Below, piece after piece: positions 1 to 64,000 of a DNA stretch of 64,000 bases. The stretch comes from Lactiplantibacillus xiangfangensis. GTDB lineage: Bacteria > Bacillota > Bacilli > Lactobacillales > Lactobacillaceae. The stretch is taken from positions 1 through 64,000 of the forward strand of contig NZ_JQCL01000035.1 in NCBI RefSeq assembly GCF_001438845.1, in the 5' to 3' direction. A model generated the notes under the pieces. The model saw nothing but the letters and a program-made list of their open reading frames with translations. It was not told the DNA's origin and did no database searches. A program made the translations under genes and the position numbers. Position 1 is the first letter of the stretch. The number at the start of each line of letters is the position of its first letter.

Positions 1-489
1 TTTGTTCAGTTTTCAAAGGTCTAATTCGTTACGTTAATTCCTTAACGCAACTTAATAATCATAACATCTTAAGTTTTTCATGTCAACATCTTTTTTTCAA
101 GAAGCAACAATCTCAATTGTCATGGCTGTCGTTGTGACAACAAAAACTATCTTACCAATTACGAAACATCTTGTCAATAACTTTTAAAAGTTATTTTGGA
201 TTATCCTAAATTAAGTGTTCAAGCTTGCTGGTTATCGCAGCAACAGCATTTACTAATTTACCAGTCTTCTCCCCCACTTGCAACCCTTAATTACTAATAA
301 CCTCAAAAAATTCTACTAAGCCGCCTTTCCCCACCTGCCGCTACACCAAGAATATTGCACTGCGCCGTCTGAATTATTCTAACTCCAATGAACCTACTAA
401 CCTAAGTTCACATAGTTTAGTTTCAAACTTAGGCATAATTAATTTCGTTTTCTTCTATATATAGTACTTAATTTCCGTCACCTGATGCT
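1..489. other. AT-rich intergenic stretch, no gene seen
   Basis: No open reading frame with a credible ribosome-binding site and no strong hairpin was found before the adhE terminator. The sequence is AT-rich and interrupted by stops in all frames. It may be the tail of an intergenic region whose other gene lies outside the window. Confidence 0.5.
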
Positions 490-551
490 AAAACTAAAGC
501 CCCCAAGGAAACGATGACAGTTCATCGTTCCCCTGAGGGCTCTAGTTTTAA
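490..551 (-). terminator. Rho-independent terminator of adhE
   Basis: An inverted repeat (498-541) with arms AGCCCYCAGGGGAACGAT-like on each side of a short loop lies just after the adhE stop codon on the minus strand and runs into a T-rich stretch. The flanks AAACTAAAG and CTCTAGTTT are partly symmetrical, so it may work in both directions. Confidence 0.8.
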
Positions 552-578
552 AATGGAAGACTTAATTTAACGGCACGA

Positions 579-3185
579 TTATTTTTCAGTTCCTTGGCCA
601 TCCCATTCGCGTTCCAAAATAGTCTTCAGTTCGCTAATAAGCGGTTCCCGTGGGTTAGCAGTCGTGCATTGATCTTCATAAGCTAATTCTGCTAAATGGT
701 CAACGGATTCGTCAAAGTGCTTCTTTTCAACGCGGTTAGCCTTGAGTGACAAAGTAACATCCATTGAATGTGCTAAGTCGATGAAGGCCTTAACCAAGCT
801 TTCCTTGAGTTCTTCGTCAGTCTTACCTGGGAAGCCAAGCGCCCGGGCAATATCCGCGTAGTCCTTCAAAGCAGTGTTGTGGTTGTACTTAGGCCACATT
901 GCTAGCTTAGTTGGGATTTCGGCATTGTAACGAACAACTTGTGGGTAAGTGATCGCAATGGCTAACCCATGAGGTAAGTTGAATTCCCCACCAAGTTTGT
1001 GCGCAATTGAGTGGTTAATTCCCAAGAAGGCGTTCGCAAAAGCCATCCCGGCTAACGTTGATGCGTTGTGCATCTTCTCGCGGGCGTGCTTGTCGCCATC
1101 GTAAGATGCTTTCAAGTACTTGAAGGCTAACTTCAAAGCTTGAATTGACCAGCCACGGGTGTAATCCGAAGCCATCGTTGAAACGTATGATTCTGTGGCG
1201 TGGGTAATGACATCCAGCCCAGTCCAAGCAGTCGTCCGCGCCGGAACCGTTTCAACAAATTGTGGGTCAATGATCGCAACGTCTGGTTGCATTGCGTAGT
1301 CAGTGATTGGGTACTTAACGTGGGTTTGTGAGTCGGTAATAACCGCATATGGCGTTACTTCAGACCCAGTCCCAGAAGTCGTTGGAATCCCAATGTAAGT
1401 TACCTTGTTAGGTACGGGTACTTTGTAAGCACGTTTCCGGATATCCAAGAACTTTTGCTTTGCACCTAAGAAGGATGTTTCTGGATGTTCATAGAAGAGC
1501 CACATCCCTTTAGCAGCATCCATTGCGGACCCACCACCAAGGGCAATAATCGTATCTGGTTCGAAGGTCTTCATCCGAGCAACACCTTTGTAAACCGTGT
1601 CTGAAGATGGGTTTGGTTCAACTTCAGAGAAGATATCGATGTCAACGGGTTCTTTCCGCTTGTTCAAGACAGCTGTTACCCGGTCAGCATACCCAAATTT
1701 GACCATCCCAGGGTCACAAACTAGGAAAACTTTTTTGATACCAGCCATCGTTTCCAAGTAACGGAGGGAGTTCCGCTCAAAATAGACCTTGGGAGGCATC
1801 TTTACCCATTGCATATTGTTCCGACGCTTCGCAACCGTTTTGATATTGATTAAGTCGGTATCTGTAACGTTATGAGAAATCGAGTTACCACCGTATGAAC
1901 CTGTCCCTAACGTCAATGATGGTTTCATGTTGTTGTAGATGTTACCAATCCCACCAACGGCAGAAGGTGTGTTGACTAAGATCCGGCAAGCAGGCATTTC
2001 AAGGCCAAATTGTTTGATCAATTCGTCATCCTTAGTGTGAATCCCAGCAGTATGGCCTAAACCACCATAATGTAGTAATTCGTTAGCCCGCTTGAAGGCT
2101 GCTTCATGAGAAGTTGCTTTGTAGACCGTCAATACTGGTGATAATTTTTCACCTGATAATGGATGTTTAACCCCAACACCATCAATTTCAGCTAAAAGCA
2201 CCCGCGCGTTCTTGTCGACATCTTTTAAGCCGGCCATCTGGGCTATTTCATAAGCAGATTTCCCTGCGACTGGGCCCCGAACCGTGTGACGGTTAGGATC
2301 AATAACAGCATCACTCAATGCTTGCACGTCTTTGCTCTTAACTAAGTAGCAGCCTAAGCGTTTGAATTCCGCCATCACGTCAGCGTAGATTTCTTTGTCA
2401 ATAATGGCACTGTTTTCAGAAGCACAAACCATCCCATTATCGAAAGTCTTTGAAAGAACAATGTCGTTGACAGCTTGTTTGATATCAGCAGTCTTTTCAA
2501 TATAAGTAGGGCCGTTACCAGGACCAACACCTAAGGCTGGTTTACCTGATGAGTATGCGGCTGTAACCATGCTTGGGCCACCAGTAGCTAAAATCGTGGC
2601 AACGTCAGGATGGTGCATCAAATCGTTAGTTGCTTCAATGCTTGGGTGTTCGATGAACAGAACGGCATCGGCAGGGCCACCAGCAGCGGCGATTGCGGTT
2701 TGAATCACCCGGGCCGTTTCAGCACAACTCTTTTGTGCTTGTGGGTGGAACCCGAAGACGATCGTATTACGTCCCTTTAATGAAATCAAAGTTTTGAAAA
2801 CGACCGTTGAAGTTGGGTTGGTTACTGGGGTAACCCCGGCAACGATCCCGACTGGTTCGGCAATCGTCATCAATTGCTTTTCATCGTCATCTTCTAAGAT
2901 TCCAACGGTCTTATCATGACGGATGCTATTCCAAATGTATTCGCTTGCATAAATATTTTTAATGGCTTTGTCTTCAACCACACCACGCTTGGTTTCTTCA
3001 ACGGCCATCTTGGCTAATTTCATATGATTATCCAAAGCAGCTACAGCTACTTTTTCACATAATTCATCAATTTGTTCCTGGGAGTATGATTTTAATTCAG
3101 CTAACGCCTTTTTTGAACGAGCAATGAGGTCATTAACTTCATTCGTGTTTTTGTCGGTTTTGGTTGTTTCTGTGGCTTTCATCAT
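579..3185 (-). CDS. adhE: Bifunctional acetaldehyde-CoA/alcohol dehydrogenase
   Basis: Reduces acetyl-CoA to acetaldehyde and then to ethanol, regenerating NAD in heterofermentative metabolism; cytosolic and known to form spirosomes in the family. The first half (about residues 1-440) is a CoA-acylating aldehyde dehydrogenase with the catalytic cysteine in GMVCASENS. The second half is an iron-dependent alcohol dehydrogenase with GGGSAMDAAK, TTSGTGSEVTPY and HSIAHKLGG. At 868 residues it has full family length. I chose the ATG at 3185 because GGAGG lies about 10 bases upstream; the frame stays open to an ATG at 3206 that has no such site. It is monocistronic, with its own terminator and a promoter carrying a Rex-like box. 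Confidence 0.97.
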   Translation of the reverse strand: MMKATETTKTDKNTNEVNDLIARSKKALAELKSYSQEQIDELCEKVAVAALDNHMKLAKMAVEETKRGVVEDKAIKNIYASEYIWNSIRHDKTVGILEDDDEKQLMTIAEPVGIVAGVTPVTNPTSTVVFKTLISLKGRNTIVFGFHPQAQKSCAETARVIQTAIAAAGGPADAVLFIEHPSIEATNDLMHHPDVATILATGGPSMVTAAYSSGKPALGVGPGNGPTYIEKTADIKQAVNDIVLSKTFDNGMVCASENSAIIDKEIYADVMAEFKRLGCYLVKSKDVQALSDAVIDPNRHTVRGPVAGKSAYEIAQMAGLKDVDKNARVLLAEIDGVGVKHPLSGEKLSPVLTVYKATSHEAAFKRANELLHYGGLGHTAGIHTKDDELIKQFGLEMPACRILVNTPSAVGGIGNIYNNMKPSLTLGTGSYGGNSISHNVTDTDLINIKTVAKRRNNMQWVKMPPKVYFERNSLRYLETMAGIKKVFLVCDPGMVKFGYADRVTAVLNKRKEPVDIDIFSEVEPNPSSDTVYKGVARMKTFEPDTIIALGGGSAMDAAKGMWLFYEHPETSFLGAKQKFLDIRKRAYKVPVPNKVTYIGIPTTSGTGSEVTPYAVITDSQTHVKYPITDYAMQPDVAIIDPQFVETVPARTTAWTGLDVITHATESYVSTMASDYTRGWSIQALKLAFKYLKASYDGDKHAREKMHNASTLAGMAFANAFLGINHSIAHKLGGEFNLPHGLAIAITYPQVVRYNAEIPTKLAMWPKYNHNTALKDYADIARALGFPGKTDEELKESLVKAFIDLAHSMDVTLSLKANRVEKKHFDESVDHLAELAYEDQCTTANPREPLISELKTILEREWDGQGTEK

Positions 3186-3233
3186 AAATCTGTTCCTCCA
3201 TTTCAATTCCTTGTGAATTATTTTACAATCTTT

Positions 3234-3264
3234 ATTATAGGCGACCTTGTTAAAAAATCAACAA
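3234..3264 (-). promoter_or_regulatory. adhE promoter with possible Rex-like operator
   Basis: On the minus strand TTGATT (3256-3261) and TATAAT (3234-3239) are 16 bases apart upstream of adhE. The -35 is embedded in an imperfect palindrome (3247-3264, TTGTT...AACAA arms) resembling the TTGTG-N8-CACAA pattern bound by the NADH sensor Rex, a usual regulator of adhE in Firmicutes. The match is partial, so Rex control is inference. Confidence 0.5.
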
Positions 3265-3477
3265 GAAATTTAAAATTTATTGCCACCAGTTGTCGTCTGT
3301 AGCCCACATCGCCCTATTTAAAGGCGTTTTAGATTTTTAAAATAACTAAATAACAAGCTCAATCATGCACAACGGCTGCTAAACGAAATATTAAATTAAC
3401 TTAATATTCCTAGTACTTTTGACACAAAGTCACGTTAATTACTGATAGCGTTGCTACTATGAGACAATCTAAGCGAC
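3265..3477. other. Intergenic, nothing recognised
   Basis: Between the adhE promoter and the terminator of the stress-protein gene I see no gene, RNA or strong structure. Confidence 0.4.
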
Positions 3478-3526
3478 AAAAAAGACTGTTCAGAAATTTT
3501 TGGATTTCTGAACAGTCTTTTTTTAT
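3478..3526. terminator. Terminator, mainly for the universal stress gene
   Basis: A near-perfect inverted repeat (arms AAAGACTGTTCAGAAA) with T-runs on either side lies just past the stop of the minus-strand stress-protein gene. The symmetry suggests it works on both strands. Confidence 0.85.
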
Positions 3527-3548
3527 TATTTTAACTCAATATCGCTGT

Positions 3549-4010
3549 TTATCGCACCACAATAACCGAGATTGGGGCTTTACGTGCTAACCGTGGGCCA
3601 ATCGCACCCGCAATTTTCGAATGGGCAAACTGGGTATCCGCCCCCGTCACTAACAGATCAGGTTTGAATTCTGGAATCACCCGGTCCAAGATAACGTCAT
3701 CCACGTCGCCGCCTTCATAAACTAAGGGTTCAACGTGGGCCACGCCTTCCGCCTCAGCCATTTTGACGTATTCCGCCACGACGTCTTCAACGTGGTGACG
3801 CTTTGCCTGAATTTTAGATGGCGTCAGTGAATCAAAAATATTGATATCTTCGCTTTCCATTACTGAGCAAATCCCCATCGGCACCGCATAATCACGCGCC
3901 AACGTGGTGGCATAACGAAACGCCCGCTCAGATGACGTGTTGTCATCCTCGTCAACGGTCAATAGTATCCGCCGATAGATTAGTGGGTCACTCATGCTTT
4001 TGCTATCCAT
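3549..4010 (-). CDS. UspA-family universal stress protein
   Basis: A 153-residue single-domain universal stress protein of the alpha/beta nucleotide-binding fold. The N-terminal strand YRRILLTVDEDD, the segment TERAFRYATTLAR-like in the first helix, and the C-terminal strand PISVIVVR fit the family. The glycine-rich ATP motif is degenerate (GADTQFAHSKIAGAIGPR), so ATP binding is uncertain. It reads toward adhE as a separate unit with its own terminator. The start is supported by GGAG about 9 bases upstream. The precise role is unknown; such proteins often respond to acid, starvation or phenolic stress. Confidence 0.85.
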   Translation of the reverse strand: MDSKSMSDPLIYRRILLTVDEDDNTSSERAFRYATTLARDYAVPMGICSVMESEDINIFDSLTPSKIQAKRHHVEDVVAEYVKMAEAEGVAHVEPLVYEGGDVDDVILDRVIPEFKPDLLVTGADTQFAHSKIAGAIGPRLARKAPISVIVVR

Positions 4011-4087
4011 AGAATTAACGCTCCTTAATTGACTTGAATTAGTCTGATTATCGCTATTATAACGCTTTCCTCAACTTGAGACCGCAA

Positions 4088-4639
4088 CTATTGTTCTGCC
4101 GGGAGCGCTGCTAGAGTCTGCTTAAGCCACGTCACGTAGTAGTTTTCCCGGCCAATCGCGTGTTGCAAGATTAAATAGTGTCCGTAGTGTGCCTCAATCA
4201 ATGCTTTGTCTGGGAAGACGACCGTCATCCGTTGCCGCAAATGAACCAATTTATCCGTGTGTAACCGAAGCTGCTCTTGAATCATCATTGGTAACCGCGG
4301 ATCACGGTTCGAATGAATAAAGTAGAGCTTCAAAATAAATTCGTCCTTAGTTGCGGTCAAATCGGGGGTCCCGACCGTGATCCACTGGCGCAATAGCTCC
4401 GCACCCGTGGCCGTCACGTGGTACAGCTTCTTTTCCAGCTTGGCTCCACTCACCGTAATTTCGTGGGTGACGTAGCCCTGCTCCTCCAACCGTTTGAGTT
4501 GCGGATAGATTTGACTATGCTGAGCCTGCCAGAACTCACCAATTTCAGTATCAAACGCCTTGGTTAGGTCGTAGCCCGTCAACGGCTGCTGGTTAAGTAG
4601 CCCCAAAATAATAAACTGGAGTTTGTTTTTTTGTGCCAT
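4088..4639 (-). CDS. padR: PadR-family repressor of phenolic acid decarboxylase
   Basis: A 183-residue PadR regulator: N-terminal winged helix (about residues 5-80, with LGLLNQQPLTGYDL and QIYPQLKRLEEQGYV) and a C-terminal helical dimerisation domain. In this family phenolic acids such as p-coumarate relieve repression of the divergent decarboxylase gene. The frame is open to 4669, but GGGGG lies about 8 bases before the ATG at 4639, so that start is preferred. It is divergent from padC, with a shared 240-base control region containing a recognisable operator. Family and target are well supported by context. Confidence 0.92.
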   Translation of the reverse strand: MAQKNKLQFIILGLLNQQPLTGYDLTKAFDTEIGEFWQAQHSQIYPQLKRLEEQGYVTHEITVSGAKLEKKLYHVTATGAELLRQWITVGTPDLTATKDEFILKLYFIHSNRDPRLPMMIQEQLRLHTDKLVHLRQRMTVVFPDKALIEAHYGHYLILQHAIGRENYYVTWLKQTLAALPAEQ

Positions 4640-4777
4640 CAAAAGCCCCCCTTTGCACTCAGTATACACTCAAAACCACTCATAAGGGACATGTTTAGAA
4701 TTACTGAATATTCACCCCGTTAACGCACCTAACTAAGTACGCTCATCCCCGTCTTAGCGCTTAAAATTACTTTTAGC

Positions 4778-4840
4778 TTGACGTTTGCCAGTCAGCGCGT
4801 TAGACTAATCACATCGTTAAATACATGTAATTATTTACAC
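4778..4840 (+). promoter_or_regulatory. padC promoter and PadR operator
   Basis: TTGACG (4778-4783) and TAGACT (4801-4806) are exactly 17 bases apart and face padC. Downstream at 4825-4840 is ATGT-N8-ACAC, one base off the known PadR box ATGT-N8-ACAT. Bound repressor would sit just after the likely transcription start and block elongation or clearance. Confidence 0.7.
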
Positions 4841-4878
4841 GTTAAAAATAACATAATTTGAGAAAGCAGGCTATCTAC

Positions 4879-5415
4879 ATGACAAAAACATTTAAAACTC
4901 TCGACGACTTCTTAGGCACCCACTTTATTTACACTTACGACAACGGTTGGGAATACGAATGGTACGCTAAAAATGACCATACCGTTGATTACCGAATTCA
5001 CGGCGGTATGGTTGCCGGTCGCTGGGTCAAGGATCAGGAAGCAAACATTGTCATGCTCACCGAAGGTATTTACAAAGTTGCTTGGACTGAGCCAACTGGG
5101 ACCGACGTTGCCTTAGATTTCTTACCAAACGAAAATAAGGTTAACGGGACCATCTTCTTCCCTAAATGGGTTCAAGAACATCCTGAGATTACCGTGACTT
5201 TCCAAAACGACCATATCGACGTCATGGAAGCCGCACGTGAAAAGTACGCCACTTATCCAAAATTAGTTGTCCCTGAATTTGCAACCATCACTTACGCTGG
5301 TGACGCGGGTCAAAATAACGATGACGTCATCGCAGAAGCCCCATATGAAGGTTTACCCGATGACATCCGTAACGGCAAGTACTTCGACCAAAACTATCAC
5401 CGTTTAAACAAATAA
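4879..5415 (+). CDS. padC: Phenolic acid (p-coumarate/ferulate) decarboxylase
   Basis: Non-oxidative, cofactor-free decarboxylation of p-coumaric, ferulic and caffeic acids to vinyl phenols; detoxifies plant phenolics. The 178-residue beta-barrel protein has the family's N-terminal signature ([21 protein letters not shown]) in parts, with conserved Tyr, Arg and Glu of the active site visible in YRIHGG and AGRWV. The ATG at 4879 is preferred over an in-frame TTG at 4858 because it matches family length. It is followed by a strong terminator and divergent from padR. The gene is called padA or pdc in L. plantarum. Confidence 0.95.
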
Positions 5416-5471
5416 AACCTTACTATAGAAACAACCGGTACAGTTCAACCGGTTAAAATAGTAACTATTAT

Positions 5472-5527
5472 CAAAACAAGCCTTACTAGCAATGATTTTA
5501 ATCACTGTTAGTAAGGCTTGTTTTGGC
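5472..5527. terminator. Bidirectional terminator between padC and the hydratase gene
   Basis: A long inverted repeat with arms CAAAACAAGCCTTACTA and its complement encloses ATGATTTTAATCACT. A-runs and T-runs flank it on both strands, so it can end padC and the convergent hydratase transcript. Confidence 0.88.
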
Positions 5528-5556
5528 TTCAATTCATTTTATTAGTAGCGTGCGAA

Positions 5557-5572
5557 TGTTTCACGTGAAACA
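5557..5572. other. parS site (ParB/Spo0J binding)
   Basis: TGTTTCACGTGAAACA is a perfect 16-bp palindrome matching the bacterial parS consensus. It is intergenic, about 13 kb from dnaA on the left side. ParB loads here and spreads to organise and segregate the origin region. The parA/parB genes are not in this window. Confidence 0.9.
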
Positions 5573-5584
5573 TTCCATACACCT

Positions 5585-6388
5585 TTAATCGGCCGTTACG
5601 TCCAACTGAACGTTACCGAGTTCATGGTCAAAGTCCGCTTGCCAGTGTCCCGTCGTTAAATGTGGTGGTAGCACGAAGGTCCCTGAAGAAACCCGCTGAC
5701 CAGCCGTCACCGCTTTGCCCTGAGCATCTAATTTCGAGACTAACCACTGTAAGGACTTCAGCGGGTTACCTAACACCTCACTCGCCGCGCCATCGACCAG
5801 CTTCTCACCGTCATGCCACAGTGTGCAGTGTGGCGTCGCAACGTCTTCGACTGAACTAAAACGTTGATCCGTGTCTAGTTCGGTGCCATAAACGACTAAG
5901 CCCCCGACCGCGGCATCCGCCACAACCAAATTTTTGGCTAAGTCTGGGAACCAGTCAGCAAACCGTGAGTCCGGTAATTCTAAGCCCGGTGCAACCGTTG
6001 TTTTATGCCATAAGTCTTCCAGACTATCCGTCGCAGCTAATTTCTCTTTAGCCTTAAAGACCAATTCAACTTCCACTAGTGGTGACATCATTGCCCCTTG
6101 GCGTACTGTCGCCGGCGCTGCTAAGAAGTGATTCGCAACCTGGGCCCCGTACAGTGGCGAATCGGCATCAAACATCTTTTGCGTCGTCGCACTCGTCAAT
6201 GAGACTTTGTACCCGCCAACGGGTTGATTTTTTAAGGTCGTTAGTTCCGCTTGCACTCGGTAAGCCGCGTCTTCACCCGCGAGTTGCGTCGTGAAATCAT
6301 TCGCGTTAAGCGCGTGTTTTGTCTGATACGCATTAAAAAGTTGTTGTGCTAATTGGTTTTCCGTTTCAGTCATTGTGGTAGTTGTCAT
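5585..6388 (-). CDS. 2-keto-4-pentenoate hydratase-like protein (FAH family)
   Basis: A 267-residue member of the MhpD/HpcG branch of fumarylacetoacetate-hydrolase-fold enzymes, which hydrate 2-oxo-dienoates in aromatic catabolism. Visible features are GGYKVSLTS near residue 60, the metal-binding VEVELVFKAKE near residue 105 and SGTFVLPPH near the C-terminus. No other meta-cleavage gene is nearby, so the true substrate is unknown; placement next to padC suggests a link to phenolic acids, which is inference. GGAGG precedes the ATG at 6388. Far upstream lie a T-box leader and a short reading frame, so expression may depend on tRNA charging. Confidence 0.82.
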   Translation of the reverse strand: MTTTTMTETENQLAQQLFNAYQTKHALNANDFTTQLAGEDAAYRVQAELTTLKNQPVGGYKVSLTSATTQKMFDADSPLYGAQVANHFLAAPATVRQGAMMSPLVEVELVFKAKEKLAATDSLEDLWHKTTVAPGLELPDSRFADWFPDLAKNLVVADAAVGGLVVYGTELDTDQRFSSVEDVATPHCTLWHDGEKLVDGAASEVLGNPLKSLQWLVSKLDAQGKAVTAGQRVSSGTFVLPPHLTTGHWQADFDHELGNVQLDVTAD

Positions 6389-6402
6389 AAGCTATTCCTC
6401 CG

Positions 6403-6526
6403 TATGTGTATGTTTTGTCCAATTGCTACTATGTGTTACTGCTATGTGTCGCATGAATTGCGCTTGTTTCTCAATATGTGTTTTGTGACTTCATTATGTG
6501 TTAACGTTCGGTACTAAACTATGTGT
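6403..6526. repeat. Six dispersed copies of TATGTGT
   Basis: TATGTGT occurs at 6403, 6430, 6443, 6475, 6495 and 6520, all in the same orientation, within 124 bases between the hydratase start and a short reading frame. The spacing (27, 13, 32, 20, 25) is irregular. Such clustering suggests protein-binding sites or a decayed tandem repeat; the function is unknown. Confidence 0.6.
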
Positions 6527-6536
6527 TGAATCAATC

Positions 6537-6635
6537 TTACGCAACCATCTCGAGGATGGTTCTTCCTAAAACGCGGCTAGTCATCGTTGCCCACACTTGT
6601 CGATCACTAGCCACCTGAATGTCCGATTTCATCAT
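6537..6635 (-). CDS. Possible 32-residue peptide behind the T-box leader
   Basis: The first reading frame after the T-box terminator on the minus strand starts with two ATG codons (6635, 6632) preceded by GGTGGTGAGG. It encodes a 32-residue peptide beginning MMKSDIQVASDRQVWATMTS and ending in LEMVA. No family is recognised. It could be a genuine small protein, a translated regulatory peptide, or the remnant of a lost T-box-controlled gene. The good Shine-Dalgarno site supports translation; lack of homology knowledge keeps confidence moderate. Confidence 0.45.
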   Translation of the reverse strand: MMKSDIQVASDRQVWATMTSRVLGRTILEMVA

Positions 6636-6654
6636 CCTCACCACCTTTAAATTC

Positions 6655-6945
6655 AATCAAAAAAACGTCCTTTAACTAACTCATTCGAGTCAATTAAAGG
6701 ACGTTTTAAACGGGGTACCACCTTTATTCGTGCTTGCTTCACAACAAGCACCTCAACGTACGGCACAAATGCGCGATACGCCGGTATACTAATGGGTACC
6801 ATCCAGCGTCTTCTCCAACCAATCTTCGAGACGCAACTCCGAGGTGATCCGTACCAAGTTGTCTTGACTGCCTTTCACCAATCCGCAGCTCGCTGACTAA
6901 CAATCTTAATACCGTTCCTCATCACAGTTTTTAATCTAAATTTAA
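6655..6945 (-). promoter_or_regulatory. T-box riboswitch leader (tRNA-sensing)
   Basis: The minus strand carries a Stem I distal region resembling family members (AGCGAGCTGCGGATTGGTG near 6880), then the T-box sequence AAAGGTGGTACCCCG (GGTGGTACC at 6714-6722), then a terminator hairpin (6662-6708, arms AAAACGTCCTTTAA) and a T-run. The likely specifier lies in ATCACCTCGGAGTTG near 6846; by analogy with other leaders I read ATC (Ile), but I have not modelled the specifier loop. The downstream genes are a short peptide and a hydratase, not an obvious amino-acid gene. Confidence 0.82.
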
Positions 6946-7022
6946 TTAATGTTTAGAGCTTAATCCTGGATTAGCGGGATGTCAACTCAAAAATTAAAAA
7001 AAGATTAGATTTTTTATCACCC

Positions 7023-7496
7023 TTATTCTGGATGTGCTTCTAAATCGACAAGTGCGATATATTGATCGACCCTGGTATCGCGTAACGTGTAATTTGGCGG
7101 CAACGCATTCCGGTCCGCCTTAACAATTTGAAAGCCAACCTGGTCGTAAAATTTTAACGCGGGTTCGTTAGCCATGACGCACTTTAAGGTTAATGGTTCG
7201 GTCGCATATTGGCGCATCTCTTCTAATAAACTTTCGCCCACCTTCAAGTGCCGAAAATCCGGTGCTACGAATAGGAGGTGAATAAAGTTAGCTAATCGGT
7301 ATAGCGAACAAAAACCAGCGCGTTGGCCATTTACCCACGCAACCAGCACAAATTCGCCGCGACTATCATGTTCGAAGTCTTTCAGTTGCGGTGAGACGAC
7401 CCACGGAAAATCTTGCTGACGGTCAATCAAGTAGATTTGTGCCAACGCTGCTTGGTCCGCTGCCGTCGCCGCCTTGATTTCAACTTTTGCTGTCAT
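7023..7496 (-). CDS. GNAT-family N-acetyltransferase
   Basis: About 157 residues with the GNAT fold: central strands FVLVAWVNGQRAGFCSLY and FIHLLFVAPDFRHLKVGESLLEEM, where the acetyl-CoA loop is a relaxed HLKVGE variant, then a C-terminal ALKFYDQVGFQIV segment typical of the family. The substrate is unknown. GGGAAGGG lies about 6 bases before the ATG at 7496; an ATG two codons earlier (7502) is too close to that site. It is a single gene between the T-box leader and degV. Confidence 0.82.
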   Translation of the reverse strand: MTAKVEIKAATAADQAALAQIYLIDRQQDFPWVVSPQLKDFEHDSRGEFVLVAWVNGQRAGFCSLYRLANFIHLLFVAPDFRHLKVGESLLEEMRQYATEPLTLKCVMANEPALKFYDQVGFQIVKADRNALPPNYTLRDTRVDQYIALVDLEAHPE

Positions 7497-7652
7497 GTGC
7501 ATCCCTTCCCCAATTTTAGTTGTTCTTATTATGCCGGTTCTTGTTTTTAATTACAATCCTCACGGGCCCCACTGCCGGCGTCCGTGCTAGATTCGCAAGG
7601 TCACAAGCGGTATAATACTACTTAATTCTTTCACAACGAAAGTGGGGTAACC

Positions 7653-8531
7653 ATGAAAACCGCAATTGTTACGGATAGTGCCAGCTACTTATCAACTGCT
7701 GACATCCAAAAGTACAACATTCACGTCGTTCCGATCACGGTCATTTTCGGGAAACAAACTTATTTAGAAAACGTTGAAATCACATCCAAACAGTTCTACG
7801 AACGGATGCGGACGACACCGGAGCTACCGACGACGACGCAGATTACCCTCGGGCAAATGCAAACAATGTATGATCAATTAGCAGCGGAAGGGTACGACGC
7901 AGTCATTAGCATCCACCTTTCCTCTGGAATCACGAGTTTCATTACCAACCTTGAGAGCTACTTGCCCAATGTCACTAATATTCGCGTTTACCCGTTTGAT
8001 TCAAAAATCACAGCGGCTGGTGAAGCTTACATGGTCCTACTGGCTGCAAAGTTAATCGCTGCCGGATATACGCCTGAACAAGTTCTTGACCAACTAGTAA
8101 ATATCCGGGATACAACCCAAGTTTACTTCGTCGTTGATAACCTTAGCCACCTCGTTCGAACCGGCCGTTTATCCAATGCATCCGGCCTCGTTGGTAACTT
8201 GCTCCGCATTAAACCCGTGTTAACTTTTGAGGACGGCAAAATCGTCGCCATTGAAAAGGAACGGACCATGCGCCGCGCCTACGCTGCCATCAAAGCAAAG
8301 CTCGCTGCAGCAATCGAAGCTGCGGATTACCCCCTCCGAGTCACTATCGAAAACGGGAATAATCCCAAGTTACAGGCTGAATGGACCGCTGATTTAACAG
8401 CGTCCTTCCCCGACTTAACCATTGACGAAGGTGAAATTGGCCCAGTGGTCGGCGTCCACGTTGGTGAGGGCGTGATGGGTCTCATCTGGGCAAAAGACTG
8501 GGAAAAGTGGCCCCTCGACAAAATTAACTAA
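7653..8531 (+). CDS. DegV-family fatty-acid-binding protein
   Basis: A 292-residue DegV/FakB-type protein. Family hallmarks are the N-terminal AIVTDSASYLS, a central SSGITSF that binds the lipid carboxylate, and GRLSNASGLVGNLLRIKPVL. FakB proteins present fatty acids to the kinase FakA for phospholipid synthesis. A TATAAT at 7611 and GTGGGG before the ATG support the start. A shared terminator separates it from the convergent regulator gene. Which fatty acid it binds cannot be read from sequence. Confidence 0.88.
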   Translation: MKTAIVTDSASYLSTADIQKYNIHVVPITVIFGKQTYLENVEITSKQFYERMRTTPELPTTTQITLGQMQTMYDQLAAEGYDAVISIHLSSGITSFITNLESYLPNVTNIRVYPFDSKITAAGEAYMVLLAAKLIAAGYTPEQVLDQLVNIRDTTQVYFVVDNLSHLVRTGRLSNASGLVGNLLRIKPVLTFEDGKIVAIEKERTMRRAYAAIKAKLAAAIEAADYPLRVTIENGNNPKLQAEWTADLTASFPDLTIDEGEIGPVVGVHVGEGVMGLIWAKDWEKWPLDKIN

Positions 8532-8548
8532 TCATTTAATATCATCAT

Positions 8549-8594
8549 AAAAGGGAACCATCCGCAGTACGTGACTGTGGTGGCTCCCTTTTTA
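8549..8594. terminator. Bidirectional terminator after degV
   Basis: Imperfect hairpin with arms AAAAGGGA..CCGCAGT and ACTG..TCCCTTTTT, placed between two convergent genes. A-run and T-run ends allow use on both strands. Confidence 0.8.
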
Positions 8595-8999
8595 CTAGGC
8601 TTTACGTTTTTTTGATTTCTTTTTCTTCTTTTTAGCTTTACGCTTCGGTGCCGGTTCAGTTTCTTTTTGTAGCAACCGGCGCCCCTTTTTTACTAATTTC
8701 GCCCGTTGTGCTTCATCTAGCTGTTCCCAGATTGAAACTAATTCGGGATCAACCACCGTAGCTGGTTCAGTTACGGCCGCTGCCTGTGGGGCCTGGACGT
8801 CACTCGTTCCAAGCAACCACTCCGCATCAACTTGTAAGGCATCCGCCAAAGTTGCGACCTTATCTTGCTTGGCCACGTATTTACTACTGAGCCACTGGCT
8901 GATCGATGAACGACCAATCCCAGTCTGCTTCGCCAGTTGCGCGGACGTCACGTCTGCTTGTTGCATCGCGGTCTTTAAACGATCAGCAAATACTCCCAT
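8595..8999 (-). CDS. XRE-type HTH regulator with lysine-rich tail
   Basis: A 134-residue protein. The first 70 residues form a Cro/CI-type helix-turn-helix (TSAQLAKQTGIGRSSISQWL). A linker rich in Ala and Val follows, then a tail after residue 110 that is almost entirely Lys and Arg. Such a tail would add non-specific nucleic-acid binding. It starts 12 bases after the pepC stop on the same strand, so it is probably co-transcribed with pepC. The target is unknown. Confidence 0.82.
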   Translation of the reverse strand: MGVFADRLKTAMQQADVTSAQLAKQTGIGRSSISQWLSSKYVAKQDKVATLADALQVDAEWLLGTSDVQAPQAAAVTEPATVVDPELVSIWEQLDEAQRAKLVKKGRRLLQKETEPAPKRKAKKKKKKSKKRKA

Positions 9000-9011
9000 T
9001 ACCGCGGCCCC

Positions 9012-10328
9012 CTAACTCAACGGATCCCAGGCCGGCAAGCGCCGGGCTGGTTCCGTTAGCAACGCTTGAAATTCAGGCGCTAAGAACTGCTTATGCACGA
9101 CAACTTCGTAAACGTACGCATCGAACCACTCCTGCGTCATCACAAAGTAGCCCTTATCACCGTTTTCAACACCCCAACTATTCTCAACCTTCCACTTAGT
9201 TGGTGTCTCGTTGACCAGATCAACGCCGGTCAGGGTCATTGCGTGACTCACTTCACCTTCACCCGTCAATAACCGTTGGGCTTTTGTCATATGGCCGTTA
9301 ATGCCGAATAACTTGGCGGATTCAAATAGGTGCGCATCAAGGTAGCCGGCTTTACGATCCATTTGCCGTAAAACGTCGTTTCCAAACCAGATCGTTTCAC
9401 CAGACTTCAATTGTTGGACCGCGACGTCCGTTAAAACGCCCATGTCAACGTTCAAAAATTCAATCGGTTTGCCGCCAATGATATTGTCTTCATCCGGCAA
9501 ACTATAGAGCTGGTTGAACGGCTTATCGGGTGAGTTAGTAACGACCACGTAATCGTCCAAATCAGTGTCAAAATAGTCCTGATAAAACTGTTGTGGCGTT
9601 AAGTTAGCCGTGCGGTGGTACTGATGTTCATCATCGCGGTATTCTAGGTCAAAATGAGTCGGTGGCTCGCCAAAGGAATAGGCCGCCATCCGGTATACTT
9701 CCTGCAGCATACTCTTCTCGAGTGACTGTAACTCCGCTTCATTAGCGCCATTCATCACTAACTGCCGTAATTTCAAGCCATCCTTACGTAGCTTACGTGA
9801 CAAGACTTCCTGAAATTCAGACGTGTTATCGGTGTTATAAGTTTCTGGCATCACGCTGGCGGGTACGACCCCGTACTTTTGGACGAGACTCGCCGCCATC
9901 GCCCATTGGCCACCATCTTCACCCGGGTTATCAAATAAAAACTGGACTAACCGGTCGTTGATTGGCTGCCGCGCCGTCTGTTCAACATTGCGGTAAAAAA
10001 TATTGGCGCGTTCAATTTTATCCCAGAAAAATAAGTAATTTTCGGATAATTCAAAATCTTTAACGTGGTACTTCGTCGCAAATTTATGCCGTAACGTATT
10101 TAACAGTGAGAATTCCCAGCACCGTCCGCTGTGTTTCTGGTTGCTGACTTTGCCCGTTGGAACTTCTACTGAAAACGTCCGGTCCAAACGACTAGCGGCT
10201 TGATTATCAAAGCTGGCCGCCTTAATCCCATTTTTAGTGATGGTCCGGGTCAAAACCGGTGCGCTCGGATCTTCCGCGTGCTTGGCTCGCAATGCGGCTA
10301 ACGCTTTTTGTGTTAATTTTGTTGCCAT
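9012..10328 (-). CDS. pepC: Aminopeptidase C (bleomycin-hydrolase family)
   Basis: A cytosolic cysteine aminopeptidase that trims peptides from casein-type substrates; it forms a hexameric barrel in the family. The catalytic Cys lies in SNQKHSGRCWEFS, the His in HAMTLTGVDL and the Asn in VENSWGVENG. The family motif is usually QKSSGRCW, so a His replaces a Ser here. The frame is open to 10346, but GGAGGG lies 8 bases before the ATG at 10328, giving 438 residues, the usual PepC length. The XRE gene follows closely. Confidence 0.94.
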   Translation of the reverse strand: MATKLTQKALAALRAKHAEDPSAPVLTRTITKNGIKAASFDNQAASRLDRTFSVEVPTGKVSNQKHSGRCWEFSLLNTLRHKFATKYHVKDFELSENYLFFWDKIERANIFYRNVEQTARQPINDRLVQFLFDNPGEDGGQWAMAASLVQKYGVVPASVMPETYNTDNTSEFQEVLSRKLRKDGLKLRQLVMNGANEAELQSLEKSMLQEVYRMAAYSFGEPPTHFDLEYRDDEHQYHRTANLTPQQFYQDYFDTDLDDYVVVTNSPDKPFNQLYSLPDEDNIIGGKPIEFLNVDMGVLTDVAVQQLKSGETIWFGNDVLRQMDRKAGYLDAHLFESAKLFGINGHMTKAQRLLTGEGEVSHAMTLTGVDLVNETPTKWKVENSWGVENGDKGYFVMTQEWFDAYVYEVVVHKQFLAPEFQALLTEPARRLPAWDPLS

Positions 10329-10457
10329 GTGCGTTCCCTCCATCAATGATTAATTTAATACAATGTCATGTCACTTAATATTGTTACCATTCTAGGCTTG
10401 TTACCGCTTAAATTCAATCAGAAAGCCGATTTTGTTTACTTTTCTGAACTCTAAGAT

Positions 10458-10494
10458 TAAAAAAAAGAGGCTACTATATGATAGCAGTCTCGTT
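10458..10494 (-). terminator. Terminator of lepB
   Basis: On the minus strand the hairpin GAGACTGCTATC...GTAGCCTC is followed by eight T residues, immediately after the signal peptidase stop codon. Confidence 0.85.
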
Positions 10495-10498
10495 CAGC

Positions 10499-11086
10499 TT
10501 AATAGCCGATTACATTTACATTGTGACGCCTGGTTGCGTGCGAATCCCAGATAGGAATCTTAACAACGCCAATCACGCGGTTCGCCGGGACGAAGCCCCA
10601 GTACCGACTGTCATTAGAAACTGACCGGTGATCCCCCAACACGAAGTAGTTATTCTTGGGCACCTTAGTCGTCTTTAAGACCCAATTGTTCCGATTGGAC
10701 AAGGCAGCAATATCCCAATTTCCCGTCCCCTGTGTCCGTTCAAACTGGCTAATGAACTTCTGTGAGATGGCCTTGCCGTTCACGAAAATCTTGCCGTCTT
10801 GCGCGCGAACGGTATCACCCGGCATCCCGATCACCCGTTTGACGTACTTCACATTTTTTGACGTCGCATCCGGATCAACTTTGTACGCGTTGAACACGAT
10901 CACGCTTAAATGTTTGATCTGCGCCGTTTTAACGACCGCTACCCGTTCATTATTCTCTAAGTTAGGCTCCATTGACGGTCCATCTACACGAACCATTGTG
11001 AAGACGTAGTGCCGGATGACCGTGGCAACGAGCAACCCCACTACGATAGGCAGCACCCAGCTCATAATATTCTTGAAAGTTTTCAT
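10499..11086 (-). CDS. lepB: Type I signal peptidase
   Basis: Cleaves Sec signal peptides at the outer face of the membrane. The 195-residue protein has one N-terminal membrane segment (about residues 8-30), the catalytic Ser38 in VDGPSMEPNL, and the general-base Lys83 in YVKRVIGMPGD. The later GDHRSVSNDSRYWG is the third family signature. It is a single gene with its own terminator; GGGAGC precedes the ATG. Confidence 0.95.
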   Translation of the reverse strand: MKTFKNIMSWVLPIVVGLLVATVIRHYVFTMVRVDGPSMEPNLENNERVAVVKTAQIKHLSVIVFNAYKVDPDATSKNVKYVKRVIGMPGDTVRAQDGKIFVNGKAISQKFISQFERTQGTGNWDIAALSNRNNWVLKTTKVPKNNYFVLGDHRSVSNDSRYWGFVPANRVIGVVKIPIWDSHATRRHNVNVIGY

Positions 11087-11208
11087 TCCGTTGCTCCCTT
11101 TAGCCCCTTATAACTTCCAATTATTATAATCCAATTAATGGCGCTTGTCTGTGAATGATTAACCGTTTTTACAAAAATTATCCTTATCTCTAAAATGGGA
11201 CAAGCCTC

Positions 11209-11247
11209 AAAAAAGCCATTCAGAAATATTTCCGAATGGCTTTTTCC
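11209..11247 (-). terminator. Terminator downstream of mnmG
   Basis: A perfect stem (AAAAAGCCATTC... on the minus strand) with a TTTTTTG tail, lying about 140 bases past the mnmG stop and beyond a large palindrome. It is symmetrical and could work both ways. Confidence 0.85.
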
Positions 11248-11266
11248 TATTGTTATGGTCGAAACG

Positions 11267-11377
11267 TGGTCCAAAAGGCAATTTGCTCCGCTTAACGTGA
11301 AATCAGCGACCATTCCAAACCTGGGAATAGTCGCTGATTTCACGTTAATGCTCACAAACTAATCGCCTTCTGGACCA
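11267..11377. repeat. 111-bp imperfect palindrome with a perfect 19-bp arm
   Basis: The arms TTAACGTGAAATCAGCGAC (11292-11310) and the exact complement at 11330-11348 enclose a second pair ATTCC/GGAAT, and outer arms TGGTCC/GGACCA close the structure. It lies between the mnmG stop and its terminator. It is much larger than a terminator and has no T-run of its own. It may be a mobile palindrome or an RNA-stabilising hairpin. Confidence 0.85.
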
Positions 11378-11386
11378 CTCTTTTAA

Positions 11387-13300
11387 TTAATCTTGAACCT
11401 TAGCAATCCGGCCCTGTTGAATGTAAACACTCAAGATGGCGATGTCAGCGGGGTTGACCCCACTAATCCGGGAAGCTTGGGCAATGGTTGTGGGTTGAAT
11501 CTTCTTTAGCTTTTGGTGTGCTTCAGTGGCTAGCCCATCAATGGCATCGTAGTCAATCCGGTCAGGAATCTTCTTGGCTTCCATCTTCTTCAGATGTTCA
11601 ACCCGTTCTTCCGCCTTCATGATATAACCAGCGTACTTGATCTGGATTTCAACTTGTTCAATGATGTGGCGTTCCAATGGTTCTGGTGCTGCCGGCACAA
11701 ACTTCATCAAATCAGCATAGCTTACTTCTGGCCGCTTCAAAAAATCAGCTGCCAACACGCCGTCCTTTAATTCACCGGAGTTATGTGCCCGTAAAAAGGC
11801 GTTAACTTCATCACTTGGCTTAATTCGGAACTTGCCTAAACGGTCAAGTTCATCTTGAATAGCTTGTCGTTTTGCTTCAAACGCAGCGTAACGATCGTCA
11901 TCAATCAGACCAAGTTCGTGACCCTTATCGGTTAAACGTAAGTCCGCGTTATCATGGCGCAAGATCAACCGGTATTCGGCACGGCTCGTCAACAAACGAT
12001 AAGGTTCGTTCGTTCCCTTGGTCACCAGGTCATCGATCATTACACCAATGTAGGCGTCACTCCGCTTCAGCGTAAACTGACCGCGGTCTAACGCACGTAA
12101 ACCAGCGTTGATCCCAGCAATCAAGCCTTGGCCAGCGGCTTCTTCATAGCCGGAAGTCCCGTTAGTTTGTCCCGCGGTATACAAGTTCTTAACCCGCTTC
12201 GTTTCTAGGGTCGCCTTTAATTGGTAAGGTGCGACCACGTCATATTCAATCGCGTAACCAGGGCGCATCATTTCAGCATCTTCTAGTCCCTTAATTGAAT
12301 GTAAGATTTCTTGTTGGACTTCTTCTGGCATCGAAGTTGATAAACCTTGAACGTACCATTCATCGGTATTCCGACCTTCAGGTTCCAAGAAGAGTTGGTG
12401 CCGCTTCTTATCCGCAAACCGGACAATCTTATCTTCGATCGATGGGCAATAACGAGGGCCTACCCCTTCAATCACACCGGTAAACATCGGCGCACGGTCG
12501 AGGTTTTCACGGATGATTTGGTGGGTTGTTTCGTTCGTATACGTCAACCAGCAAGATAACTGGTGCTTTAAGTCGAGGTAATCCTGATCCTTCGTTTCAA
12601 AACTAAAGTGATGTGGTTCTGGATCACCAGGTTGTTCTTCCGTCACGCTGTAGTCAATCGTATTCCCATCAACCCGTGGCGGTGTCCCAGTCTTGAACCG
12701 CTCCAGGTCGAAGCCTAGCCGTTCCAAATCGCCAGACAACTTCATGGCTGGCTGTGAATTATTAGGACCTGAAGAATACATCAATTCACCGATGATGATC
12801 TTCCCACGTGCCGCCGTTCCAGTCGTCAAAACAACACTCTTGGCGCTGTAACGGGCACCAGTATTGGTGATAACCCCTTTACAAATACCGTCTTCCACGA
12901 TTAACCCGTCAACGATTCCTTGACGAAGTGTCAGGTTCTTTTCGCGTTCAATCGTGTGCTTCATTTCTGAATGGTAGGCATGCTTATCAGCTTGTGCCCG
13001 TAATGCTCGGACAGCTGGGCCCTTACCAGTATTTAGCATCCGCATCTGGACGTAGGTTTTATCGATGTTGCGGCCCATTTCGCCACCTAACGCATCGATT
13101 TCACGAACGACAATCCCCTTAGCAGGGCCACCGACGGACGGGTTACAAGGCATAAACGCAACCATGTCCAAATTAATAGTCATTAGTAGGGTTCGGTTAC
13201 CCATCCGGGCTGCGGCTAACGCAGCTTCTGAACCAGCGTGTCCCGCCCCAACGACGATCACGTCGTAGTCGCGGCCCTGGTACTGCTTTACTTCTGTCAT
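11387..13300 (-). CDS. mnmG: tRNA wobble-uridine carboxymethylaminomethyl enzyme, FAD subunit
   Basis: With MnmE it installs the cmnm5 modification on U34 of several tRNAs. The 637-residue protein has the N-terminal FAD site [15 protein letters not shown], the redox Cys in [13 protein letters not shown], and a C-terminal helical domain that binds MnmE and tRNA. GGAGG lies 10 bases before the ATG at 13300. It follows mnmE by 20 bases, so the two partners are co-transcribed. The usual rsmG-noc-parA-parB genes do not follow it here. Confidence 0.97.
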
Positions 13301-13320
13301 GATAATTTTTTCCTCCTACA

Positions 13321-14715
13321 CTACTTGCCTAAACAGAATTGGCTAAATAGCTGGTCTAATAATTCATCTTCGTAACTGTCCCCGGTAATTTGTCCCAGAA
13401 ATTCCCAACAACGGGTCATATCAATTTGTACTAGGTCGACCGGCATCCCGGCTGCAATCCCCGTTTGGACGTCTTGCAACGCCTGCTTAGCCTGATTTAA
13501 CAGACCAATATGTCGCGCATTAGTGACCATCACACTGTTTTGACTGCTTTCGATACCTTCACTGAAGAACATCTTGGCAATCCGTTGTTCCAGTTGTTCA
13601 ACACCCGCTTGTTGGAGCACCGACATGCTTAAAACGTCTTTTAAGTCGACGTTTTTAGCGAGTTCGTCCTGATCCAACTGGGCTGGTAAGTCCGTTTTGT
13701 TTAGGATGACAATCCGCTTAGAAGTACTCGTTTCCTTCAAAAGCGCACGGTCTTCCGCGGTTAGCGGTTGACTGTTATCTAAAACTAACAAGACCAAATC
13801 GGCCGCACCAATCGCTTTACGACTGCGTTCAACACCGATTTTTTCGACCTTATCTTCAGTATCCCGAATTCCGGCCGTATCAACTAATTTTAGCGGCACA
13901 CCGCGAACGTTGACGTATTCTTCAATCACGTCACGCGTCGTCCCGGCAACGTCGGTCACGATGGCTTTGTCTTCGTGAAGCAAGTGATTTAACAGACTTG
14001 ATTTACCAACGTTTGGCCGGCCAATAATCGCCGTCGCTAACCCTTCACGGAGCACTTTTCCTTGCTTCGCCGTGGCCAATAATTGATCAATACTTTGACC
14101 AACTTCAGTCGCCTTTTCTTTCAGCATCTTGGTCGTCATCGCTTCAACCGCGTCATATTCGGGGTAGTCGATATTGACTTCGACTTGTGCCAAGACGTCT
14201 AAAATATCTTGACGGAGGTGCCGAATCAGTTTAGATAAATCGCCATCTAACTGGTTCAACGCAACCTTCATTGATTTGTCCGTCTTAGCTCGAATCAAGT
14301 CCATGACGGCTTCAGCCTGTGACAAGTCCAACCGACCGTTTAAGAACGCCCGCTTCGTGAACTCGCCCGGCTCTGCCATTCGCGCACCGTGACTTAAAAT
14401 CAGTTGCAAGATTTCATTCGTCGCGACTAAGCCCCCGTGGCAGTTAATTTCAATAACGTCTTCTCGCGTATACGTTTTAGGTGCCCGCATAACGGAAGCC
14501 ATCACTTCATCAACTTCTTGTTGGGTGTCAGGGTCAATAATATGCCCGTAATTAATCGTGTGCGATTTAGCTTTGCTTAAATCCTTGCCTTTAAATATCT
14601 GGGAAACGACGTTAAACGTCTGGTCCCCGCTAATCCGAATAATTGAAATTCCACCTTCACCAGGTGGCGTAGAAATCGCCGCGATCGTATCAAATTCCGT
14701 GGTTGTTGGCATCAC
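13321..14715 (-). CDS. mnmE: tRNA modification GTPase
   Basis: The GTPase partner of MnmG. The 464-residue protein has the N-terminal tetrahydrofolate-binding domain (about 1-120), a helical domain, and an inserted G domain (about 220-380) with [23 protein letters not shown] and NKTD. The C-terminal FCLGK carries the essential Cys (usual CIGK). The start could be GTG 14715 or ATG 14712; AAAGGA spacing slightly favours GTG. It is first in the mnmE-mnmG operon. Confidence 0.97.
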
Positions 14716-14881
14716 TCATCATGTCCTTTCTTGAACGTTGACTACCCCGTGCGTTTACCCCACGGTTTAGCTGTCAATACAAACGATTTATTTAAGCGCA
14801 AACGAGTGATAAAACCCGTTATACCGCCTAATACCATACCAAAAATACTTACAATTAGTTAATAATATGTCCTAAAGTGCA

Positions 14882-14932
14882 GAAAAAAAGCGCCTAGTCC
14901 ACGCCACCTTAAAGCGTGGATAAAGCACTTTG
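14882..14932 (-). terminator. Terminator of the yidC-khpB unit
   Basis: On the minus strand an imperfect stem with arms AAGTGCTTTATCCACGC and GCGTGGACTAGGCGCTT is followed by a T-run. It lies about 95 bases after the khpB stop and ends the rnpA-yidC-khpB transcripts before the mnmE promoter region. Confidence 0.8.
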
Positions 14933-15024
14933 ACTACTTTATCTAAAAGATAAGAATGATTAATACTTACTATAATAGCTCAATAGTCGTTTGTCAAACG
15001 CCTGTTTGCGTTCTCTAAACTGGA

Positions 15025-15942
15025 CTATTTCCGGATAGCAACAACCACGGCCCGGTGCGGATCACGCCCCTCTGAAAAAGTCGTTACGTGACGATTATTC
15101 GCTAGTTCGGCGTGAATAAGCTTCCGTTCAAACGATGGCATGGGATCTAAAAAGACTTGTTTGCCCGTCGCAATCACTTCCCGCGCGGTGCTTTCCGCTA
15201 ACCGTTTTAACGTTGCTTCCCGGCGGTCCCGGTAATCGTCTACGTCTAAGACCACGTTGACGTGTGACGCCCCGTGATGGTTCATGTAGACCTGTGCCAA
15301 ATCTTGTAAAGCGTTGATTGTCCGGCCGTGTTTCCCAATCAGCAAGCCTTGTTTAGCGGTATCAAAATTCAACGTTGCGTACCGGTTACCAAAATCAACG
15401 TCAAGATCAGCCGTAATCCCTAATTTTTTAACAACTTCGAGTAAATAAGCGCTCAAGTCACGGACCGCTTGCTCGTTGGCTGCTTGGCGCGCGGCAATTT
15501 CTTCTGGTGAACGCGTAGATTCCTGTGCCGCTGGTTTAGCATCTACTTGAACGTCCGCCGCAGCTTTAACACTGGCCTTTGATTTCTTGGCAGGTGCCTG
15601 TGATTTAGCGGACTTCGATTTTGCAGGCTTCGTGGTAACCGTTGCTGCGGAAGCGACGATTGGCGCTGCTTGAGCCACCGTTGGTAATGGATCGGCACTA
15701 AGCGGCGCACTCGTCGGGGCCGTTGTTGGTGCAACCGTGGTAGCGGTCGTGGGTGCATTCGTCGATGCTGCGGAGGTTGGCACCACCGTTAAACGCACTT
15801 GTGCAGGCTGCTTTCCCAGACCTAAGAAACCCTTCTTAGGTTCTGCGACCACTTCAATCGTCACTTGATCACGAGTGCGTTGCATTTGTTTTAGACCAGC
15901 CGTAATTGCGGCTTCGACGGTATTACCTTCAAATACTGTCAT
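15025..15942 (-). CDS. khpB: RNA-binding protein KhpB (Jag/SpoIIIJ-associated)
   Basis: A KH-domain RNA chaperone affecting cell-wall synthesis and elongation in the family. The 305-residue protein has a Jag_N domain (about 1-50, MTVFEGNTVEAAI), a long Ala/Thr/Pro/Lys-rich low-complexity linker (about 60-155), a KH domain with LLIGKHGRTINALQ, and an R3H domain (RDRREATLKRLAE). I chose the ATG at 15942 because GAGGAGG lies 11 bases upstream; the open frame to 16026 has no such site. It sits downstream of yidC, the conserved order. Confidence 0.93.
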   Translation of the reverse strand: MTVFEGNTVEAAITAGLKQMQRTRDQVTIEVVAEPKKGFLGLGKQPAQVRLTVVPTSAASTNAPTTATTVAPTTAPTSAPLSADPLPTVAQAAPIVASAATVTTKPAKSKSAKSQAPAKKSKASVKAAADVQVDAKPAAQESTRSPEEIAARQAANEQAVRDLSAYLLEVVKKLGITADLDVDFGNRYATLNFDTAKQGLLIGKHGRTINALQDLAQVYMNHHGASHVNVVLDVDDYRDRREATLKRLAESTAREVIATGKQVFLDPMPSFERKLIHAELANNRHVTTFSEGRDPHRAVVVAIRK

Positions 15943-16096
15943 AACGTTATTATCCTCCTCATAAAAAATACCTGCGTCCATTATAGCATTACCATTCAAC
16001 CAACGCGCTAGGAAGGTTAACCCCACTAAAGTATGAAAGCCCTGAACTTATCGATACTTCCATGCTATCAATGAAATTTTTTGCTGAGCCTGCCGC
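15943..16096. other. Spacer between khpB and the first structured repeat
   Basis: Contains the khpB ribosome-binding site and AT-rich sequence. It forms the left flank of the composite repeat locus I (16.1-16.78 kb). Confidence 0.4.
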
Positions 16097-16262
16097 TTCG
16101 TCAGTCAGAACCAGTGTGCTAAGGGGGGCGGTTTCAGCCAAAGTACGGTCTGAAACCTCACTTCAAGGCCGATACCCCACGTCTTTGAAGTGCCCCGCAA
16201 GATTAGTGCAAAGCCCGCCCACTAATCTTGCCGACACAGCACACCATTCTGCCTGCCTTCGC
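16097..16262 (-). repeat. Structured repeat unit A, copy 1
   Basis: A four-stem unit. The outer stem (GTGTGCT 16114-16120 with AGCACAC 16238-16244, extended outward by CAGAA/TTCTG and CAG/CTG) encloses three hairpins: GGTTTCAG 16130/CTGAAACC 16150; CACTTCAA 16159/TTGAAGTG 16185; GCAAGATTAGTG 16197/CACTAATCTTGC 16220. In minus-strand orientation the junctions read GTGTCGGCA, GCGGGGC and GAGG. It is homologous to the units at 28.1 and 38.3 kb, with different but still paired stems. I do not recognise the family. Confidence 0.85.
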
Positions 16263-16508
16263 TAAAATAGCCTTACTATTGATATTGCTATCAGCACCGA
16301 ACGGACCAGATTTTCATAATCGTAGCCGCCGTCCAAAGTACAAATTTATGTAAGTAACTCAAGGTTGAAAGCATTAAATTAGCCAGAAGCGACAATTTTA
16401 CCGACTTTGTTAGTGCTAGTATGTTGCCAATATTAGTTGTTATTCCTAAACCAATTGCTTCGTCAGGCAGAATAATCTTACTATTGTTATTTTCATCAGA
16501 TAATCGGA
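16263..16508. repeat. AT-rich linker between units A and B, locus I
   Basis: AT-rich sequence that includes two copies of a CTTACTATTG-type motif (16273, 16470) and a GCTTCGTCAGGCAG stretch (16457) like the flank of unit A. The CTTACTATTG motif also flanks the unit at 28.1 kb. No protein-coding potential is convincing. Confidence 0.55.
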
Positions 16509-16686
16509 GGCCGCAACTGATGACATCGGTCGTGAAGGTGGTGTTGGCGCGGCGCTTTTTTTGCCGGGCTTACACCACGGACGGTCCGGGACAATTACGC
16601 CTTTTGCAATCGTTCCGGGCGAGGGACTAGACCGCTCCCCAGGCTAGACCCGGTCCCACGACCGCATGTCATCAGTGGCGACCGGA
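16509..16686 (+). repeat. Structured repeat unit B, copy 1
   Basis: The outer stem ACTGATGACAT (16516) and CGGTCGTG (16527) pairs with CACGACCG (16657) and ATGTCATCAGT (16666). Inside are hairpins GTGGTGT/ACACCAC (16538/16572), CCGGGA/TTCCGG (16586/16613) and a CTAG-closed loop (16627/16644) with ACCGC. It has the same architecture as unit A and opposite orientation. A close homologue lies at 38.03-38.20 kb on the other strand. Confidence 0.85.
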
Positions 16687-16873
16687 ATAGCTTATAAACG
16701 CTAATTTTGTTGGTCCAGATATTGACGCAACAGTAACTAATCCTTAAATTTAAGTTTTAACCTTCAGTAAGTAAACGTTATTGACCGTTTAGTAAACATG
16801 AATTCACAGATTCCATTTTCTGGATTTTAGGCCAACAAAAAAGACCCGCCACACATGGCAGGTCCATTTGTAT
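16687..16873. other. Right flank of repeat locus I and downstream region of yidC
   Basis: Contains CAACAGTAACTAATCC and TTAAATTTAAGTTTTAACC, which recur near 28.39-28.43 kb. A short hairpin (GACCCGCCACA...GGCAGGTCC, about 16843-16865) lies close to the yidC stop and may act in termination. No gene seen. Confidence 0.5.
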
Positions 16874-17707
16874 TTAACGTTTATGATTGCGAACCGCACG
16901 TTTTCTTGCTTTATCAAGTGCTCGTTGACGATCGCGTTCTTTTTGCTTCTTTTCCGCCCGTTCGCGATTAATCTTGAATGGGTTTTGTAGTAACAAGGTC
17001 TGTCCAACTTGGAACGCGTTGGAGATCACCCAGTATAACGACAACGCAGATGGTACGTTGATGGCAGTGATTAAGATAACCACTGGCATTAAGTACGTCA
17101 TTGACGTCGTCATACCGTTTTGCTCTGGTTGCGACTTCATCGCTAACCACGAACTAGCAAACGTAAAGATCGCCGCTAGGATCGGTAAAACGTAGTACGG
17201 GTCTTTGTTACCTAATTGAAGCCATAGGAACGTTCCGCTCTTCAAGACTTGCGTCCGCCAGATGGCTTGGTACAACGCAATCAGGATTGGCAATTGAACT
17301 AGTAATGGCAACATGCTAGCCATCGGATGAACGCCGTGCTTAGCGTACAGCTGCTTCATCTCGGCTTGTAGTTTTTGCTGAGTTTCCACATCGCGTGAAG
17401 AATATTTCTTTTGAATCGCCTTCAACTGCGGTTGGATCTCTTGCATTGCTACCATGTTACGGGTTTGGAAGATCATCAATGGAAGAATGATGATCCGGAT
17501 AATCAACGTAAAGAGGATAATCCCCATCCCGTAACTTTGACCAAACAAGTTTGATAACCAAATAATCGCCCGTGAGAAGTTCAAGATGATTAAGCCATCC
17601 CAAAATCCGGTGCTCTTATCCGTAATCGGGGTATTGCTACACCCGGTCAAAACTAGTGCGATCGCTAGTACGGCCAGCATTGCCAGTATTCTTCTGTACT
17701 TTTTCAA
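16874..17707 (-). CDS. yidC: Membrane protein insertase YidC/OxaA
   Basis: Inserts membrane proteins with or without SecYEG. The 277-residue protein starts with a lipoprotein signal (LALVLTGCSN, lipidated Cys near residue 23), then has five membrane helices, and a strongly basic C-terminus (about 245-277) that contacts ribosomes. The start is TTG at 17707 with GAGGA upstream. It follows rnpA by 15 bases, the conserved rnpA-yidC-khpB order. Confidence 0.95.
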   Translation of the reverse strand: MKKYRRILAMLAVLAIALVLTGCSNTPITDKSTGFWDGLIILNFSRAIIWLSNLFGQSYGMGIILFTLIIRIIILPLMIFQTRNMVAMQEIQPQLKAIQKKYSSRDVETQQKLQAEMKQLYAKHGVHPMASMLPLLVQLPILIALYQAIWRTQVLKSGTFLWLQLGNKDPYYVLPILAAIFTFASSWLAMKSQPEQNGMTTSMTYLMPVVILITAINVPSALSLYWVISNAFQVGQTLLLQNPFKINRERAEKKQKERDRQRALDKARKRAVRNHKR

Positions 17708-17722
17708 ACGAATGTCCTCACT

Positions 17723-18067
17723 TTAATCATTGTCCAGCAGGTGCGCTAGCTTTAGCGCATGGCTTAGATAAGCTTTGGTTTCGGCTTGCGACTTACCGGC
17801 AACGGTTGGTCGGGCAATGACGAGGAAGTCGGCATCTTGTTTAAGCTGCGGCTTTAACTCGGTGATTGATTGCCGAACCCGGCGCTTGACCCAATTACGG
17901 GCAACGGCATTCCCAATCTTTTTACCGACTGAGATGCCCACCCGAAAATGGGGTTGCTCCGGTTTTTCCAAAACGTAAATGACAAATTGACGATTGGCAT
18001 ACGAGTTGCGGGTCTCAAAAACTTGCTGAAATTCAGTTTCCTTTTTCACCCGATATGATTTTCGCAT
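17723..18067 (-). CDS. rnpA: Ribonuclease P protein component
   Basis: A basic 114-residue protein that helps the RNase P RNA bind pre-tRNA. The RNR motif is visible as NAVARNWVKRRVRQSI. It begins MRKSYRVKKETEFQ, typical of the family. It lies between rpmH and yidC. Two hairpins separate it from rpmH, one of them terminator-like, so it may have its own promoter or rely on read-through. Confidence 0.96.
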   Translation of the reverse strand: MRKSYRVKKETEFQQVFETRNSYANRQFVIYVLEKPEQPHFRVGISVGKKIGNAVARNWVKRRVRQSITELKPQLKQDADFLVIARPTVAGKSQAETKAYLSHALKLAHLLDND

Positions 18068-18118
18068 AATCCATCTCCATGTGTGCGCTCAAGCTAACCT
18101 GAGCGAATTGCTACATAA

Positions 18119-18158
18119 CTTTACAGTCCTAGACTAATGAAGGTCTAGGACTGTAAAG
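18119..18158 (-). other. Perfect 16-bp hairpin between rpmH and rnpA
   Basis: CTTTACAGTCCTAGAC (18119-18134) pairs perfectly with 18143-18158 around an 8-base loop. On the minus strand it is not followed by a T-run, so it is not a classical terminator. It lies in the rnpA leader and may be a processing or stability element. Confidence 0.6.
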
Positions 18159-18182
18159 AAAAAGCCACTGATTATCAGTGGC
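18158..18182 (-). terminator. Terminator of rpmH
   Basis: Starting at the rpmH stop codon, GCCACTGAT and ATCAGTGGC form a 9-bp stem, followed on the minus strand by TTTTTCTTT. Confidence 0.8.
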
Positions 18183-18317
18183 CTATGCAGACAATACTTT
18201 TCTGCCTCGTTGGCGTCGACGGGCTAACACTTTACGGCCATTGCTGGTGCTCATCCGTTTGCGGAAACCATGGACACGTTGACGATGCCGCTTCTTTGGT
18301 TGGTAAGTTCTCTTCAT
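18183..18317 (-). CDS. rpmH: 50S ribosomal protein L34
   Basis: A 44-residue, very basic ribosomal protein beginning [18 protein letters not shown], the family signature, and ending in GRKVLSA. An in-frame ATG one codon earlier (18320) is also possible; GGAGG spacing of 7 favours 18317. It is divergent from dnaA across oriC, the usual Firmicutes arrangement. Confidence 0.97.
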
Positions 18318-18479
18318 CATGACACCTCCTTCTCCATAATGACATGAATCAATTCGATTAAGTCGTTATTTTCAAAACGCAGTCTAATCCTAAACGCATT
18401 TCCTGACTACTATAGCATATATTATTTAATTTGAAAACCGGAAAATAGAATTTTCACCCCTAAATTTGCGGAAATTTTA

Positions 18480-18780
18480 GTAGGGAACTCGTGAGTAACC
18501 TTGTGGATTGTCCAAACCTAACTTTCCGTTATTCGCAGGCCGTCCACAACCCTTTCCACAAAATCACGGGGTGTGATTAAGTTATGCACAGGGCATTTAT
18601 CTGGTGTGTATAACTCTTAGAAACGTTATCATAGCAACCCTAGTTTTAAACTTGTTTTTGTGGATAACTCTTAGTCATTTTATTTTCGAGTTTCTTTTCG
18701 ACAGCCTGTGTATATTCCGTAAACACCCTGTGAATTATTCTAACTTTCACTTGTCCACCTGTGGAAAACTATAAATGTTC
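18480..18780. other. oriC, DnaA-box cluster upstream of dnaA
   Basis: The rpmH-dnaA gap holds a perfect DnaA box TGTGGATAA (18659-18667), a one-mismatch box TTATGCACA (18582-18590) and several partial boxes (TTGTGGATT, TTTCCACAA, CTGTGGAAA). This is the upstream half of the bipartite Firmicutes origin and probably also mediates DnaA autoregulation. Confidence 0.88.
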
Positions 18781-18823
18781 ATGCTAAAATGGAATTACGT
18801 TTTTTAAGAAAAGGGGTATCCAC

Positions 18824-20185
18824 GTGCTGGAACTTAATAACTTATGGAATCTCATTAAGTTCTCTTTGGAACAAGATCTCTCAGATATCACGTTCCAAAC
18901 GTTTGTCGCGCCGGCAAAACCGCTCCAACTAGATAATTCCCAAATGACGATCGAGGTACCAACGTCTTTACACCGCGATTATTGGGAAAAAAATCTGGCC
19001 GCTAAATTTACAGACCTTGCAATGGAAGCGACCCACGAGCAGATTCGTCCGGTCATGATAACGGAAGAAGAACGTCAGCAGCTTACGAAAAATTCGCAAG
19101 CCGACACCGGTAACGTTGCGATTGGTAAATCGACCACCGCAACTACCCCCACATTTATGCGGGAAACGAAACTCAACCCGAAATATACATTTGATACTTT
19201 CGTGATTGGCAAGGGGAACCAAATGGCCCACGCCGCTGCGTTAGTTGTGTCGGAAGAACCCGGGACAATGTATAATCCGTTGTTTTTCTACGGGGGCGTT
19301 GGTCTGGGGAAAACCCACCTAATGCACGCTATCGGCAACAAATTATTGGAGACAGATCCCACTCGGAACGTTAAATACGTCACCAGTGAGTCTTTTACTA
19401 ATGAATTGATCAACGCGATCCAGACGAAGAAGCAAGAAGCGTTTCGAGAAGAATACCGCAACGTTGATCTTTTGCTGGTTGACGATATTCAATTCTTTGC
19501 CAATAAGGAAGCAACTCAAGAAGAGTTCTTCCATACATTCAACGCGTTATATGAAGATGATAAACAAATCGTCTTGACATCTGACCGATTGCCCAACGAG
19601 ATTCCGCAATTGCAAGATCGTTTAGTATCGCGCTTCAAATGGGGGCTATCCGTTGATATTACGCCGCCGGATCTCGAAACCCGGATCGCAATTTTACGGA
19701 ACAAAGCTAACTTGGAAAAAATCGAAATTCCCGACGATACGCTTAGTTATATCGCCGGCCAAATTGATTCAAACGTTCGTGAACTTGAAGGGGCTTTAGC
19801 CCGCGTTCAAGCTTATTCGAAACTAAACAACTCACGGATCACGACTAGTTTAGTCGCGGATGCGTTGAAGAGTTTGCATCTCAGCAGTAAACTATCAGAA
19901 GTCTCGATCCCCGTCATTCAGGAAAAGGTCGCCAAGTACTACCACGTTACAATGGCCGAGCTTAAGGGGAAAAAGCGCAATAAACAAATCGTGACACCAC
20001 GGCAAATCGCGATGTACCTGTCACGCGAATTAACTGATAGTTCGCTACCACGAATCGGTAACGAGTTTGGCGGTAAGGATCACACGACGGTTATTCACGC
20101 GTATGATAAAATCGAAGCGGCCCTTAAAACAGACCCAGAATTGCAAAAAGCAATCGGTGATCTGAAAGGACAGCTAAAAGCTTAG
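18824..20185 (+). CDS. dnaA: Chromosomal replication initiator DnaA
   Basis: Binds DnaA boxes and melts the origin. The 453-residue protein has an N-terminal helicase-loading domain, a linker (about 85-115), an AAA+ domain with Walker [11 protein letters not shown] and Walker [10 protein letters not shown], and the C-terminal DNA-binding domain with [15 protein letters not shown]. The start is GTG at 18824 with AAGGGG upstream. It is flanked on both sides by DnaA boxes. Confidence 0.98.
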
Positions 20186-20340
20186 TGTGGATAAAATTGA
20201 ATAAGTCCTAAAGTTTTCCACAACTTATGCACATGTGGAAAACTTTGTAACGACTGGCTTCTTTATACTTTTCCACATTACCCACCGCCCTACTATTACT
20301 ACGAACTTTTATTTATTAATCTATATCTAGGCTTGCGTCC
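20186..20340 (+). other. oriC unwinding region between dnaA and dnaN
   Basis: A perfect DnaA box TGTGGATAA (20186-20194) begins right after the dnaA stop. Further boxes are TTTTCCACA (20214), TTATGCACA (20225) and TTTTCCACA (20269-20277). The last is followed by a GC-rich step, the DnaA-trio array CTACTATTACTA (20290-20301) and an AT-rich tract (20303-20330). This is the order of the basal unwinding system known from Bacillus. Confidence 0.88.
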
Positions 20341-20360
20341 CTAGAAGAGAGGATCAACTT

Positions 20361-21500
20361 ATGAAATTCACGATCAATCGATCAGCCTTTATTAAAGAGT
20401 TAAATAACGTGCAACGCGCAATCTCATCAAAAACGACAATTCCGATTTTAACGGGGTTAAAATTAGACGTTGCTAGTGACGCCATTACTTTAACCGGTAG
20501 TGACGCTGATATTTCTATTGAAACTACGATTCCTGCTAACGATGACAACAATACGTTAGTCGTTGAAGAATCCGGTTCAGTCGTTTTACCAGCCCGGTTC
20601 TTCAGCGAAATTGTTAAAAAATTACCCGAAGATACCATGACAGTCGCCGTCGTTGATGGGTTCCAAACCCAAATCACTTCTGGCGCCGCTTCATTTACGA
20701 TCAACGGCTTAGACCCAGAAAACTATCCGCACTTACCTGAAATTGACACGACCAATACCATCACCTTAGCGGGTGACGTCTTTAAAGAATTGATCGGCCA
20801 AACCGTTATCGCAGTTTCTAATCAAGAAAGTCGGCCCATTTTAACGGGGGTTCACTTTATCTTGAAAGACGGCGAATTCCTCGCAGTTGCAACGGATTCA
20901 CACCGGTTAAGTCAACGTAAGATTAAATTACCAGAAGCTAATAATGCCGATTATGACGTGATCATCCCCGGAAAGAGTTTAACGGAACTATCCCGGATGA
21001 TTGGTGACGATAATCCAGACGTTCAGATGCGGTTATCAGAAAACCAAGTCCTATTTGTGTTAGGTAACACTTCGTTTTATTCCCGTTTACTCGAAGGAAA
21101 CTACCCGGATACATCGCGGTTGATTCCAAAGGATTCCAACACGACGGTCGAAATCGAAGCACCGGCTTTATCCGCTGCAATCGAACGGGCCTCACTGTTA
21201 TCCCATGAAAGTCGGAATAACGTTGTGCGCTTCTCCGTTAACCCAAGCGATAAAACCATTACGATTTTTGGGAACTCACCCGACGTTGGTGAAGTAACTG
21301 AAAAGCTGCAACCCGCTGAGTTAGATGGCGAAGAACTCGAAATTTCCTTTAACCCGGATTACATGAAAGAAGCCTTGCGTTCATTTGGCCAGGCCATGAT
21401 CAAGATTTCATTCACCATGGCACTCCGGCCGTTTACGCTGGTGCCAACTGAAGAAGGCGAAAACTTTATTCAGTTGATCACGCCGGTACGGACGTTCTAA
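20361..21500 (+). CDS. dnaN: DNA polymerase III beta subunit (sliding clamp)
   Basis: The ring-shaped processivity clamp for the replicative polymerase. The 379-residue protein has three repeated clamp domains; FTINRSAFIKELNNVQRAIS opens the first and the C-terminal LVTPVRTF-like ending (ITPVRTF) is typical. GAGAGGA precedes the ATG. A strong terminator follows, so dnaN does not run into the S4/recF unit. Confidence 0.97.
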   Translation: MKFTINRSAFIKELNNVQRAISSKTTIPILTGLKLDVASDAITLTGSDADISIETTIPANDDNNTLVVEESGSVVLPARFFSEIVKKLPEDTMTVAVVDGFQTQITSGAASFTINGLDPENYPHLPEIDTTNTITLAGDVFKELIGQTVIAVSNQESRPILTGVHFILKDGEFLAVATDSHRLSQRKIKLPEANNADYDVIIPGKSLTELSRMIGDDNPDVQMRLSENQVLFVLGNTSFYSRLLEGNYPDTSRLIPKDSNTTVEIEAPALSAAIERASLLSHESRNNVVRFSVNPSDKTITIFGNSPDVGEVTEKLQPAELDGEELEISFNPDYMKEALRSFGQAMIKISFTMALRPFTLVPTEEGENFIQLITPVRTF

Positions 21501-21528
21501 GTAGCTGAATAAATATACAAAGGCACCT

Positions 21529-21567
21529 AAAAAGGGCGTCATTTCTAATTGAAATGACGCCCTTTTT
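21529..21567. terminator. Terminator of dnaN
   Basis: Perfect inverted repeat AAAAAGGGCGTCATTTC / complement around a TAATT loop, ending in TTTTT. It is symmetrical, 28 bases after the dnaN stop. Confidence 0.92.
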
Positions 21568-21900
21568 GATTGGCATTAAGTGACTATAAGCGGTGATATA
21601 ACTAGCTCAAAGCAATGATGTAACTTTTGAAGTTCAACAAAATGAATAATTAAAATAGGCTCTTGAATACTAGTATGCATTCTTATTCGACCAAAAAAGC
21701 TTAACCAGCTAACATCCCGTTAGGTTGAAATGAATGGCGGCGTATGAAAATCGATTTACATTGATTTTTAGGGCAAAAAAACAGGTGATTTTATTAAAAA
21801 TCGCAAATTTTGGGAATTTTAGCAAATTTACCCCCCGGTTAGTACCCCAACATTAAATCAGCTTAAATCGTCTTAAAATGGCTCTGAGCACGGTTATAAA
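21568..21900. other. Intergenic, AT-rich, nothing recognised
   Basis: More than 300 bases between the dnaN terminator and the next promoter, with A/T-rich tracts and no coding potential or clear structure. Proximity to oriC might explain the base composition. Confidence 0.4.
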
Positions 21901-21929
21901 TTGAATTTTCATTAAAAAACAAGTATAAT
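21901..21929 (+). promoter_or_regulatory. Promoter of the S4-recF-gyrB operon
   Basis: TTGAAT (21901-21906) and TATAAT (21924-21929) are separated by 17 bases. It drives the S4 protein gene 79 bases downstream, and by overlap recF and gyrB. Confidence 0.75.
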
Positions 21930-22007
21930 ATAACCTGTTGAGGCGTGTCTTAAAGCACGCCACTACGACGCTGATAGCTTGTAAACGAAGGTAAGGCAGG
22001 TGACATT

Positions 22008-22241
22008 GTGAAACAGCCAGTAGATATTAGAACGCCATATATGACGTTAGGGCAACTCTTAAAAGAAGTCGCCATCATTGGATCAGGTGGTCAGGCAAAA
22101 TGGTTTTTGAAAGAAACAACCGTTCTTGTTAATGGTGAACCAGATGATCGGCGGGGACGTAAACTTTATCCAGGCGATACGATTGAAGTTGCGGACCACG
22201 GATCATTTTTTATTCGCGGCAATCAAGAAACGACTGATTAG
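22008..22241 (+). CDS. S4-domain RNA-binding protein (YaaA/RlbA type)
   Basis: A 77-residue protein made of a single S4 RNA-binding domain (TLGQLLKEVAIIGSGGQAKW, then VLVNGEPDDRRGRKLYPGD). It is found between dnaN and recF in many Firmicutes and thought to act on ribosomes, but its exact role is not settled. The stop codon is directly followed by the recF ATG, so the two are translationally coupled. Confidence 0.92.
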   Translation: MKQPVDIRTPYMTLGQLLKEVAIIGSGGQAKWFLKETTVLVNGEPDDRRGRKLYPGDTIEVADHGSFFIRGNQETTD

Positions 22242-25309
<3,068 letters not shown>

Positions 25310-25389
25310 TTTGCCAGGTGCGCTATTTAGCCTAGTTGGTCTAAACGCTAAGAGGACAACAACGGCAGTCAATGAAGGAGGATCTTGTT

Positions 25390-27951
25390 TTGGCTGATTC
25401 AGATTTATCAAATAATCGAATAACAGACATGAACCTCTCCAAAACCATGCGGACGTCATTTTTGAGCTACGCGATGAGTGTTATCGTTGCGCGGGCGTTA
25501 CCGGATGTGCGAGATGGGTTAAAACCAGTTCATCGCCGTATTCTTTACGGGATGAGTGAACTTGGTGTGACGCCGGATAAGCCGTATAAAAAATCGGCCC
25601 GGATCGTCGGGGACGTCATGGGGAAGTATCATCCCCATGGTGACTCCGCAATTTATGAATCAATGGTGCGGATGGCCCAAGACTTTAGTTACCGCTACAT
25701 GTTAGTGGATGGTCACGGGAACTTTGGTTCAGTCGATGGTGACGGTGCCGCTGCGATGCGGTATACCGAAGCCCGGATGAGTAAAATCGCGGTTGAAATG
25801 TTGCGGGATATTAACAAGGACACCGTTGACTACCAACCGAACTACGATGATACTGAACGGGAACCAGAAGTTTTACCAGCGCGTTTTCCGAACCTGTTAG
25901 TTAACGGGGCAACCGGGATCGCCGTTGGGATGACCACCAATATTCCACCGCATAACTTGTCAGAAGTGATTTCAGCAATTCACATGTTGATGGATAATCC
26001 AGATTCAACCACTGCGGACTTGATGGAAGCTTTACCAGGGCCTGATTTTCCAACTGGCGGGATCGTCATGGGTAAATCCGGTATTCGGAAAGCTTATGAA
26101 ACTGGTCGTGGCAATATTATTGTCCGCGCCAAAGTCGACATCAAGGAAGAAAAGAACGGTAAGCAACGGATTATCGTCAACGAATTGCCATACATGGTCA
26201 ACAAAGCGAAGCTGATTGAACGGATTGCGACGCTAGCACGGGACAAAGAAATTGAAGGCATCACCGACATTAACGATGAAAGTGACCGTGAAGGGATGCG
26301 GGTCGTCATTGATGTTCGGCGCGATGCCAGTGCTTCCGTGATCTTAAACAATTTGTATAAGATGACGCTGATGCAAACGAACTTCGGTTTCAACATGTTA
26401 GCAATCGTTAAGGGTGCCCCAAAGGTCTTGAGTTTAAAGCAAATTCTGATCTATTACTTGGAACACCAAGAAGAAGTTATTCGTCGGCGGACCGCGTTTG
26501 ATTTGAAGAAGGCGCAAGCCCGTGCCCACATTTTGGAAGGGTTGCGGATTGCGCTCGACCATATTGATGAAATTATTGCGATCATCCGTAAATCACAGAC
26601 GAGTGAAATTGCGAAGAACCAGTTGATGGATAACTACGGTTTATCCGACAAACAAGCCCAAGCCATTTTGGATATGCGGCTCGTGCGGTTAACTGGTTTG
26701 GAACGTGAAAAGATCGAAAGTGAATACCAAGACTTATTGAAGTCAATTGCGGACTACAAAGCGATTTTAGCCAGCAAGGAACGGATCAACCAGATTATTT
26801 ACGAAGAATTGCTAGAAATCCAACGTAAATTTGGCGATCCACGCCGGACTGAATTAATGATTGGTGAAGTCTTAAGCCTAGAAGACGAAGACTTGATCGA
26901 AGAAGAAGAAGTGGCCGTTACCTTAACGCACAACGGTTATATCAAACGGTTACCAACGACTGAATTCAAGTCGCAACACCGTGGTGGCCGTGGGATTCAA
27001 GGGATGGATGTCCATGATGATGACTTCATCGAACACTTATTAACGACGTCGACCCACGATGTCCTCCTCTTCTTCACCAACGCCGGGAAAGTCTACCGGA
27101 TGAAGGCGTATGAGATTCCTGAGTACGGTCGTACGGCTAAGGGGATTCCAGTGATTAACCTGTTAGGGGTTAACTCTGGTGAAAAGATCCAAGCCGTTGT
27201 GAACGTCTCGGGTAGTGATGATAATTCCGATAAGTTCTTGTTCTTTACGACCGTTAAAGGGGTCGTTAAACGGACACCCGTCCAAGAGTTTGCCAATATC
27301 CGGAGTAACGGGTTAAAGGCAATTACCTTGAAGGACGACGATGAATTAATCGGCGTAACCATCACGGACGGTCATCAAAACGTGATTATCGGAACCCACG
27401 ACGGCTATGCCGTTAGTTTCGACGAAGGTGCGGTTCGTTCAATGGGACGGACAGCAACCGGGGTCCGCGGGATTCGATTACGGGATGACGACTTCGTCAT
27501 TGGTTTTGATATTTTGAAACCTGACAGCAACGTCTTTATCATTACCGAAAAGGGTTATGGTAAACAGACGCCCGCTAGCGATTACCCAATTAAGGGTCGT
27601 GGCGGTAAGGGGATCAAGACGGCCAACGTGACTGAAAAGAACGGTCACTTAGCTGGTTTGACGACCGTTGAAGGCGCCGAAGATATCATGGTCATGACGG
27701 ACCAAGGTGTGATGATTCGTTTCAACATTACGACGGTCTCACAAACTGGACGGGCCACCCTCGGGGTTCGCTTAATCCGGCTTGATGACGGTGGTAAAGT
27801 TGCCACGATGGCTAAAGTCGACCAAGCAACGGACGATGAAGCAGAAGACGACCAAGCAGACTCAGCAACCACTGACGATGCGACGGAAGCTCCAACCACG
27901 CCCGTAACGAATGATTCGGATTCAGACACGACCGATAATGATCAAGCATAA
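25390..27951 (+). CDS. gyrA: DNA gyrase subunit A
   Basis: The DNA-cleaving subunit. It has the breakage-reunion domain with catalytic Tyr in [12 protein letters not shown], a wild-type-looking resistance region ([12 protein letters not shown]) and six C-terminal beta-pinwheel blades with the GyrA box QHRGGRG. A highly acidic tail of about 40 Asp/Glu/Thr-rich residues follows. I chose TTG 25390 because AGGAGG lies 9 bases upstream; an in-frame ATG at 25372 overlaps that site and lacks its own. It follows gyrB by about 80 bases. Confidence 0.97.
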
Positions 27952-28007
27952 TATAGACATTAAACTGCAGCTGCTTTAAGTGGGCCTGCAGGTCATAACG
28001 ATAAGTA

Positions 28008-28055
28008 AACATCCCCTAAGTGGCCAGTTTAAGGCTACTTGGGGGATGTTTTTTT
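28008..28055. terminator. Terminator of gyrA
   Basis: Stem AACATCCCCTAAGT / ACTTGGGGGATGTT followed by seven T residues. Confidence 0.9.
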
Positions 28056-28119
28056 AATCTGCTAAAGGTTGAAAAGTCTAAAACTGCTATTAACACCGCA
28101 ACAGTAGCGATAGTTATTC

Positions 28120-28310
28120 CTGAATTATCCGCTCCGTCGGGTAAGTCCTGGTGTGCTATGGGGGACGGTCGCAGCCACACTGCGGTCTGCGACCTCGATA
28201 CAAAGCCGACAGCCCGCGTCTTTGTATCGCCCCGCAAGATTAGCAGACAAGAAACGTCTGCCAATCTTGCCGACACAGCACACCAAGACTACCCGACTGC
28301 GCTCAAAACA
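28120..28310 (-). repeat. Structured repeat unit A, copy 2
   Basis: The outer stem GTCGGGTA (28136)/TACCCGAC (28290) continues into GGTGTGCT (28150)/AGCACACC (28277). Inside are GGTCGCAG 28167/CTGCGACC 28187, CGATACAAA 28196/TTTGTATCG 28221 and GCAAGATTAGCAGAC 28234/GTCTGCCAATCTTGC 28256. Compared with copy 1, three of four stems have changed on both strands. Junctions GTGTCGGCA and GCGGGGC (minus strand) are identical. It lies between two terminators with no gene. Confidence 0.88.
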
Positions 28311-28500
28311 GTCTTACTATTGTTATTACTTACTGTCAGTGGTAACCGGACTCACTCACAAGTAGCTAAGTCGTATTAGTCTAATACTGATACAACAGTA
28401 ATCAGTCCCTAAATTTAATTTTCAACCTTTAGATATCCGTCTAAGGTTGCAAATTAGTTGTTTATAACCTAGTCCGGTTGCCACTGATTATCCGTCAAAA
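28311..28500. repeat. Remnant flank of the composite repeat, locus II
   Basis: Contains TCTTACTATTGTTATT (28313) and CAACAGTAATCAGTCC then CTAAATTTAATTTTCAACC, matching the right flank of locus I. Between them TCAGTGGTAACCGGACT (28338) corresponds to the outer arm of unit B, but the B core is missing. A second arm AGTCCGGTTGCCACTGA lies near 28471. Confidence 0.6.
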
Positions 28501-28574
28501 TAACGATTACTACTTTTACAATATTGACGGTGATTTTGGGCTTTTCGGACTTTTGAGAAAAATAACAAAGAAAT

Positions 28575-28633
28575 CAAAAAAGCCCTACTAAGCTGAGTTT
28601 GATTATCGCTAACCAAACTTTGCTTAGTAGGGG
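28575..28633 (-). terminator. Terminator of the LPQT surface protein gene
   Basis: On the minus strand CCCTACTAAGC pairs with GCTTAGTAGGG and is followed by CTTTTTTG, about 75 bases after the adhesin stop. Confidence 0.85.
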
Positions 28634-28706
28634 GTGGTGTCAACGCGTGAACGAGGTATTGTTGATATTGGGTTAAGGTTGCGATTGGGCAATCCGCCTT
28701 TCTGAA

Positions 28707-31700
28707 TTAGTGACGACGTAAATCAAGGTAACCAAGTCCGATACCAAAGAGGATTGCTAAGCAACCGATAATTGTGTCGATCATTGCGTTGTGATTCTCA
28801 TCGGTTTGCGGCAACTTTTCTGATGTTGAGGCGGTTGAACTTGGCTGTGCCTTGGCTTGAATCTGTGGGCGTACACGTTGAGCCGGTACAGCTGGCGCTG
28901 CGGGCACTGGCTTGCTCAGTGCTGGTGCGTTTGGCTTAGTTGGTTCGGTGACGCTAGGTTTCACTGGCGTCGTTGTTTCTGGCTCAGTCGGCTTGGTTTC
29001 CGGCTTAACTGGTTCAGTGACGCCAGGTTTTTCTGGTTCGCCGGGCTGACTCGGCGTTGTTGGCGTTACGGGTGGTGTCGGTTGACCAGGCGTTTCCGGT
29101 TCGTTTGGTTCGTTAGGGTTGCCAGGCTCACTAGGTTCATTAGGTTCACTAGGTTCTTCTGGTTCGGTAACCAAGTCTGGCCGATCAATCTCGGTGGTGG
29201 CACTACCGTCATTGTCGTTGTCGTCAGTGTAAAGTACGGCGTTGTCAAAGACGGCGGCACCATTTGCGGTATTGGTCTTTGTTTGATAGGTCAAGTCAAA
29301 GTCATTTGTAACGGTTCCTGCGACTTTAAAGGTCAGGGTGTGATCCGTTACCGTTACGGACAACGGTAACGTTTGGCCGGCCTCATCGATAGCTTTAGCG
29401 CTGTCAGTAACGTAAGTTTGGTTATTGCTGAAGGTATCGGTAATGACTGGATTAATTAAAGTATTGCCATTCGCATTAATACCAATGGTCCAATTAATGG
29501 TGGTCATGTCGTTGGGATCGTTCCAAGCGGCTTCTTTGGATACGTCAATTGGTACTTTGACTGTCGGCGGCGCTTCACGATCGATGGAGCTACTACCTTC
29601 CGCGTGATTGTTGTTATCGTCATCAACGATTGCGGCGTTGTCAAAGGTTGCCGCACCCGTGGCTTCGTTCGTTGTCGTCTGATAAGTTAACGTTAAATCG
29701 CTGCTTAATTCACCCGTAAACGTGATGGTCAGGGTTTGACCATTGATAGTGACGGTCGTTGGCACTTGGTTACCGTCGGCATCGACCGCTTTAGCACTGT
29801 CAGTAACGTAAGTTTGGTTGTTGCTGAAAACATCCGTTACGACGGGATTCTTGAGCGTATTGCCGTTAGTATTGATTTGCAATTGCCAATTAATGCGATT
29901 TTGGTCGTTAGGGTCAGACCAAGCGGCAGTCTTAGTCAGACTAATCGGATCTTTAGCTGGCTCAACCGTTGGCCCCTCGCGCTCGATCGAAGTGTTAGCC
30001 TCCGCGTGATGGTTAGCATCATCGTTGACGACCGCGGCGTTGGTAAAGGCGTCCGCACCCGTTGGGGTATTGGTGGTCGTCTGGTAGGCTAGTTGGACAT
30101 CGGTTGAGAATTCTCCTATCAGTTCGAAAGTTAACTGATGGCCGTTGACACTGGCGATAACGGGGATTTGGCCGGTAGTATCACGAGCCGTAACGCTATC
30201 AACAACGTAAGTCTGGTTATCACTTAATTGGTCGGTAATAACGGGGTTGTTTAATTGTTGACCATGGGTAGCAATGTTTAGGGCCCAGTTAATCTTGGTT
30301 TGGTCGTTAGGATCAAGCCAAGTTGCGGCCTTCGTCATGGTGATTGGCACTTCTGGTTCGGGTTCCCCAGGCGTCTCTGGCTCTTCAGAATCTTCGGTGA
30401 TTTCACGATCGATATCCGTGTTGGCCGCGGCCTGGTTGCCAGCGTCGTCCTCATAAACGGCGTCGTTAGCAAATTGTTCAGCCGAAGTCGGATCATTGGT
30501 TCTGGTTTGATAGGCGAGTTGAAAATCAGTCGTGTAACTTCCTGGAATCTTAAAGGTGACCTCGTTACCATCGACGGTCGCGGTAACTGGGATTGTTTCG
30601 TCCGTCGCGGTGACCGCAATAGCACTGCCAGGGATGAAAGTTTGGTTAGGACTCATGTGATCCGTGATGACCGGATTAACCAGCTGGTTGCCATTGGATG
30701 AAATCGTCAAATTCCAGCTGAGTTTGGTTTGATCATCGGGGTCAGACCAAGTCACAGCTTTAGCCATGCTGATTGGTGGCTTAGCTGGTTCAATCGTACG
30801 GTCGATTGTAGCGTCAGCGGAAGCTTCGTGACCAGCATCGTCCGTGTAGTTGGCATTGTTGGTAAAAGTTTCTAGCCCGCGAGTTGAAGTAATCGCACTT
30901 TGATAGGTCAGGTACAAATTAGTCGTAAAAGTGCCGACCGCCTTAAAGACAATCGAGCGGCCCGCCCCGCTGACACTAGTTGCCAGTAAAATTGGTTGGC
31001 CACTCGCAGTCGTCATCTTAGCGCTATTTGGCACGTAAGCCTGATTGTCGCTTAGATGGTCAACGATTTGCGGGTTAATGAGCTGATTATTATGTGCGTT
31101 GACCGTAATGTCCCAATTTAACTTAGATTGATCGTGTGGATCAGCCCAACTGACGGACTTATCCATGGTAACGGGTTCCTGAGGCGCCGGTTCACTAGGA
31201 CCCGGATTACTTGGGGCCGCTTCACGGGTAATCGTAGCGGCAGCGTTGGCTTGGCGGCCCTCGCTGTCACTATAATTAGCGTTGTTATTAAAGGATTCAG
31301 CACCGGTTGGTAACTTAGTTTGGGTCTGATAATCCAGCGTAATGTCTGATGTGAAGGCGCCGGATAGCTTAAAGGTCATACTATTCGTGAATAAACTTCC
31401 GGAAGCCGTTACGGCGACATTTTGACCCGCAGCGGTGGCGTGAACACTGCCAGCAACGTATTTCTGGTTGCTACTGAAAGTATCCTTAATGACCGGATTG
31501 GTCAGGGTGCCGCCGTTGTGGTTGATGGTTAATTGCCAGTTAATGACCGTTGGGTTTTTGGGATCGACCCAACTAGCAGTTTTACTCATTGAGATTGGTG
31601 CTGCTGGCGGGGCTTTGACCGGAACGTTAATTTTAAGCCAACCGTGTCGGTTAAGCGGGTTGTACTGAAAGTAGCGGTTAAATGTCATAACGCCGGTAGA

Positions 31701-32051
31701 ACTCCCCGTACCGATATGCACCGTGCCAATTGCAACGCCGCTACTGGTGTAGGCGGTAAAATCATCGTCGGCAGGGATGTAAACGTTGGGTGGCAGGGTG
31801 AAGGTCATGGTGTCACCGGCCCTAACGGTAACGCCGTTAGGAATACTCCAATTGTAATTGACGATGTATTCGCCGGGAGCTAGTTGAACGTCGTGCCCAA
31901 CGGTATTACCCTGAGCATCTTTGATGACGGCGCTATTCACGTCGACCCCCGTAGCTTGCACCTCACTTGCTCGACCAAGCAGGGGTGGACTCAGAATCAT
32001 GAGCGCTAGGCCGGTAACAGCTAGCAAAAAGAAGCGCCAAAACTTTTGCAT
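28707..32051 (-). CDS. LPQT-anchored repeat adhesin (collagen-binding-type domains)
   Basis: A 1114-residue cell-wall protein. A signal peptide (about 1-32, LAVTGLALMILSPPLLG) is followed by an N-terminal adhesin domain (to about 150). Then come six repeats of about 130 residues, each opening with a K..xW.DP.D....NW pattern (for example SKTASWVDP, TKAATWLDP, SKEAAWNDP), consistent with Cna-like domains stabilised by isopeptide bonds. A Pro/Glu-rich wall-spanning region and the sortase signal LPQTDEN, a hydrophobic segment and a basic tail complete it. The start is ATG 32051 with GGAGG 8 bases upstream. Ligand unknown. Confidence 0.92.
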   Translation of the reverse strand: MQKFWRFFLLAVTGLALMILSPPLLGRASEVQATGVDVNSAVIKDAQGNTVGHDVQLAPGEYIVNYNWSIPNGVTVRAGDTMTFTLPPNVYIPADDDFTAYTSSGVAIGTVHIGTGSSTGVMTFNRYFQYNPLNRHGWLKINVPVKAPPAAPISMSKTASWVDPKNPTVINWQLTINHNGGTLTNPVIKDTFSSNQKYVAGSVHATAAGQNVAVTASGSLFTNSMTFKLSGAFTSDITLDYQTQTKLPTGAESFNNNANYSDSEGRQANAAATITREAAPSNPGPSEPAPQEPVTMDKSVSWADPHDQSKLNWDITVNAHNNQLINPQIVDHLSDNQAYVPNSAKMTTASGQPILLATSVSGAGRSIVFKAVGTFTTNLYLTYQSAITSTRGLETFTNNANYTDDAGHEASADATIDRTIEPAKPPISMAKAVTWSDPDDQTKLSWNLTISSNGNQLVNPVITDHMSPNQTFIPGSAIAVTATDETIPVTATVDGNEVTFKIPGSYTTDFQLAYQTRTNDPTSAEQFANDAVYEDDAGNQAAANTDIDREITEDSEEPETPGEPEPEVPITMTKAATWLDPNDQTKINWALNIATHGQQLNNPVITDQLSDNQTYVVDSVTARDTTGQIPVIASVNGHQLTFELIGEFSTDVQLAYQTTTNTPTGADAFTNAAVVNDDANHHAEANTSIEREGPTVEPAKDPISLTKTAAWSDPNDQNRINWQLQINTNGNTLKNPVVTDVFSNNQTYVTDSAKAVDADGNQVPTTVTINGQTLTITFTGELSSDLTLTYQTTTNEATGAATFDNAAIVDDDNNNHAEGSSSIDREAPPTVKVPIDVSKEAAWNDPNDMTTINWTIGINANGNTLINPVITDTFSNNQTYVTDSAKAIDEAGQTLPLSVTVTDHTLTFKVAGTVTNDFDLTYQTKTNTANGAAVFDNAVLYTDDNDNDGSATTEIDRPDLVTEPEEPSEPNEPSEPGNPNEPNEPETPGQPTPPVTPTTPSQPGEPEKPGVTEPVKPETKPTEPETTTPVKPSVTEPTKPNAPALSKPVPAAPAVPAQRVRPQIQAKAQPSSTASTSEKLPQTDENHNAMIDTIIGCLAILFGIGLGYLDLRRH

Positions 32052-32448
32052 TATTGATTCCTCCAATCAATGCTTTTTCTTGTCAATTCGCACTAGGCTA
32101 TCTTGACAAACAAAATCTAGCACGTCGGGAATGACAACGATTACAGCGTTGATTCGTTTGTAAACCTGACAAATTGGTGGAATCGGTGCTACGAAGCGCT
32201 TCTTATTGCTAATTTAATAGCTTAAGCGGGAAGCCTGGTGACGATTAGGGGCGGTTGGCCCACGTGACCGGTTAAATAAAATTGTAAGTGATTATTTTTG
32301 AAATGATTGGGTGGTCTAGTTACTGGGTGAGTGAAAATGAGTTGGCAGTTAAAAAGCTGAAAAAGAGACGCGAGGCAAGGAGAGAAATTGCGTATTTAGA
32401 CTATGTAACGCATTCCAAAATCTTTTTAGTTAGTCGGCCGCCCCACCC
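32052..32448. other. Intergenic between adhesin and rpsF operon
   Basis: About 400 bases holding the adhesin ribosome-binding site and presumably its promoter on the minus strand, which I could not fix. No gene seen. Confidence 0.4.
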
Positions 32449-32477
32449 TTGCAACAAATTTATTTAGATGCTATACT
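32449..32477 (+). promoter_or_regulatory. Promoter of the rpsF-ssb-rpsR operon
   Basis: TTGCAA (32449) and TATACT (32472) are 17 bases apart. The 90-base leader that follows contains a weak hairpin (CTTGCTCTTC...GAAG). An S6:S18-binding RNA is expected here in many bacteria but I could not identify it with confidence. Confidence 0.65.
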
Positions 32478-32567
32478 TGTAATTCGTGAGTATCTAAGTA
32501 TCACTTAGCTTACTTTCCTTGCTCTTCAAAAAGAAGGGCCTGAAGTCCATAAGGAGGTGCAAATTTC

Positions 32568-32867
32568 ATGAGTGAATCAAAGAAATATGAAATTACTTAC
32601 ATCGTGCGTCCCGACATCGACGATGCTGCCAAGACAGCTTTAGTTGATCGTTTCGACAAAATCTTAACTGATAACGGTGCACAAGTAATTGATTCAAAAG
32701 ACTGGTCAAAGCGTCGTTTCGCATACGAAATCGGCGGTTTCACTGAAGGTACTTATCATATCGTAAACTTAACTGCGACTGATGACGCTGCCTTGAACGA
32801 ATTCGACCGTCTTTCAAAGATCAATGATGACATTTTACGTCACATGATCGTTAAACGCGAAGACTAA
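32568..32867 (+). CDS. rpsF: 30S ribosomal protein S6
   Basis: A 99-residue S6 protein with the typical opening [14 protein letters not shown] and the central [16 protein letters not shown]6 binds 16S rRNA as a pair with S18, encoded two genes downstream. AAGGAGG precedes the ATG. First gene of the operon. Confidence 0.97.
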
Positions 32868-32901
32868 TATTCGAAATTAAACTAGAGAGGAGCCCTTCTG
32901 C

Positions 32902-33522
32902 ATGATTAACCGTACAGTTCTTGTTGGCCGACTAACAAGAGATCCGGAATTACGTTATACGAACGGTGGTGCCGCTGTTGCGACATTTACCCTTGCCGTA
33001 AACCGTAGTTTCACGAACCAAAATGGTGAACGTGAAGCTGATTTCATTAGTTGCGTCATTTGGCGTAAAGCTGCTGAAAATTTTGCTAACTTTACTCATA
33101 AAGGTTCACTTGTTGGGATCGATGGCCGGATTCAAACCCGGAACTACGAAAACCAACAGGGACAACGAGTTTACGTCACAGAAGTCGTCGTTGATAACTT
33201 CTCATTATTAGAATCACGCGCAGAGTCTGAAAGACATCAAGCTGCAAATGGTGGTAGTGGTAACAACAATTACAACAATGGTGGTAATTCGAGTTACAAC
33301 AACAATAATAATAGTGGGTACAGTAATCAAGGCCAAAACGCTGCTCCTCAACAATCATCATCTAATAATAACAATAACAATCCTTTTGGTAGTGGAAATG
33401 GCAACAATGGGAATGCGACGAGCGCTGCGCCTTCAAGCAACGCTAATAACAATAACCAAGCCGATCCATTTGCCAACAATGGGGATCAAATTGATATCTC
33501 GGATGATGATCTACCATTCTAG
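32902..33522 (+). CDS. ssb: Single-stranded DNA-binding protein
   Basis: A 206-residue SSB. The OB fold (about 1-105) opens with [21 protein letters not shown] long disordered linker (about 110-195) is dominated by Asn, Gly, Ser and Gln. The acidic tip DISDDDLPF recruits partner proteins. The linker is longer and more Asn-rich than in many SSBs, which may favour condensate formation; that is inference. Between rpsF and rpsR, the conserved order. Confidence 0.97.
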
Positions 33523-33557
33523 TAGCTTAGCTACAGATATCGAGGAGGGAAATACCA

Positions 33558-33794
33558 ATGGCACAACAAAGAAGAGGTGGCCGTCGTCGTCGTAAAGTCG
33601 ACTTCATCGCCGCAAACCATATCGAATACATCGATTATAAGGATACTGACTTATTACGTCGTTTCGTTTCAGAACGTGGGAAGATTTTGCCACGTCGTGT
33701 AACGGGGACTAGTGCTAAGAACCAACGTTCTTTAACTATCGCCATCAAACGCGCACGGATCATGGGCTTATTACCATTCGTATCCGAAGAATAA
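33558..33794 (+). CDS. rpsR: 30S ribosomal protein S18
   Basis: A basic 78-residue S18 with the conserved [22 protein letters not shown] and [18 protein letters not shown] segments (partly quoted). GGAGGG precedes the ATG. Last gene of the operon, followed by a terminator. Confidence 0.97.
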
Positions 33795-33808
33795 TTCAGT
33801 TTGTAAGA

Positions 33809-33837
33809 ACCACAGCCTTAGGCGCTGTGGTTTTTTT
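33809..33837 (+). terminator. Terminator of rpsF-ssb-rpsR
   Basis: Stem ACCACAGC / GCTGTGGT with a 7-base loop and seven T residues. Confidence 0.93.
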
Positions 33838-34009
33838 GTGCCTCAAAAATGTTATTGATCGTGGCATAACGGCGCAAATGAGCTAACCCGATACGTCTCG
33901 CTGTGTTAGTTGTCCGGCGCCAATTTACTTTGACGAGTAAAGTCTGAAGCGCCGAGTGGATTGTGATAAAATATAGTTATTACTGAAGAATTATTGAGGG
34001 ATTTTTAAA

Positions 34010-36022
34010 ATGAAAAAATTTTTTTCGCGCGAAAAAATTCCATTTTTCTTGCAAAATCAACAGTTACGATTACTAGCGCTGGTCATTATGGGCCTATCGC
34101 TGATAACCCTAGTCACTGGCTTTTTAATGAACTGGATTTTTGGGACCATTATCTTGATCCTAATCATTATGGCGGGGGTCATGTCGTATAACACGTTGAT
34201 TGAGCTGAGTTCGAGCGCTAACGAGTACATTTCGGACCTATCGTATCGAATCAAACGTGGGGAACAGGAAGCGCTAATTCAAATGCCAATCGGGGTCATG
34301 ATTTTTAACGCCGATGAGACGATTGAGTGGGTCAATCCATACTTGCAGCGATATTTTGGTGACCAAGATGTCTTGGGCTATCGACTCGAAAATATTGATG
34401 CGGAACTAGCGGCAACCGTTAGTGCGCACCAAGAAGAACCCGCGACCATTCGCTGGAAAGATTACCAGTTCGATTTACGCGTCCAGCGGAGTACTAATAC
34501 GGTTTACATGATGGATGTAACCAAGTACGCGGAGTTGGCTAATCAGTTTGAAGATGAAAAGTTGGTCATTGGCCAAATTTTCTTGGATAACTATGATGAA
34601 ATCACCCAGTCAATGGCGGATACGGATATTTCTAACCTGAATAACTACGTCACGAACGAATTATCGAAGTGGACGCAGATGTTTGGGATGTATCTCAAGC
34701 GGCTAGACGACGACCATTTCTTCTTACTGGGGTATGCGAACAGTCTACGCCGGGTCGAGGAGAATAAGTTTCGGATTTTAGACCGCATTCGTGAGTCCAC
34801 CTCTAAGCAAAACTTCCCGTTAACGTTAAGTATCGGGATTGCTTATGGTGAACGCAATATGAACAACTTAGCCGACTTGGCCCAGAGCAATATGGACCTC
34901 GCCCTTGGACGGGGTGGGGACCAAGTTGTCGTTAAGGCCGAAGACGAACCAGCGCGCTTCTACGGTGGGAAAACTAACCCAATGGAGAAGCGAACCCGGG
35001 TCCGGGCGCGGATGATCAGTCAGACGTTACAAGAGTTAATGAACCAATCGGATCAGATTTTTGTACAGGGGCATCATCAGCCCGACATGGATGCGGTTGG
35101 GGCGTGCTTAGGCATTCGCCGGATTGCCGAGATGAATGGCAAGCAGTGTTGGATCGTCTTGGATGAACAAAACGTGCATTCCGATATTCAACGGTTACTC
35201 GACCAACTTAAATCGGATGAAAAGATCGAAGCTTCGATTATTTCACCCGCAGAAGCCTTAGAAAAAGCGACTGATCAAAGTTTATTGATCATGGCCGACC
35301 ATTCCAAGCCAAGCATTTCAATGTCACAGGCGCTGTATGAACGGCTTGAAAACCGCGTGATGATTATTGATCATCACCGCCGGGGCGAAGAATTTCCAGA
35401 AAACCCAGTTTTGGTTTATATTGAACCGTATGCATCTTCCACTTGTGAGTTGATTACGGAAATGTTTGAATATCAGTCACACGACGCTGAACCAATCAAT
35501 AAGATTGAAGCAACGGCTATGTTGACTGGGATCGTTATCGATACGAAGTCGTTCTCATTGCGATCCGGTTCACGGACGTTTGACGCGGCCAGTTACTTAC
35601 GGTCAGCCGGTGCGGATTCCTTGCTAGTTCAACAATTCATGAAGGAAAACGTTGATAGTTACCTCCAGCGTAATCACTTAATTGAATCGGTTGAATTTGT
35701 TAATCAGGATATGGCACTGTGTGTTGGGGAAGATGACCAGGTCTATGATCCGGTCACGGCGGCGCAAGCGGCTGATTCCTTACTGTCAATGTCCGGTGTG
35801 GACGCCTCCTTCGTGATTACGCGTCGTGAGGATGGTCGCATTGGGATTTCAGCCCGCTCGTTGGGTGAGATCAACGTGCAAGTTTATATGGAAAAATTGG
35901 GTGGCGGTGGTCACTTATCGAACGCCGCAACGCAAATTGAAGGTCAGTCCGTTGATGAAGTTAAACAGTCATTAATTGATTTATTGACCGCAACGGATGA
36001 ATCAACACCAGAATCTAATTAG
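34010..36022 (+). CDS. gdpP: Cyclic-di-AMP phosphodiesterase GdpP
   Basis: Hydrolyses c-di-AMP and so controls potassium and cell-wall homeostasis. The 670-residue membrane protein has two N-terminal helices (about 22-60), a PAS domain (about 85-150), a degenerate GGDEF domain (about 175-300) and a catalytic DHH/DHHA1 module with [23 protein letters not shown] and [19 protein letters not shown] precedes the ATG. It is followed after 11 bases by rplI. Confidence 0.96.
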
Positions 36023-36033
36023 GAGTGAGCAAA

Positions 36034-36486
36034 ATGCAAGTTATTTTCTTAAACGATGTTCGTGGTAAAGGTAAACGGGGCCAAATTAAAAACGTGCCCG
36101 ATGGTTACGCACAAAACTTCTTAATTAAAAAGGGTTTAGCTAAGGAAGCTACTAAGTCGGCGATTGCTACTTTAAAGGCGGAACAAAAGAACGAAGCGGC
36201 TAAGGCTGAAGAAGAATTAGCCGAAGCTAAAACGACTAAAACGGCCCTCGAAGCTGACGCAACGGTCGTAGAACTCAAAGCTAAGGCCGGAACGGATGGC
36301 CGATTATTCGGTTCCATTCCTAGCAAGCAAATTGCAACGGCGCTGGCTGATCAATATAACGTTAAGTTAGACAAACGTAAGATTGAATTACCAGATCCAA
36401 TTCGGGTCCTTGGTTATACCAACGTCCCAGTGAAATTACATCCAGAAGTTACGGCAAAAATTCGCGTTCACGTTATCGAAAAGTAA
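36034..36486 (+). CDS. rplI: 50S ribosomal protein L9
   Basis: A 150-residue L9 with the N-terminal domain [20 protein letters not shown], a long connecting helix and a C-terminal domain. AGGAG lies 8 bases before the ATG at 36034; an in-frame GTG at 36025 overlaps that site. Between gdpP and dnaB, the conserved order. Confidence 0.96.
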
Positions 36487-36501
36487 AAAAGGGGACCATA
36501 A

Positions 36502-37935
36502 ATGAACAACGATGTGCTAGATCAAACCCCACCACAAAATATTGAAGCTGAAAAAGCGGTTCTTGGGGCGATCTTCCTAAACAGTGACGCGCTTGTTGAA
36601 TCAATGGAGTTCGTCGAAGCGCAGGACTTTTACCGGCGCGCACATCAAATCATCTTTGCCAGCATGGTGACGTTGAATGATCGTGACGAGGCCATTGATG
36701 CGGTGACGGTCAGCGATTTACTGACGGCCCAAAATCAATTGGATGACGTTGGTGGGATGAGCTACATTGCGGAACTAGCCGGATCCGTTCCGACGGCGGC
36801 CAATGCCGGTTATTACGCGAAAATCGTTGCGCAAAAGGCAACGGTTCGGCGACTAATCAAGACGGCCACTGAGATTACCCAGAAGGCCTACACGGAAAAT
36901 GACGACGTGACAACGCTGTTAGATGACGCTGAACGAGACATCATGAATGTTTCTGAACAACGGAATCAGAGCGGGTTTAAGTCGATCAACGACGTGTTGA
37001 ATTCCACGATTGAAGAAATTGACCGGTTATACCAAAACGATGATGATATTACCGGGTTACCAACGGGTTTCACCGAATTGGACAAGATGACCGCGGGGCT
37101 TCAGCCGGATAACTTGATTATCTTGGCAGCCCGGCCAGCCGTTGGGAAAACGGCCTTTGCGTTGAATATTGCGCAAAACGTTGCGACGAAGACGGATACG
37201 ACGGTTGCTATTTTTAGTTTGGAAATGGGGGCCGAGTCGTTAGTTAACCGGATGCTTTGTGCGGAAGGTAGTATTGACGCCGGTCATTTACGGACGGGGC
37301 AACTGAATGAAGAAGAGTGGGAACACTTGGTGGTGGCCATGGGTAGTTTATCCAAGGCCAGCATTTTCATTGACGATACGCCTGGAATCAAGATGTCCGA
37401 AATTCGCGCGAAGAGTCGGCGGTTAGCGAAGGAACAAGGTAACTTGGGCCTAATCGTGGTCGATTACCTGCAACTGATCGAAGGTGGCAACACCGAAAGT
37501 CGGCAACAGGAAGTTTCTGAAATTTCGCGGCAAATGAAAAAGTTAGCTAAGGAATTAGGGGTTCCGGTCATCGCGCTGTCTCAATTATCACGTGGTGTGG
37601 AACAACGTCAGGATAAGCGACCAGTCCTATCCGACATTCGTGAATCCGGATCAATTGAACAAGATGCCGACATCGTAGCCTTCCTATACCGGGAAGATTA
37701 TTACCGGTCTGAAGACGACGATGACGGTGGCAACAACTTCAGTAATGGTGGCGGAGGCGGCGATTTCAACGGCGGCGATCCGCGCGATGATGATGCCTCT
37801 GAAGACGTCGGTGAAGTTGAAGTTATTATTGAAAAGAACCGTGCCGGGGCGCGGGGGACCGTTAAACTATTGTTCGTCAAACCGTTTAATAAGTTCTCGT
37901 CCGTTTCCTACGCACAGGACCCGCAACAGGGGTAA
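36502..37935 (+). CDS. dnaB: Replicative DNA helicase
   Basis: The hexameric fork helicase (called dnaC in Bacillus). The 477-residue protein has an N-terminal collar domain (about 10-110) and a RecA-like motor with ARPAVGKTAFAL, VDYLQLIEGG and SQLSRGVEQR. Between DYYRSED and GEVEVIIEKNRAG there is an inserted run of about 35 residues rich in Gly, Asp and Asn, near where the C-terminal domain contacts partner proteins. GGGGA precedes the ATG. Confidence 0.96.
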   Translation: MNNDVLDQTPPQNIEAEKAVLGAIFLNSDALVESMEFVEAQDFYRRAHQIIFASMVTLNDRDEAIDAVTVSDLLTAQNQLDDVGGMSYIAELAGSVPTAANAGYYAKIVAQKATVRRLIKTATEITQKAYTENDDVTTLLDDAERDIMNVSEQRNQSGFKSINDVLNSTIEEIDRLYQNDDDITGLPTGFTELDKMTAGLQPDNLIILAARPAVGKTAFALNIAQNVATKTDTTVAIFSLEMGAESLVNRMLCAEGSIDAGHLRTGQLNEEEWEHLVVAMGSLSKASIFIDDTPGIKMSEIRAKSRRLAKEQGNLGLIVVDYLQLIEGGNTESRQQEVSEISRQMKKLAKELGVPVIALSQLSRGVEQRQDKRPVLSDIRESGSIEQDADIVAFLYREDYYRSEDDDDGGNNFSNGGGGGDFNGGDPRDDDASEDVGEVEVIIEKNRAGARGTVKLLFVKPFNKFSSVSYAQDPQQG

Positions 37936-37948
37936 AACTAACAATCAC

Positions 37949-37987
37949 AAATGGTGCTTGAGACTTGGTCTTGAGCACCATTTTTTT
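37949..37987 (+). terminator. Terminator of dnaB
   Basis: Stem AAATGGTGCTTGAGAC / GTCTTGAGCACCATTT around a short loop, with seven T residues. Confidence 0.93.
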
Positions 37988-38019
37988 AGATTGAATTGTG
38001 GTCTAAAGAGGTTGAAGGC

Positions 38020-38200
38020 GATTCCGGTTGTCACTGATGACATGCGGTCGTGGGACCGGGGCTAGCCGGGGGAGCGGTCTAGCCCCTCGCCTGGAACACT
38101 TGCAAAAGACGCAATTGTCCCAGACTGTCCAGTGGTGTAAGGACGGAAAAGCACCGCCCAACACCACCATCACGACCGATGCCATCCGTGGCAACCTCCG
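38020..38200 (-). repeat. Structured repeat unit B, copy 2
   Basis: The outer stem GGTTGTCACTGATGACAT (38026) pairs with ATGCCATCCGTGGCAACC (38179), continuing as CGGTCGTG (38045)/CACGACCG (38171). Inside are GGGGCTAG 38058/CTAGCCCC 38079, CTGGAACACTTGC 38091/GCAATTGTCCCAG 38111 and GTGGTGT 38132/ACACCAC 38161. It is the reverse-strand homologue of the unit at 16.5 kb, with several compensating changes such as CTGG for CCGG. Confidence 0.87.
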
Positions 38201-38296
38201 AGCGTCCGATGAAAGCTAGATTTATCATAGGCAAACCCAGCTATGTTATAGTTGCTGACAAATTTAACCGGTTTATTTTAAAATAATCTTAGCGTA

Positions 38297-38455
38297 GTCG
38301 GCAGAACCAGCGAGCCGTGTCGGCACTGTTAGCTGGCGGCTTTTTGCCAGGTTACAGTGCGGGGCGACTTGGAAGACTCGTCCTTTGAGGCTTTCAAGCG
38401 AGGCGGAAGACCGTTCTTCCTGCAGCCGACCCCATGGCCCACTGATTTTGCCAGC
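38297..38455 (+). repeat. Structured repeat unit A, copy 3 (divergent)
   Basis: Outer arms GGCAGAACCAG (38300) and CTGATTTTGCC (about 38441) enclose CACTGTTAGCTGG 38324/CCAGGTTACAGTG 38347, CTTGGAA 38368/TTTCAAG 38392 and GGAAG 38405/CTTCC 38416. Junctions GTGTCGGCA, GCGGGGCGA, GCGAGG and CCCCATGGC match the other A copies, while nearly every stem sequence differs. This is the strongest covariation case. Confidence 0.8.
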
Positions 38456-38586
38456 GAAGCGCCGAAAAAGGCTGGATTCCTAACGATAAGCAGTGCCATG
38501 GCAATTACCAGTTGCGGCGCGCCCCTGTTATTTTTGGCGAACTTTGCTATGATGAAAAGTAGATTGAATGAATGGGTGGTGGTGCT
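38456..38586. other. Upstream region of the MFS gene
   Basis: Short spacer after the repeat unit. It must hold the transporter promoter, but I could not assign -35 and -10 boxes with proper spacing. Confidence 0.35.
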
Positions 38587-39813
38587 ATGGCACGAAGACA
38601 AACAATTGCAACGCCCTGGCTAATTGCCGGGCAGTTTATGAATAACATTGGAATGAGCTTTATTTGGCCACTAACGACCATCTATATGCATAACGTGTTG
38701 GGCAAGTCGCTCACGGAAACGGGGGTCGTCTTGCTGCTCAATTCCGTGGCAAACGTTCTGGCCAGTACGATTGGTGGTCGAATCTTTGACCGGGGTAATC
38801 CGTATTACCTCCTATTAATGGGCATCGTCCTCAACGGAACGGCCAACTTTATGCTGATCTTTTTACATAGCTGGCCATGGTACCCCATCTTGTTAGTGGT
38901 GACTGGCTTTGCCGCTGGATGGTTGAACACCATGTTTAACGCCTTAGCAGCGAGTGTGCCACGTGATAAAGTCCGGCGAACCTTCACCCTCATGTACTTG
39001 GCAGCCAATTTAGGGGTCGTTTTTGGAACAATGTTCGTGGGAATTGTTTACAGCATGGGCATGCAACTACTATTCTCCATGACGACGGGCTTATTCGTCG
39101 TGTTCCTACTGATTGCGCTGTTTGAATATAACGTTGATTCAGAAAATGTGACTGGGGTTGACCCGCGTCAGGGGGATGGAATTCAGCTTCCAAAAGCGAA
39201 CTTCCGGATGGTTTGGACATTCTTTATTAGTTTATTTATTATTTGGCTACTGTATGAACAATGGGTCAGCAACCTGTCCGTCTACATGACTAACTTAGGG
39301 ATGCCATTGCGCAACTACAGTTTCCTATGGACAATCAACGCGGGACTGCTCGTTTTGATTCAAAGTATTTTAAGTTTATTAGGGGACCGCATTAAAAATT
39401 TATACTATCAATTTTTCTTTGGCATGTTGTTTGTGGGGCTTTCCTTCTTATCGTTGGTCAGTGCCCACGACTACGCCCACTTTGTATTTGCCATGGTCCT
39501 GCTGACGATTGGGGAGGCGACCTGGTCACCAGCAATGCCGACCCTTGTCAGCCAGTTAACACCAATTGCGGCGAAGGGCCGTTACCAAGGACTTGTTCAA
39601 GCGTTTAGTGCGTTAGGACGGTCACTCGGCCCATTGTTTGGTGGGGTCATTATTGATAACTGGTCGTATAAAGCTTTGTTTTTATTAGCTTTTGTGGTTT
39701 TATTAGTAGTGTTAGCAGTTAATATGGGCGTGGTGCACGTCAATCGACGTGGCGCCACCGATTATATGAAAATCGATATTCAATCAGATAATGTTTCACG
39801 TGAAACAAAATAA
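38587..39813 (+). CDS. Major facilitator superfamily transporter
   Basis: A 408-residue permease with about 12 predicted membrane segments (for example WLIAGQFMNNIGMSFIWPL, then LLLNSVANVLASTIGG), of the drug:proton antiporter type by overall pattern. The substrate is unknown. The ATG at 38587 is preferred to 38572 because a GGTGGTGG stretch precedes it. Its last codons contain a perfect parS site, so the C-terminal NVSRETK is partly dictated by that site. It is 8 bases from proB. Confidence 0.82.
   Translation: MARRQTIATPWLIAGQFMNNIGMSFIWPLTTIYMHNVLGKSLTETGVVLLLNSVANVLASTIGGRIFDRGNPYYLLLMGIVLNGTANFMLIFLHSWPWYPILLVVTGFAAGWLNTMFNALAASVPRDKVRRTFTLMYLAANLGVVFGTMFVGIVYSMGMQLLFSMTTGLFVVFLLIALFEYNVDSENVTGVDPRQGDGIQLPKANFRMVWTFFISLFIIWLLYEQWVSNLSVYMTNLGMPLRNYSFLWTINAGLLVLIQSILSLLGDRIKNLYYQFFFGMLFVGLSFLSLVSAHDYAHFVFAMVLLTIGEATWSPAMPTLVSQLTPIAAKGRYQGLVQAFSALGRSLGPLFGGVIIDNWSYKALFLLAFVVLLVVLAVNMGVVHVNRRGATDYMKIDIQSDNVSRETK
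39792..39807. other. parS site inside the end of the transporter gene
   Basis: A perfect TGTTTCACGTGAAACA, overlapping the last codons of the MFS gene (ends 39813). About 20 kb right of dnaA. With the site at 5557 it brackets oriC. Confidence 0.9.
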
Positions 39814-39821
39814 TTAAGAGG

Positions 39822-40631
39822 TTGGTGGCAACAGTGAAAGTCATGCGAAAATTACGTGCAAAACGGGTCGTAATCAAGGTCGGAACTAGTACCTTGGTTT
39901 ATCCGGACGGTTCGATCAATTTACGCGCAATTGACCAGTTAGCGTTTGTAATCAGTGCCATGCGTCACCGGGGGCGCGAGGTCGTTTTGGTTTCTTCAGG
40001 GGCCATTGGGGTCGGGCTGAACTATATGGGCCTAAAGCAGCGGCCAAAAGCGATTCCAGAACAACAAGCAATTGCAGCGATTGGTCAGACTGAATTAGTG
40101 TCGATTTATAAAGAACGCTTTGCCATCTATGAACAAAAAATTGGGCAAGTGCTCTTAACCCGTGACATTTTCGTCTACCCCAAGAGTCATAAAAACGTTC
40201 TGAATACTTTTGAAGCACTGATGCAGCAAAACGTGATTCCAATCGTTAATGAAAATGATACGGTTGCGGTCGACGAGTTGGATCATGAAACTAAGTTTGG
40301 GGATAACGACCAGTTGTCAGCCATTGTGGCGACGAATATTGGCGCGGACTTACTGATTATGTTGTCCGATATTGATGGCTTTTACAACGGGAACCCGAAT
40401 GCGGATGCGAAGGCCCAACTGTTGTCGCACGTTGAACAGGTCGACCAACAGACTTACGAATTAGCCGGCGGCAGCGGCAGTCGGTTTGGTACGGGTGGCA
40501 TGGTCACCAAATTAAAAGCGGCGGAACGGATGATCAAAGCCGATGGCCAAATGATTTTGGCTAACGGCGAAGACCCGGCCATTATTTTTCAGATTATCGC
40601 CGGGGAACCGGTCGGAACGCTGTTTGGATAA
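39822..40631 (+). CDS. proB: Glutamate 5-kinase
   Basis: First step of proline synthesis, phosphorylating glutamate. A 269-residue short form made only of the amino-acid-kinase domain (VVIKVGTSTLV, SSGAIGVG, NENDTVAVDEL, GGSGSRFGTGGM); the PUA domain of the long form is absent, as in many lactobacilli. The start is uncertain: TTG 39822, GTG 39834 or ATG 39840 are all in frame, with AGAGG near 39816. The operon partner proA follows. Confidence 0.94.
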   Translation: MVATVKVMRKLRAKRVVIKVGTSTLVYPDGSINLRAIDQLAFVISAMRHRGREVVLVSSGAIGVGLNYMGLKQRPKAIPEQQAIAAIGQTELVSIYKERFAIYEQKIGQVLLTRDIFVYPKSHKNVLNTFEALMQQNVIPIVNENDTVAVDELDHETKFGDNDQLSAIVATNIGADLLIMLSDIDGFYNGNPNADAKAQLLSHVEQVDQQTYELAGGSGSRFGTGGMVTKLKAAERMIKADGQMILANGEDPAIIFQIIAGEPVGTLFG

Positions 40632-40654
40632 TTTACTTTTAGGAGGAATCAACT

Positions 40655-41905
40655 ATGGAAATGGCAACTGCTGATTTAAATCAGCTTGGTCAACAAGCCC
40701 AACAAGCGAGTTATTCACTTGGCTTATTATCGGCGACTAAAAAGAACGATGTGTTACTCGCAATGGCGCAAGCCTTAACGGACCAGCAAGATGCAATTTT
40801 AGCGGCGAACGCGCGGGACTTAGAAAATCCGCAAGTGTTGGCGAAGTTTATTGACCGTTTAAAGCTGACTACTAGTCGAATTGAAGACATGGCGACGGGC
40901 TTAAAGCAGGTGGCGGCATTGCCAGATCCAATTGGCAACGTTGACCGAGCTTGGCGTAACGAAGCGGGCCTGACCATTGCCAAGGAACGGGTTCCGCTTG
41001 GAGTTATTGGGATGATCTTTGAAGCGCGGCCTAACGTGACGGTCGATGCTTCGGCCCTCTGCTTTAAAACGGGGAATGCCGTTATTTTACGCGGGGGGAA
41101 GGAAGCACTGCATTCCAACCAAGCCCTAGTCAAAGTCTTACGGGGTGCGCTCAAAGCGCAGGGCGTGGACGAAAACGCCGTGCAACTGATTCAGGATACG
41201 TCGCACGAAACGGCGGGAAAATTTATGCAGTTGACGGATTACATCGATGTTCTGATTCCACGTGGGAGTGCGCGGCTTATCCAAACCGTTTTAAGCAAGG
41301 CGACCGTTCCCGTGATTGAAACGGGGGCTGGGAACTGCCACGTTTACGTTGATAAGGACGCTCAATTAAAAATGGCGACTGATATTATCGTTAACGGGAA
41401 GGTTCAGCGGCCATCAGTTTGCAACGCGACTGAAAAAGTCCTCATTCATAAGGATGTTGCGGAAGCTTATTTACCAACGATTATTAAGGCTTTACGTGAT
41501 AACGGGGTCGAGGTGCGTGGCGATGAAGCAACCCGGGCCATCGTAAAAGACGTCATTCCTGCGACGGAAGCCGATTGGGGAACGGAATATAATGATTTGA
41601 TTATTGCGATTAAAGTGGTTGATTCAGAAGCTGCGGCGATTGCACATATTAATCACTACAATACCCAACATTCTGAAGCCATTGTGACGGATAATTATCA
41701 AGCCGGGAAAGTCTTCCAACAACGAATCAACGCGGCGTGTGTTTACATTAATGCGTCGACCCGGTTTACAGATGGTTTTGAATTCGGCTTTGGCGCGGAG
41801 ATTGGGATTTCTACACAGAAACTCCATGCGCGCGGCCCAATGGGGTTAGTTGAATTAACATCGTATAAGTATGTGATTGACGGCAACGGTCAAGTCCGCC
41901 AGTAA
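40655..41905 (+). CDS. proA: Gamma-glutamyl phosphate reductase
   Basis: Second step of proline synthesis, giving glutamate semialdehyde with NADPH. The 416-residue aldehyde-dehydrogenase-fold protein has GVIGMIFEARPNVTVDAS, ILRGGKEALHSN, and the catalytic Cys in NGKVQRPSVCNATE. AGGAGG precedes the ATG. Co-transcribed with proB and followed by a terminator. Confidence 0.97.
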   Translation: MEMATADLNQLGQQAQQASYSLGLLSATKKNDVLLAMAQALTDQQDAILAANARDLENPQVLAKFIDRLKLTTSRIEDMATGLKQVAALPDPIGNVDRAWRNEAGLTIAKERVPLGVIGMIFEARPNVTVDASALCFKTGNAVILRGGKEALHSNQALVKVLRGALKAQGVDENAVQLIQDTSHETAGKFMQLTDYIDVLIPRGSARLIQTVLSKATVPVIETGAGNCHVYVDKDAQLKMATDIIVNGKVQRPSVCNATEKVLIHKDVAEAYLPTIIKALRDNGVEVRGDEATRAIVKDVIPATEADWGTEYNDLIIAIKVVDSEAAAIAHINHYNTQHSEAIVTDNYQAGKVFQQRINAACVYINASTRFTDGFEFGFGAEIGISTQKLHARGPMGLVELTSYKYVIDGNGQVRQ

Positions 41906-41943
41906 AGCTTATCTTTAGGCGATTATGGTTGGTTATAACTTTT

Positions 41944-41986
41944 AAAAAAAGGGGTTTGAGAATGAGTTCTCGAACGCCTTTTTTTA
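41944..41986 (+). terminator. Terminator of proBA
   Basis: Stem AAAAAAGGGGTTTGAGAA / TTCTCGAACGCCTTTTTTT with two mismatches, about 40 bases after the proA stop. Confidence 0.85.
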
Positions 41987-42103
41987 GTGTAATGATTTGT
42001 AATTGACAATGACTAGCTGCTGTTTTAATCTTACATTAATTAAAAAATCATCATTTTTTAATATTTATAAAATGCTGGTTAAAGATCAGGGAGGCGTTGA
42101 GCA

Positions 42104-42190
42104 GTGAAAAATCAACGAAAACAACGGTGCGTTAACTTCCGTACCATCACGGACAATGGGGGCCTTCCAAACATGGGTTGTCAGTCATGA
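42104..42190 (+). CDS. Possible 28-residue leader peptide before oppA
   Basis: A GTG-initiated frame with GGGAGG 9 bases upstream encodes a 28-residue basic peptide starting MKNQRKQRCVNFRTITDN and ending MGCQS. It lies 40 bases before the OppA-like gene. It could be a translated leader or a chance frame; no family is recognised. An AT-rich region with TATAAA lies upstream. Confidence 0.35.
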   Translation: MKNQRKQRCVNFRTITDNGGLPNMGCQS

Positions 42191-42230
42191 CGGCTGGCGG
42201 ATACTTTGATTTTTAACTAGGGGTGGCAAA

Positions 42231-43853
42231 ATGAAATTAAATAAATGGTTGTTTTCAACGGGAATTGCGACGTTGGCGCTTGTCTTGGCCAGTTGTGGAA
42301 CACAATCTAGTTCTAAGAAGCAGGATAAGACCTTATCAGTGACGGCTACGCAAGCCATGGCGACGGCGGACCCCGATAAGGCGGACGACGTTGTCAGTCA
42401 AGAGGCCATCGCACAATTCATGGAGGGGCTGTATACCACGAATACACGTGGCAAAGTTGTGCCGGCGATTGCGACGAAGGTTGTGAAGCCAACGAATGGC
42501 GGTAAGACCTACACGTTTAATCTGCGACATAACGCGAAATGGTCTAACGGTGCTCCAGTTACGGCGGCGGATTTCGTTTATTCGTTCCAACGGCAAGTTG
42601 ACCCGAAAACGAAGTCGCAAGAAGTGGGGCACGTAGCGGAGATTCAAAACGCTACGGCCATCACCAAGGGGAAAAAGGCGGTCAGCACGTTAGGTGTTAA
42701 AGCGTTGGGCAAGTATAAGCTACAAATTAAGTTAATCCAAAAGGTGCCCTACTTTAACTACCGGTTAGCCACGGAACTGTACCCGTTAAATCAGAAGTTT
42801 ACGGAAAAGTATGGGAATAAATACGGCACATCGGCCAAAACGACCTTGGCAAACGGGCCCTACGTTTTGAAGGGGTGGAATGGGACCAACGATACTTGGT
42901 CGTATAGTCGCAATGCGAAGTACTATGACAAAAAAGCCGTTCGTATTAAGACGGTCAAAGTTCAGACGGTGAAAACCAATACGACGGCGCAGAACATGTT
43001 TGAAAGTAACGCCGTGCAAGTGACCCAGATTACGGGGACGCAGGTCGCTGACGCGAAGCAGGGGGCCTTAAAAAAGCAATTAAAGATCACGAAGATGAAT
43101 CAGCTGTACTTCATGCTCTGGAATCAAAAACGGGCTGAATTGAAGAATACGGCGTTACGGCAAGCGGTTAGCTATGCAATGAATCGACAATCCTTGGCGA
43201 AAAACGTGTTGAAGGATGGTTCGGTCGCCGCAACTTCCTTAGTTCCAACGGGAAATACGAAGAACCCCACAACGGGCAAGGACTTCAATGCGGATACGGG
43301 TAACCTGTACCCTTATAGCCCAGCTAAGGCTAAGGAATACTGGCAAAAGGCTCAGGCCAGTCTAGGGACGAAGCACCTGACGTTACAGCTGTTAACAAAT
43401 GATAATGATATTAATAAGTCGGTTGCAGAATATATTCAAGCGGCTATTGAAAAGAACCTGAAAGGCGTTACGGTGAACGTTAAGTCGGTGCCGTTGACGA
43501 ATGAAATCTCAACGTTGAACAAAGGTAACTTTGATTTTGCGACGCTCGGGTGGTCCAGTGATTTCCAAGACCCGGTCGACTTTCTGAACAAGGCCTCAAT
43601 CACCAATTCCGTTGACTTTGGGAAGTTTAACGACCCGCAGTATGAAGCGTTAATCAAGACCATTGCGGCGGGGACCCAGTCTAAAACTGACCGGTATCAA
43701 ACGATGCAAGCAGCCGCTAAAATGATTGCGGAAAAGCAAGGCGTCACGCCGTTATATCAAACGTCGGCGGCGCATCTCATTAGCTCCAAAGTGGGTGGTG
43801 TGCACGTCACGCTTTTGCGGGATGTCCTGTACCGGTACGCTTATTGGAAATAA
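42231..43853 (+). CDS. Peptide ABC transporter substrate-binding lipoprotein (OppA type)
   Basis: A 540-residue extracellular lipoprotein that binds oligopeptides. The signal ends in LVLASCGTQ, with lipidated Cys near residue 22. The SBP_bac_5 domain follows (ADPDKADDVVSQEAIAQF, WSNGAPVTAADFVYSF). No permease or ATPase genes are next to it, so it must share a transporter encoded elsewhere or act as an orphan receptor. GGGGTGG precedes the ATG. Confidence 0.93.
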   Translation: MKLNKWLFSTGIATLALVLASCGTQSSSKKQDKTLSVTATQAMATADPDKADDVVSQEAIAQFMEGLYTTNTRGKVVPAIATKVVKPTNGGKTYTFNLRHNAKWSNGAPVTAADFVYSFQRQVDPKTKSQEVGHVAEIQNATAITKGKKAVSTLGVKALGKYKLQIKLIQKVPYFNYRLATELYPLNQKFTEKYGNKYGTSAKTTLANGPYVLKGWNGTNDTWSYSRNAKYYDKKAVRIKTVKVQTVKTNTTAQNMFESNAVQVTQITGTQVADAKQGALKKQLKITKMNQLYFMLWNQKRAELKNTALRQAVSYAMNRQSLAKNVLKDGSVAATSLVPTGNTKNPTTGKDFNADTGNLYPYSPAKAKEYWQKAQASLGTKHLTLQLLTNDNDINKSVAEYIQAAIEKNLKGVTVNVKSVPLTNEISTLNKGNFDFATLGWSSDFQDPVDFLNKASITNSVDFGKFNDPQYEALIKTIAAGTQSKTDRYQTMQAAAKMIAEKQGVTPLYQTSAAHLISSKVGGVHVTLLRDVLYRYAYWK

Positions 43854-43903
43854 CGAGTGGTTTTCATAACGTTGTTGTTTAAACGAGGATCAATGGGAGC
43901 TCG

Positions 43904-44032
43904 TTGGAAATTTTACAAAAAAATTACACGAAATTGATAGTGACGGCGGGACTGGCTTTGTATATTATAACTGTACTTCTTAATCAGCACCCCGCGATTA
44001 TGTCATTAGGAAGTATCCCCGTCGATCCTTAA
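43904..44032 (+). CDS. Small membrane protein, 42 residues
   Basis: A TTG-initiated frame encodes 42 residues with one clear hydrophobic helix (KLIVTAGLALYIITVLL) followed by a short polar tail ending PVDP. GGGAG lies 4 bases before the TTG, and a Rho-independent terminator follows the stop after 10 bases. The placement and helix argue for a real gene, but the weak start and absence of a recognised family leave doubt. Confidence 0.5.
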   Translation: MEILQKNYTKLIVTAGLALYIITVLLNQHPAIMSLGSIPVDP

Positions 44033-44041
44033 GAGACGTAG

Positions 44042-44085
44042 AAAAAGGTTGTGACTTTCCTTGATTGGTCATGGCCTTTTTTTGA
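44042..44085 (+). terminator. Terminator after the small membrane protein
   Basis: AAAAAGG and CCTTTTT arms with inner TGAC/GTCA, ending in seven T residues. Confidence 0.75.
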
Positions 44086-44203
44086 TGCGCCTGAACGTTG
44101 ATGGTAAGGCGCTTTTCCCATTGTCGGTGTTGGTGGCGGTATAATAGTGAAGAGAGCCCCAACCAAATTTAGTTGGAGGGAGAATTAATTAGGAGGTCTT
44201 TCT

Positions 44204-44971
44204 TTGTATCAAGCAGTCGTATTTTTTGATTTGGATGGCACGCTGATGCGCGATGACAAGACGGTGGACCCAAGTAGTGTCGCTGCGGTTCAGCAGTTGA
44301 AGGCCAACCACGTTTTACCCGTGATTGCGACCGGTCGGAACGTTTTTGAAGTCGCTGATATCATGGCACAAACGGGCATTGATTCAATTGTCAGTGCGAA
44401 CGGGAGTTACGTTGCGTATCAGGGACAATTTTTATCCGTCCATGAAATTGATAAGGATGTTTTAACGGATCTAACACACTTTGCAAATGCTAATCAAACT
44501 GCTTTGGCTTATTATAATAACGCCGGTTTTGCGTTGAGCCATCGGGATGCCCTAACCGTTAAAAATTATCGGGTCTTAGGACAGACCGCAACGGTTCAAC
44601 CTGACTTTTATCGGCATAACGTGATCAACTTTTTATTGACGTTTGAAGCGATGGCCGGCACGCAATATTCACGGCGTTACCGCGGGCGATTGAGTTTCGT
44701 GCGCAATAATCCGCGTGCGCTCGATACCATGCCGTGGGGTGTTTCGAAAGCCGTCGGGATTCATGATATTTTAACGAAGGCGCATTTAACGAACGTACCG
44801 ACTTATGGTTTTGGTGACGCCATGAATGATGTTGAGATGTTTCAGGCGGTGCAAAAGCCGATTGCCATGGGAAATGGCAATGCCACCGTTAAGCACATGG
44901 CAGCTTATGTGACCGCTGATAACATGCACGACGGGATTAAGCAGGGACTTGCGCACTATGATTTAATTTGA
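44204..44971 (+). CDS. HAD-family phosphatase (Cof type)
   Basis: A 255-residue haloacid-dehalogenase-like hydrolase of the Cof/YidA branch. The nucleophile motif is FFDLDGTLMRDD, motif II IATGRN, and motif IV GFGDAMNDVEM; a C2 cap domain lies between. Such enzymes dephosphorylate sugar or nucleotide phosphates; the substrate is unknown. The start is TTG 44204 with AGGAGG 8 bases upstream. Confidence 0.9.
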   Translation: MYQAVVFFDLDGTLMRDDKTVDPSSVAAVQQLKANHVLPVIATGRNVFEVADIMAQTGIDSIVSANGSYVAYQGQFLSVHEIDKDVLTDLTHFANANQTALAYYNNAGFALSHRDALTVKNYRVLGQTATVQPDFYRHNVINFLLTFEAMAGTQYSRRYRGRLSFVRNNPRALDTMPWGVSKAVGIHDILTKAHLTNVPTYGFGDAMNDVEMFQAVQKPIAMGNGNATVKHMAAYVTADNMHDGIKQGLAHYDLI

Positions 44972-44991
44972 TGATGTGATTTTTAAATATT

Positions 44992-45052
44992 CAAAACGGC
45001 ACTCGAGTCGATGAACTGGCTAGTAGCGTTCATCAACTTGAGTGCCGTTTTG
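44992..45052. terminator. Terminator of the HAD phosphatase gene
   Basis: Inverted repeat with arms CAAAACGGCACTC..GATGAA and TTCATC..GAGTGCCGTTTTG. It is symmetrical and may be bidirectional. Confidence 0.85.
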
Positions 45053-45087
45053 GCTTAATAGGGCCAGGAACGCCTTGTAATGATGAC

Positions 45088-45132
45088 AAAAAAGCATGTT
45101 TCCAGTTTAATTTACTGAAAACATGCTTTTTA
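45088..45132 (-). terminator. Terminator of the GH65-pgmB operon
   Basis: On the minus strand AAGCATGTTTTCAGT pairs with ACTGGAAACATGCTT and is followed by TTTTTTG, 10 bases past the pgmB stop. Confidence 0.88.
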
Positions 45133-45142
45133 TTTTGATTGT

Positions 45143-45814
45143 TTAGTTCAGCGCTGCTTTAATATTAGCTAAGCTTAACTGTGCTGTATCGGTAAAGTTA
45201 ATGTCAGCGGCCGCTAAAATTTTCGGATCGCCGATACCGACGGAAGTTTCGCCGGCACCGTTGATGGATTGCACGCCGGCAGCGGCGTCTTCGATCCCAA
45301 TACATGCGGCTGGGTCGAGAGATAAAATCTCAGCCCCGCGCCGGAAGATTTCAGGATCGGGCTTGCCGTGCTTTAAACTCGCGGGATCAACGGATTTAGG
45401 GAAGTAATCGCCCAAACCCAACTTCTTCAAAACGAGTGGTGAGTTTTTCGAAGCTGAAGCTAGTGAAAGCAGGTAGCCCTTAGCCTTTAAATCTTCCAGG
45501 AATGCTTTGATTCCGGGTAAGATGTCGGCAGGCGTCATCTGATTAACGAGCTTCAAATAGTTGTCGTTTTTTTCAGTGGCTAGTGCGACTTTTTCGTCCT
45601 CGGTAAAGTCGTTTTCCTTGTGGTCCTTAGCGAGGATCAGGTTTAAAGAATCCATCCGGCTAATTCCCTTCAAGGCATCGGCAAGTTCGTCATCCCACTT
45701 CACACCGACTTTATCGGCAACTTGGTGCCAAGCCTGACTGTGAAAGACAGACGTGTCGGTGATGACACCGTCTAAGTCAAAAACGAATCCTTTAATATCT
45801 GCAAATTTGGTCAT
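45143..45814 (-). CDS. pgmB: Beta-phosphoglucomutase
   Basis: Converts beta-glucose 1-phosphate to glucose 6-phosphate. A 223-residue HAD enzyme with FVFDLDGVITDTS (nucleophile and acid/base Asp), SLASASKNSP and KHGKPDPEIFRRGAE. It lies 14 bases after the GH65 phosphorylase, which makes beta-glucose 1-phosphate. The pair is a classic disaccharide-phosphorolysis operon. GGAGG precedes the ATG. Confidence 0.96.
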   Translation of the reverse strand: MTKFADIKGFVFDLDGVITDTSVFHSQAWHQVADKVGVKWDDELADALKGISRMDSLNLILAKDHKENDFTEDEKVALATEKNDNYLKLVNQMTPADILPGIKAFLEDLKAKGYLLSLASASKNSPLVLKKLGLGDYFPKSVDPASLKHGKPDPEIFRRGAEILSLDPAACIGIEDAAAGVQSINGAGETSVGIGDPKILAAADINFTDTAQLSLANIKAALN

Positions 45815-45828
45815 TGTGATGCTTCCTC

Positions 45829-48552
45829 CTAGTGATTAACGTAGGCCACAGTTAGTGGTTTCTTCGATTTTAATTGATATTTTTTGCCAGCAATTTGAAT
45901 CTCACAGGCTTGATCCGCAATCACACAGACTTTGGTATGGCTAATCTTAAAGGTATAGTGAACGCCCTGGAAGCAATGCTTGAACTTTAAGCCATGCCAC
46001 TGGTCTGGCAATTCTGGCTCAACTTTCAAGTCGCTTCCGAATGGACTGACACCGCCAAAGTTACGAGTTGTTAGGTTCAAAGTGGCGCACATGACGCCAA
46101 GGTGAATCCCTTCGGCGGTCGTCCCACCCTGAATGTCGTAGTAGTCGGAAACAAGCGCCTCTGAGAAGAGTTGCCATGCGTCGTCGTAGTTTTCATCCAG
46201 TTGGTTTAAGACCGCGTATACGATTCGTGACAGTGTTGAACCGTGGGTCGTCCGCGCGAGGTAAAACTGAATATTATGGGTCAAATATTCCTTAGGAAGC
46301 TTGTAACCCATCTTTTTGATTAAATCTTGAACGGTTGTCACGTCGAAGTTGTAGAAGGCCATCAGTGCATCGGCTTGTTTGGCAACTTGGTAGGCGTCGG
46401 GTGTTTTATCCTCACCCTTTAAGATTCGGTCCATCCGCGAAATGTTACCGTACTTTTGACGGTATTTCCGGAAGTCCAAGGTCGGCAGGTTAAAGTACCC
46501 GTCAAACTGTGCGATAATACCGCTCTGGTTGATTTCAAGTGTTAGTTTATGTCCGATTGCGTCCATCTTGGTGGCCAGTTCCTGACTGAAGTCAGCTGCT
46601 TTAGCCGCCTTTTGATAGTCATCGTCATCCAAGATAGTCCGGAGTTTGCTAATGGTGTTAAATAGCCAAACGACCATGATATTGGTGTACGCGTTGTTGG
46701 TTAGACCGGTTTCAGCGCTGTTAGGGTAGTTTTCATGAAATTCATCAGGTCCCATGATGCCGCTAATGCTGTAACGATCCGTTTGGGGATCATAGGTCGC
46801 TTTACTGATCCAAAACGCCGCGACTGAAAGTAACATTTCCATGCCATAATGACGTAAAAACTTCTTATCGTGCGTAGTGTGATAGTAAAACCAAACGTTG
46901 TAAGCAATATCTAAAGAAACGTGTCGTTGAAGGCGGCTATTATCCGGGTCCCATTTTTCCGTGAGGGGATTCAAGTGGGTAAATTGCGCTTGCTCATCCC
47001 CCTTGTGGGCCGATTGCCACGGATACATCGCACCGCTAAAGCCCTCGGCCTGTGCATTCTTACGTGCCGCGGGAAGTCGCCGGTAACGGTATAACAATAG
47101 TTGTTTTGCTAATTCTGGGCGGTGCAAGGTGTAGAACGGTAAAATGAACATTTCATCCCAGAATACGTGGCCCCGGTAGGCTTCGCCATGTAAGCCCCGG
47201 GCGCCAACGGAAGCATCCAACTGTCCGCTTTCAACGGCGGCTGCGGATACGAAACTGTGGTAAATATTGACCCGCACCATTCGTTGACTCGTAATGTCGC
47301 CATGAATGCGGATATCCGCGTCCTGCCACGTCTGATCCCAGTAAGTGGTGCTGGCTTTGACCGTATTGTCAAAACTGGACTGGTTCAGCTCAGCACTGAC
47401 CCGAGATAGTTGAGGATCATCCTGGGCGTTGCTGGTGGCAATGACAACATTCTTATCGAACGTATAGGTTTGACCAGCTTGAACGTGGAGCGAAACGCTC
47501 TGACGAACGCCCTGAGGCTCCTCACTGCTTTTGAAATCTTGTGGTGACGCAACGTCGGGACTCGTTAACTGCGCGCCGAGCGTGTAATTAACGTGCGATG
47601 AACGGGTCTCACCTGATAAGTACACGGTGTTAGCGTGTGACTCGATTCCAAGCGTGTGAAGGTGTTGCTGGTCAAAAACATTATACCGACTTACATTGCT
47701 GTTGACAACGCTTCCATCAATTTCAGAATAGATTTGTAATGAACCTGAGAAGTTGAGTGGCGTGACTTGGTAGCGAATACTGTAGCGGTGCCAGTCTTTC
47801 ATGTTAGCGATTTTTTTAGAGACCACTTGAAGCTGGTGGCCAGAGGCGAGTTGAATGATCTTAGTGGTCGTAAGCAGCCCAGTCTTTAGGTTCAGGCTGC
47901 GGTAAACGTCTTGGAGCTCGTGTTGATTGAGTGTGAAAGGGGGTTGGTGGTCAACGCCAAAGGTCATGAACTGCGCGTTTGGTAAGTTGACGAGGTCTTC
48001 ATTGGTAACATCGTGATCGTGAATTTTAGTTGTTTCGGTGTCAAAGACGCCTGCAACGTAGGTTCCGGGATAGTTATCTTTATCCGCGTGGCTCTCTAAG
48101 AAAGCGCCGCGAACCCCGAAATAGCCGTTGCCGACAGTCAGCATGGCTTCTTGGCCGTTGTTACGGACACCGTGGTACTGACCATAGTAATCCAGGTGCC
48201 ACTGTAAGTAATGGACCTTTTGCTGAATCGCTTTATCAAGGCCAATCTTACGAACGGTAGTGGCGCTGACGACTGGAATGTTTAACAGGTTTGTTAACGC
48301 TAGGCCCACGTCGATCCGGTCGTAGTTGACGCCGACAATCGTGTCAGAAAACGGATAATCTAAGCCGTTATCCAGAATGGCGGCGTCAAAGTGCAATCCG
48401 GCGAGGCGAACTTTGATATTTTCCAAGTTTTCGCCAATCGACTGTTCGGGATTATAAGCAATCAGGTAATGGGCCGTTTCCGGTTGGTCGGCGTCTGAGT
48501 GATAGGTGATATCCATTGCGTCATTTTCAATGCGTAATCTAATTAATTGCAT
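45829..48552 (-). CDS. Glycoside hydrolase family 65 disaccharide phosphorylase (maltose phosphorylase-like)
   Basis: Phosphorolyses an alpha-linked glucose disaccharide (maltose, or kojibiose/trehalose/nigerose in relatives) to beta-glucose 1-phosphate and glucose. Visible are FWDEMFILPFY in the (alpha/alpha)6 barrel, catalytic Glu in IMGPDEFHENY, and HGSTLSRIVYAV for phosphate binding. The protein is 907 residues, about 140 longer than typical family members; the extra segment is at the N-terminus (about 1-135) and has its own alpha/beta-like pattern. AAGGAG precedes the ATG. Operon with pgmB. The exact sugar is not determinable here. Confidence 0.92.
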   Translation of the reverse strand: MQLIRLRIENDAMDITYHSDADQPETAHYLIAYNPEQSIGENLENIKVRLAGLHFDAAILDNGLDYPFSDTIVGVNYDRIDVGLALTNLLNIPVVSATTVRKIGLDKAIQQKVHYLQWHLDYYGQYHGVRNNGQEAMLTVGNGYFGVRGAFLESHADKDNYPGTYVAGVFDTETTKIHDHDVTNEDLVNLPNAQFMTFGVDHQPPFTLNQHELQDVYRSLNLKTGLLTTTKIIQLASGHQLQVVSKKIANMKDWHRYSIRYQVTPLNFSGSLQIYSEIDGSVVNSNVSRYNVFDQQHLHTLGIESHANTVYLSGETRSSHVNYTLGAQLTSPDVASPQDFKSSEEPQGVRQSVSLHVQAGQTYTFDKNVVIATSNAQDDPQLSRVSAELNQSSFDNTVKASTTYWDQTWQDADIRIHGDITSQRMVRVNIYHSFVSAAAVESGQLDASVGARGLHGEAYRGHVFWDEMFILPFYTLHRPELAKQLLLYRYRRLPAARKNAQAEGFSGAMYPWQSAHKGDEQAQFTHLNPLTEKWDPDNSRLQRHVSLDIAYNVWFYYHTTHDKKFLRHYGMEMLLSVAAFWISKATYDPQTDRYSISGIMGPDEFHENYPNSAETGLTNNAYTNIMVVWLFNTISKLRTILDDDDYQKAAKAADFSQELATKMDAIGHKLTLEINQSGIIAQFDGYFNLPTLDFRKYRQKYGNISRMDRILKGEDKTPDAYQVAKQADALMAFYNFDVTTVQDLIKKMGYKLPKEYLTHNIQFYLARTTHGSTLSRIVYAVLNQLDENYDDAWQLFSEALVSDYYDIQGGTTAEGIHLGVMCATLNLTTRNFGGVSPFGSDLKVEPELPDQWHGLKFKHCFQGVHYTFKISHTKVCVIADQACEIQIAGKKYQLKSKKPLTVAYVNH

Positions 48553-48721
48553 AAGTTTACACTCCTTAATTCGGTTACTAAAAAAGTAGCAGTATACATA
48601 AAAACTAAAATAAATATCCTAATATCAAGCCTAGACTCTTTTCAGAACCCCTGCAAACAATGTGGTGTCAACGCGCGAGTTAGCGGGAATAAACGGCAGT
48701 TACTTATAAAAGTGAATAAAC
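48553..48721. other. Upstream region of the GH65 operon
   Basis: Contains the GH65 ribosome-binding site and probably its promoter (TATACT on the minus strand near 48590), but no -35 at proper spacing was clear. No operator was assigned. Confidence 0.4.
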
Positions 48722-48755
48722 AAAAACGACTGAGAAATAATTCTCAGTCGTTAGT
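48722..48755. terminator. Terminator of the PNPOx-like gene
   Basis: Perfect stem ACGACTGAGAA / TTCTCAGTCGT, followed on the minus strand by TTTTTG. Confidence 0.85.
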
Positions 48756-48787
48756 GATTGCAGCGAATCAGCGCTGAACGGATAAAA

Positions 48788-49219
48788 TTAATCCAGTGGC
48801 TGATCAAGTAATTCTAAATGATCCATCGTCATCATTTGACGTACTTTGACCGCACTCGTTTGAAATCGCAAAATGACCGGGTCCTTGTAATTGAGGCGCC
48901 GTTGAAAGGCGTTAAGTTCTAAGTGCCAATCTTGATCAAACGCGTCGATCCCCGCAAAAGTCAGGTGCCCCTTTAGCATCACCGAAGAATAGTCGCTAAG
49001 ATTATAGCAAAATAGACTCGCGCGTTTACTAGCCCGAATGTTTTGCGCCGTCGTTGTTTGCCGACTAGTATAGAAGAACAATTCTTCGAGGCTGCGGTGC
49101 GTTGGCATCGGACTCAGTGCAACCATGGTCGGAAAGCCGTTGGCATCAATCGTTGCGAGGGTGAAGATGGGGGCCGCCTGGATCATATGTAATGCGATTT
49201 GACGTGTGGTGTGTTGCAT
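48788..49219 (-). CDS. Pyridoxamine 5'-phosphate oxidase-like flavoprotein
   Basis: A 143-residue split-barrel protein of the PNPOx-like family (APIFTLATIDANGFPTMVALSP, then FYTSRQTTTAQNIRAS). Members bind FMN or F420 and reduce varied substrates; the role here is unknown. The frame is open to 49345 but AAGGGG lies 9 bases before the ATG at 49219, and the longer version would overlap the old tRNA terminator. Last host gene before the integrated element. Confidence 0.83.
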   Translation of the reverse strand: MQHTTRQIALHMIQAAPIFTLATIDANGFPTMVALSPMPTHRSLEELFFYTSRQTTTAQNIRASKRASLFCYNLSDYSSVMLKGHLTFAGIDAFDQDWHLELNAFQRRLNYKDPVILRFQTSAVKVRQMMTMDHLELLDQPLD

Positions 49220-49326
49220 GTTCATCATCCCCTTAACGTCAGTATGCCGGAACGTAACGGTAAAGTCATACGTTATGCTCATTAAACGTAAAGCCAGCGA
49301 GGGGACGGTTTGAATAAAAAGTGCAT

Positions 49327-49374
49327 AAAAAAAATCAGCTTCCACGGTGGATAATCACGGCGTGAAAACTGATT
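49327..49374 (-). terminator. Displaced original terminator of tRNA-Lys
   Basis: On the minus strand AATCAG...CTGATT with inner CACG/CGTG and a T-run lies beside the left tRNA fragment. It resembles the terminator now found beside the intact tRNA (63667-63715), with compensated stem differences. It appears to be the host's former tRNA terminator, separated by integration. Confidence 0.7.
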
Positions 49375-49382
49375 AATGGTCA

Positions 49383-49401
49383 TATGATGGGCAGTCAGGG
49401 G
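49383..49401. other. attL core (tRNA-Lys 3' end)
   Basis: A 19-base sequence identical to 63723-63741. After it the similarity continues weakly (GAACCC of the T arm), as expected at an element/host boundary. Confidence 0.88.
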
Positions 49402-49449
49402 TTTGAACCCAACTGAAACATAAACGCTATTAAACCAGTGCTTATGCGG

Positions 49450-49465
49450 TGTTTCACGTGAGACT
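49450..49465. other. Near-parS sequence at the left end of the satellite
   Basis: TGTTTCACGTGAGACT matches 14 of 16 bases of parS, keeping the CACGTG centre. It lies between the attachment core and the first arm repeat. Confidence 0.5.
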
Positions 49466-49472
49466 TTTTACC

Positions 49473-49501
49473 TTTGGCTTACCAATTGGCTTACTTTTAC
49501 T
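49473..49501. repeat. Left copy of a 29-bp direct repeat (integrase arm site)
   Basis: Identical to 63593-63621. It contains two copies of TTGGCTTAC separated by CAA. In the excised circle both copies would flank the attachment core in the same orientation, the layout of integrase arm-binding sites. Confidence 0.75.
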
Positions 49502-49557
49502 ATGAAGTGTTAAAATAACCCAGTTTCCTGCTAGAACTGAAAATGTTTTTTTTTAAC

Positions 49558-49647
49558 GTGGTCCACGTGGTCCGGTGGTCCAAACGCTGATATATCAGCA
49601 CTTCAAAGACCCCTTGACGTGGTCCATATGATGGTCCAACGTGGTCC
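49558..49647. repeat. Six TGGTCC repeats downstream of int
   Basis: GTGGTCC at 49558, 49567, 49619 and 49641, and TGGTCC at 49576 and 49632, all in one orientation, in two groups of three around the palindrome GCTGATATATCAGC (49587-49600). Probable binding sites for a recombination or regulatory protein of the element. Confidence 0.65.
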
Positions 49648-49678
49648 ACTTGGTAAAAAGTACCTGAATATGCCAAGT

Positions 49679-50833
49679 TTAAAAGCCTAAATAATTGGCT
49701 AACTTATTGGCCGCCTGTTGATTTTGGCCCTTAGTGACGTGTGTGTAAACATTTAGGGTTGTAGCAACGTCCTCATGGCCCAATCTGGTTTGTACTTCTT
49801 TAATGGTGGCACCAGCGGCAAACAAAGCGGAGGCGTGACTGTGTCGAAATCCATGTACGGTAATACTAGGGGTTATGTGGTAATCAGTGATGATCCGCTT
49901 TAACCACTTACCCGGAGTATTAAGCGATTTAAAACCGTTCTTAGTGTTAGCAAAAACTAACTGATCCGGCTGTAACGTATTAAAACCTAAAAACAAATAA
50001 TACTCACGTTGCTGTTTATGCCAGCGTTGTAATATTTCTACCGTCGTATTGTCTAAGCTGACAGTGCGGCGGCCCTTTTTTGTCTTAGGGGCTTGAATAA
50101 TCTGCTTGCCGCGTTTCCCTTGGGTAAGTGTTTTATTAACCCGCAAGGTCTTATGGACAAAGTCAATATCTTGCCATGTCAGGGCTAAACACTCGCCGCG
50201 TCGCACGCCTGCAAACGCTAGTACCCGGAAGAGGCAATACTTTTCGGGCTCTTTTTGTTGGTCAATGCACTTGAAGAACGTCTTTAGTTGATCGCGATCC
50301 CAGAAGTTATCGGGCTTATCACCCCAACTATCAGGCTTGACCGGCATTGTAATCATTCTAGCTGGATTATGTGTGATATAGCCGTGTTTTAAGCCGTATT
50401 CAAAGACTGATACCAGATAATTGTACCAACGCTTGTAATTGTACGTGACTTCTTTAAACCATAGATTAACAGCACGCTGGCACTGGTTGACGGTGATGGT
50501 TCGTAACCGCTTGTTACCAAACAACGGCAAGATGTGATTATCGAACATACCAGCAGTCCTTGCCCAAGTGCTTTCACGAACGGTATTAATATACTGGTCG
50601 TACCATTCATGATAGACGTCAACGAAGAGAATATTGTTATCAACTGGTAAAACCGGTTCTTGCTGTAACTCTACTTCAATTCTGGATAAAGCAATACGAG
50701 CAGCGCTTTTTGATTTAAAGCCCCGACGCCGGGTTGATTTTTTTTTACCAGTTTGAGGATCAACACCTAAATAAACTTGAAACTGATAACGGGTATTCCC
50801 GTCCTTGTCCTGATACTTCTTGATTGTTGCCAT
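49679..50833 (-). CDS. int: Tyrosine-family site-specific integrase
   Basis: Integrates and excises the element at tRNA-Lys. The 384-residue protein has an N-terminal arm-DNA-binding domain (about 1-55, YRFQVYLG-like strands and a basic GFKSKSAARIAL), a core-binding SAM-like domain (about 65-160), and the catalytic domain with R in GVRRGE, H..R in HGFRHSH, GHEDVATT and the nucleophile Tyr in NVYTHV. GGAGG precedes the ATG. Its 3' end faces attL. Confidence 0.95.
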   Translation of the reverse strand: MATIKKYQDKDGNTRYQFQVYLGVDPQTGKKKSTRRRGFKSKSAARIALSRIEVELQQEPVLPVDNNILFVDVYHEWYDQYINTVRESTWARTAGMFDNHILPLFGNKRLRTITVNQCQRAVNLWFKEVTYNYKRWYNYLVSVFEYGLKHGYITHNPARMITMPVKPDSWGDKPDNFWDRDQLKTFFKCIDQQKEPEKYCLFRVLAFAGVRRGECLALTWQDIDFVHKTLRVNKTLTQGKRGKQIIQAPKTKKGRRTVSLDNTTVEILQRWHKQQREYYLFLGFNTLQPDQLVFANTKNGFKSLNTPGKWLKRIITDYHITPSITVHGFRHSHASALFAAGATIKEVQTRLGHEDVATTLNVYTHVTKGQNQQAANKLANYLGF

Positions 50834-50894
50834 TTATAATTTCCTCCATAACGTACCGTGCGGGGGCAGTGTTATGTAAGAAAAAGAAGATAAT

Positions 50895-51599
50895 TTAGAA
50901 AAAAGTTTCTTCTTGGTGTTCTTTATGAATACGTTCGAGGATTTGTGAGAGACTTTTCTTTAAATTTGATCCATCATCTAGGTTTTGCACAATTTCATTT
51001 AAATCGTGTTCGATTGTTCCCTTGAACCACAAACGGTAATCTTTCTTTTTGATACTATCATTTTCTTTTCTTAATTCTTCAAAGGGGTTATATTTCAAAG
51101 CTGAAATGTCGGTAGGGTTACCTTTAATTTTTTCGAGACGGTATTTATTTGTGATTGCTGTTTTGTCATGTTTTACAAAGTCTAGAATATAATCAATTTC
51201 TTCAAATTCATTCATATACAGTAAAGATCTAACATACTCGATAATCTTTGTTGTTTTATCAGCACTTTCTGAAGCAATTTCTGCTGATCTTGTGGCGCTT
51301 AATTCGGCATAATATTGCTGCCAATCATCATCATTTGCATTAATAAAGTATTCATAAGTGTAGTAGTCATTGACATTTTCCGGTATTCCATCAGTAATTA
51401 ACCAGGAAGGCAGATTGAAAATATGAGCAACCTTTGGAATGAATGAGGCTGGTATGGTTCTGTCACCTCTTTCGTAATTACCAAGCGTATTTGTTGGAAT
51501 ATTTAATTTTTGTGCTAATTCTGATTGCTTTATTTTTTTGATTTTTCTTATTTTAGCAATTCGATTACCTATATCTTCATTTGAATTTTTGAGTGACAT
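50895..51599 (-). CDS. CI-like phage repressor (XRE family)
   Basis: A 234-residue protein with an N-terminal helix-turn-helix (IKQSELAQKLNIPTNTLGNYERG, partly quoted) and an acidic, AT-rich-encoded C-terminal region without the Ser-Lys protease dyad of LexA-type repressors. It probably holds the element silent; induction by a helper-phage protein, as in other PICIs, is inference. AAGGAGG lies 8 bases before the ATG at 51599. Divergent from the early genes. Confidence 0.86.
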   Translation of the reverse strand: MSLKNSNEDIGNRIAKIRKIKKIKQSELAQKLNIPTNTLGNYERGDRTIPASFIPKVAHIFNLPSWLITDGIPENVNDYYTYEYFINANDDDWQQYYAELSATRSAEIASESADKTTKIIEYVRSLLYMNEFEEIDYILDFVKHDKTAITNKYRLEKIKGNPTDISALKYNPFEELRKENDSIKKKDYRLWFKGTIEHDLNEIVQNLDDGSNLKKSLSQILERIHKEHQEETFF

Positions 51600-51645
51600 A
51601 AGAATACCTCCTTTAGTAAGAATAACTCGAAAATACTTCAAAATA

Positions 51646-51694
51646 AAGTTTTTTCATTCAAAAACTTGCAAAACGTTAAATTGGGGTTTATTAT
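51646..51694 (+). promoter_or_regulatory. Early promoter and candidate operator of the satellite
   Basis: TTGCAA (51666) and TATTAT (51689) are 17 bases apart, facing the early genes. An inverted repeat AAGTTTTT/AAAAACTT (51646-51667) overlaps the -35 box and is a candidate repressor operator. Confidence 0.6.
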
Positions 51695-51736
51695 GTTTTT
51701 ATACCACATAACGGAGTTTAAGGGAGGCGGAACAAC

Positions 51737-51916
51737 ATGCAAAAAGAATTGCCACGTTATATGACATATAAGCAAGCTATGGACTGCTTAAATATCAAGT
51801 CATACAACACGCTTTACAAATATATTAAGCAGGGTTTACGAGTAGTTGCAATCAACGGTACAAAACGTATTGACCAACTAGACGCTGATAAGTTCATGGA
51901 AGCACATAAAATTTAA
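51737..51916 (+). CDS. Small HTH DNA-binding protein (excisionase/AlpA-like)
   Basis: A 59-residue protein with a MerR-like/excisionase helix-turn-helix (YMTYKQAMDCLNIKSYNTLY, then GTKRIDQLDADKFM). It is the first gene of the early operon, where PICIs carry alpA or xis. It probably activates or assists excision. GGGAGGCGG precedes the ATG. Confidence 0.75.
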   Translation: MQKELPRYMTYKQAMDCLNIKSYNTLYKYIKQGLRVVAINGTKRIDQLDADKFMEAHKI

Positions 51917-51958
51917 TTGTACCGTGTGGGGGCAGAATAAATTTTAGGAGGTGATTTC

Positions 51959-52066
51959 ATGATAGCAACAACAATCTTATGGGCAATCAAGTTTATGATT
52001 GTGTCGTTTGTTGGCAACGTGGCGTTTAAGGTAATCAAGGACCCGCGTCGGTATTTTGGAGTGTGA
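51959..52066 (+). CDS. Small membrane protein, 35 residues
   Basis: AGGAGG lies 8 bases before an ATG encoding MIATTILWAIKFMIVSFVGN and a short basic tail (KVIKDPRRYFGV). A single membrane helix is predicted. Function unknown; such tiny proteins are common in early regions of satellites. Confidence 0.6.
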   Translation: MIATTILWAIKFMIVSFVGNVAFKVIKDPRRYFGV

Positions 52067-52077
52067 GGTCAGTCATG

Positions 52078-52156
52078 GGAAAGCATACAAAAAAGACCTA
52101 CTTTGCTTTGGACAGCAGTAGGTCGAATGGGGTTACTTCAAAAATATGCTTTCCCT
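52078..52156. repeat. Nested inverted repeats in the early region
   Basis: GGGAAAGCATA (52078) pairs with TATGCTTTCCC (52146) and encloses GACCTACT (52095)/AGTAGGTC (52117). On the minus strand the inner stem is followed by TTTTTT and could terminate antisense transcription. A 29-codon frame (start 52076, MGKHTKKTYFALDSS) overlaps it, with a modest Shine-Dalgarno site. Confidence 0.6.
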
Positions 52157-52197
52157 TATTTTAACACGTTAACACGGTTATATGGAGGGAATTTGTA

Positions 52198-52416
52198 ATG
52201 AAGAAAACTAAAGATTTAGATGAACTAGCGTTTGAGGCTGGATCACTCGTAACTTCAATAGATGCTTTAGATGATTTTGTCTATGACTACTTCGTTAATA
52301 AAAATATAGAGCATTCCGAAACATTGAGTGGACTAATCACTGTCATAAAGCAATATGCAGAAGATCACTATACAGATATTGATGAGCTTAATACGTTTGG
52401 CGGTGCTGAAAAATGA
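52198..52416 (+). CDS. Hypothetical acidic protein, 72 residues
   Basis: A small acidic, mostly helical protein (MKKTKDLDELAFEAG...). No family recognised. GGAGGG precedes the ATG, and its stop overlaps the prim-pol ATG by 4 bases, so it is coupled to replication genes. Confidence 0.75.
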   Translation: MKKTKDLDELAFEAGSLVTSIDALDDFVYDYFVNKNIEHSETLSGLITVIKQYAEDHYTDIDELNTFGGAEK

Positions 52417-53246
52417 AAGAGTTCGCAACGCTCGATAAAGCCATTGAGCTGGCCAAAAAAGGCTATGCTGTTTACCCACTGATTGAAAACACGAAGAAGC
52501 CACCGAAAGGGGTGGCCGGCTATAAAGACGCAACTAGTGACCAAGGAACCATCTTCGCATGGTTCGAAAAGCACCCAATTTATAACTTAGGGTTGCGCCT
52601 AGATTTATCAGATTTATTAGTTGTTGATATTGATATGCACGAGCAAACTAAAAATGGTCGTAATAGCTTGGCACAACTATTTAAGCAAGGGTATACATTG
52701 CCAAGTGACACCTATATCGAAAAGACAGCTAACGGTGGCATACATTACTTCTTGAAATACGCAGGTGCTAAGTTTAGAAAAGTTGACGTTTGGCCCGGAA
52801 TTGATCTGCTGAGTGACTTCACGGTGATCGCACCAAGTGAGATTAACGGCAAGCAATATCAACCCTTAGATGGCAGAACATTGGCTGATATTAAGCCGGC
52901 ACCTAAATGGTTAGTCCATAAGTTGGCGGGCCAAAAAGTGAACTGGCCTTCAGATCGCGCTCATACCACACGCCAAAAGAGATATACCGGTCATTTGCTT
53001 GATGAAATGGTAACCGGGACAACCCAAGGTAATCGCAACGCTTGGTTAACTAAGATGATTGGAAGATTGTTTGCTACCGGTGCGGAGCCAGAAAATATTT
53101 ACGCATTAGCTTGTTCAATTAATGAGCGATTTATTGAGCAGCCACTAGAAAAGAAAGAAGTTACCACGATTTATAACTCGATTTTGAAACGGGAGATGAA
53201 GCGATTTGAACGAAATTCCATCAGAAACTCAAAAATTGCTGGCTAA
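52413..53246 (+). CDS. Bifunctional primase-polymerase (prim-pol)
   Basis: A 277-residue archaeo-eukaryotic primase-type protein. The N-terminal prim-pol domain has LLVVDIDMHE (metal-binding DxD) and NGGIHYFLKY; the C-terminal PriCT-like region includes GNRNAWLTKM and ACSINERF. It primes replication of the element. The next gene starts 41 bases before this one ends. Confidence 0.9.
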   Translation: MKEFATLDKAIELAKKGYAVYPLIENTKKPPKGVAGYKDATSDQGTIFAWFEKHPIYNLGLRLDLSDLLVVDIDMHEQTKNGRNSLAQLFKQGYTLPSDTYIEKTANGGIHYFLKYAGAKFRKVDVWPGIDLLSDFTVIAPSEINGKQYQPLDGRTLADIKPAPKWLVHKLAGQKVNWPSDRAHTTRQKRYTGHLLDEMVTGTTQGNRNAWLTKMIGRLFATGAEPENIYALACSINERFIEQPLEKKEVTTIYNSILKREMKRFERNSIRNSKIAG

Positions 53247-54822
53247 CTACCATGATAAGAAGCGTTTATCCGTAGTTGTATCAAAAGACGGCAACGCCAT
53301 CGACGAGGGATTAACTCCAATTGATGTGAACTTTATTGAAGCACCTAGTACTGCGATTTTAGCAGATTCGGAAGCGCTAAAAGAATTTAACCAACAGCTA
53401 GAACAGCAAGTGCCATCATGGTTGCACGTTTATTACAAAGCAGATAGTAAGAAAGACCCCAAGCCAATTCTAAAGGCTTTTGTGAGTGAAATTGCATTAG
53501 GCGATAAGCTGATTAAGCATGACCATCTAATTAGTTTTCCAATGCTAAAAGAGGGCGCTGTTTATCTTGAGATTACCGGCACTTGGCGAATGTTTAAAGA
53601 TAAAGATGCCGTTAATTACATTGAAACCCGCCTGACGCATATTTTGAAGCCGTGGGGCGTTTATAACGATGGCAACATTGCTAGAGCGCGGCACTACACT
53701 CAACGCTTTATGTACCAAGCTAACCGGCTAGACAACCCATTTGACAATGCCGACCCGAATTTGGTCGCTTTCCGAAATGGTACGTTCAACATGGCAACCG
53801 GAAAACTGGAACCCAAAAAACCTGAAAATTATTTGCTAAACGGCCATAATTATGACCTAGACGTTAGTGGCAAGCCAACACCCCGAACAGACACATTACT
53901 GCATGACATGGTCGGCAATGCTGCCACTTTCTTGAAGGAGTATATCGGCTATGGTTTCTATCACAGTTACCGGCCATTTCAAAAAATGGTGTTTCTTAGT
54001 GGTAGTGGTGGCGAGGGCAAGTCAGCATTTCTAGTGGACTTACTGGCTCGAACGATTTACGGTGCTGATAATTATGCGGCCGTTCCGCCTGACGAATTAG
54101 CTGGCAATGACGCACGTTTTAAGCCAGCACAATTGTATGGTAAGGAAGCTAATATCGTTGCTGATATTCCCAAGGGCTATCTTAGCAACACGGCCGTTTT
54201 GAAGAAACTTAGCGGTGGAGATCCAATTGACGCGGAATTTAAGGGCATGCAAAACTTTACGTTTATCAACTACGCCAAGATGATTTTCAGTGCGAATGCT
54301 TTACCATCTTTCACTGATTCATCTAATGGTATGACTGAACGATTAGTTCTAATCAAGTTTATCAACGGCAACACCCGAACAGTCAATAAGGATTTTTGGA
54401 AAGAACATGATATGCAACTCGTTAAGGCTGAAAGAAGTGCATTCGTGTACCAGTGCATTAAAGCATTCATGGCGGCCATGCAACGGGGATCACTGACTGA
54501 AACAGACGATATGAAGCTTGCTCGTGACGAGTGGGTCGACCTGAACGACCATTTCGGCCAATTCATTGAAGAAGCTTGTGAGATTGATACCAGCAAGGAC
54601 GAGGGCGATTCCAGCAAGGACGTAGTGGCTGAATATAAAGCTTTCTGCTTAGAAAACAATTACTCCGATAAGACTACCGCACAAACGATTGCTGAGAATT
54701 TAAAAACGTATGGGGTGCAAAAAGTTAGAAGCCAGCATGGAACACACGACCACAATTTTATTTGGCGATTTAGAGGATTAAAGCTAACAAAAAGCTATAT
54801 CAACCCAGCATTTAAGAAGTAA
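53206..54822 (+). CDS. Superfamily 3 replicative helicase (D5/P4-like)
   Basis: A 538-residue initiator/helicase. After an N-terminal D5_N-type region come Walker A SGSGGEGKSAFL, a Walker B region near NIVADIP, and motif C KMIFSANALP. Together with the prim-pol it forms the Rep module common in PICIs. The start is TTG 53206 with GGGAG upstream, overlapping the prim-pol gene by 41 bases. The C-terminal winged-helix-like region may bind the adjacent origin. Confidence 0.9.
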   Translation: MNEIPSETQKLLANYHDKKRLSVVVSKDGNAIDEGLTPIDVNFIEAPSTAILADSEALKEFNQQLEQQVPSWLHVYYKADSKKDPKPILKAFVSEIALGDKLIKHDHLISFPMLKEGAVYLEITGTWRMFKDKDAVNYIETRLTHILKPWGVYNDGNIARARHYTQRFMYQANRLDNPFDNADPNLVAFRNGTFNMATGKLEPKKPENYLLNGHNYDLDVSGKPTPRTDTLLHDMVGNAATFLKEYIGYGFYHSYRPFQKMVFLSGSGGEGKSAFLVDLLARTIYGADNYAAVPPDELAGNDARFKPAQLYGKEANIVADIPKGYLSNTAVLKKLSGGDPIDAEFKGMQNFTFINYAKMIFSANALPSFTDSSNGMTERLVLIKFINGNTRTVNKDFWKEHDMQLVKAERSAFVYQCIKAFMAAMQRGSLTETDDMKLARDEWVDLNDHFGQFIEEACEIDTSKDEGDSSKDVVAEYKAFCLENNYSDKTTAQTIAENLKTYGVQKVRSQHGTHDHNFIWRFRGLKLTKSYINPAFKK

Positions 54823-54829
54823 TATCCAT

Positions 54830-55085
54830 AATATCCAAAAGTATATCCAATGTAGTATCCAGAAAATTTCTTAGAGCCACAAGGGACTATCCATAATATC
54901 CAACCTTAAACTCATACTAAAAAAATAAATTTAAAAAAATAATAGAATATATATTATTATGCGTGCGAGGGATACCCCATAAATGTTGGATATTATGGAT
55001 ACTATGGGTTAAAACGTTGATATATAGGCATTTTTAAGCTATAAAAGTTGGATATATGTTTGGATATTACTATCCATAATTTCGG
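54830..55085. other. Candidate replication origin of the satellite
   Basis: Six TATCCA on the left (54830-54904) and four TGGATA plus one TATCCA on the right (54985-55080) flank an AT-rich tract of about 80 bases. The pair TATCCATAATATCCAAC / GTTGGATATTATGGATA is a perfect inverted repeat. SaPI-type origins have the same layout, directly after the Rep gene. Confidence 0.78.
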
Positions 55086-55121
55086 GAACAGCCCACTAAT
55101 TACACTAAGGAGATTACAACA

Positions 55122-55532
55122 ATGAAAATCAAGTATCCACAATTGGTCGAAATGGCCTTTGAGATAATGAAAAACAAAGCTCCACTGAATATGGTCAACG
55201 CCAATGAAATCAAGTCTGCTATCTACCGTGAACTAGTCGATGAGGGTGCCCTTGATGAGAATGGTCAGCCGACACAACTGGCTTTCAGTAAAGGCTTGGT
55301 AGATGGTGGACGTCATCAAACACTTGCCGAGTATAAACAGGAATTTCCACAGCTTAAAGGCTTTTCTGCTAATCACTTTAAATACACAAGTGACGGCTGG
55401 GGATTTGACAATTACGTTATGCGATCATTGGCTAACAAGGTATTCAAGACAAGCCGCAACGAGTTTGAACGACAACGGGCACTAGATATATTACGGCAAG
55501 TAGATGAAGTAGAAAAGGAGAGCAAACAATGA
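55122..55532 (+). CDS. Hypothetical protein, 136 residues
   Basis: A charged protein of unknown family (MKIKYPQLVEMAFEIMKNK...). It has a pattern of short helices and a Gly/Trp/Phe-containing middle (SDGWGFDNYVM). It lies after the origin and overlaps the head-closure gene by 4 bases. In PICIs this position often holds capsid- or packaging-interference genes, but nothing in the sequence shows that. AAGGAG precedes the ATG. Confidence 0.75.
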   Translation: MKIKYPQLVEMAFEIMKNKAPLNMVNANEIKSAIYRELVDEGALDENGQPTQLAFSKGLVDGGRHQTLAEYKQEFPQLKGFSANHFKYTSDGWGFDNYVMRSLANKVFKTSRNEFERQRALDILRQVDEVEKESKQ

Positions 55533-55867
55533 AGCAATATAATCTAAGCCGCCTGGATAAGCGGGTACAGTTTGGCACCGTCAAGTCTGTTCAGAACTTA
55601 ATAAATGGCACAACCAAGCAACAATTCGTACCGCTGTTTACTGTCTGGTACGGTGAATTCATGCTAACCGTTAACAACACCATTAGTCTTACAGGTACGA
55701 CTGCAACGACTGATGAGCTAATTGCGGTGCGCCATGATGAACGTATTACCACAGCACTACTAGCGTTGATAGATGGTGTTGAATATAAAGTTGCTGGCGT
55801 CAGTTCTGATAGCGAGCTGAATGCTTATGACGTGGTCACACTGACCAAGGTTAATGGTCATGGCTAA
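55529..55867 (+). CDS. Phage head closure / head-tail joining protein
   Basis: A 112-residue beta-rich protein of the Phage_H_T_join family (SPP1 gp16-like): LDKRVQFGTVKS, LFTVWYGEFM, DVVTLTKVNG. It closes the filled head and makes the tail-binding surface. Here it lies upstream of HNH and terminase, while in siphophages it follows the connector gene. Overlaps the next gene by 14 bases. Confidence 0.8.
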   Translation: MKQYNLSRLDKRVQFGTVKSVQNLINGTTKQQFVPLFTVWYGEFMLTVNNTISLTGTTATTDELIAVRHDERITTALLALIDGVEYKVAGVSSDSELNAYDVVTLTKVNGHG

Positions 55868-56249
55868 ACCAATGAAGATGTGTGAGCACCCGGGTTGTCG
55901 TACGCTGGTCGCATATGACACACGCTACTGCGAGAAGCACCGCAAAGCTACCAACAAGTGGCGGTATCATAAACGCATGTACGATTCTGACGAGAGTAAG
56001 TATCAACAGTTCTACAAGTCGTCAGCATGGCGTCGCCTATCGCGGCGATTCTTAGAACTTAACCCAGTCTGTATCAAGTGTTATGAAGATGGGGAGATTC
56101 GTAAGGCAGATGTAGTTGACCACGTTATCGAAATCAAAGACGACTGGTCAAGGCGACTTGATGAAAGCAACCTCCAAGGTCTTTGCCATAGACACCATAA
56201 CCGGAAGACTAGACTGGCTAGAGAACAGCGGGAGCAACAAACTAAATAA
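55854..56249 (+). CDS. HNH endonuclease
   Basis: A 131-residue HNH nuclease. N-terminal Cys/His zinc-binding pairs (CEHPGC, YCEKH) precede the HNH core (CIKCYEDG, VVDHVIEI, LQGLCHRHHN). In cos-type phages this protein works with terminase at cos cutting. The start may be ATG 55854 or 55860. It overlaps the head-closure gene. Confidence 0.88.
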   Translation: MVMAKPMKMCEHPGCRTLVAYDTRYCEKHRKATNKWRYHKRMYDSDESKYQQFYKSSAWRRLSRRFLELNPVCIKCYEDGEIRKADVVDHVIEIKDDWSRRLDESNLQGLCHRHHNRKTRLAREQREQQTK

Positions 56250-56729
56250 CCAATGAGTGTCGTGCTGAAAGGTACGGCGCTTTTTAGCTGAGCGGAGTTT
56301 TCCGCTAAGTGAATCAGACTGGCTAAGCTTAACTTAGGCAATAGATCTGCGCAAAACTGCGCTGAACTTTCAGCCGAGCTACTGAGTCGAAATTTTCGAC
56401 CGAGTTAACCAACCCGCATTTTGCGTCTACGTTACCGAAAGTGGCAATGGACTGCGCCAAGTTTTCGGCCGAGTGAACAATTCAAGTTGGCGGCTTAATT
56501 TTCGGCCACGAGACTAATTCAAAACAGCATGACAGCCCAGAAACGTTGATATGGGGGGCTATGGTCGACCAAAAAGGAGCGGACAGCATACTTTTGTGTT
56601 TATAAAAGTCCCTTTTGAACTTTGATTTTTTGCTGATTTTGCTGGATTGTGAAATATCCCTACTAATAATGCGAAATTTGAACAAATAAACAGTCAGGGG
56701 GTGATATGTAAATATAAACATGTTATTAA
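56250..56729. repeat. Noncoding stretch with serial hairpin repeats, candidate cos region
   Basis: About 480 bases without a credible gene. A TTTTCGGCCGAGTGAAC-like motif recurs five times (near 56293, 56369, 56393, 56462, 56498), most copies preceded by a pairing arm: AGCGGAG/TTTTCCGCT, GCTGAA/TTTCAGC, GTCGAAA/TTTTCGAC. GCGCA/TGCGC is a further stem. Position between HNH and terS fits a cos/packaging site. Confidence 0.55.
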
Positions 56730-56830
56730 TTGCACTTTATCGGAATATGTGCGATAATATAGATATAATAAACGGATTCTGGATATATGTATCAATCAGC
56801 CGCTATGGGTCTAACCCGTGGGGGCTTTTT
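56730..56830 (+). promoter_or_regulatory. Late promoter, short leader and terminator before terS
   Basis: TTGCAC (56730) and GATAAT (56753) are 17 bases apart. The leader ends in a stem AGCC..GGGT / ACCC..GGCT with TTTTT (56798-56830), 33 bases before terS. Expression of packaging genes would need read-through, for example by ArpU-type antitermination. Confidence 0.65.
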
Positions 56831-56863
56831 GGTACGTAAATTTAAACGAAAGGAGTGCTCCGA

Positions 56864-57337
56864 ATGAGCCAAAAAGTAAAAGCCTTAGCTAGTATGAAGA
56901 AACATTTAACCAATGATGAACGTGATCAACGCAAGGACGCTGAACGGGCCCTGTTTGATTATCCGGTGCTTGATTTAACCCCGCCAGATTGGTTACATGA
57001 TCGGGCCTTGACTGAATGGCAACGGGTAGCGCCTTATTTAAAGGCCAATACCCCAATTAGTGAACTTGACCGGGCGATGTTAGCCAGTTATTGCCGCGCT
57101 TATGCCACGGTACAGACTTGTGAGAATGATATTCGTAAAAATGGACTAGTACAGACTAATCAAGAGACTGGTTCCCGTAAACCGAACCCTTACGTGGCCT
57201 TGCAATCACAAGCAATGAAAGATTTAAAAGCCTTAGCCAATGATTTAGGCATGTCGCTATCGAGCCGGGCCCGCATGGAATTAAACAAGCAGAAAGATGA
57301 GACACCCGAAGATACTTTCGAGGCGATGTTGTCATGA
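56864..57337 (+). CDS. Terminase small subunit
   Basis: A 157-residue P27-family small terminase. It has the family pattern PDWLHDRALTEWQRVAPYL, then LASYCRAYATVQTC and NPYVALQSQAMKDLKALA. It recognises packaging DNA and feeds TerL. AAAGGAG lies 8 bases before the ATG at 56864. It overlaps terL by 4 bases. Confidence 0.9.
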   Translation: MSQKVKALASMKKHLTNDERDQRKDAERALFDYPVLDLTPPDWLHDRALTEWQRVAPYLKANTPISELDRAMLASYCRAYATVQTCENDIRKNGLVQTNQETGSRKPNPYVALQSQAMKDLKALANDLGMSLSSRARMELNKQKDETPEDTFEAMLS

Positions 57338-59037
57338 TTGAATATGTTGACCAAGTTTTATCGGGCCAAGTGTTGGCTGGTCAAAAGATTAAATGGGCGT
57401 GCGAGCGATTTAAACGCGATTTAAGCCGTTCTAAAGAAGACAGCTTCCCGTTCTACTATGATGAAGACAAAGCGGCACAGGCGGTTAAATTTATCGAATT
57501 AATGCCGAAGACTGACGGTAGCCAACTCACCATGCAACCATTTCAAAAATGGATTATCAGTGAGTTATATGGCTGGCGTGAAAAAGCAACCGGTAATCGG
57601 CGCTATGATCGAGCATTCATTAGTATGGCTCGGAAGAACGGTAAAACCTATCTGGCTTCTGGTATGGCCGCTAATGGTCTTTTAAGAGAACGTCAGCCCG
57701 CCCGCAACCGACAAGTATTATTCGTCAGCAACGCCCTTAAACAAGCTAAATTAGGCTACGACATGCTTTCAAGTGGGCTACGGCAAGTCCGCAAGCAATC
57801 GAAGTACATGCGGCAACGGATTAAGGTGCAAAAACAAGCCATTACTGACTTAGAAACTGATTCGCAAGCCTTAGCCCTTGCCAGTGATACCAGTACGCTT
57901 GATGGTTATGCCGGGACTACCGTTATTTTAGATGAATGGCACGAAGCTAAAGACCGCAAGGTGTACAACGTTTTAAAGTCTGGTCAAGCACAAGAGGATA
58001 ATTCCCTGCTGGCGGTGATTTCCACCTCGGGCCTTAATCTCAATGTCCCAATGCACGCCGAATATGACATGCTGACGGACGTTTTAAAGGGCAAAACCGA
58101 AGCTGACCGTTATTTTGTGGCAATCTGGGAACTGGACGACCGCGAAGAAGTTTACGATCAAGCTAATTGGATCAAGGCAAACCCGTTATTCAGCGAACCA
58201 CACGTTAAACAACGCATGACGGAAAAGATCCAGGCCGATGTTGACCTTGCCATTAAACAAAATAATCTCATTCCGGTACTGGTTAAGAACTTCAATATGT
58301 GGTTGCAAGCTAGTGAGGATAGTTATATTTCCGCGGACGATTGGGCCGCTGGTAAATTGGCCAAGGTACCCGACTTACATAATCGTGACGCCTATATTGG
58401 CATTGATTTATCCAAAAGTAATGACTTGACCGCGGTTAGTTGGTTGATACCAATTGGCAACGGTCAGTTTTATTGTGATAGTCATTCGTTTGTGGGCACT
58501 AAGTACGGCCTTGATTCTAAGATTAAACGTGATGGGATTGATTACCGGTCAATGGAGCGCGCTGGTGAGTGTAGTATTACTCGCCTTGATAGTGGTGTGA
58601 TTGATTATGATGAGCTATTTGATTTTGTACAAAAACTAGTCGGAAAATACAACTGGAAAGTGAAAGCCATCGCGTATGACCCGTATAACGCGCAAACGTT
58701 AATTACAAAATTTGAGAAATTAAGCTACCCACTGTTTGAAGTGCGACAAGGCACCAAAACTTTGAATATTCCAACCCGCAATTTTCGTGATCAGCTTTAC
58801 GATGGCAAGATTAAACATAACGGTAACAAGATTCTCGCTTATGCGGTCAATAACGCCATCTTGAAAGTGCTAAACAATGGTTGGCAACTGGATAAAGCCC
58901 GTAATAGTAACCGGATTGACCCGATTGCGGCGTTGATTAACGCGTTTGTAGCGGGTATGGACTATTACCAAGAAAGTGAGGATCAACAACATGCAGAAGA
59001 TTACTACAAAACAGCGACTGCGGCAGATTTGTTCTGA
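57334..59037 (+). CDS. Terminase large subunit
   Basis: The packaging motor and nuclease, 567 residues. The ATPase part has MARKNGKTYLASG (Walker A) and VILDEWHEA (Walker B); the C-terminal nuclease has IGIDLSKSNDLTA with metal-binding Asp and a later RIDPIAALINAF. Full length, so functional. Overlaps terS and the next small membrane gene. Confidence 0.95.
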   Translation: MIEYVDQVLSGQVLAGQKIKWACERFKRDLSRSKEDSFPFYYDEDKAAQAVKFIELMPKTDGSQLTMQPFQKWIISELYGWREKATGNRRYDRAFISMARKNGKTYLASGMAANGLLRERQPARNRQVLFVSNALKQAKLGYDMLSSGLRQVRKQSKYMRQRIKVQKQAITDLETDSQALALASDTSTLDGYAGTTVILDEWHEAKDRKVYNVLKSGQAQEDNSLLAVISTSGLNLNVPMHAEYDMLTDVLKGKTEADRYFVAIWELDDREEVYDQANWIKANPLFSEPHVKQRMTEKIQADVDLAIKQNNLIPVLVKNFNMWLQASEDSYISADDWAAGKLAKVPDLHNRDAYIGIDLSKSNDLTAVSWLIPIGNGQFYCDSHSFVGTKYGLDSKIKRDGIDYRSMERAGECSITRLDSGVIDYDELFDFVQKLVGKYNWKVKAIAYDPYNAQTLITKFEKLSYPLFEVRQGTKTLNIPTRNFRDQLYDGKIKHNGNKILAYAVNNAILKVLNNGWQLDKARNSNRIDPIAALINAFVAGMDYYQESEDQQHAEDYYKTATAADLF

Positions 59038-59191
59038 TTATGTACAAACGATCTTGTTGGTGATTGGCTTAATCTGCTTAGTGATTGGTTTTGGCTGCTG
59101 GATCAGTTGGCAAGCGGGGCTAATATTGGCTGGTATAGCCATGATTCTGTTGGCCTTGCTAATTAATTATGAAAAGCAAAGAGGTGATTAA
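58991..59191 (+). CDS. Small membrane protein between terL and portal (DUF1056-like)
   Basis: A 66-residue protein with two hydrophobic helices (TILLVIGLICLVIGFGCW and LILAGIAMILLALLI). Lactococcus and Lactobacillus siphophages often carry a DUF1056 protein at this place; membership is inference from position and form. GAGGA lies before the ATG 58991. It overlaps the terL end by 47 bases. Confidence 0.7.
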   Translation: MQKITTKQRLRQICSDYVQTILLVIGLICLVIGFGCWISWQAGLILAGIAMILLALLINYEKQRGD

Positions 59192-60292
59192 ATGAGTTTC
59201 TTCGTTAAAAGCAGTACCACCAGCGGCACGCATGATCCGGTAGCTGACGCCTTGGTTAGTTTATCAAGCAATGACCCGTATACGTTTGTGAGTGCGGCGG
59301 TGTTGCGTAATAGTGACATTTACGCGGCAATTAACATTATTGCGAGCGATATTGCCAGCAATCCGATTGTTTGCGATACGGCCATTTTTAACACGATGAT
59401 TAATCAGACCCCCAATAGCCAAATGGACGGCTACCATTTCAAATATGCGTTGGCGGCCAACCTGTTACTCAATGGCAATAGTTTTGCGGAGATTTTGCCT
59501 AATCATACGTTGAAATTGATTGCCAATAACCAATTGACAGTTGAACAAGATGACGTCAGTGGGGCGTTAACCTACACCTATACCCCGATTGGTGGTAACA
59601 GTCGTCAGATCGCGCCTAATAACATTTTACATTTTAAATATTTCACCAAAGACGGCGTATCGGGAATTAGTCCGTTATATGCCTTGAAAGATGAACGCCA
59701 GATTCAGTCGGCCGGCAATAAATTGCTAACCGGCTTTTTTACTGCTGGTGTGCACGGCACCACGATTATTAAAGTCCATCAATCTGATTTAGGGCCGGAA
59801 GCTAAGGGCAATATTCGCAACCAGTTTGATGAAGCCAATACGGGTGACAACGCGATCAACACGATTGTGACCGATGACACGATGGATATTAGTAACTTAT
59901 CCTTAAATACCGATGTGTTAAAACTGGTCAACTCGAATGACTGGACGACCCGACAAATTGCTAAGGCCTTTGGCTTACCACCGGAGCGCTTAGGGGTTGA
60001 GAACGATCATTCTAACCAAGAGCAAAGTGGCGTGCAGTATCTACAAGGGACGTTGCAACATTACTTTGATAGCTTTACCAGCGAGCTGTCGTTCAAGTTT
60101 GGTCATGACTTTACGTTTAATACGGACAAGCTATTGAGCCTTGATCCGCAAACGCAACAAGCCCAAGCGGTGGCTGGTTTCACTGGCGGCGTTATGAGCC
60201 GTAACGAAGCTCGGGCCAAGATTGGCTTGCCACCAACTGACGATGGCAATATTTTCTTAAACTTACAAAAGAATGGAGTGACTAATTCATGA
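59192..60292 (+). CDS. Phage portal protein
   Basis: A 366-residue HK97-family portal. It forms the dodecameric gate at one capsid vertex. Typical segments are SDIYAAINIIASDIASNPI, LLLNGNSFAEI and PPERLGVENDHSN. The next gene starts 4 bases before its stop. GAGGTG precedes the ATG. Confidence 0.93.
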   Translation: MSFFVKSSTTSGTHDPVADALVSLSSNDPYTFVSAAVLRNSDIYAAINIIASDIASNPIVCDTAIFNTMINQTPNSQMDGYHFKYALAANLLLNGNSFAEILPNHTLKLIANNQLTVEQDDVSGALTYTYTPIGGNSRQIAPNNILHFKYFTKDGVSGISPLYALKDERQIQSAGNKLLTGFFTAGVHGTTIIKVHQSDLGPEAKGNIRNQFDEANTGDNAINTIVTDDTMDISNLSLNTDVLKLVNSNDWTTRQIAKAFGLPPERLGVENDHSNQEQSGVQYLQGTLQHYFDSFTSELSFKFGHDFTFNTDKLLSLDPQTQQAQAVAGFTGGVMSRNEARAKIGLPPTDDGNIFLNLQKNGVTNS

Positions 60293-61824
60293 AACAAGAC
60301 CGACGGTTAACGATTGACGCCGAATTGCGAGCACAAACGCCGCAGCCAGAAACACCCGAAGACGGGCCAGCTGAAAATTCAGCAGACCCGCAACCTAAAG
60401 ATTCCCAAACAAGCAAGGGCAAAACAATTAGTGGTTATGCAATTGTATGGAACTCACCAAGTAAAGACTTAGGCGGCTTCACTGAGGTTGTTACCCCTAA
60501 GGCCCTTGATGGTGTCGATTTATCAAACGTTCTTATGCTTAATAACCACGACTATACCCAAGTGTTAGCCAGTACCAAGGCGGGCACATTAACGTTAGAA
60601 ACGGACGACAAGGGGCTACATTTCACCGCACAGTTGCCGAATACGTCGTTTGCTAATGATGTTTACGAAGAAGTTCAAAGTGGGAACGTTGATTCCTGCT
60701 CATTTGGCTTTGATAGTGACGACGACACCGACGAATGGACTAAAGATGATGGCGGTAATATCACGCGCACCATTAATCAAGTTAAGAGTTTGTTCGATGT
60801 GTCAGTGGTAGCTGTTCCCGCTTATGACGATACAAATGTGCAAGTTGACACCCGTAGCTATGAAAAATTTATTAACCAAGAAAAGGAGCCTGACAACATG
60901 GCAAAACAAACAATTATTGATCCCAATGACAATAGCAATGAAAACAAGACCGGTATTCCCGCCTTTGAGCAATATGTACGAAGCCACGGTGAAACCCGAG
61001 ACGGCTTGAATACGAGTGGTGCCAGTGCGGTTATTCCCAAGGAACTAATTACCCCTGTTTTCCAATTAAAGCAATCCACCTACAATCTCGCCCAATATGC
61101 AACGGTTAAGCAAGTTTCTAGTGGTTCTGGGACTTATCCTATCTCGACTAGTCGACAATCAGCTGTACTGGCTACTAAGGAAGAACTCGCTGATATTGCG
61201 GACGTTAACGCGAATATGTTTACGGAAGTGCCATTTGATGTAAAAACCCGGGCGGGTAAGATCGCCTTATCTAACGAGGTCGTAGAAGATGCCGAAGTGG
61301 ATATTGTGAGTGAAGTTAAGGCTCAATTACAACAACTCGTTGATAATACGGACAACACGCAGATCATGGGACTGTTAACGGGTAGTAGCTTTGCTAAAGC
61401 AACGGCCACCAGTATTGATGATCTTAAAAAGATTTTCAACGTGACGTTAGATCCCGCCTTGAGCAAAATGTGGCTAGTGAACCAATCCGGGTTCAATTAC
61501 CTTGATACACTCAAAGATTCCGAGGGTCGTTACCTATTACAGCCGAACCCAACGGCACCCAGTGGTTTCACCTTATTAGGGGCACCAGTCGTCATGATCA
61601 GTGATAAGTTACTGGCTAACAATGCGGACGGGACGTTCCCAATGATTGCGGGGGACTTATCACAAGCGGTGGCTGTTTTCCGGCGTAACCAAGTAACTGC
61701 CCAATGGGACAAGTTCGACCAGTTCAGTCAAGGACTTTCCGTCATTGTGCGGAATGATTATGAAGTGATTGATAAGACCGCTGTAATCAACGTGGCGTTA
61801 GGAGCCGCAACTGCTGGTAAATAA
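60289..61824 (+). CDS. Fused prohead protease and HK97-type major capsid protein
   Basis: One 511-residue frame. Residues 45-175 are a U35 prohead protease with His87 (NNHDY) and Ser138 (DSCSFGF). After a linker (about 185-230) comes an HK97-fold capsid domain (SGASAVIPKELITPVFQL onward, ending INVALGAAT). In most phages these are two genes. An internal ATG at residue 204 has a good Shine-Dalgarno site, so both fusion and free capsid protein are likely made. Confidence 0.9.
   Translation: MKQDRRLTIDAELRAQTPQPETPEDGPAENSADPQPKDSQTSKGKTISGYAIVWNSPSKDLGGFTEVVTPKALDGVDLSNVLMLNNHDYTQVLASTKAGTLTLETDDKGLHFTAQLPNTSFANDVYEEVQSGNVDSCSFGFDSDDDTDEWTKDDGGNITRTINQVKSLFDVSVVAVPAYDDTNVQVDTRSYEKFINQEKEPDNMAKQTIIDPNDNSNENKTGIPAFEQYVRSHGETRDGLNTSGASAVIPKELITPVFQLKQSTYNLAQYATVKQVSSGSGTYPISTSRQSAVLATKEELADIADVNANMFTEVPFDVKTRAGKIALSNEVVEDAEVDIVSEVKAQLQQLVDNTDNTQIMGLLTGSSFAKATATSIDDLKKIFNVTLDPALSKMWLVNQSGFNYLDTLKDSEGRYLLQPNPTAPSGFTLLGAPVVMISDKLLANNADGTFPMIAGDLSQAVAVFRRNQVTAQWDKFDQFSQGLSVIVRNDYEVIDKTAVINVALGAATAGK
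60898..61824 (+). CDS. Major capsid protein from internal start (nested)
   Basis: In the fusion frame AAAGGAG lies 9 bases before an ATG at 60898. Translation there would give a 308-residue protein starting MAKQTIIDPNDN that contains the whole capsid domain. The fused protease could be incorporated in small numbers and clip itself off. Spacing and position support real use, not proven. Confidence 0.55.
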   Translation: MAKQTIIDPNDNSNENKTGIPAFEQYVRSHGETRDGLNTSGASAVIPKELITPVFQLKQSTYNLAQYATVKQVSSGSGTYPISTSRQSAVLATKEELADIADVNANMFTEVPFDVKTRAGKIALSNEVVEDAEVDIVSEVKAQLQQLVDNTDNTQIMGLLTGSSFAKATATSIDDLKKIFNVTLDPALSKMWLVNQSGFNYLDTLKDSEGRYLLQPNPTAPSGFTLLGAPVVMISDKLLANNADGTFPMIAGDLSQAVAVFRRNQVTAQWDKFDQFSQGLSVIVRNDYEVIDKTAVINVALGAATAGK

Positions 61825-61856
61825 TCGTACCCACTTTTGGGCACGGCTATACAAAG

Positions 61857-61924
61857 GGGTGTCCATTTTAGACACCCCCTATACATAAATTAAAACTAAG
61901 GGGGGCACGATTCGTTACCCCCCT
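61857..61924. repeat. Two hairpins between capsid and connector genes
   Basis: GGGGTGTC/GACACCCC (61857-61879) and AGGGGGG/CCCCCCT (61899-61924). Neither has a T-run on the plus strand. They may stabilise the capsid message or dampen read-through. Confidence 0.6.
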
Positions 61925-61940
61925 AAAAAGGAGTGATTAC

Positions 61941-62210
61941 ATGGCTGTAACCGTTGATGATATTAAACTAAGCCTGCGAATTGATGTGACCGAAGATGAT
62001 CCAATGATTAAAAGCTATTTAGACGCCGCCGAGGACTATGTTCAGACGGCCGTTAGTGGAAGCAAAGATGTTTCTATGTACAAACAGTACGATTTTGCCG
62101 TGTCCTTGCTGACGCAATTCTGGTATCAAAACCGAGTAACTGATATGACAAAAACACCGTATCAAGTTGTCAGCATGATTCAACAACTGCGCGGCTTAGT
62201 AACCGGATAA
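61941..62210 (+). CDS. Head-tail connector protein (gp6-like)
   Basis: An 89-residue Phage_connect-type adaptor (VTVDDIKLSLRIDVTEDDPMIKSYLDAAEDYV, partly quoted) that attaches below the portal. It completes the head neck with the head-closure protein encoded upstream. AAGGAG precedes the ATG. No tail genes follow. Confidence 0.87.
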   Translation: MAVTVDDIKLSLRIDVTEDDPMIKSYLDAAEDYVQTAVSGSKDVSMYKQYDFAVSLLTQFWYQNRVTDMTKTPYQVVSMIQQLRGLVTG

Positions 62211-62225
62211 GTTTTAAAGTGAATG

Positions 62226-62241
62226 TGTTTCATGTGAAACA
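62226..62241. other. Near-parS sequence at the right part of the satellite
   Basis: TGTTTCATGTGAAACA matches parS at 15 of 16 bases. It lies between the connector gene and the ArpU promoter. Confidence 0.6.
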
Positions 62242-62248
62242 ATTATAA

Positions 62249-62333
62249 GTGAAAATATTTGTTTTAAGTGTTATAATATAAGTATTCATTGTGTTGATAT
62301 TAGTCGGAACGGGGTGTAATAGCCCCGTTTTTT
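62249..62333 (+). promoter_or_regulatory. Promoter, short leader and terminator before arpU
   Basis: GTGAAA (62249) and TATAAT (62272) are 17 bases apart. About 30 bases on, AACGGGG/CCCCGTT (62308-62329) with a T-run forms a terminator, 27 bases before the ArpU gene. The layout copies the leader before terS. Confidence 0.6.
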
Positions 62334-62359
62334 AATACATATATCTGGAACCAGAAAGT

Positions 62360-62728
62360 GTGATTCCAATGCGCCAAGATGTTAAGAAGATTTGTAATTT
62401 ATTAAAGCAATATGCCAAACTAAAACGTGACTTGACGGCTTTTAATCAAGTTTCTAGTCCCTCGTTCGATGGAGTATCAAGCCATAGCAGCCGAAACGGC
62501 ACTGAAAGCCGTCTGATAAACCATGTTGACCTGTCTTACCAGCTAAAAGAGGTCGAAGACGCCCTCAATGCAATTGATGATCCTCAATATCAATTTATCT
62601 TACATGATTACATTATTGAGAAACGTTTCAGCCGGAATGAAGCTTGTGAACAATTATCGGTTAGTACCAGTAAGTTTAATTATTTAAAAAACCGGGCACT
62701 TGAACAATTAAAAATAGGACTATCGTAA
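62360..62728 (+). CDS. ArpU-family late transcription regulator
   Basis: A 122-residue protein with an N-terminal coiled helix and a sigma-70 region-4-like helix-turn-helix (EKRFSRNEACEQLSVSTSKFNYL, partly quoted). ArpU proteins control late gene expression in Gram-positive phages. Start GTG 62360 or ATG 62369. In complete phages it lies before the packaging genes; here it follows the head genes. Confidence 0.8.
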   Translation: MIPMRQDVKKICNLLKQYAKLKRDLTAFNQVSSPSFDGVSSHSSRNGTESRLINHVDLSYQLKEVEDALNAIDDPQYQFILHDYIIEKRFSRNEACEQLSVSTSKFNYLKNRALEQLKIGLS

Positions 62729-62731
62729 TTA

Positions 62732-63460
62732 TTATCCTGGTTCCTGAAAAATATTATTCATTTTAGTGAATGCTATGTCGGTTAGTTGAGAATAATCTAT
62801 CAATTTTCCTGGGTCAGAACAAAAATAATTGAGTTGCAGACATAATCTGTACTCGTGCATCTGATTTTTTGAAGCCAAATTAGAAAAGTTACTTTTAAGC
62901 AATTCACTATACGGAATTGTTGTGTCTTTTTTTGGTAGACTTGCAGACAGTTTCATATCATAGTTTACCCAATTAGCATAAAACCAACAGTTATCGATTT
63001 TTGATAAGTAATCATTAACTAATGTAGCAAAGTTATCTGCTGATATAAATGACAGGCCACGGTTATTTGCTATGTCTGATTCTTTGATGTCATTTATAAA
63101 ATGGCTTGTAAAGGAGTCTGTTGTCAAATTTGCCATATCGAAATTATCAGTTATATCTGATCCACTTACGCCAATGTATGATAAATTATATAGACTAATT
63201 TTACTCTTTTCATCATCTAATTGATGAGTATCAAGGATAGTCTGGTTTCCAACATTAGTTGGATTACTTAGTACGGAACCATCTGTTTTGTCGAACATTC
63301 CAGTATTTGTACCGTCAGCAATGGCGGTTTTATGAAAGACTGAGGGCTTAGACAAGAAAAGCTTTTGATCTAAAGTATCTTGATAATTTGATTTACCGCC
63401 TTCACGTTTTTTTAAGTTGTCAGCCCTTATTAACATCACAGGCTTTTTATCAGTAGTCAT
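62732..63460 (-). CDS. Unrecognised cargo protein, 242 residues
   Basis: A minus-strand gene at the right end, convergent with arpU (3 bases between stops). The product is soluble, acidic-to-neutral, with no clear motif; segments include MLIRADNLKKREGGK, KTAIADGTNTGMF and NRGLSFISADNF. Codon use is more AT-rich than the head genes. AAAGGGAG lies 8 bases before the ATG at 63460. PICIs carry accessory genes, often anti-phage, in this position; function here is unknown. Confidence 0.75.
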   Translation of the reverse strand: MTTDKKPVMLIRADNLKKREGGKSNYQDTLDQKLFLSKPSVFHKTAIADGTNTGMFDKTDGSVLSNPTNVGNQTILDTHQLDDEKSKISLYNLSYIGVSGSDITDNFDMANLTTDSFTSHFINDIKESDIANNRGLSFISADNFATLVNDYLSKIDNCWFYANWVNYDMKLSASLPKKDTTIPYSELLKSNFSNLASKNQMHEYRLCLQLNYFCSDPGKLIDYSQLTDIAFTKMNNIFQEPG

Positions 63461-63506
63461 AAACATAACTCCCTTTAAAAACTTTATTTAAAGAAATTAT
63501 AGCACC

Positions 63507-63537
63507 AAAAAAACTGCTAACCAATTTGGCTAACAGT
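63507..63537 (-). terminator. Terminator upstream of the cargo gene
   Basis: On the minus strand ACTGTTAGCC / GGTTAGCAGT around AAATT is followed by seven T residues. It would block transcription entering from tRNA-Lys, insulating the cargo gene. Confidence 0.7.
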
Positions 63538-63557
63538 CACTGCCCCGCGCAAGTATT

Positions 63558-63585
63558 AAGTCACTGGAAACAGTGGCTTTTTTTG
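63558..63585 (+). terminator. Plus-strand terminator at the right end of the satellite
   Basis: AAGTCACTG / CAGTGGCTT with a GAAA loop and seven T residues. First plus-strand terminator I see after arpU, so late transcripts may run antisense over the cargo gene. Confidence 0.8.
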
Positions 63586-63592
63586 TTATATT

Positions 63593-63621
63593 TTTGGCTT
63601 ACCAATTGGCTTACTTTTACT
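63593..63621. repeat. Right copy of the 29-bp direct repeat (integrase arm site)
   Basis: Identical to 49473-49501, including two TTGGCTTAC boxes. It lies about 100 bases inside the right attachment core. Confidence 0.75.
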
Positions 63622-63666
63622 GAAAAAAGATGACATCTAATGACAACAATATTTGCGGTTAAAGTA

Positions 63667-63715
63667 CAAAAAAACCAGTAATCACGGTGTTTTTGACACT
63701 GCATGAAAACTGGTT
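63667..63715 (-). terminator. Element-borne terminator for tRNA-Lys
   Basis: On the minus strand AACCAG...CTGGTT with inner stem CAGTGTC/AACACCG-like and a seven-T tail. It follows the intact tRNA and lies inside the element, replacing the host's displaced terminator at 49327-49374. Confidence 0.75.
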
Positions 63716-63722
63716 AATGGTT

Positions 63723-63741
63723 TATGATGGGCAGTCAGGGG
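63723..63741. other. attR core (tRNA-Lys 3' end)
   Basis: A 19-base direct repeat identical to 49383-49401, overlapping the 3' end of the tRNA gene so that the tRNA remains complete. Confidence 0.88.
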
Positions 63742-63800
63742 ATCGAACCCTGGACCCACGGATTAAGAGTCCGTTGCTCTGCCAGCTGAGCTAACTGCCC
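63728..63800 (-). tRNA. tRNA-Lys (CTT)
   Basis: A 73-base cloverleaf on the minus strand: acceptor GGGCAGT/ACTGCCC, D arm TAGCTCAGCTGG, anticodon loop ACTCTTAATCC (anticodon CTT), T arm with GGTTCGATCC, discriminator A. Its 3' end is the integration target. Confidence 0.96.
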
Positions 63801-63827
63801 ATAAAATGTAACAACTCAACGAAAAAT

Positions 63828-63856
63828 ATAATATCATGAATTCGGGACTCTGGCAA
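63828..63856 (-). promoter_or_regulatory. Promoter of tRNA-Lys
   Basis: On the minus strand TTGCCA (63851-63856) and TATTAT (63828-63833) are exactly 17 bases apart, about 30 bases before the tRNA. Confidence 0.75.
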
Positions 63857-63936
63857 TACTATTTCTGAATTTTTTTTCAAAAGTTGCTAATTTTTATTAA
63901 AAAGATGGTGAAAACGATTACTTAAACGAACAGAGA

Positions 63937-63950
63937 ATTTCCCGGGAAAT
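63937..63950. other. Noc-binding site (NBS)
   Basis: ATTTCCCGGGAAAT, a perfect match to the 14-bp consensus bound by the nucleoid-occlusion protein Noc in Bacillus. It is intergenic at the window edge. It implies a noc gene elsewhere in the genome. Confidence 0.8.
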
Positions 63951-64000
63951 ACTAGAGCTACGGGGGTTTCTCTGCAAAGAAAGCTCACGTTATTTGTGAT

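Follow-up and report, generated by a model that had tools for sequence, protein, structure and literature searches.

Mirror-image, covarying four-way junctions inside a probable superfamily of MITEs in Lactobacillaceae

The structured repeats of Lactiplantibacillus xiangfangensis described here lie as modules inside a transposable element that has inverted ends and target-site duplications. With a probability of about three in four, this element represents a superfamily of non-autonomous DNA transposons (MITEs) of Lactobacillaceae, in which two mirror-image cloverleaf modules are carried inside terminal inverted repeats. Folded MITEs are known as a kind of element; the novelty lies in covarying four-way junctions that are paired in mirror image and shared by members of a bacterial family. 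Among lactic acid bacteria, several groups have genomes with copy numbers of up to about a hundred or more. Five units are present in the window, the whole stretch of 64,000 nucleotides from contig NZ_JQCL01000035.1 that was analyzed, and a sequence-only reading had suggested selection on their structure, as an RNA or a protein-recognised DNA hairpin. A role as stand-alone RNAs or host recognition hairpins is not supported, as the units are internal transposon modules and their resident orthologues are near-neutral.

All five units lie where the sequence-only reading had placed them, and each folds as proposed, three hairpins being enclosed by an outer stem. For every unit the fold was better than that of all 200 shuffles, the z values ranging from -3.3 to -11.1 with the unit at 38.3 kb as the weakest. 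The two stem pairs put forward as examples of paired change were also found to be correct, GGTTTCAG/CTGAAACC versus GGTCGCAG/CTGCGACC and CACTTCAA/TTGAAGTG versus CGATACAAA/TTTGTATCG. The units had been taken for one family; the homology holds, A matching B in reverse complement, but they do not form one set on one strand and are divided into two module types, A and B. With this division the earlier assignment is corrected for the unit at 38297-38455, a divergent A, and for the unit at 38020-38200, a B, both on the minus strand.

Each module is a four-way junction of about 130-180 nt, consisting of an outer stem and three hairpins, and modules A and B are homologous. For the searches a covariance model of A, designated R1, was built from 34 A copies, and R2 was the corresponding model of B. 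R1 also matches B on the opposite strand: of the 114 places it marks in the window's genome, no fewer than 7 coincide with a B match of reversed strand; B is therefore A in mirror image. All 26 distinct A-B composites among the loci examined show the same order of A, linker and B, with a linker of 31-45 nt in 21 composites and of 18, 90, 90, 197 and 240 nt in the other five. Further loci have only one of the two modules, or two A modules facing each other. At 62 chosen loci from several genera, many of them picked by a conserved hairpin motif, the modules face each other in 42 of 43 neighbouring pairs.

The modules in the window, with limits defined by profile and folds predicted for each, are found at three places. 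At the first, module A (16092-16266, plus strand) is preceded by a possible degenerate left terminal repeat, CTAAAGTATGAAAG (16026-16039, plus strand), noted from its likeness by eye, without a test of significance, to CTAAAGGTTGAAAG; no right end was recognised for the element holding this module. Downstream lies a B-only element of 410 bp (16358-16767, plus strand), complete from end to end with 1 and 2 mismatches in its ends and flanked by two copies of the target-site duplication TAAGTAA (16351-16357 and 16768-16774). Its module A has been deleted, leaving a remnant of that module's flanks (16440-16499, plus strand) ahead of module B (16506-16686, plus strand), the 16.5 kb unit. At the second place, a terminator-like hairpin behind gyrA (28007-28051, plus strand) is directly followed by an A-only element of 371 bp (28062-28432, plus strand), in which both terminal repeats are exact, module B is deleted and module A occupies 28124-28306 on the plus strand; no target duplication is recognisable at this element. 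At the third, module B (38023-38199, minus strand) and the divergent module A (38289-38465, minus strand), of a subtype with CCTCGCTTGAAAGCCT, form a pair without clear element ends, next to a possible degenerate terminal repeat, CTAAAGAGGTTGAAGG (38003-38018, plus strand), seen by eye. The mobile-element ends around the units had been overlooked in the sequence-only reading.

The element ends were determined from aligned young copies as CTAAAGGTTGAAA...TTTCAACCTTTAG, the inverted repeat being CTAAAGGTTGAAA. The exact 13-base end was detected in 7 of the 8 genus genomes searched, the window's own included, with counts of 9+9 in the window's genome and 38+45 in genome G009 but none in G005, against 0 or 1 per strand for a backward-motif control. 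Exact direct repeats of 7-9 bp were located outside the ends in 13 of 19 spans between two exact ends in genomes G001 and G009, while mismatched flank pairs gave 1 in 342. When up to two end mismatches were allowed in the window's genome, the duplication was found in 10 of 23 spans (control, 4/506), and in genome G012 in 2 of 7 (control, 0/42). Counting exact duplications of at least 6 bp in all three groups, the pooled frequency is 25 of 49 end-to-end spans against 5 of 890 in the controls. Complete copies are typically about 540 bp, since 12 of the 19 spans in G001 and G009 measure 535-549 bp; the other 7, all in G001, are shorter by internal deletions. A 3676-bp span bounded by two ends in G009 was not counted as an element, as it contains a glycosyltransferase-like gene and others, judged by eye.

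When up to 260 nt beyond the modules of other genera was searched, the core CTAAAGGTTG was found without mismatch in 6 of 86 flanks (permuted motif, mean 0.01 and maximum 1; opposite orientation, 0) and with one mismatch in 11 of 86 (permuted motif, mean 0.58 and maximum 5; opposite orientation, 2), so that a recognisable end is missing in 75 of the 86 flanks. An alignment-based search for terminal repeats at eight other-genus loci, two of them the same place, gave nothing with a duplication. Deletion derivatives bear on the need for the modules. The deletion junction of the B-only element in the window (16358-16767) was matched within four edits at three other loci, which would be explained most simply by the spread of a B-only derivative; repeated deletion is also a possible origin of the A-deleted form, differing duplications having been checked at two of the four loci. 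The presence of a form without module A at four loci indicates that at least one module is dispensable, and, because the junctions match, the deletion derivatives were rejected as proof that the modules are needed.

In G001, a genome of the same genus, a stretch of 1567 bp between two of these ends encodes a transposase of 457 amino acids, which belongs to the IS4 family (NCBIfam NF049925, 460 bits against a cut-off of 250). ATAGGAG is present on both outer sides of this insertion sequence as a 7-bp target duplication. The sequence thus shares with the element its 13-base ends and a 7-bp target duplication, and differs from it in that it encodes a transposase and shows no cloverleaf module. 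It also supplies the linked protein family that the sequence-only reading had suggested seeking. At E<=1e-50 the transposase was detected in 4 of 21 genus genomes, in two pieces in one of them and with an internal stop in another; the window's genome gave no such match, and movement in trans is therefore not seen there. Several features usual for a MITE are present: terminal inverted repeats, a target-site duplication, short length with many copies, and ends in common with an autonomous element, that of G001. AT-richness, which is usual for a MITE and not strictly defining, is absent; the GC content of the modules is 46-70% and that of the window 45%. Coding by the element is unlikely, because the stems covary and the lengths change.

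REPINs and BIMEs with RAYT provide another model of a repeat whose mobile unit is made of two inverted structured units and is present in many copies per genome; their hairpins are short and simple and their transposase is of the Y1 type. The two inverted structured units of the present element resemble this arrangement, and a bulged base in the conserved hairpin, seen by eye, would also suit a Y1 (RAYT) transposase that recognises the hairpins as single-stranded DNA. Such an origin is nevertheless highly improbable, since no Y1 transposase gene (PF01797) was found in the window's genome by a search that was positive in 5 of 14 control genomes, and the terminal repeats with duplications of 7-9 bp fit a DDE transposase.

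The distribution of the modules was determined at several taxonomic levels. In the window's genome (2.99 Mb in 103 contigs), a simple DNA search scored the best 40 of 83 candidates for A and the best 40 of 92 for B, and R1 gave 114 matches at E<=0.01 when the best 150 of 1102 candidates were scored, the weakest being near 30 bits. Within the genus, R1 matched 18 of 21 genomes, the window's own included, with 1 to 148 matches each, and R2 matched 12 of 21. In the family, at least 47 of 301 genomes and 8 of 40 genera gave an R1 match, the window's genome included; this is a lower bound, because only 11 candidates were scored per genome. A fuller R1 search of 14 chosen genomes gave 1 to 149 matches each, with 80 or more in 8 of them, several belonging to food-associated genera. 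Among the matches listed are records of Levilactobacillus, Companilactobacillus, Secundilactobacillus, Lactiplantibacillus and Lactobacillus, indicating that the units are not restricted to one strain but occur as copies across the genus and in several genera. In a sample of 299 genomes of the class, which includes at least two other genomes of the same family, R1 matched the window's own genome and one of the 298 others, a member of the same order and another family, at 56 bits. A search of plasmid sequences with one G001 element gave no match, and viral contigs gave one match, for one motif.

Covariation of the stems was examined using our own R-scape-like script, not R-scape itself, with G-statistics, average-product correction and null alignments that keep the tree and the substitutions per branch. 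With copies drawn from two genomes (121 of A and 75 of B), 7 column pairs in A and 3 in B were significant over all possible pairs, and all of these fall within the proposed structure with none elsewhere; a smaller set of copies likewise placed 5 of 5 (A) and 2 of 2 (B) significant pairs inside it. When the test was restricted to the structure, 14 of 69 pairs in A and 5 of 67 in B were significant, and those of A involve all four helices. The 62 chosen loci, which span several genera, provide 111 distinct modules; in these, 50 of 51 pairs vary on both sides, and the number of double-changed cells falls from 1404 to 183-248 if partners are slid by 1 to 3 columns, in an alignment that was fitted to the structure and hence favours it. 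The conserved structure with covarying stems, as originally proposed from five units, is thus supported with many more copies and a tree-keeping null. The letters AGCC and CGGTCT of one hairpin, most of which pair with each other, are retained at levels of at least 90% in other genera, as counted over 49 distinct modules that R1, rather than this motif, had selected. Conservation of unpaired columns does not on average exceed that of paired columns, the values being 0.70 versus 0.69 in other genera and, in the window's genome, 0.81 versus 0.84 for A and 0.84 versus 0.89 for B.

Covariation alone does not prove a host RNA gene, and its high copy number makes this repeat a natural experiment on whether structural selection acts in each resident copy or only in moving copies. 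For 16 orthologous modules of genomes G000 and G012, which belong to two species (at least 85% identical, same direction, 1059 pairs), the paired sites differ in 148 of 2151 cases and the unpaired sites in 61 of 659. Of the single changes, 39 and 41 link a Watson-Crick pair to a wobble of either strand, and 19 link a Watson-Crick pair to a mismatch. Double changes numbered 20, of which 12 keep a Watson-Crick pair, while about 5 in all are expected under independence from the 148 of 2151 paired sites. Resident copies are thus nearly free of selection, with some compensation. In the trees, pair-breaking and pair-restoring changes were counted as 150:80 on terminal versus 75:57 on internal branches for A, and as 134:44 versus 37:36 for B, although a lag of compensation could also cause the terminal excess of pair breaking. 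Since resident copies drift nearly neutrally, we place the selection on the modules mainly in lineages still moving, its target being probably a single-stranded form.

Much of the covariation might instead be mutational in origin, if template switching in imperfect palindromes copies one arm to the other without selection. The 12 of 20 double changes leading from one Watson-Crick pair to another, despite near-neutral drift and an expectation of about 5 doubles, agree with this process, as does the lack of better conservation in unpaired columns. The AGCC and CGGTCT letters maintained in other genera and the covariation in all four helices of A argue against it, and we regard it as rather improbable, while keeping it as a rival for part of the signal.

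The sites of insertion and the strand of the fold were analyzed with respect to the neighbouring genes. Using a simple ORF caller for neighbour orientation, 91 element clusters at loci of the window's genome were classified as 43 convergent, 42 tandem, 3 divergent and 3 unresolved, while all neighbouring gene pairs at the same loci are 67 convergent, 94 tandem and 23 divergent; one of the 91 clusters overlaps a long reading frame. Terminator-like hairpins reading into the element were detected in 25 of 153 distinct end flanks of genus loci, compared with 3.0 in shuffles and 12 of 153 on the other strand. The minus strand of A folds better than its plus strand (mean, -96.2 versus -83.9 kcal/mol) and the plus strand of B better than its minus strand (-100.0 versus -89.6 kcal/mol), these better-folding strands being homologous; across genera, 96 of 119 modules have their better fold on the strand opposite to R1. 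Wobbles among shared pairs favour the same strand by 139 to 84 in A and scarcely, by 79 to 75, in B. Over genera they do so by 265 to 122, and by 133 to 94 where pairs are mostly Watson-Crick, a subset in which 18 pairs are for the preference and 16 against. The strand preference is real but due in part to a few fixed wobble positions, because the bias shrinks to 133:94 and the wobbles of B are near-even. Promoter-like sites directed toward B are present in 5 of 22 linkers and toward A in 3 of 22, against a mean of 1.3 and a maximum of 4 in shuffles; those toward B are not conserved, and promoter scans of the linkers of one A-B element each from G001 and G009 detected none. A stand-alone RNA driven by its own promoter has weak and mixed support.

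The strong covariation, the strand preference, the location behind genes (43 convergent and 42 tandem versus 3 divergent) and the promoter-like sites in 5 of 22 linkers versus 1.3 in shuffles would be expected of a structured RNA adopted by the host, each transcribed copy serving the cell, for instance in the stability of mRNA 3' ends or as a regulatory RNA family. Against such a role, the orthologues of the two species vary at paired (148/2151) as well as unpaired (61/659) sites, their wobbles show no strand preference (39 to 41), copies are often shortened or differ at the same site, the promoter-like sites are neither conserved nor detected in the linkers of the two scanned elements, and 254 of 301 family genomes lack a match at the threshold used. 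A host RNA is therefore an unlikely explanation.

For the MITE, the following mode of action can be proposed. An IS4-family transposase would move the element in trans through its ends. Less certainly, the modules would be kept by selection in transposing lineages, where each may act in cis near one end in single-stranded form. The acting form could be the minus strand of A and the plus strand of B, either as RNA or as DNA opened in replication or transposition, and might have, for example, an insulating or a timing function. Copies that stay resident would decay afterwards. A bolder, tentative and rather improbable suggestion is that the cloverleaf represents a new class of structured module borne by transposons: a single-stranded fold of RNA or DNA that acts in cis, is present once per end, and is family-wide and obligatory in transposing lineages. 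Its role, equally tentative, might be to gate the access of an in-trans transposase or to shield the element from read-through. If true, a DNA parasite that lacks a gene of its own would be maintaining an RNA-like object.

The sequence-only reading knew of no named family of this form, in agreement with Rfam release 15, which gave for the whole window one tRNA only and no family above the gathering threshold for the units; a permissive search with one A-only and one A-B element gave matches far below the thresholds of the families. Literature searches, judged by titles and the opening of abstracts, yielded no description of this repeat. Excerpts of the L. brevis CD0817 genome paper count 214 interspersed repeats, left undescribed in those excerpts (PMC6534642). 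QMITE2 of Coxiella burnetii, according to extracts of a MITE review, is likewise a MITE with direct repeats of 7-9 bp, and its transcript is predicted to fold stably; it differs in that its core measures 113-145 bp and its terminal repeats are 23-29 bp long, and those extracts mention no covariation (PMC10969869). BOX and RUP of Streptococcus pneumoniae, according to extracts of PMC3049150, are also non-coding and tightly folded with inverted ends, BOX being modular, and are treated there as MITEs of a type that resident insertion sequences mobilise with their transposases. By that description they differ from the present element, which has two homologous four-way junctions in mirror image and IS4-family ends, and for which covariation was tested against a tree. 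The spread also differs, the element occurring in 8 of 40 genera of one family while the streptococcal repeats are, in the same extracts, very infrequent beyond the closest relative. The pneumococcal repeats are described there as being also enriched behind genes, SPRITE most strongly (PMC3049150).

After comparison of 27 orthologous sites between two species (genomes G000 and G012), different copies of the element were found in the two species at several of the sites, as if one intergenic stretch had been repeatedly hit or rewritten. At two of the orthologous loci, the copy at the same locus in the other species was the best match but was aligned on the opposite strand, with identities of 88 and 85% for the modules of the L029-L222 pair and of 84% for module A of the L030-L208 pair. 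At both loci, an in-place inversion of the element seems to separate the two species.

Longer repeats of about 800-890 bp, in which the module lies on one side together with an additional part, were observed at loci L257-L263 of genome G302. The hairpin motif was also contained in one viral contig of 5.8 kb from IMG/VR (L396), possibly as an integrated copy. A single cloverleaf-like match of 56 bits was detected at about 1221-1335 of locus L403 (G430:C5:98820-98934), in a genome from a different family within the same order; near this match, no end motif with 2 or fewer mismatches was found, and no further cloverleaf match was detected in the G430 genome at the threshold used.

Within the window, gyrA is adjoined by a gene on the minus strand (28707-32066) for a predicted large surface protein of 1119 amino acids with an isopeptide-forming fimbrial domain. 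Just inside the left end of the IS4-family insertion sequence at locus L168, a terminator-like hairpin with a T run was recognized by eye at 427-500.
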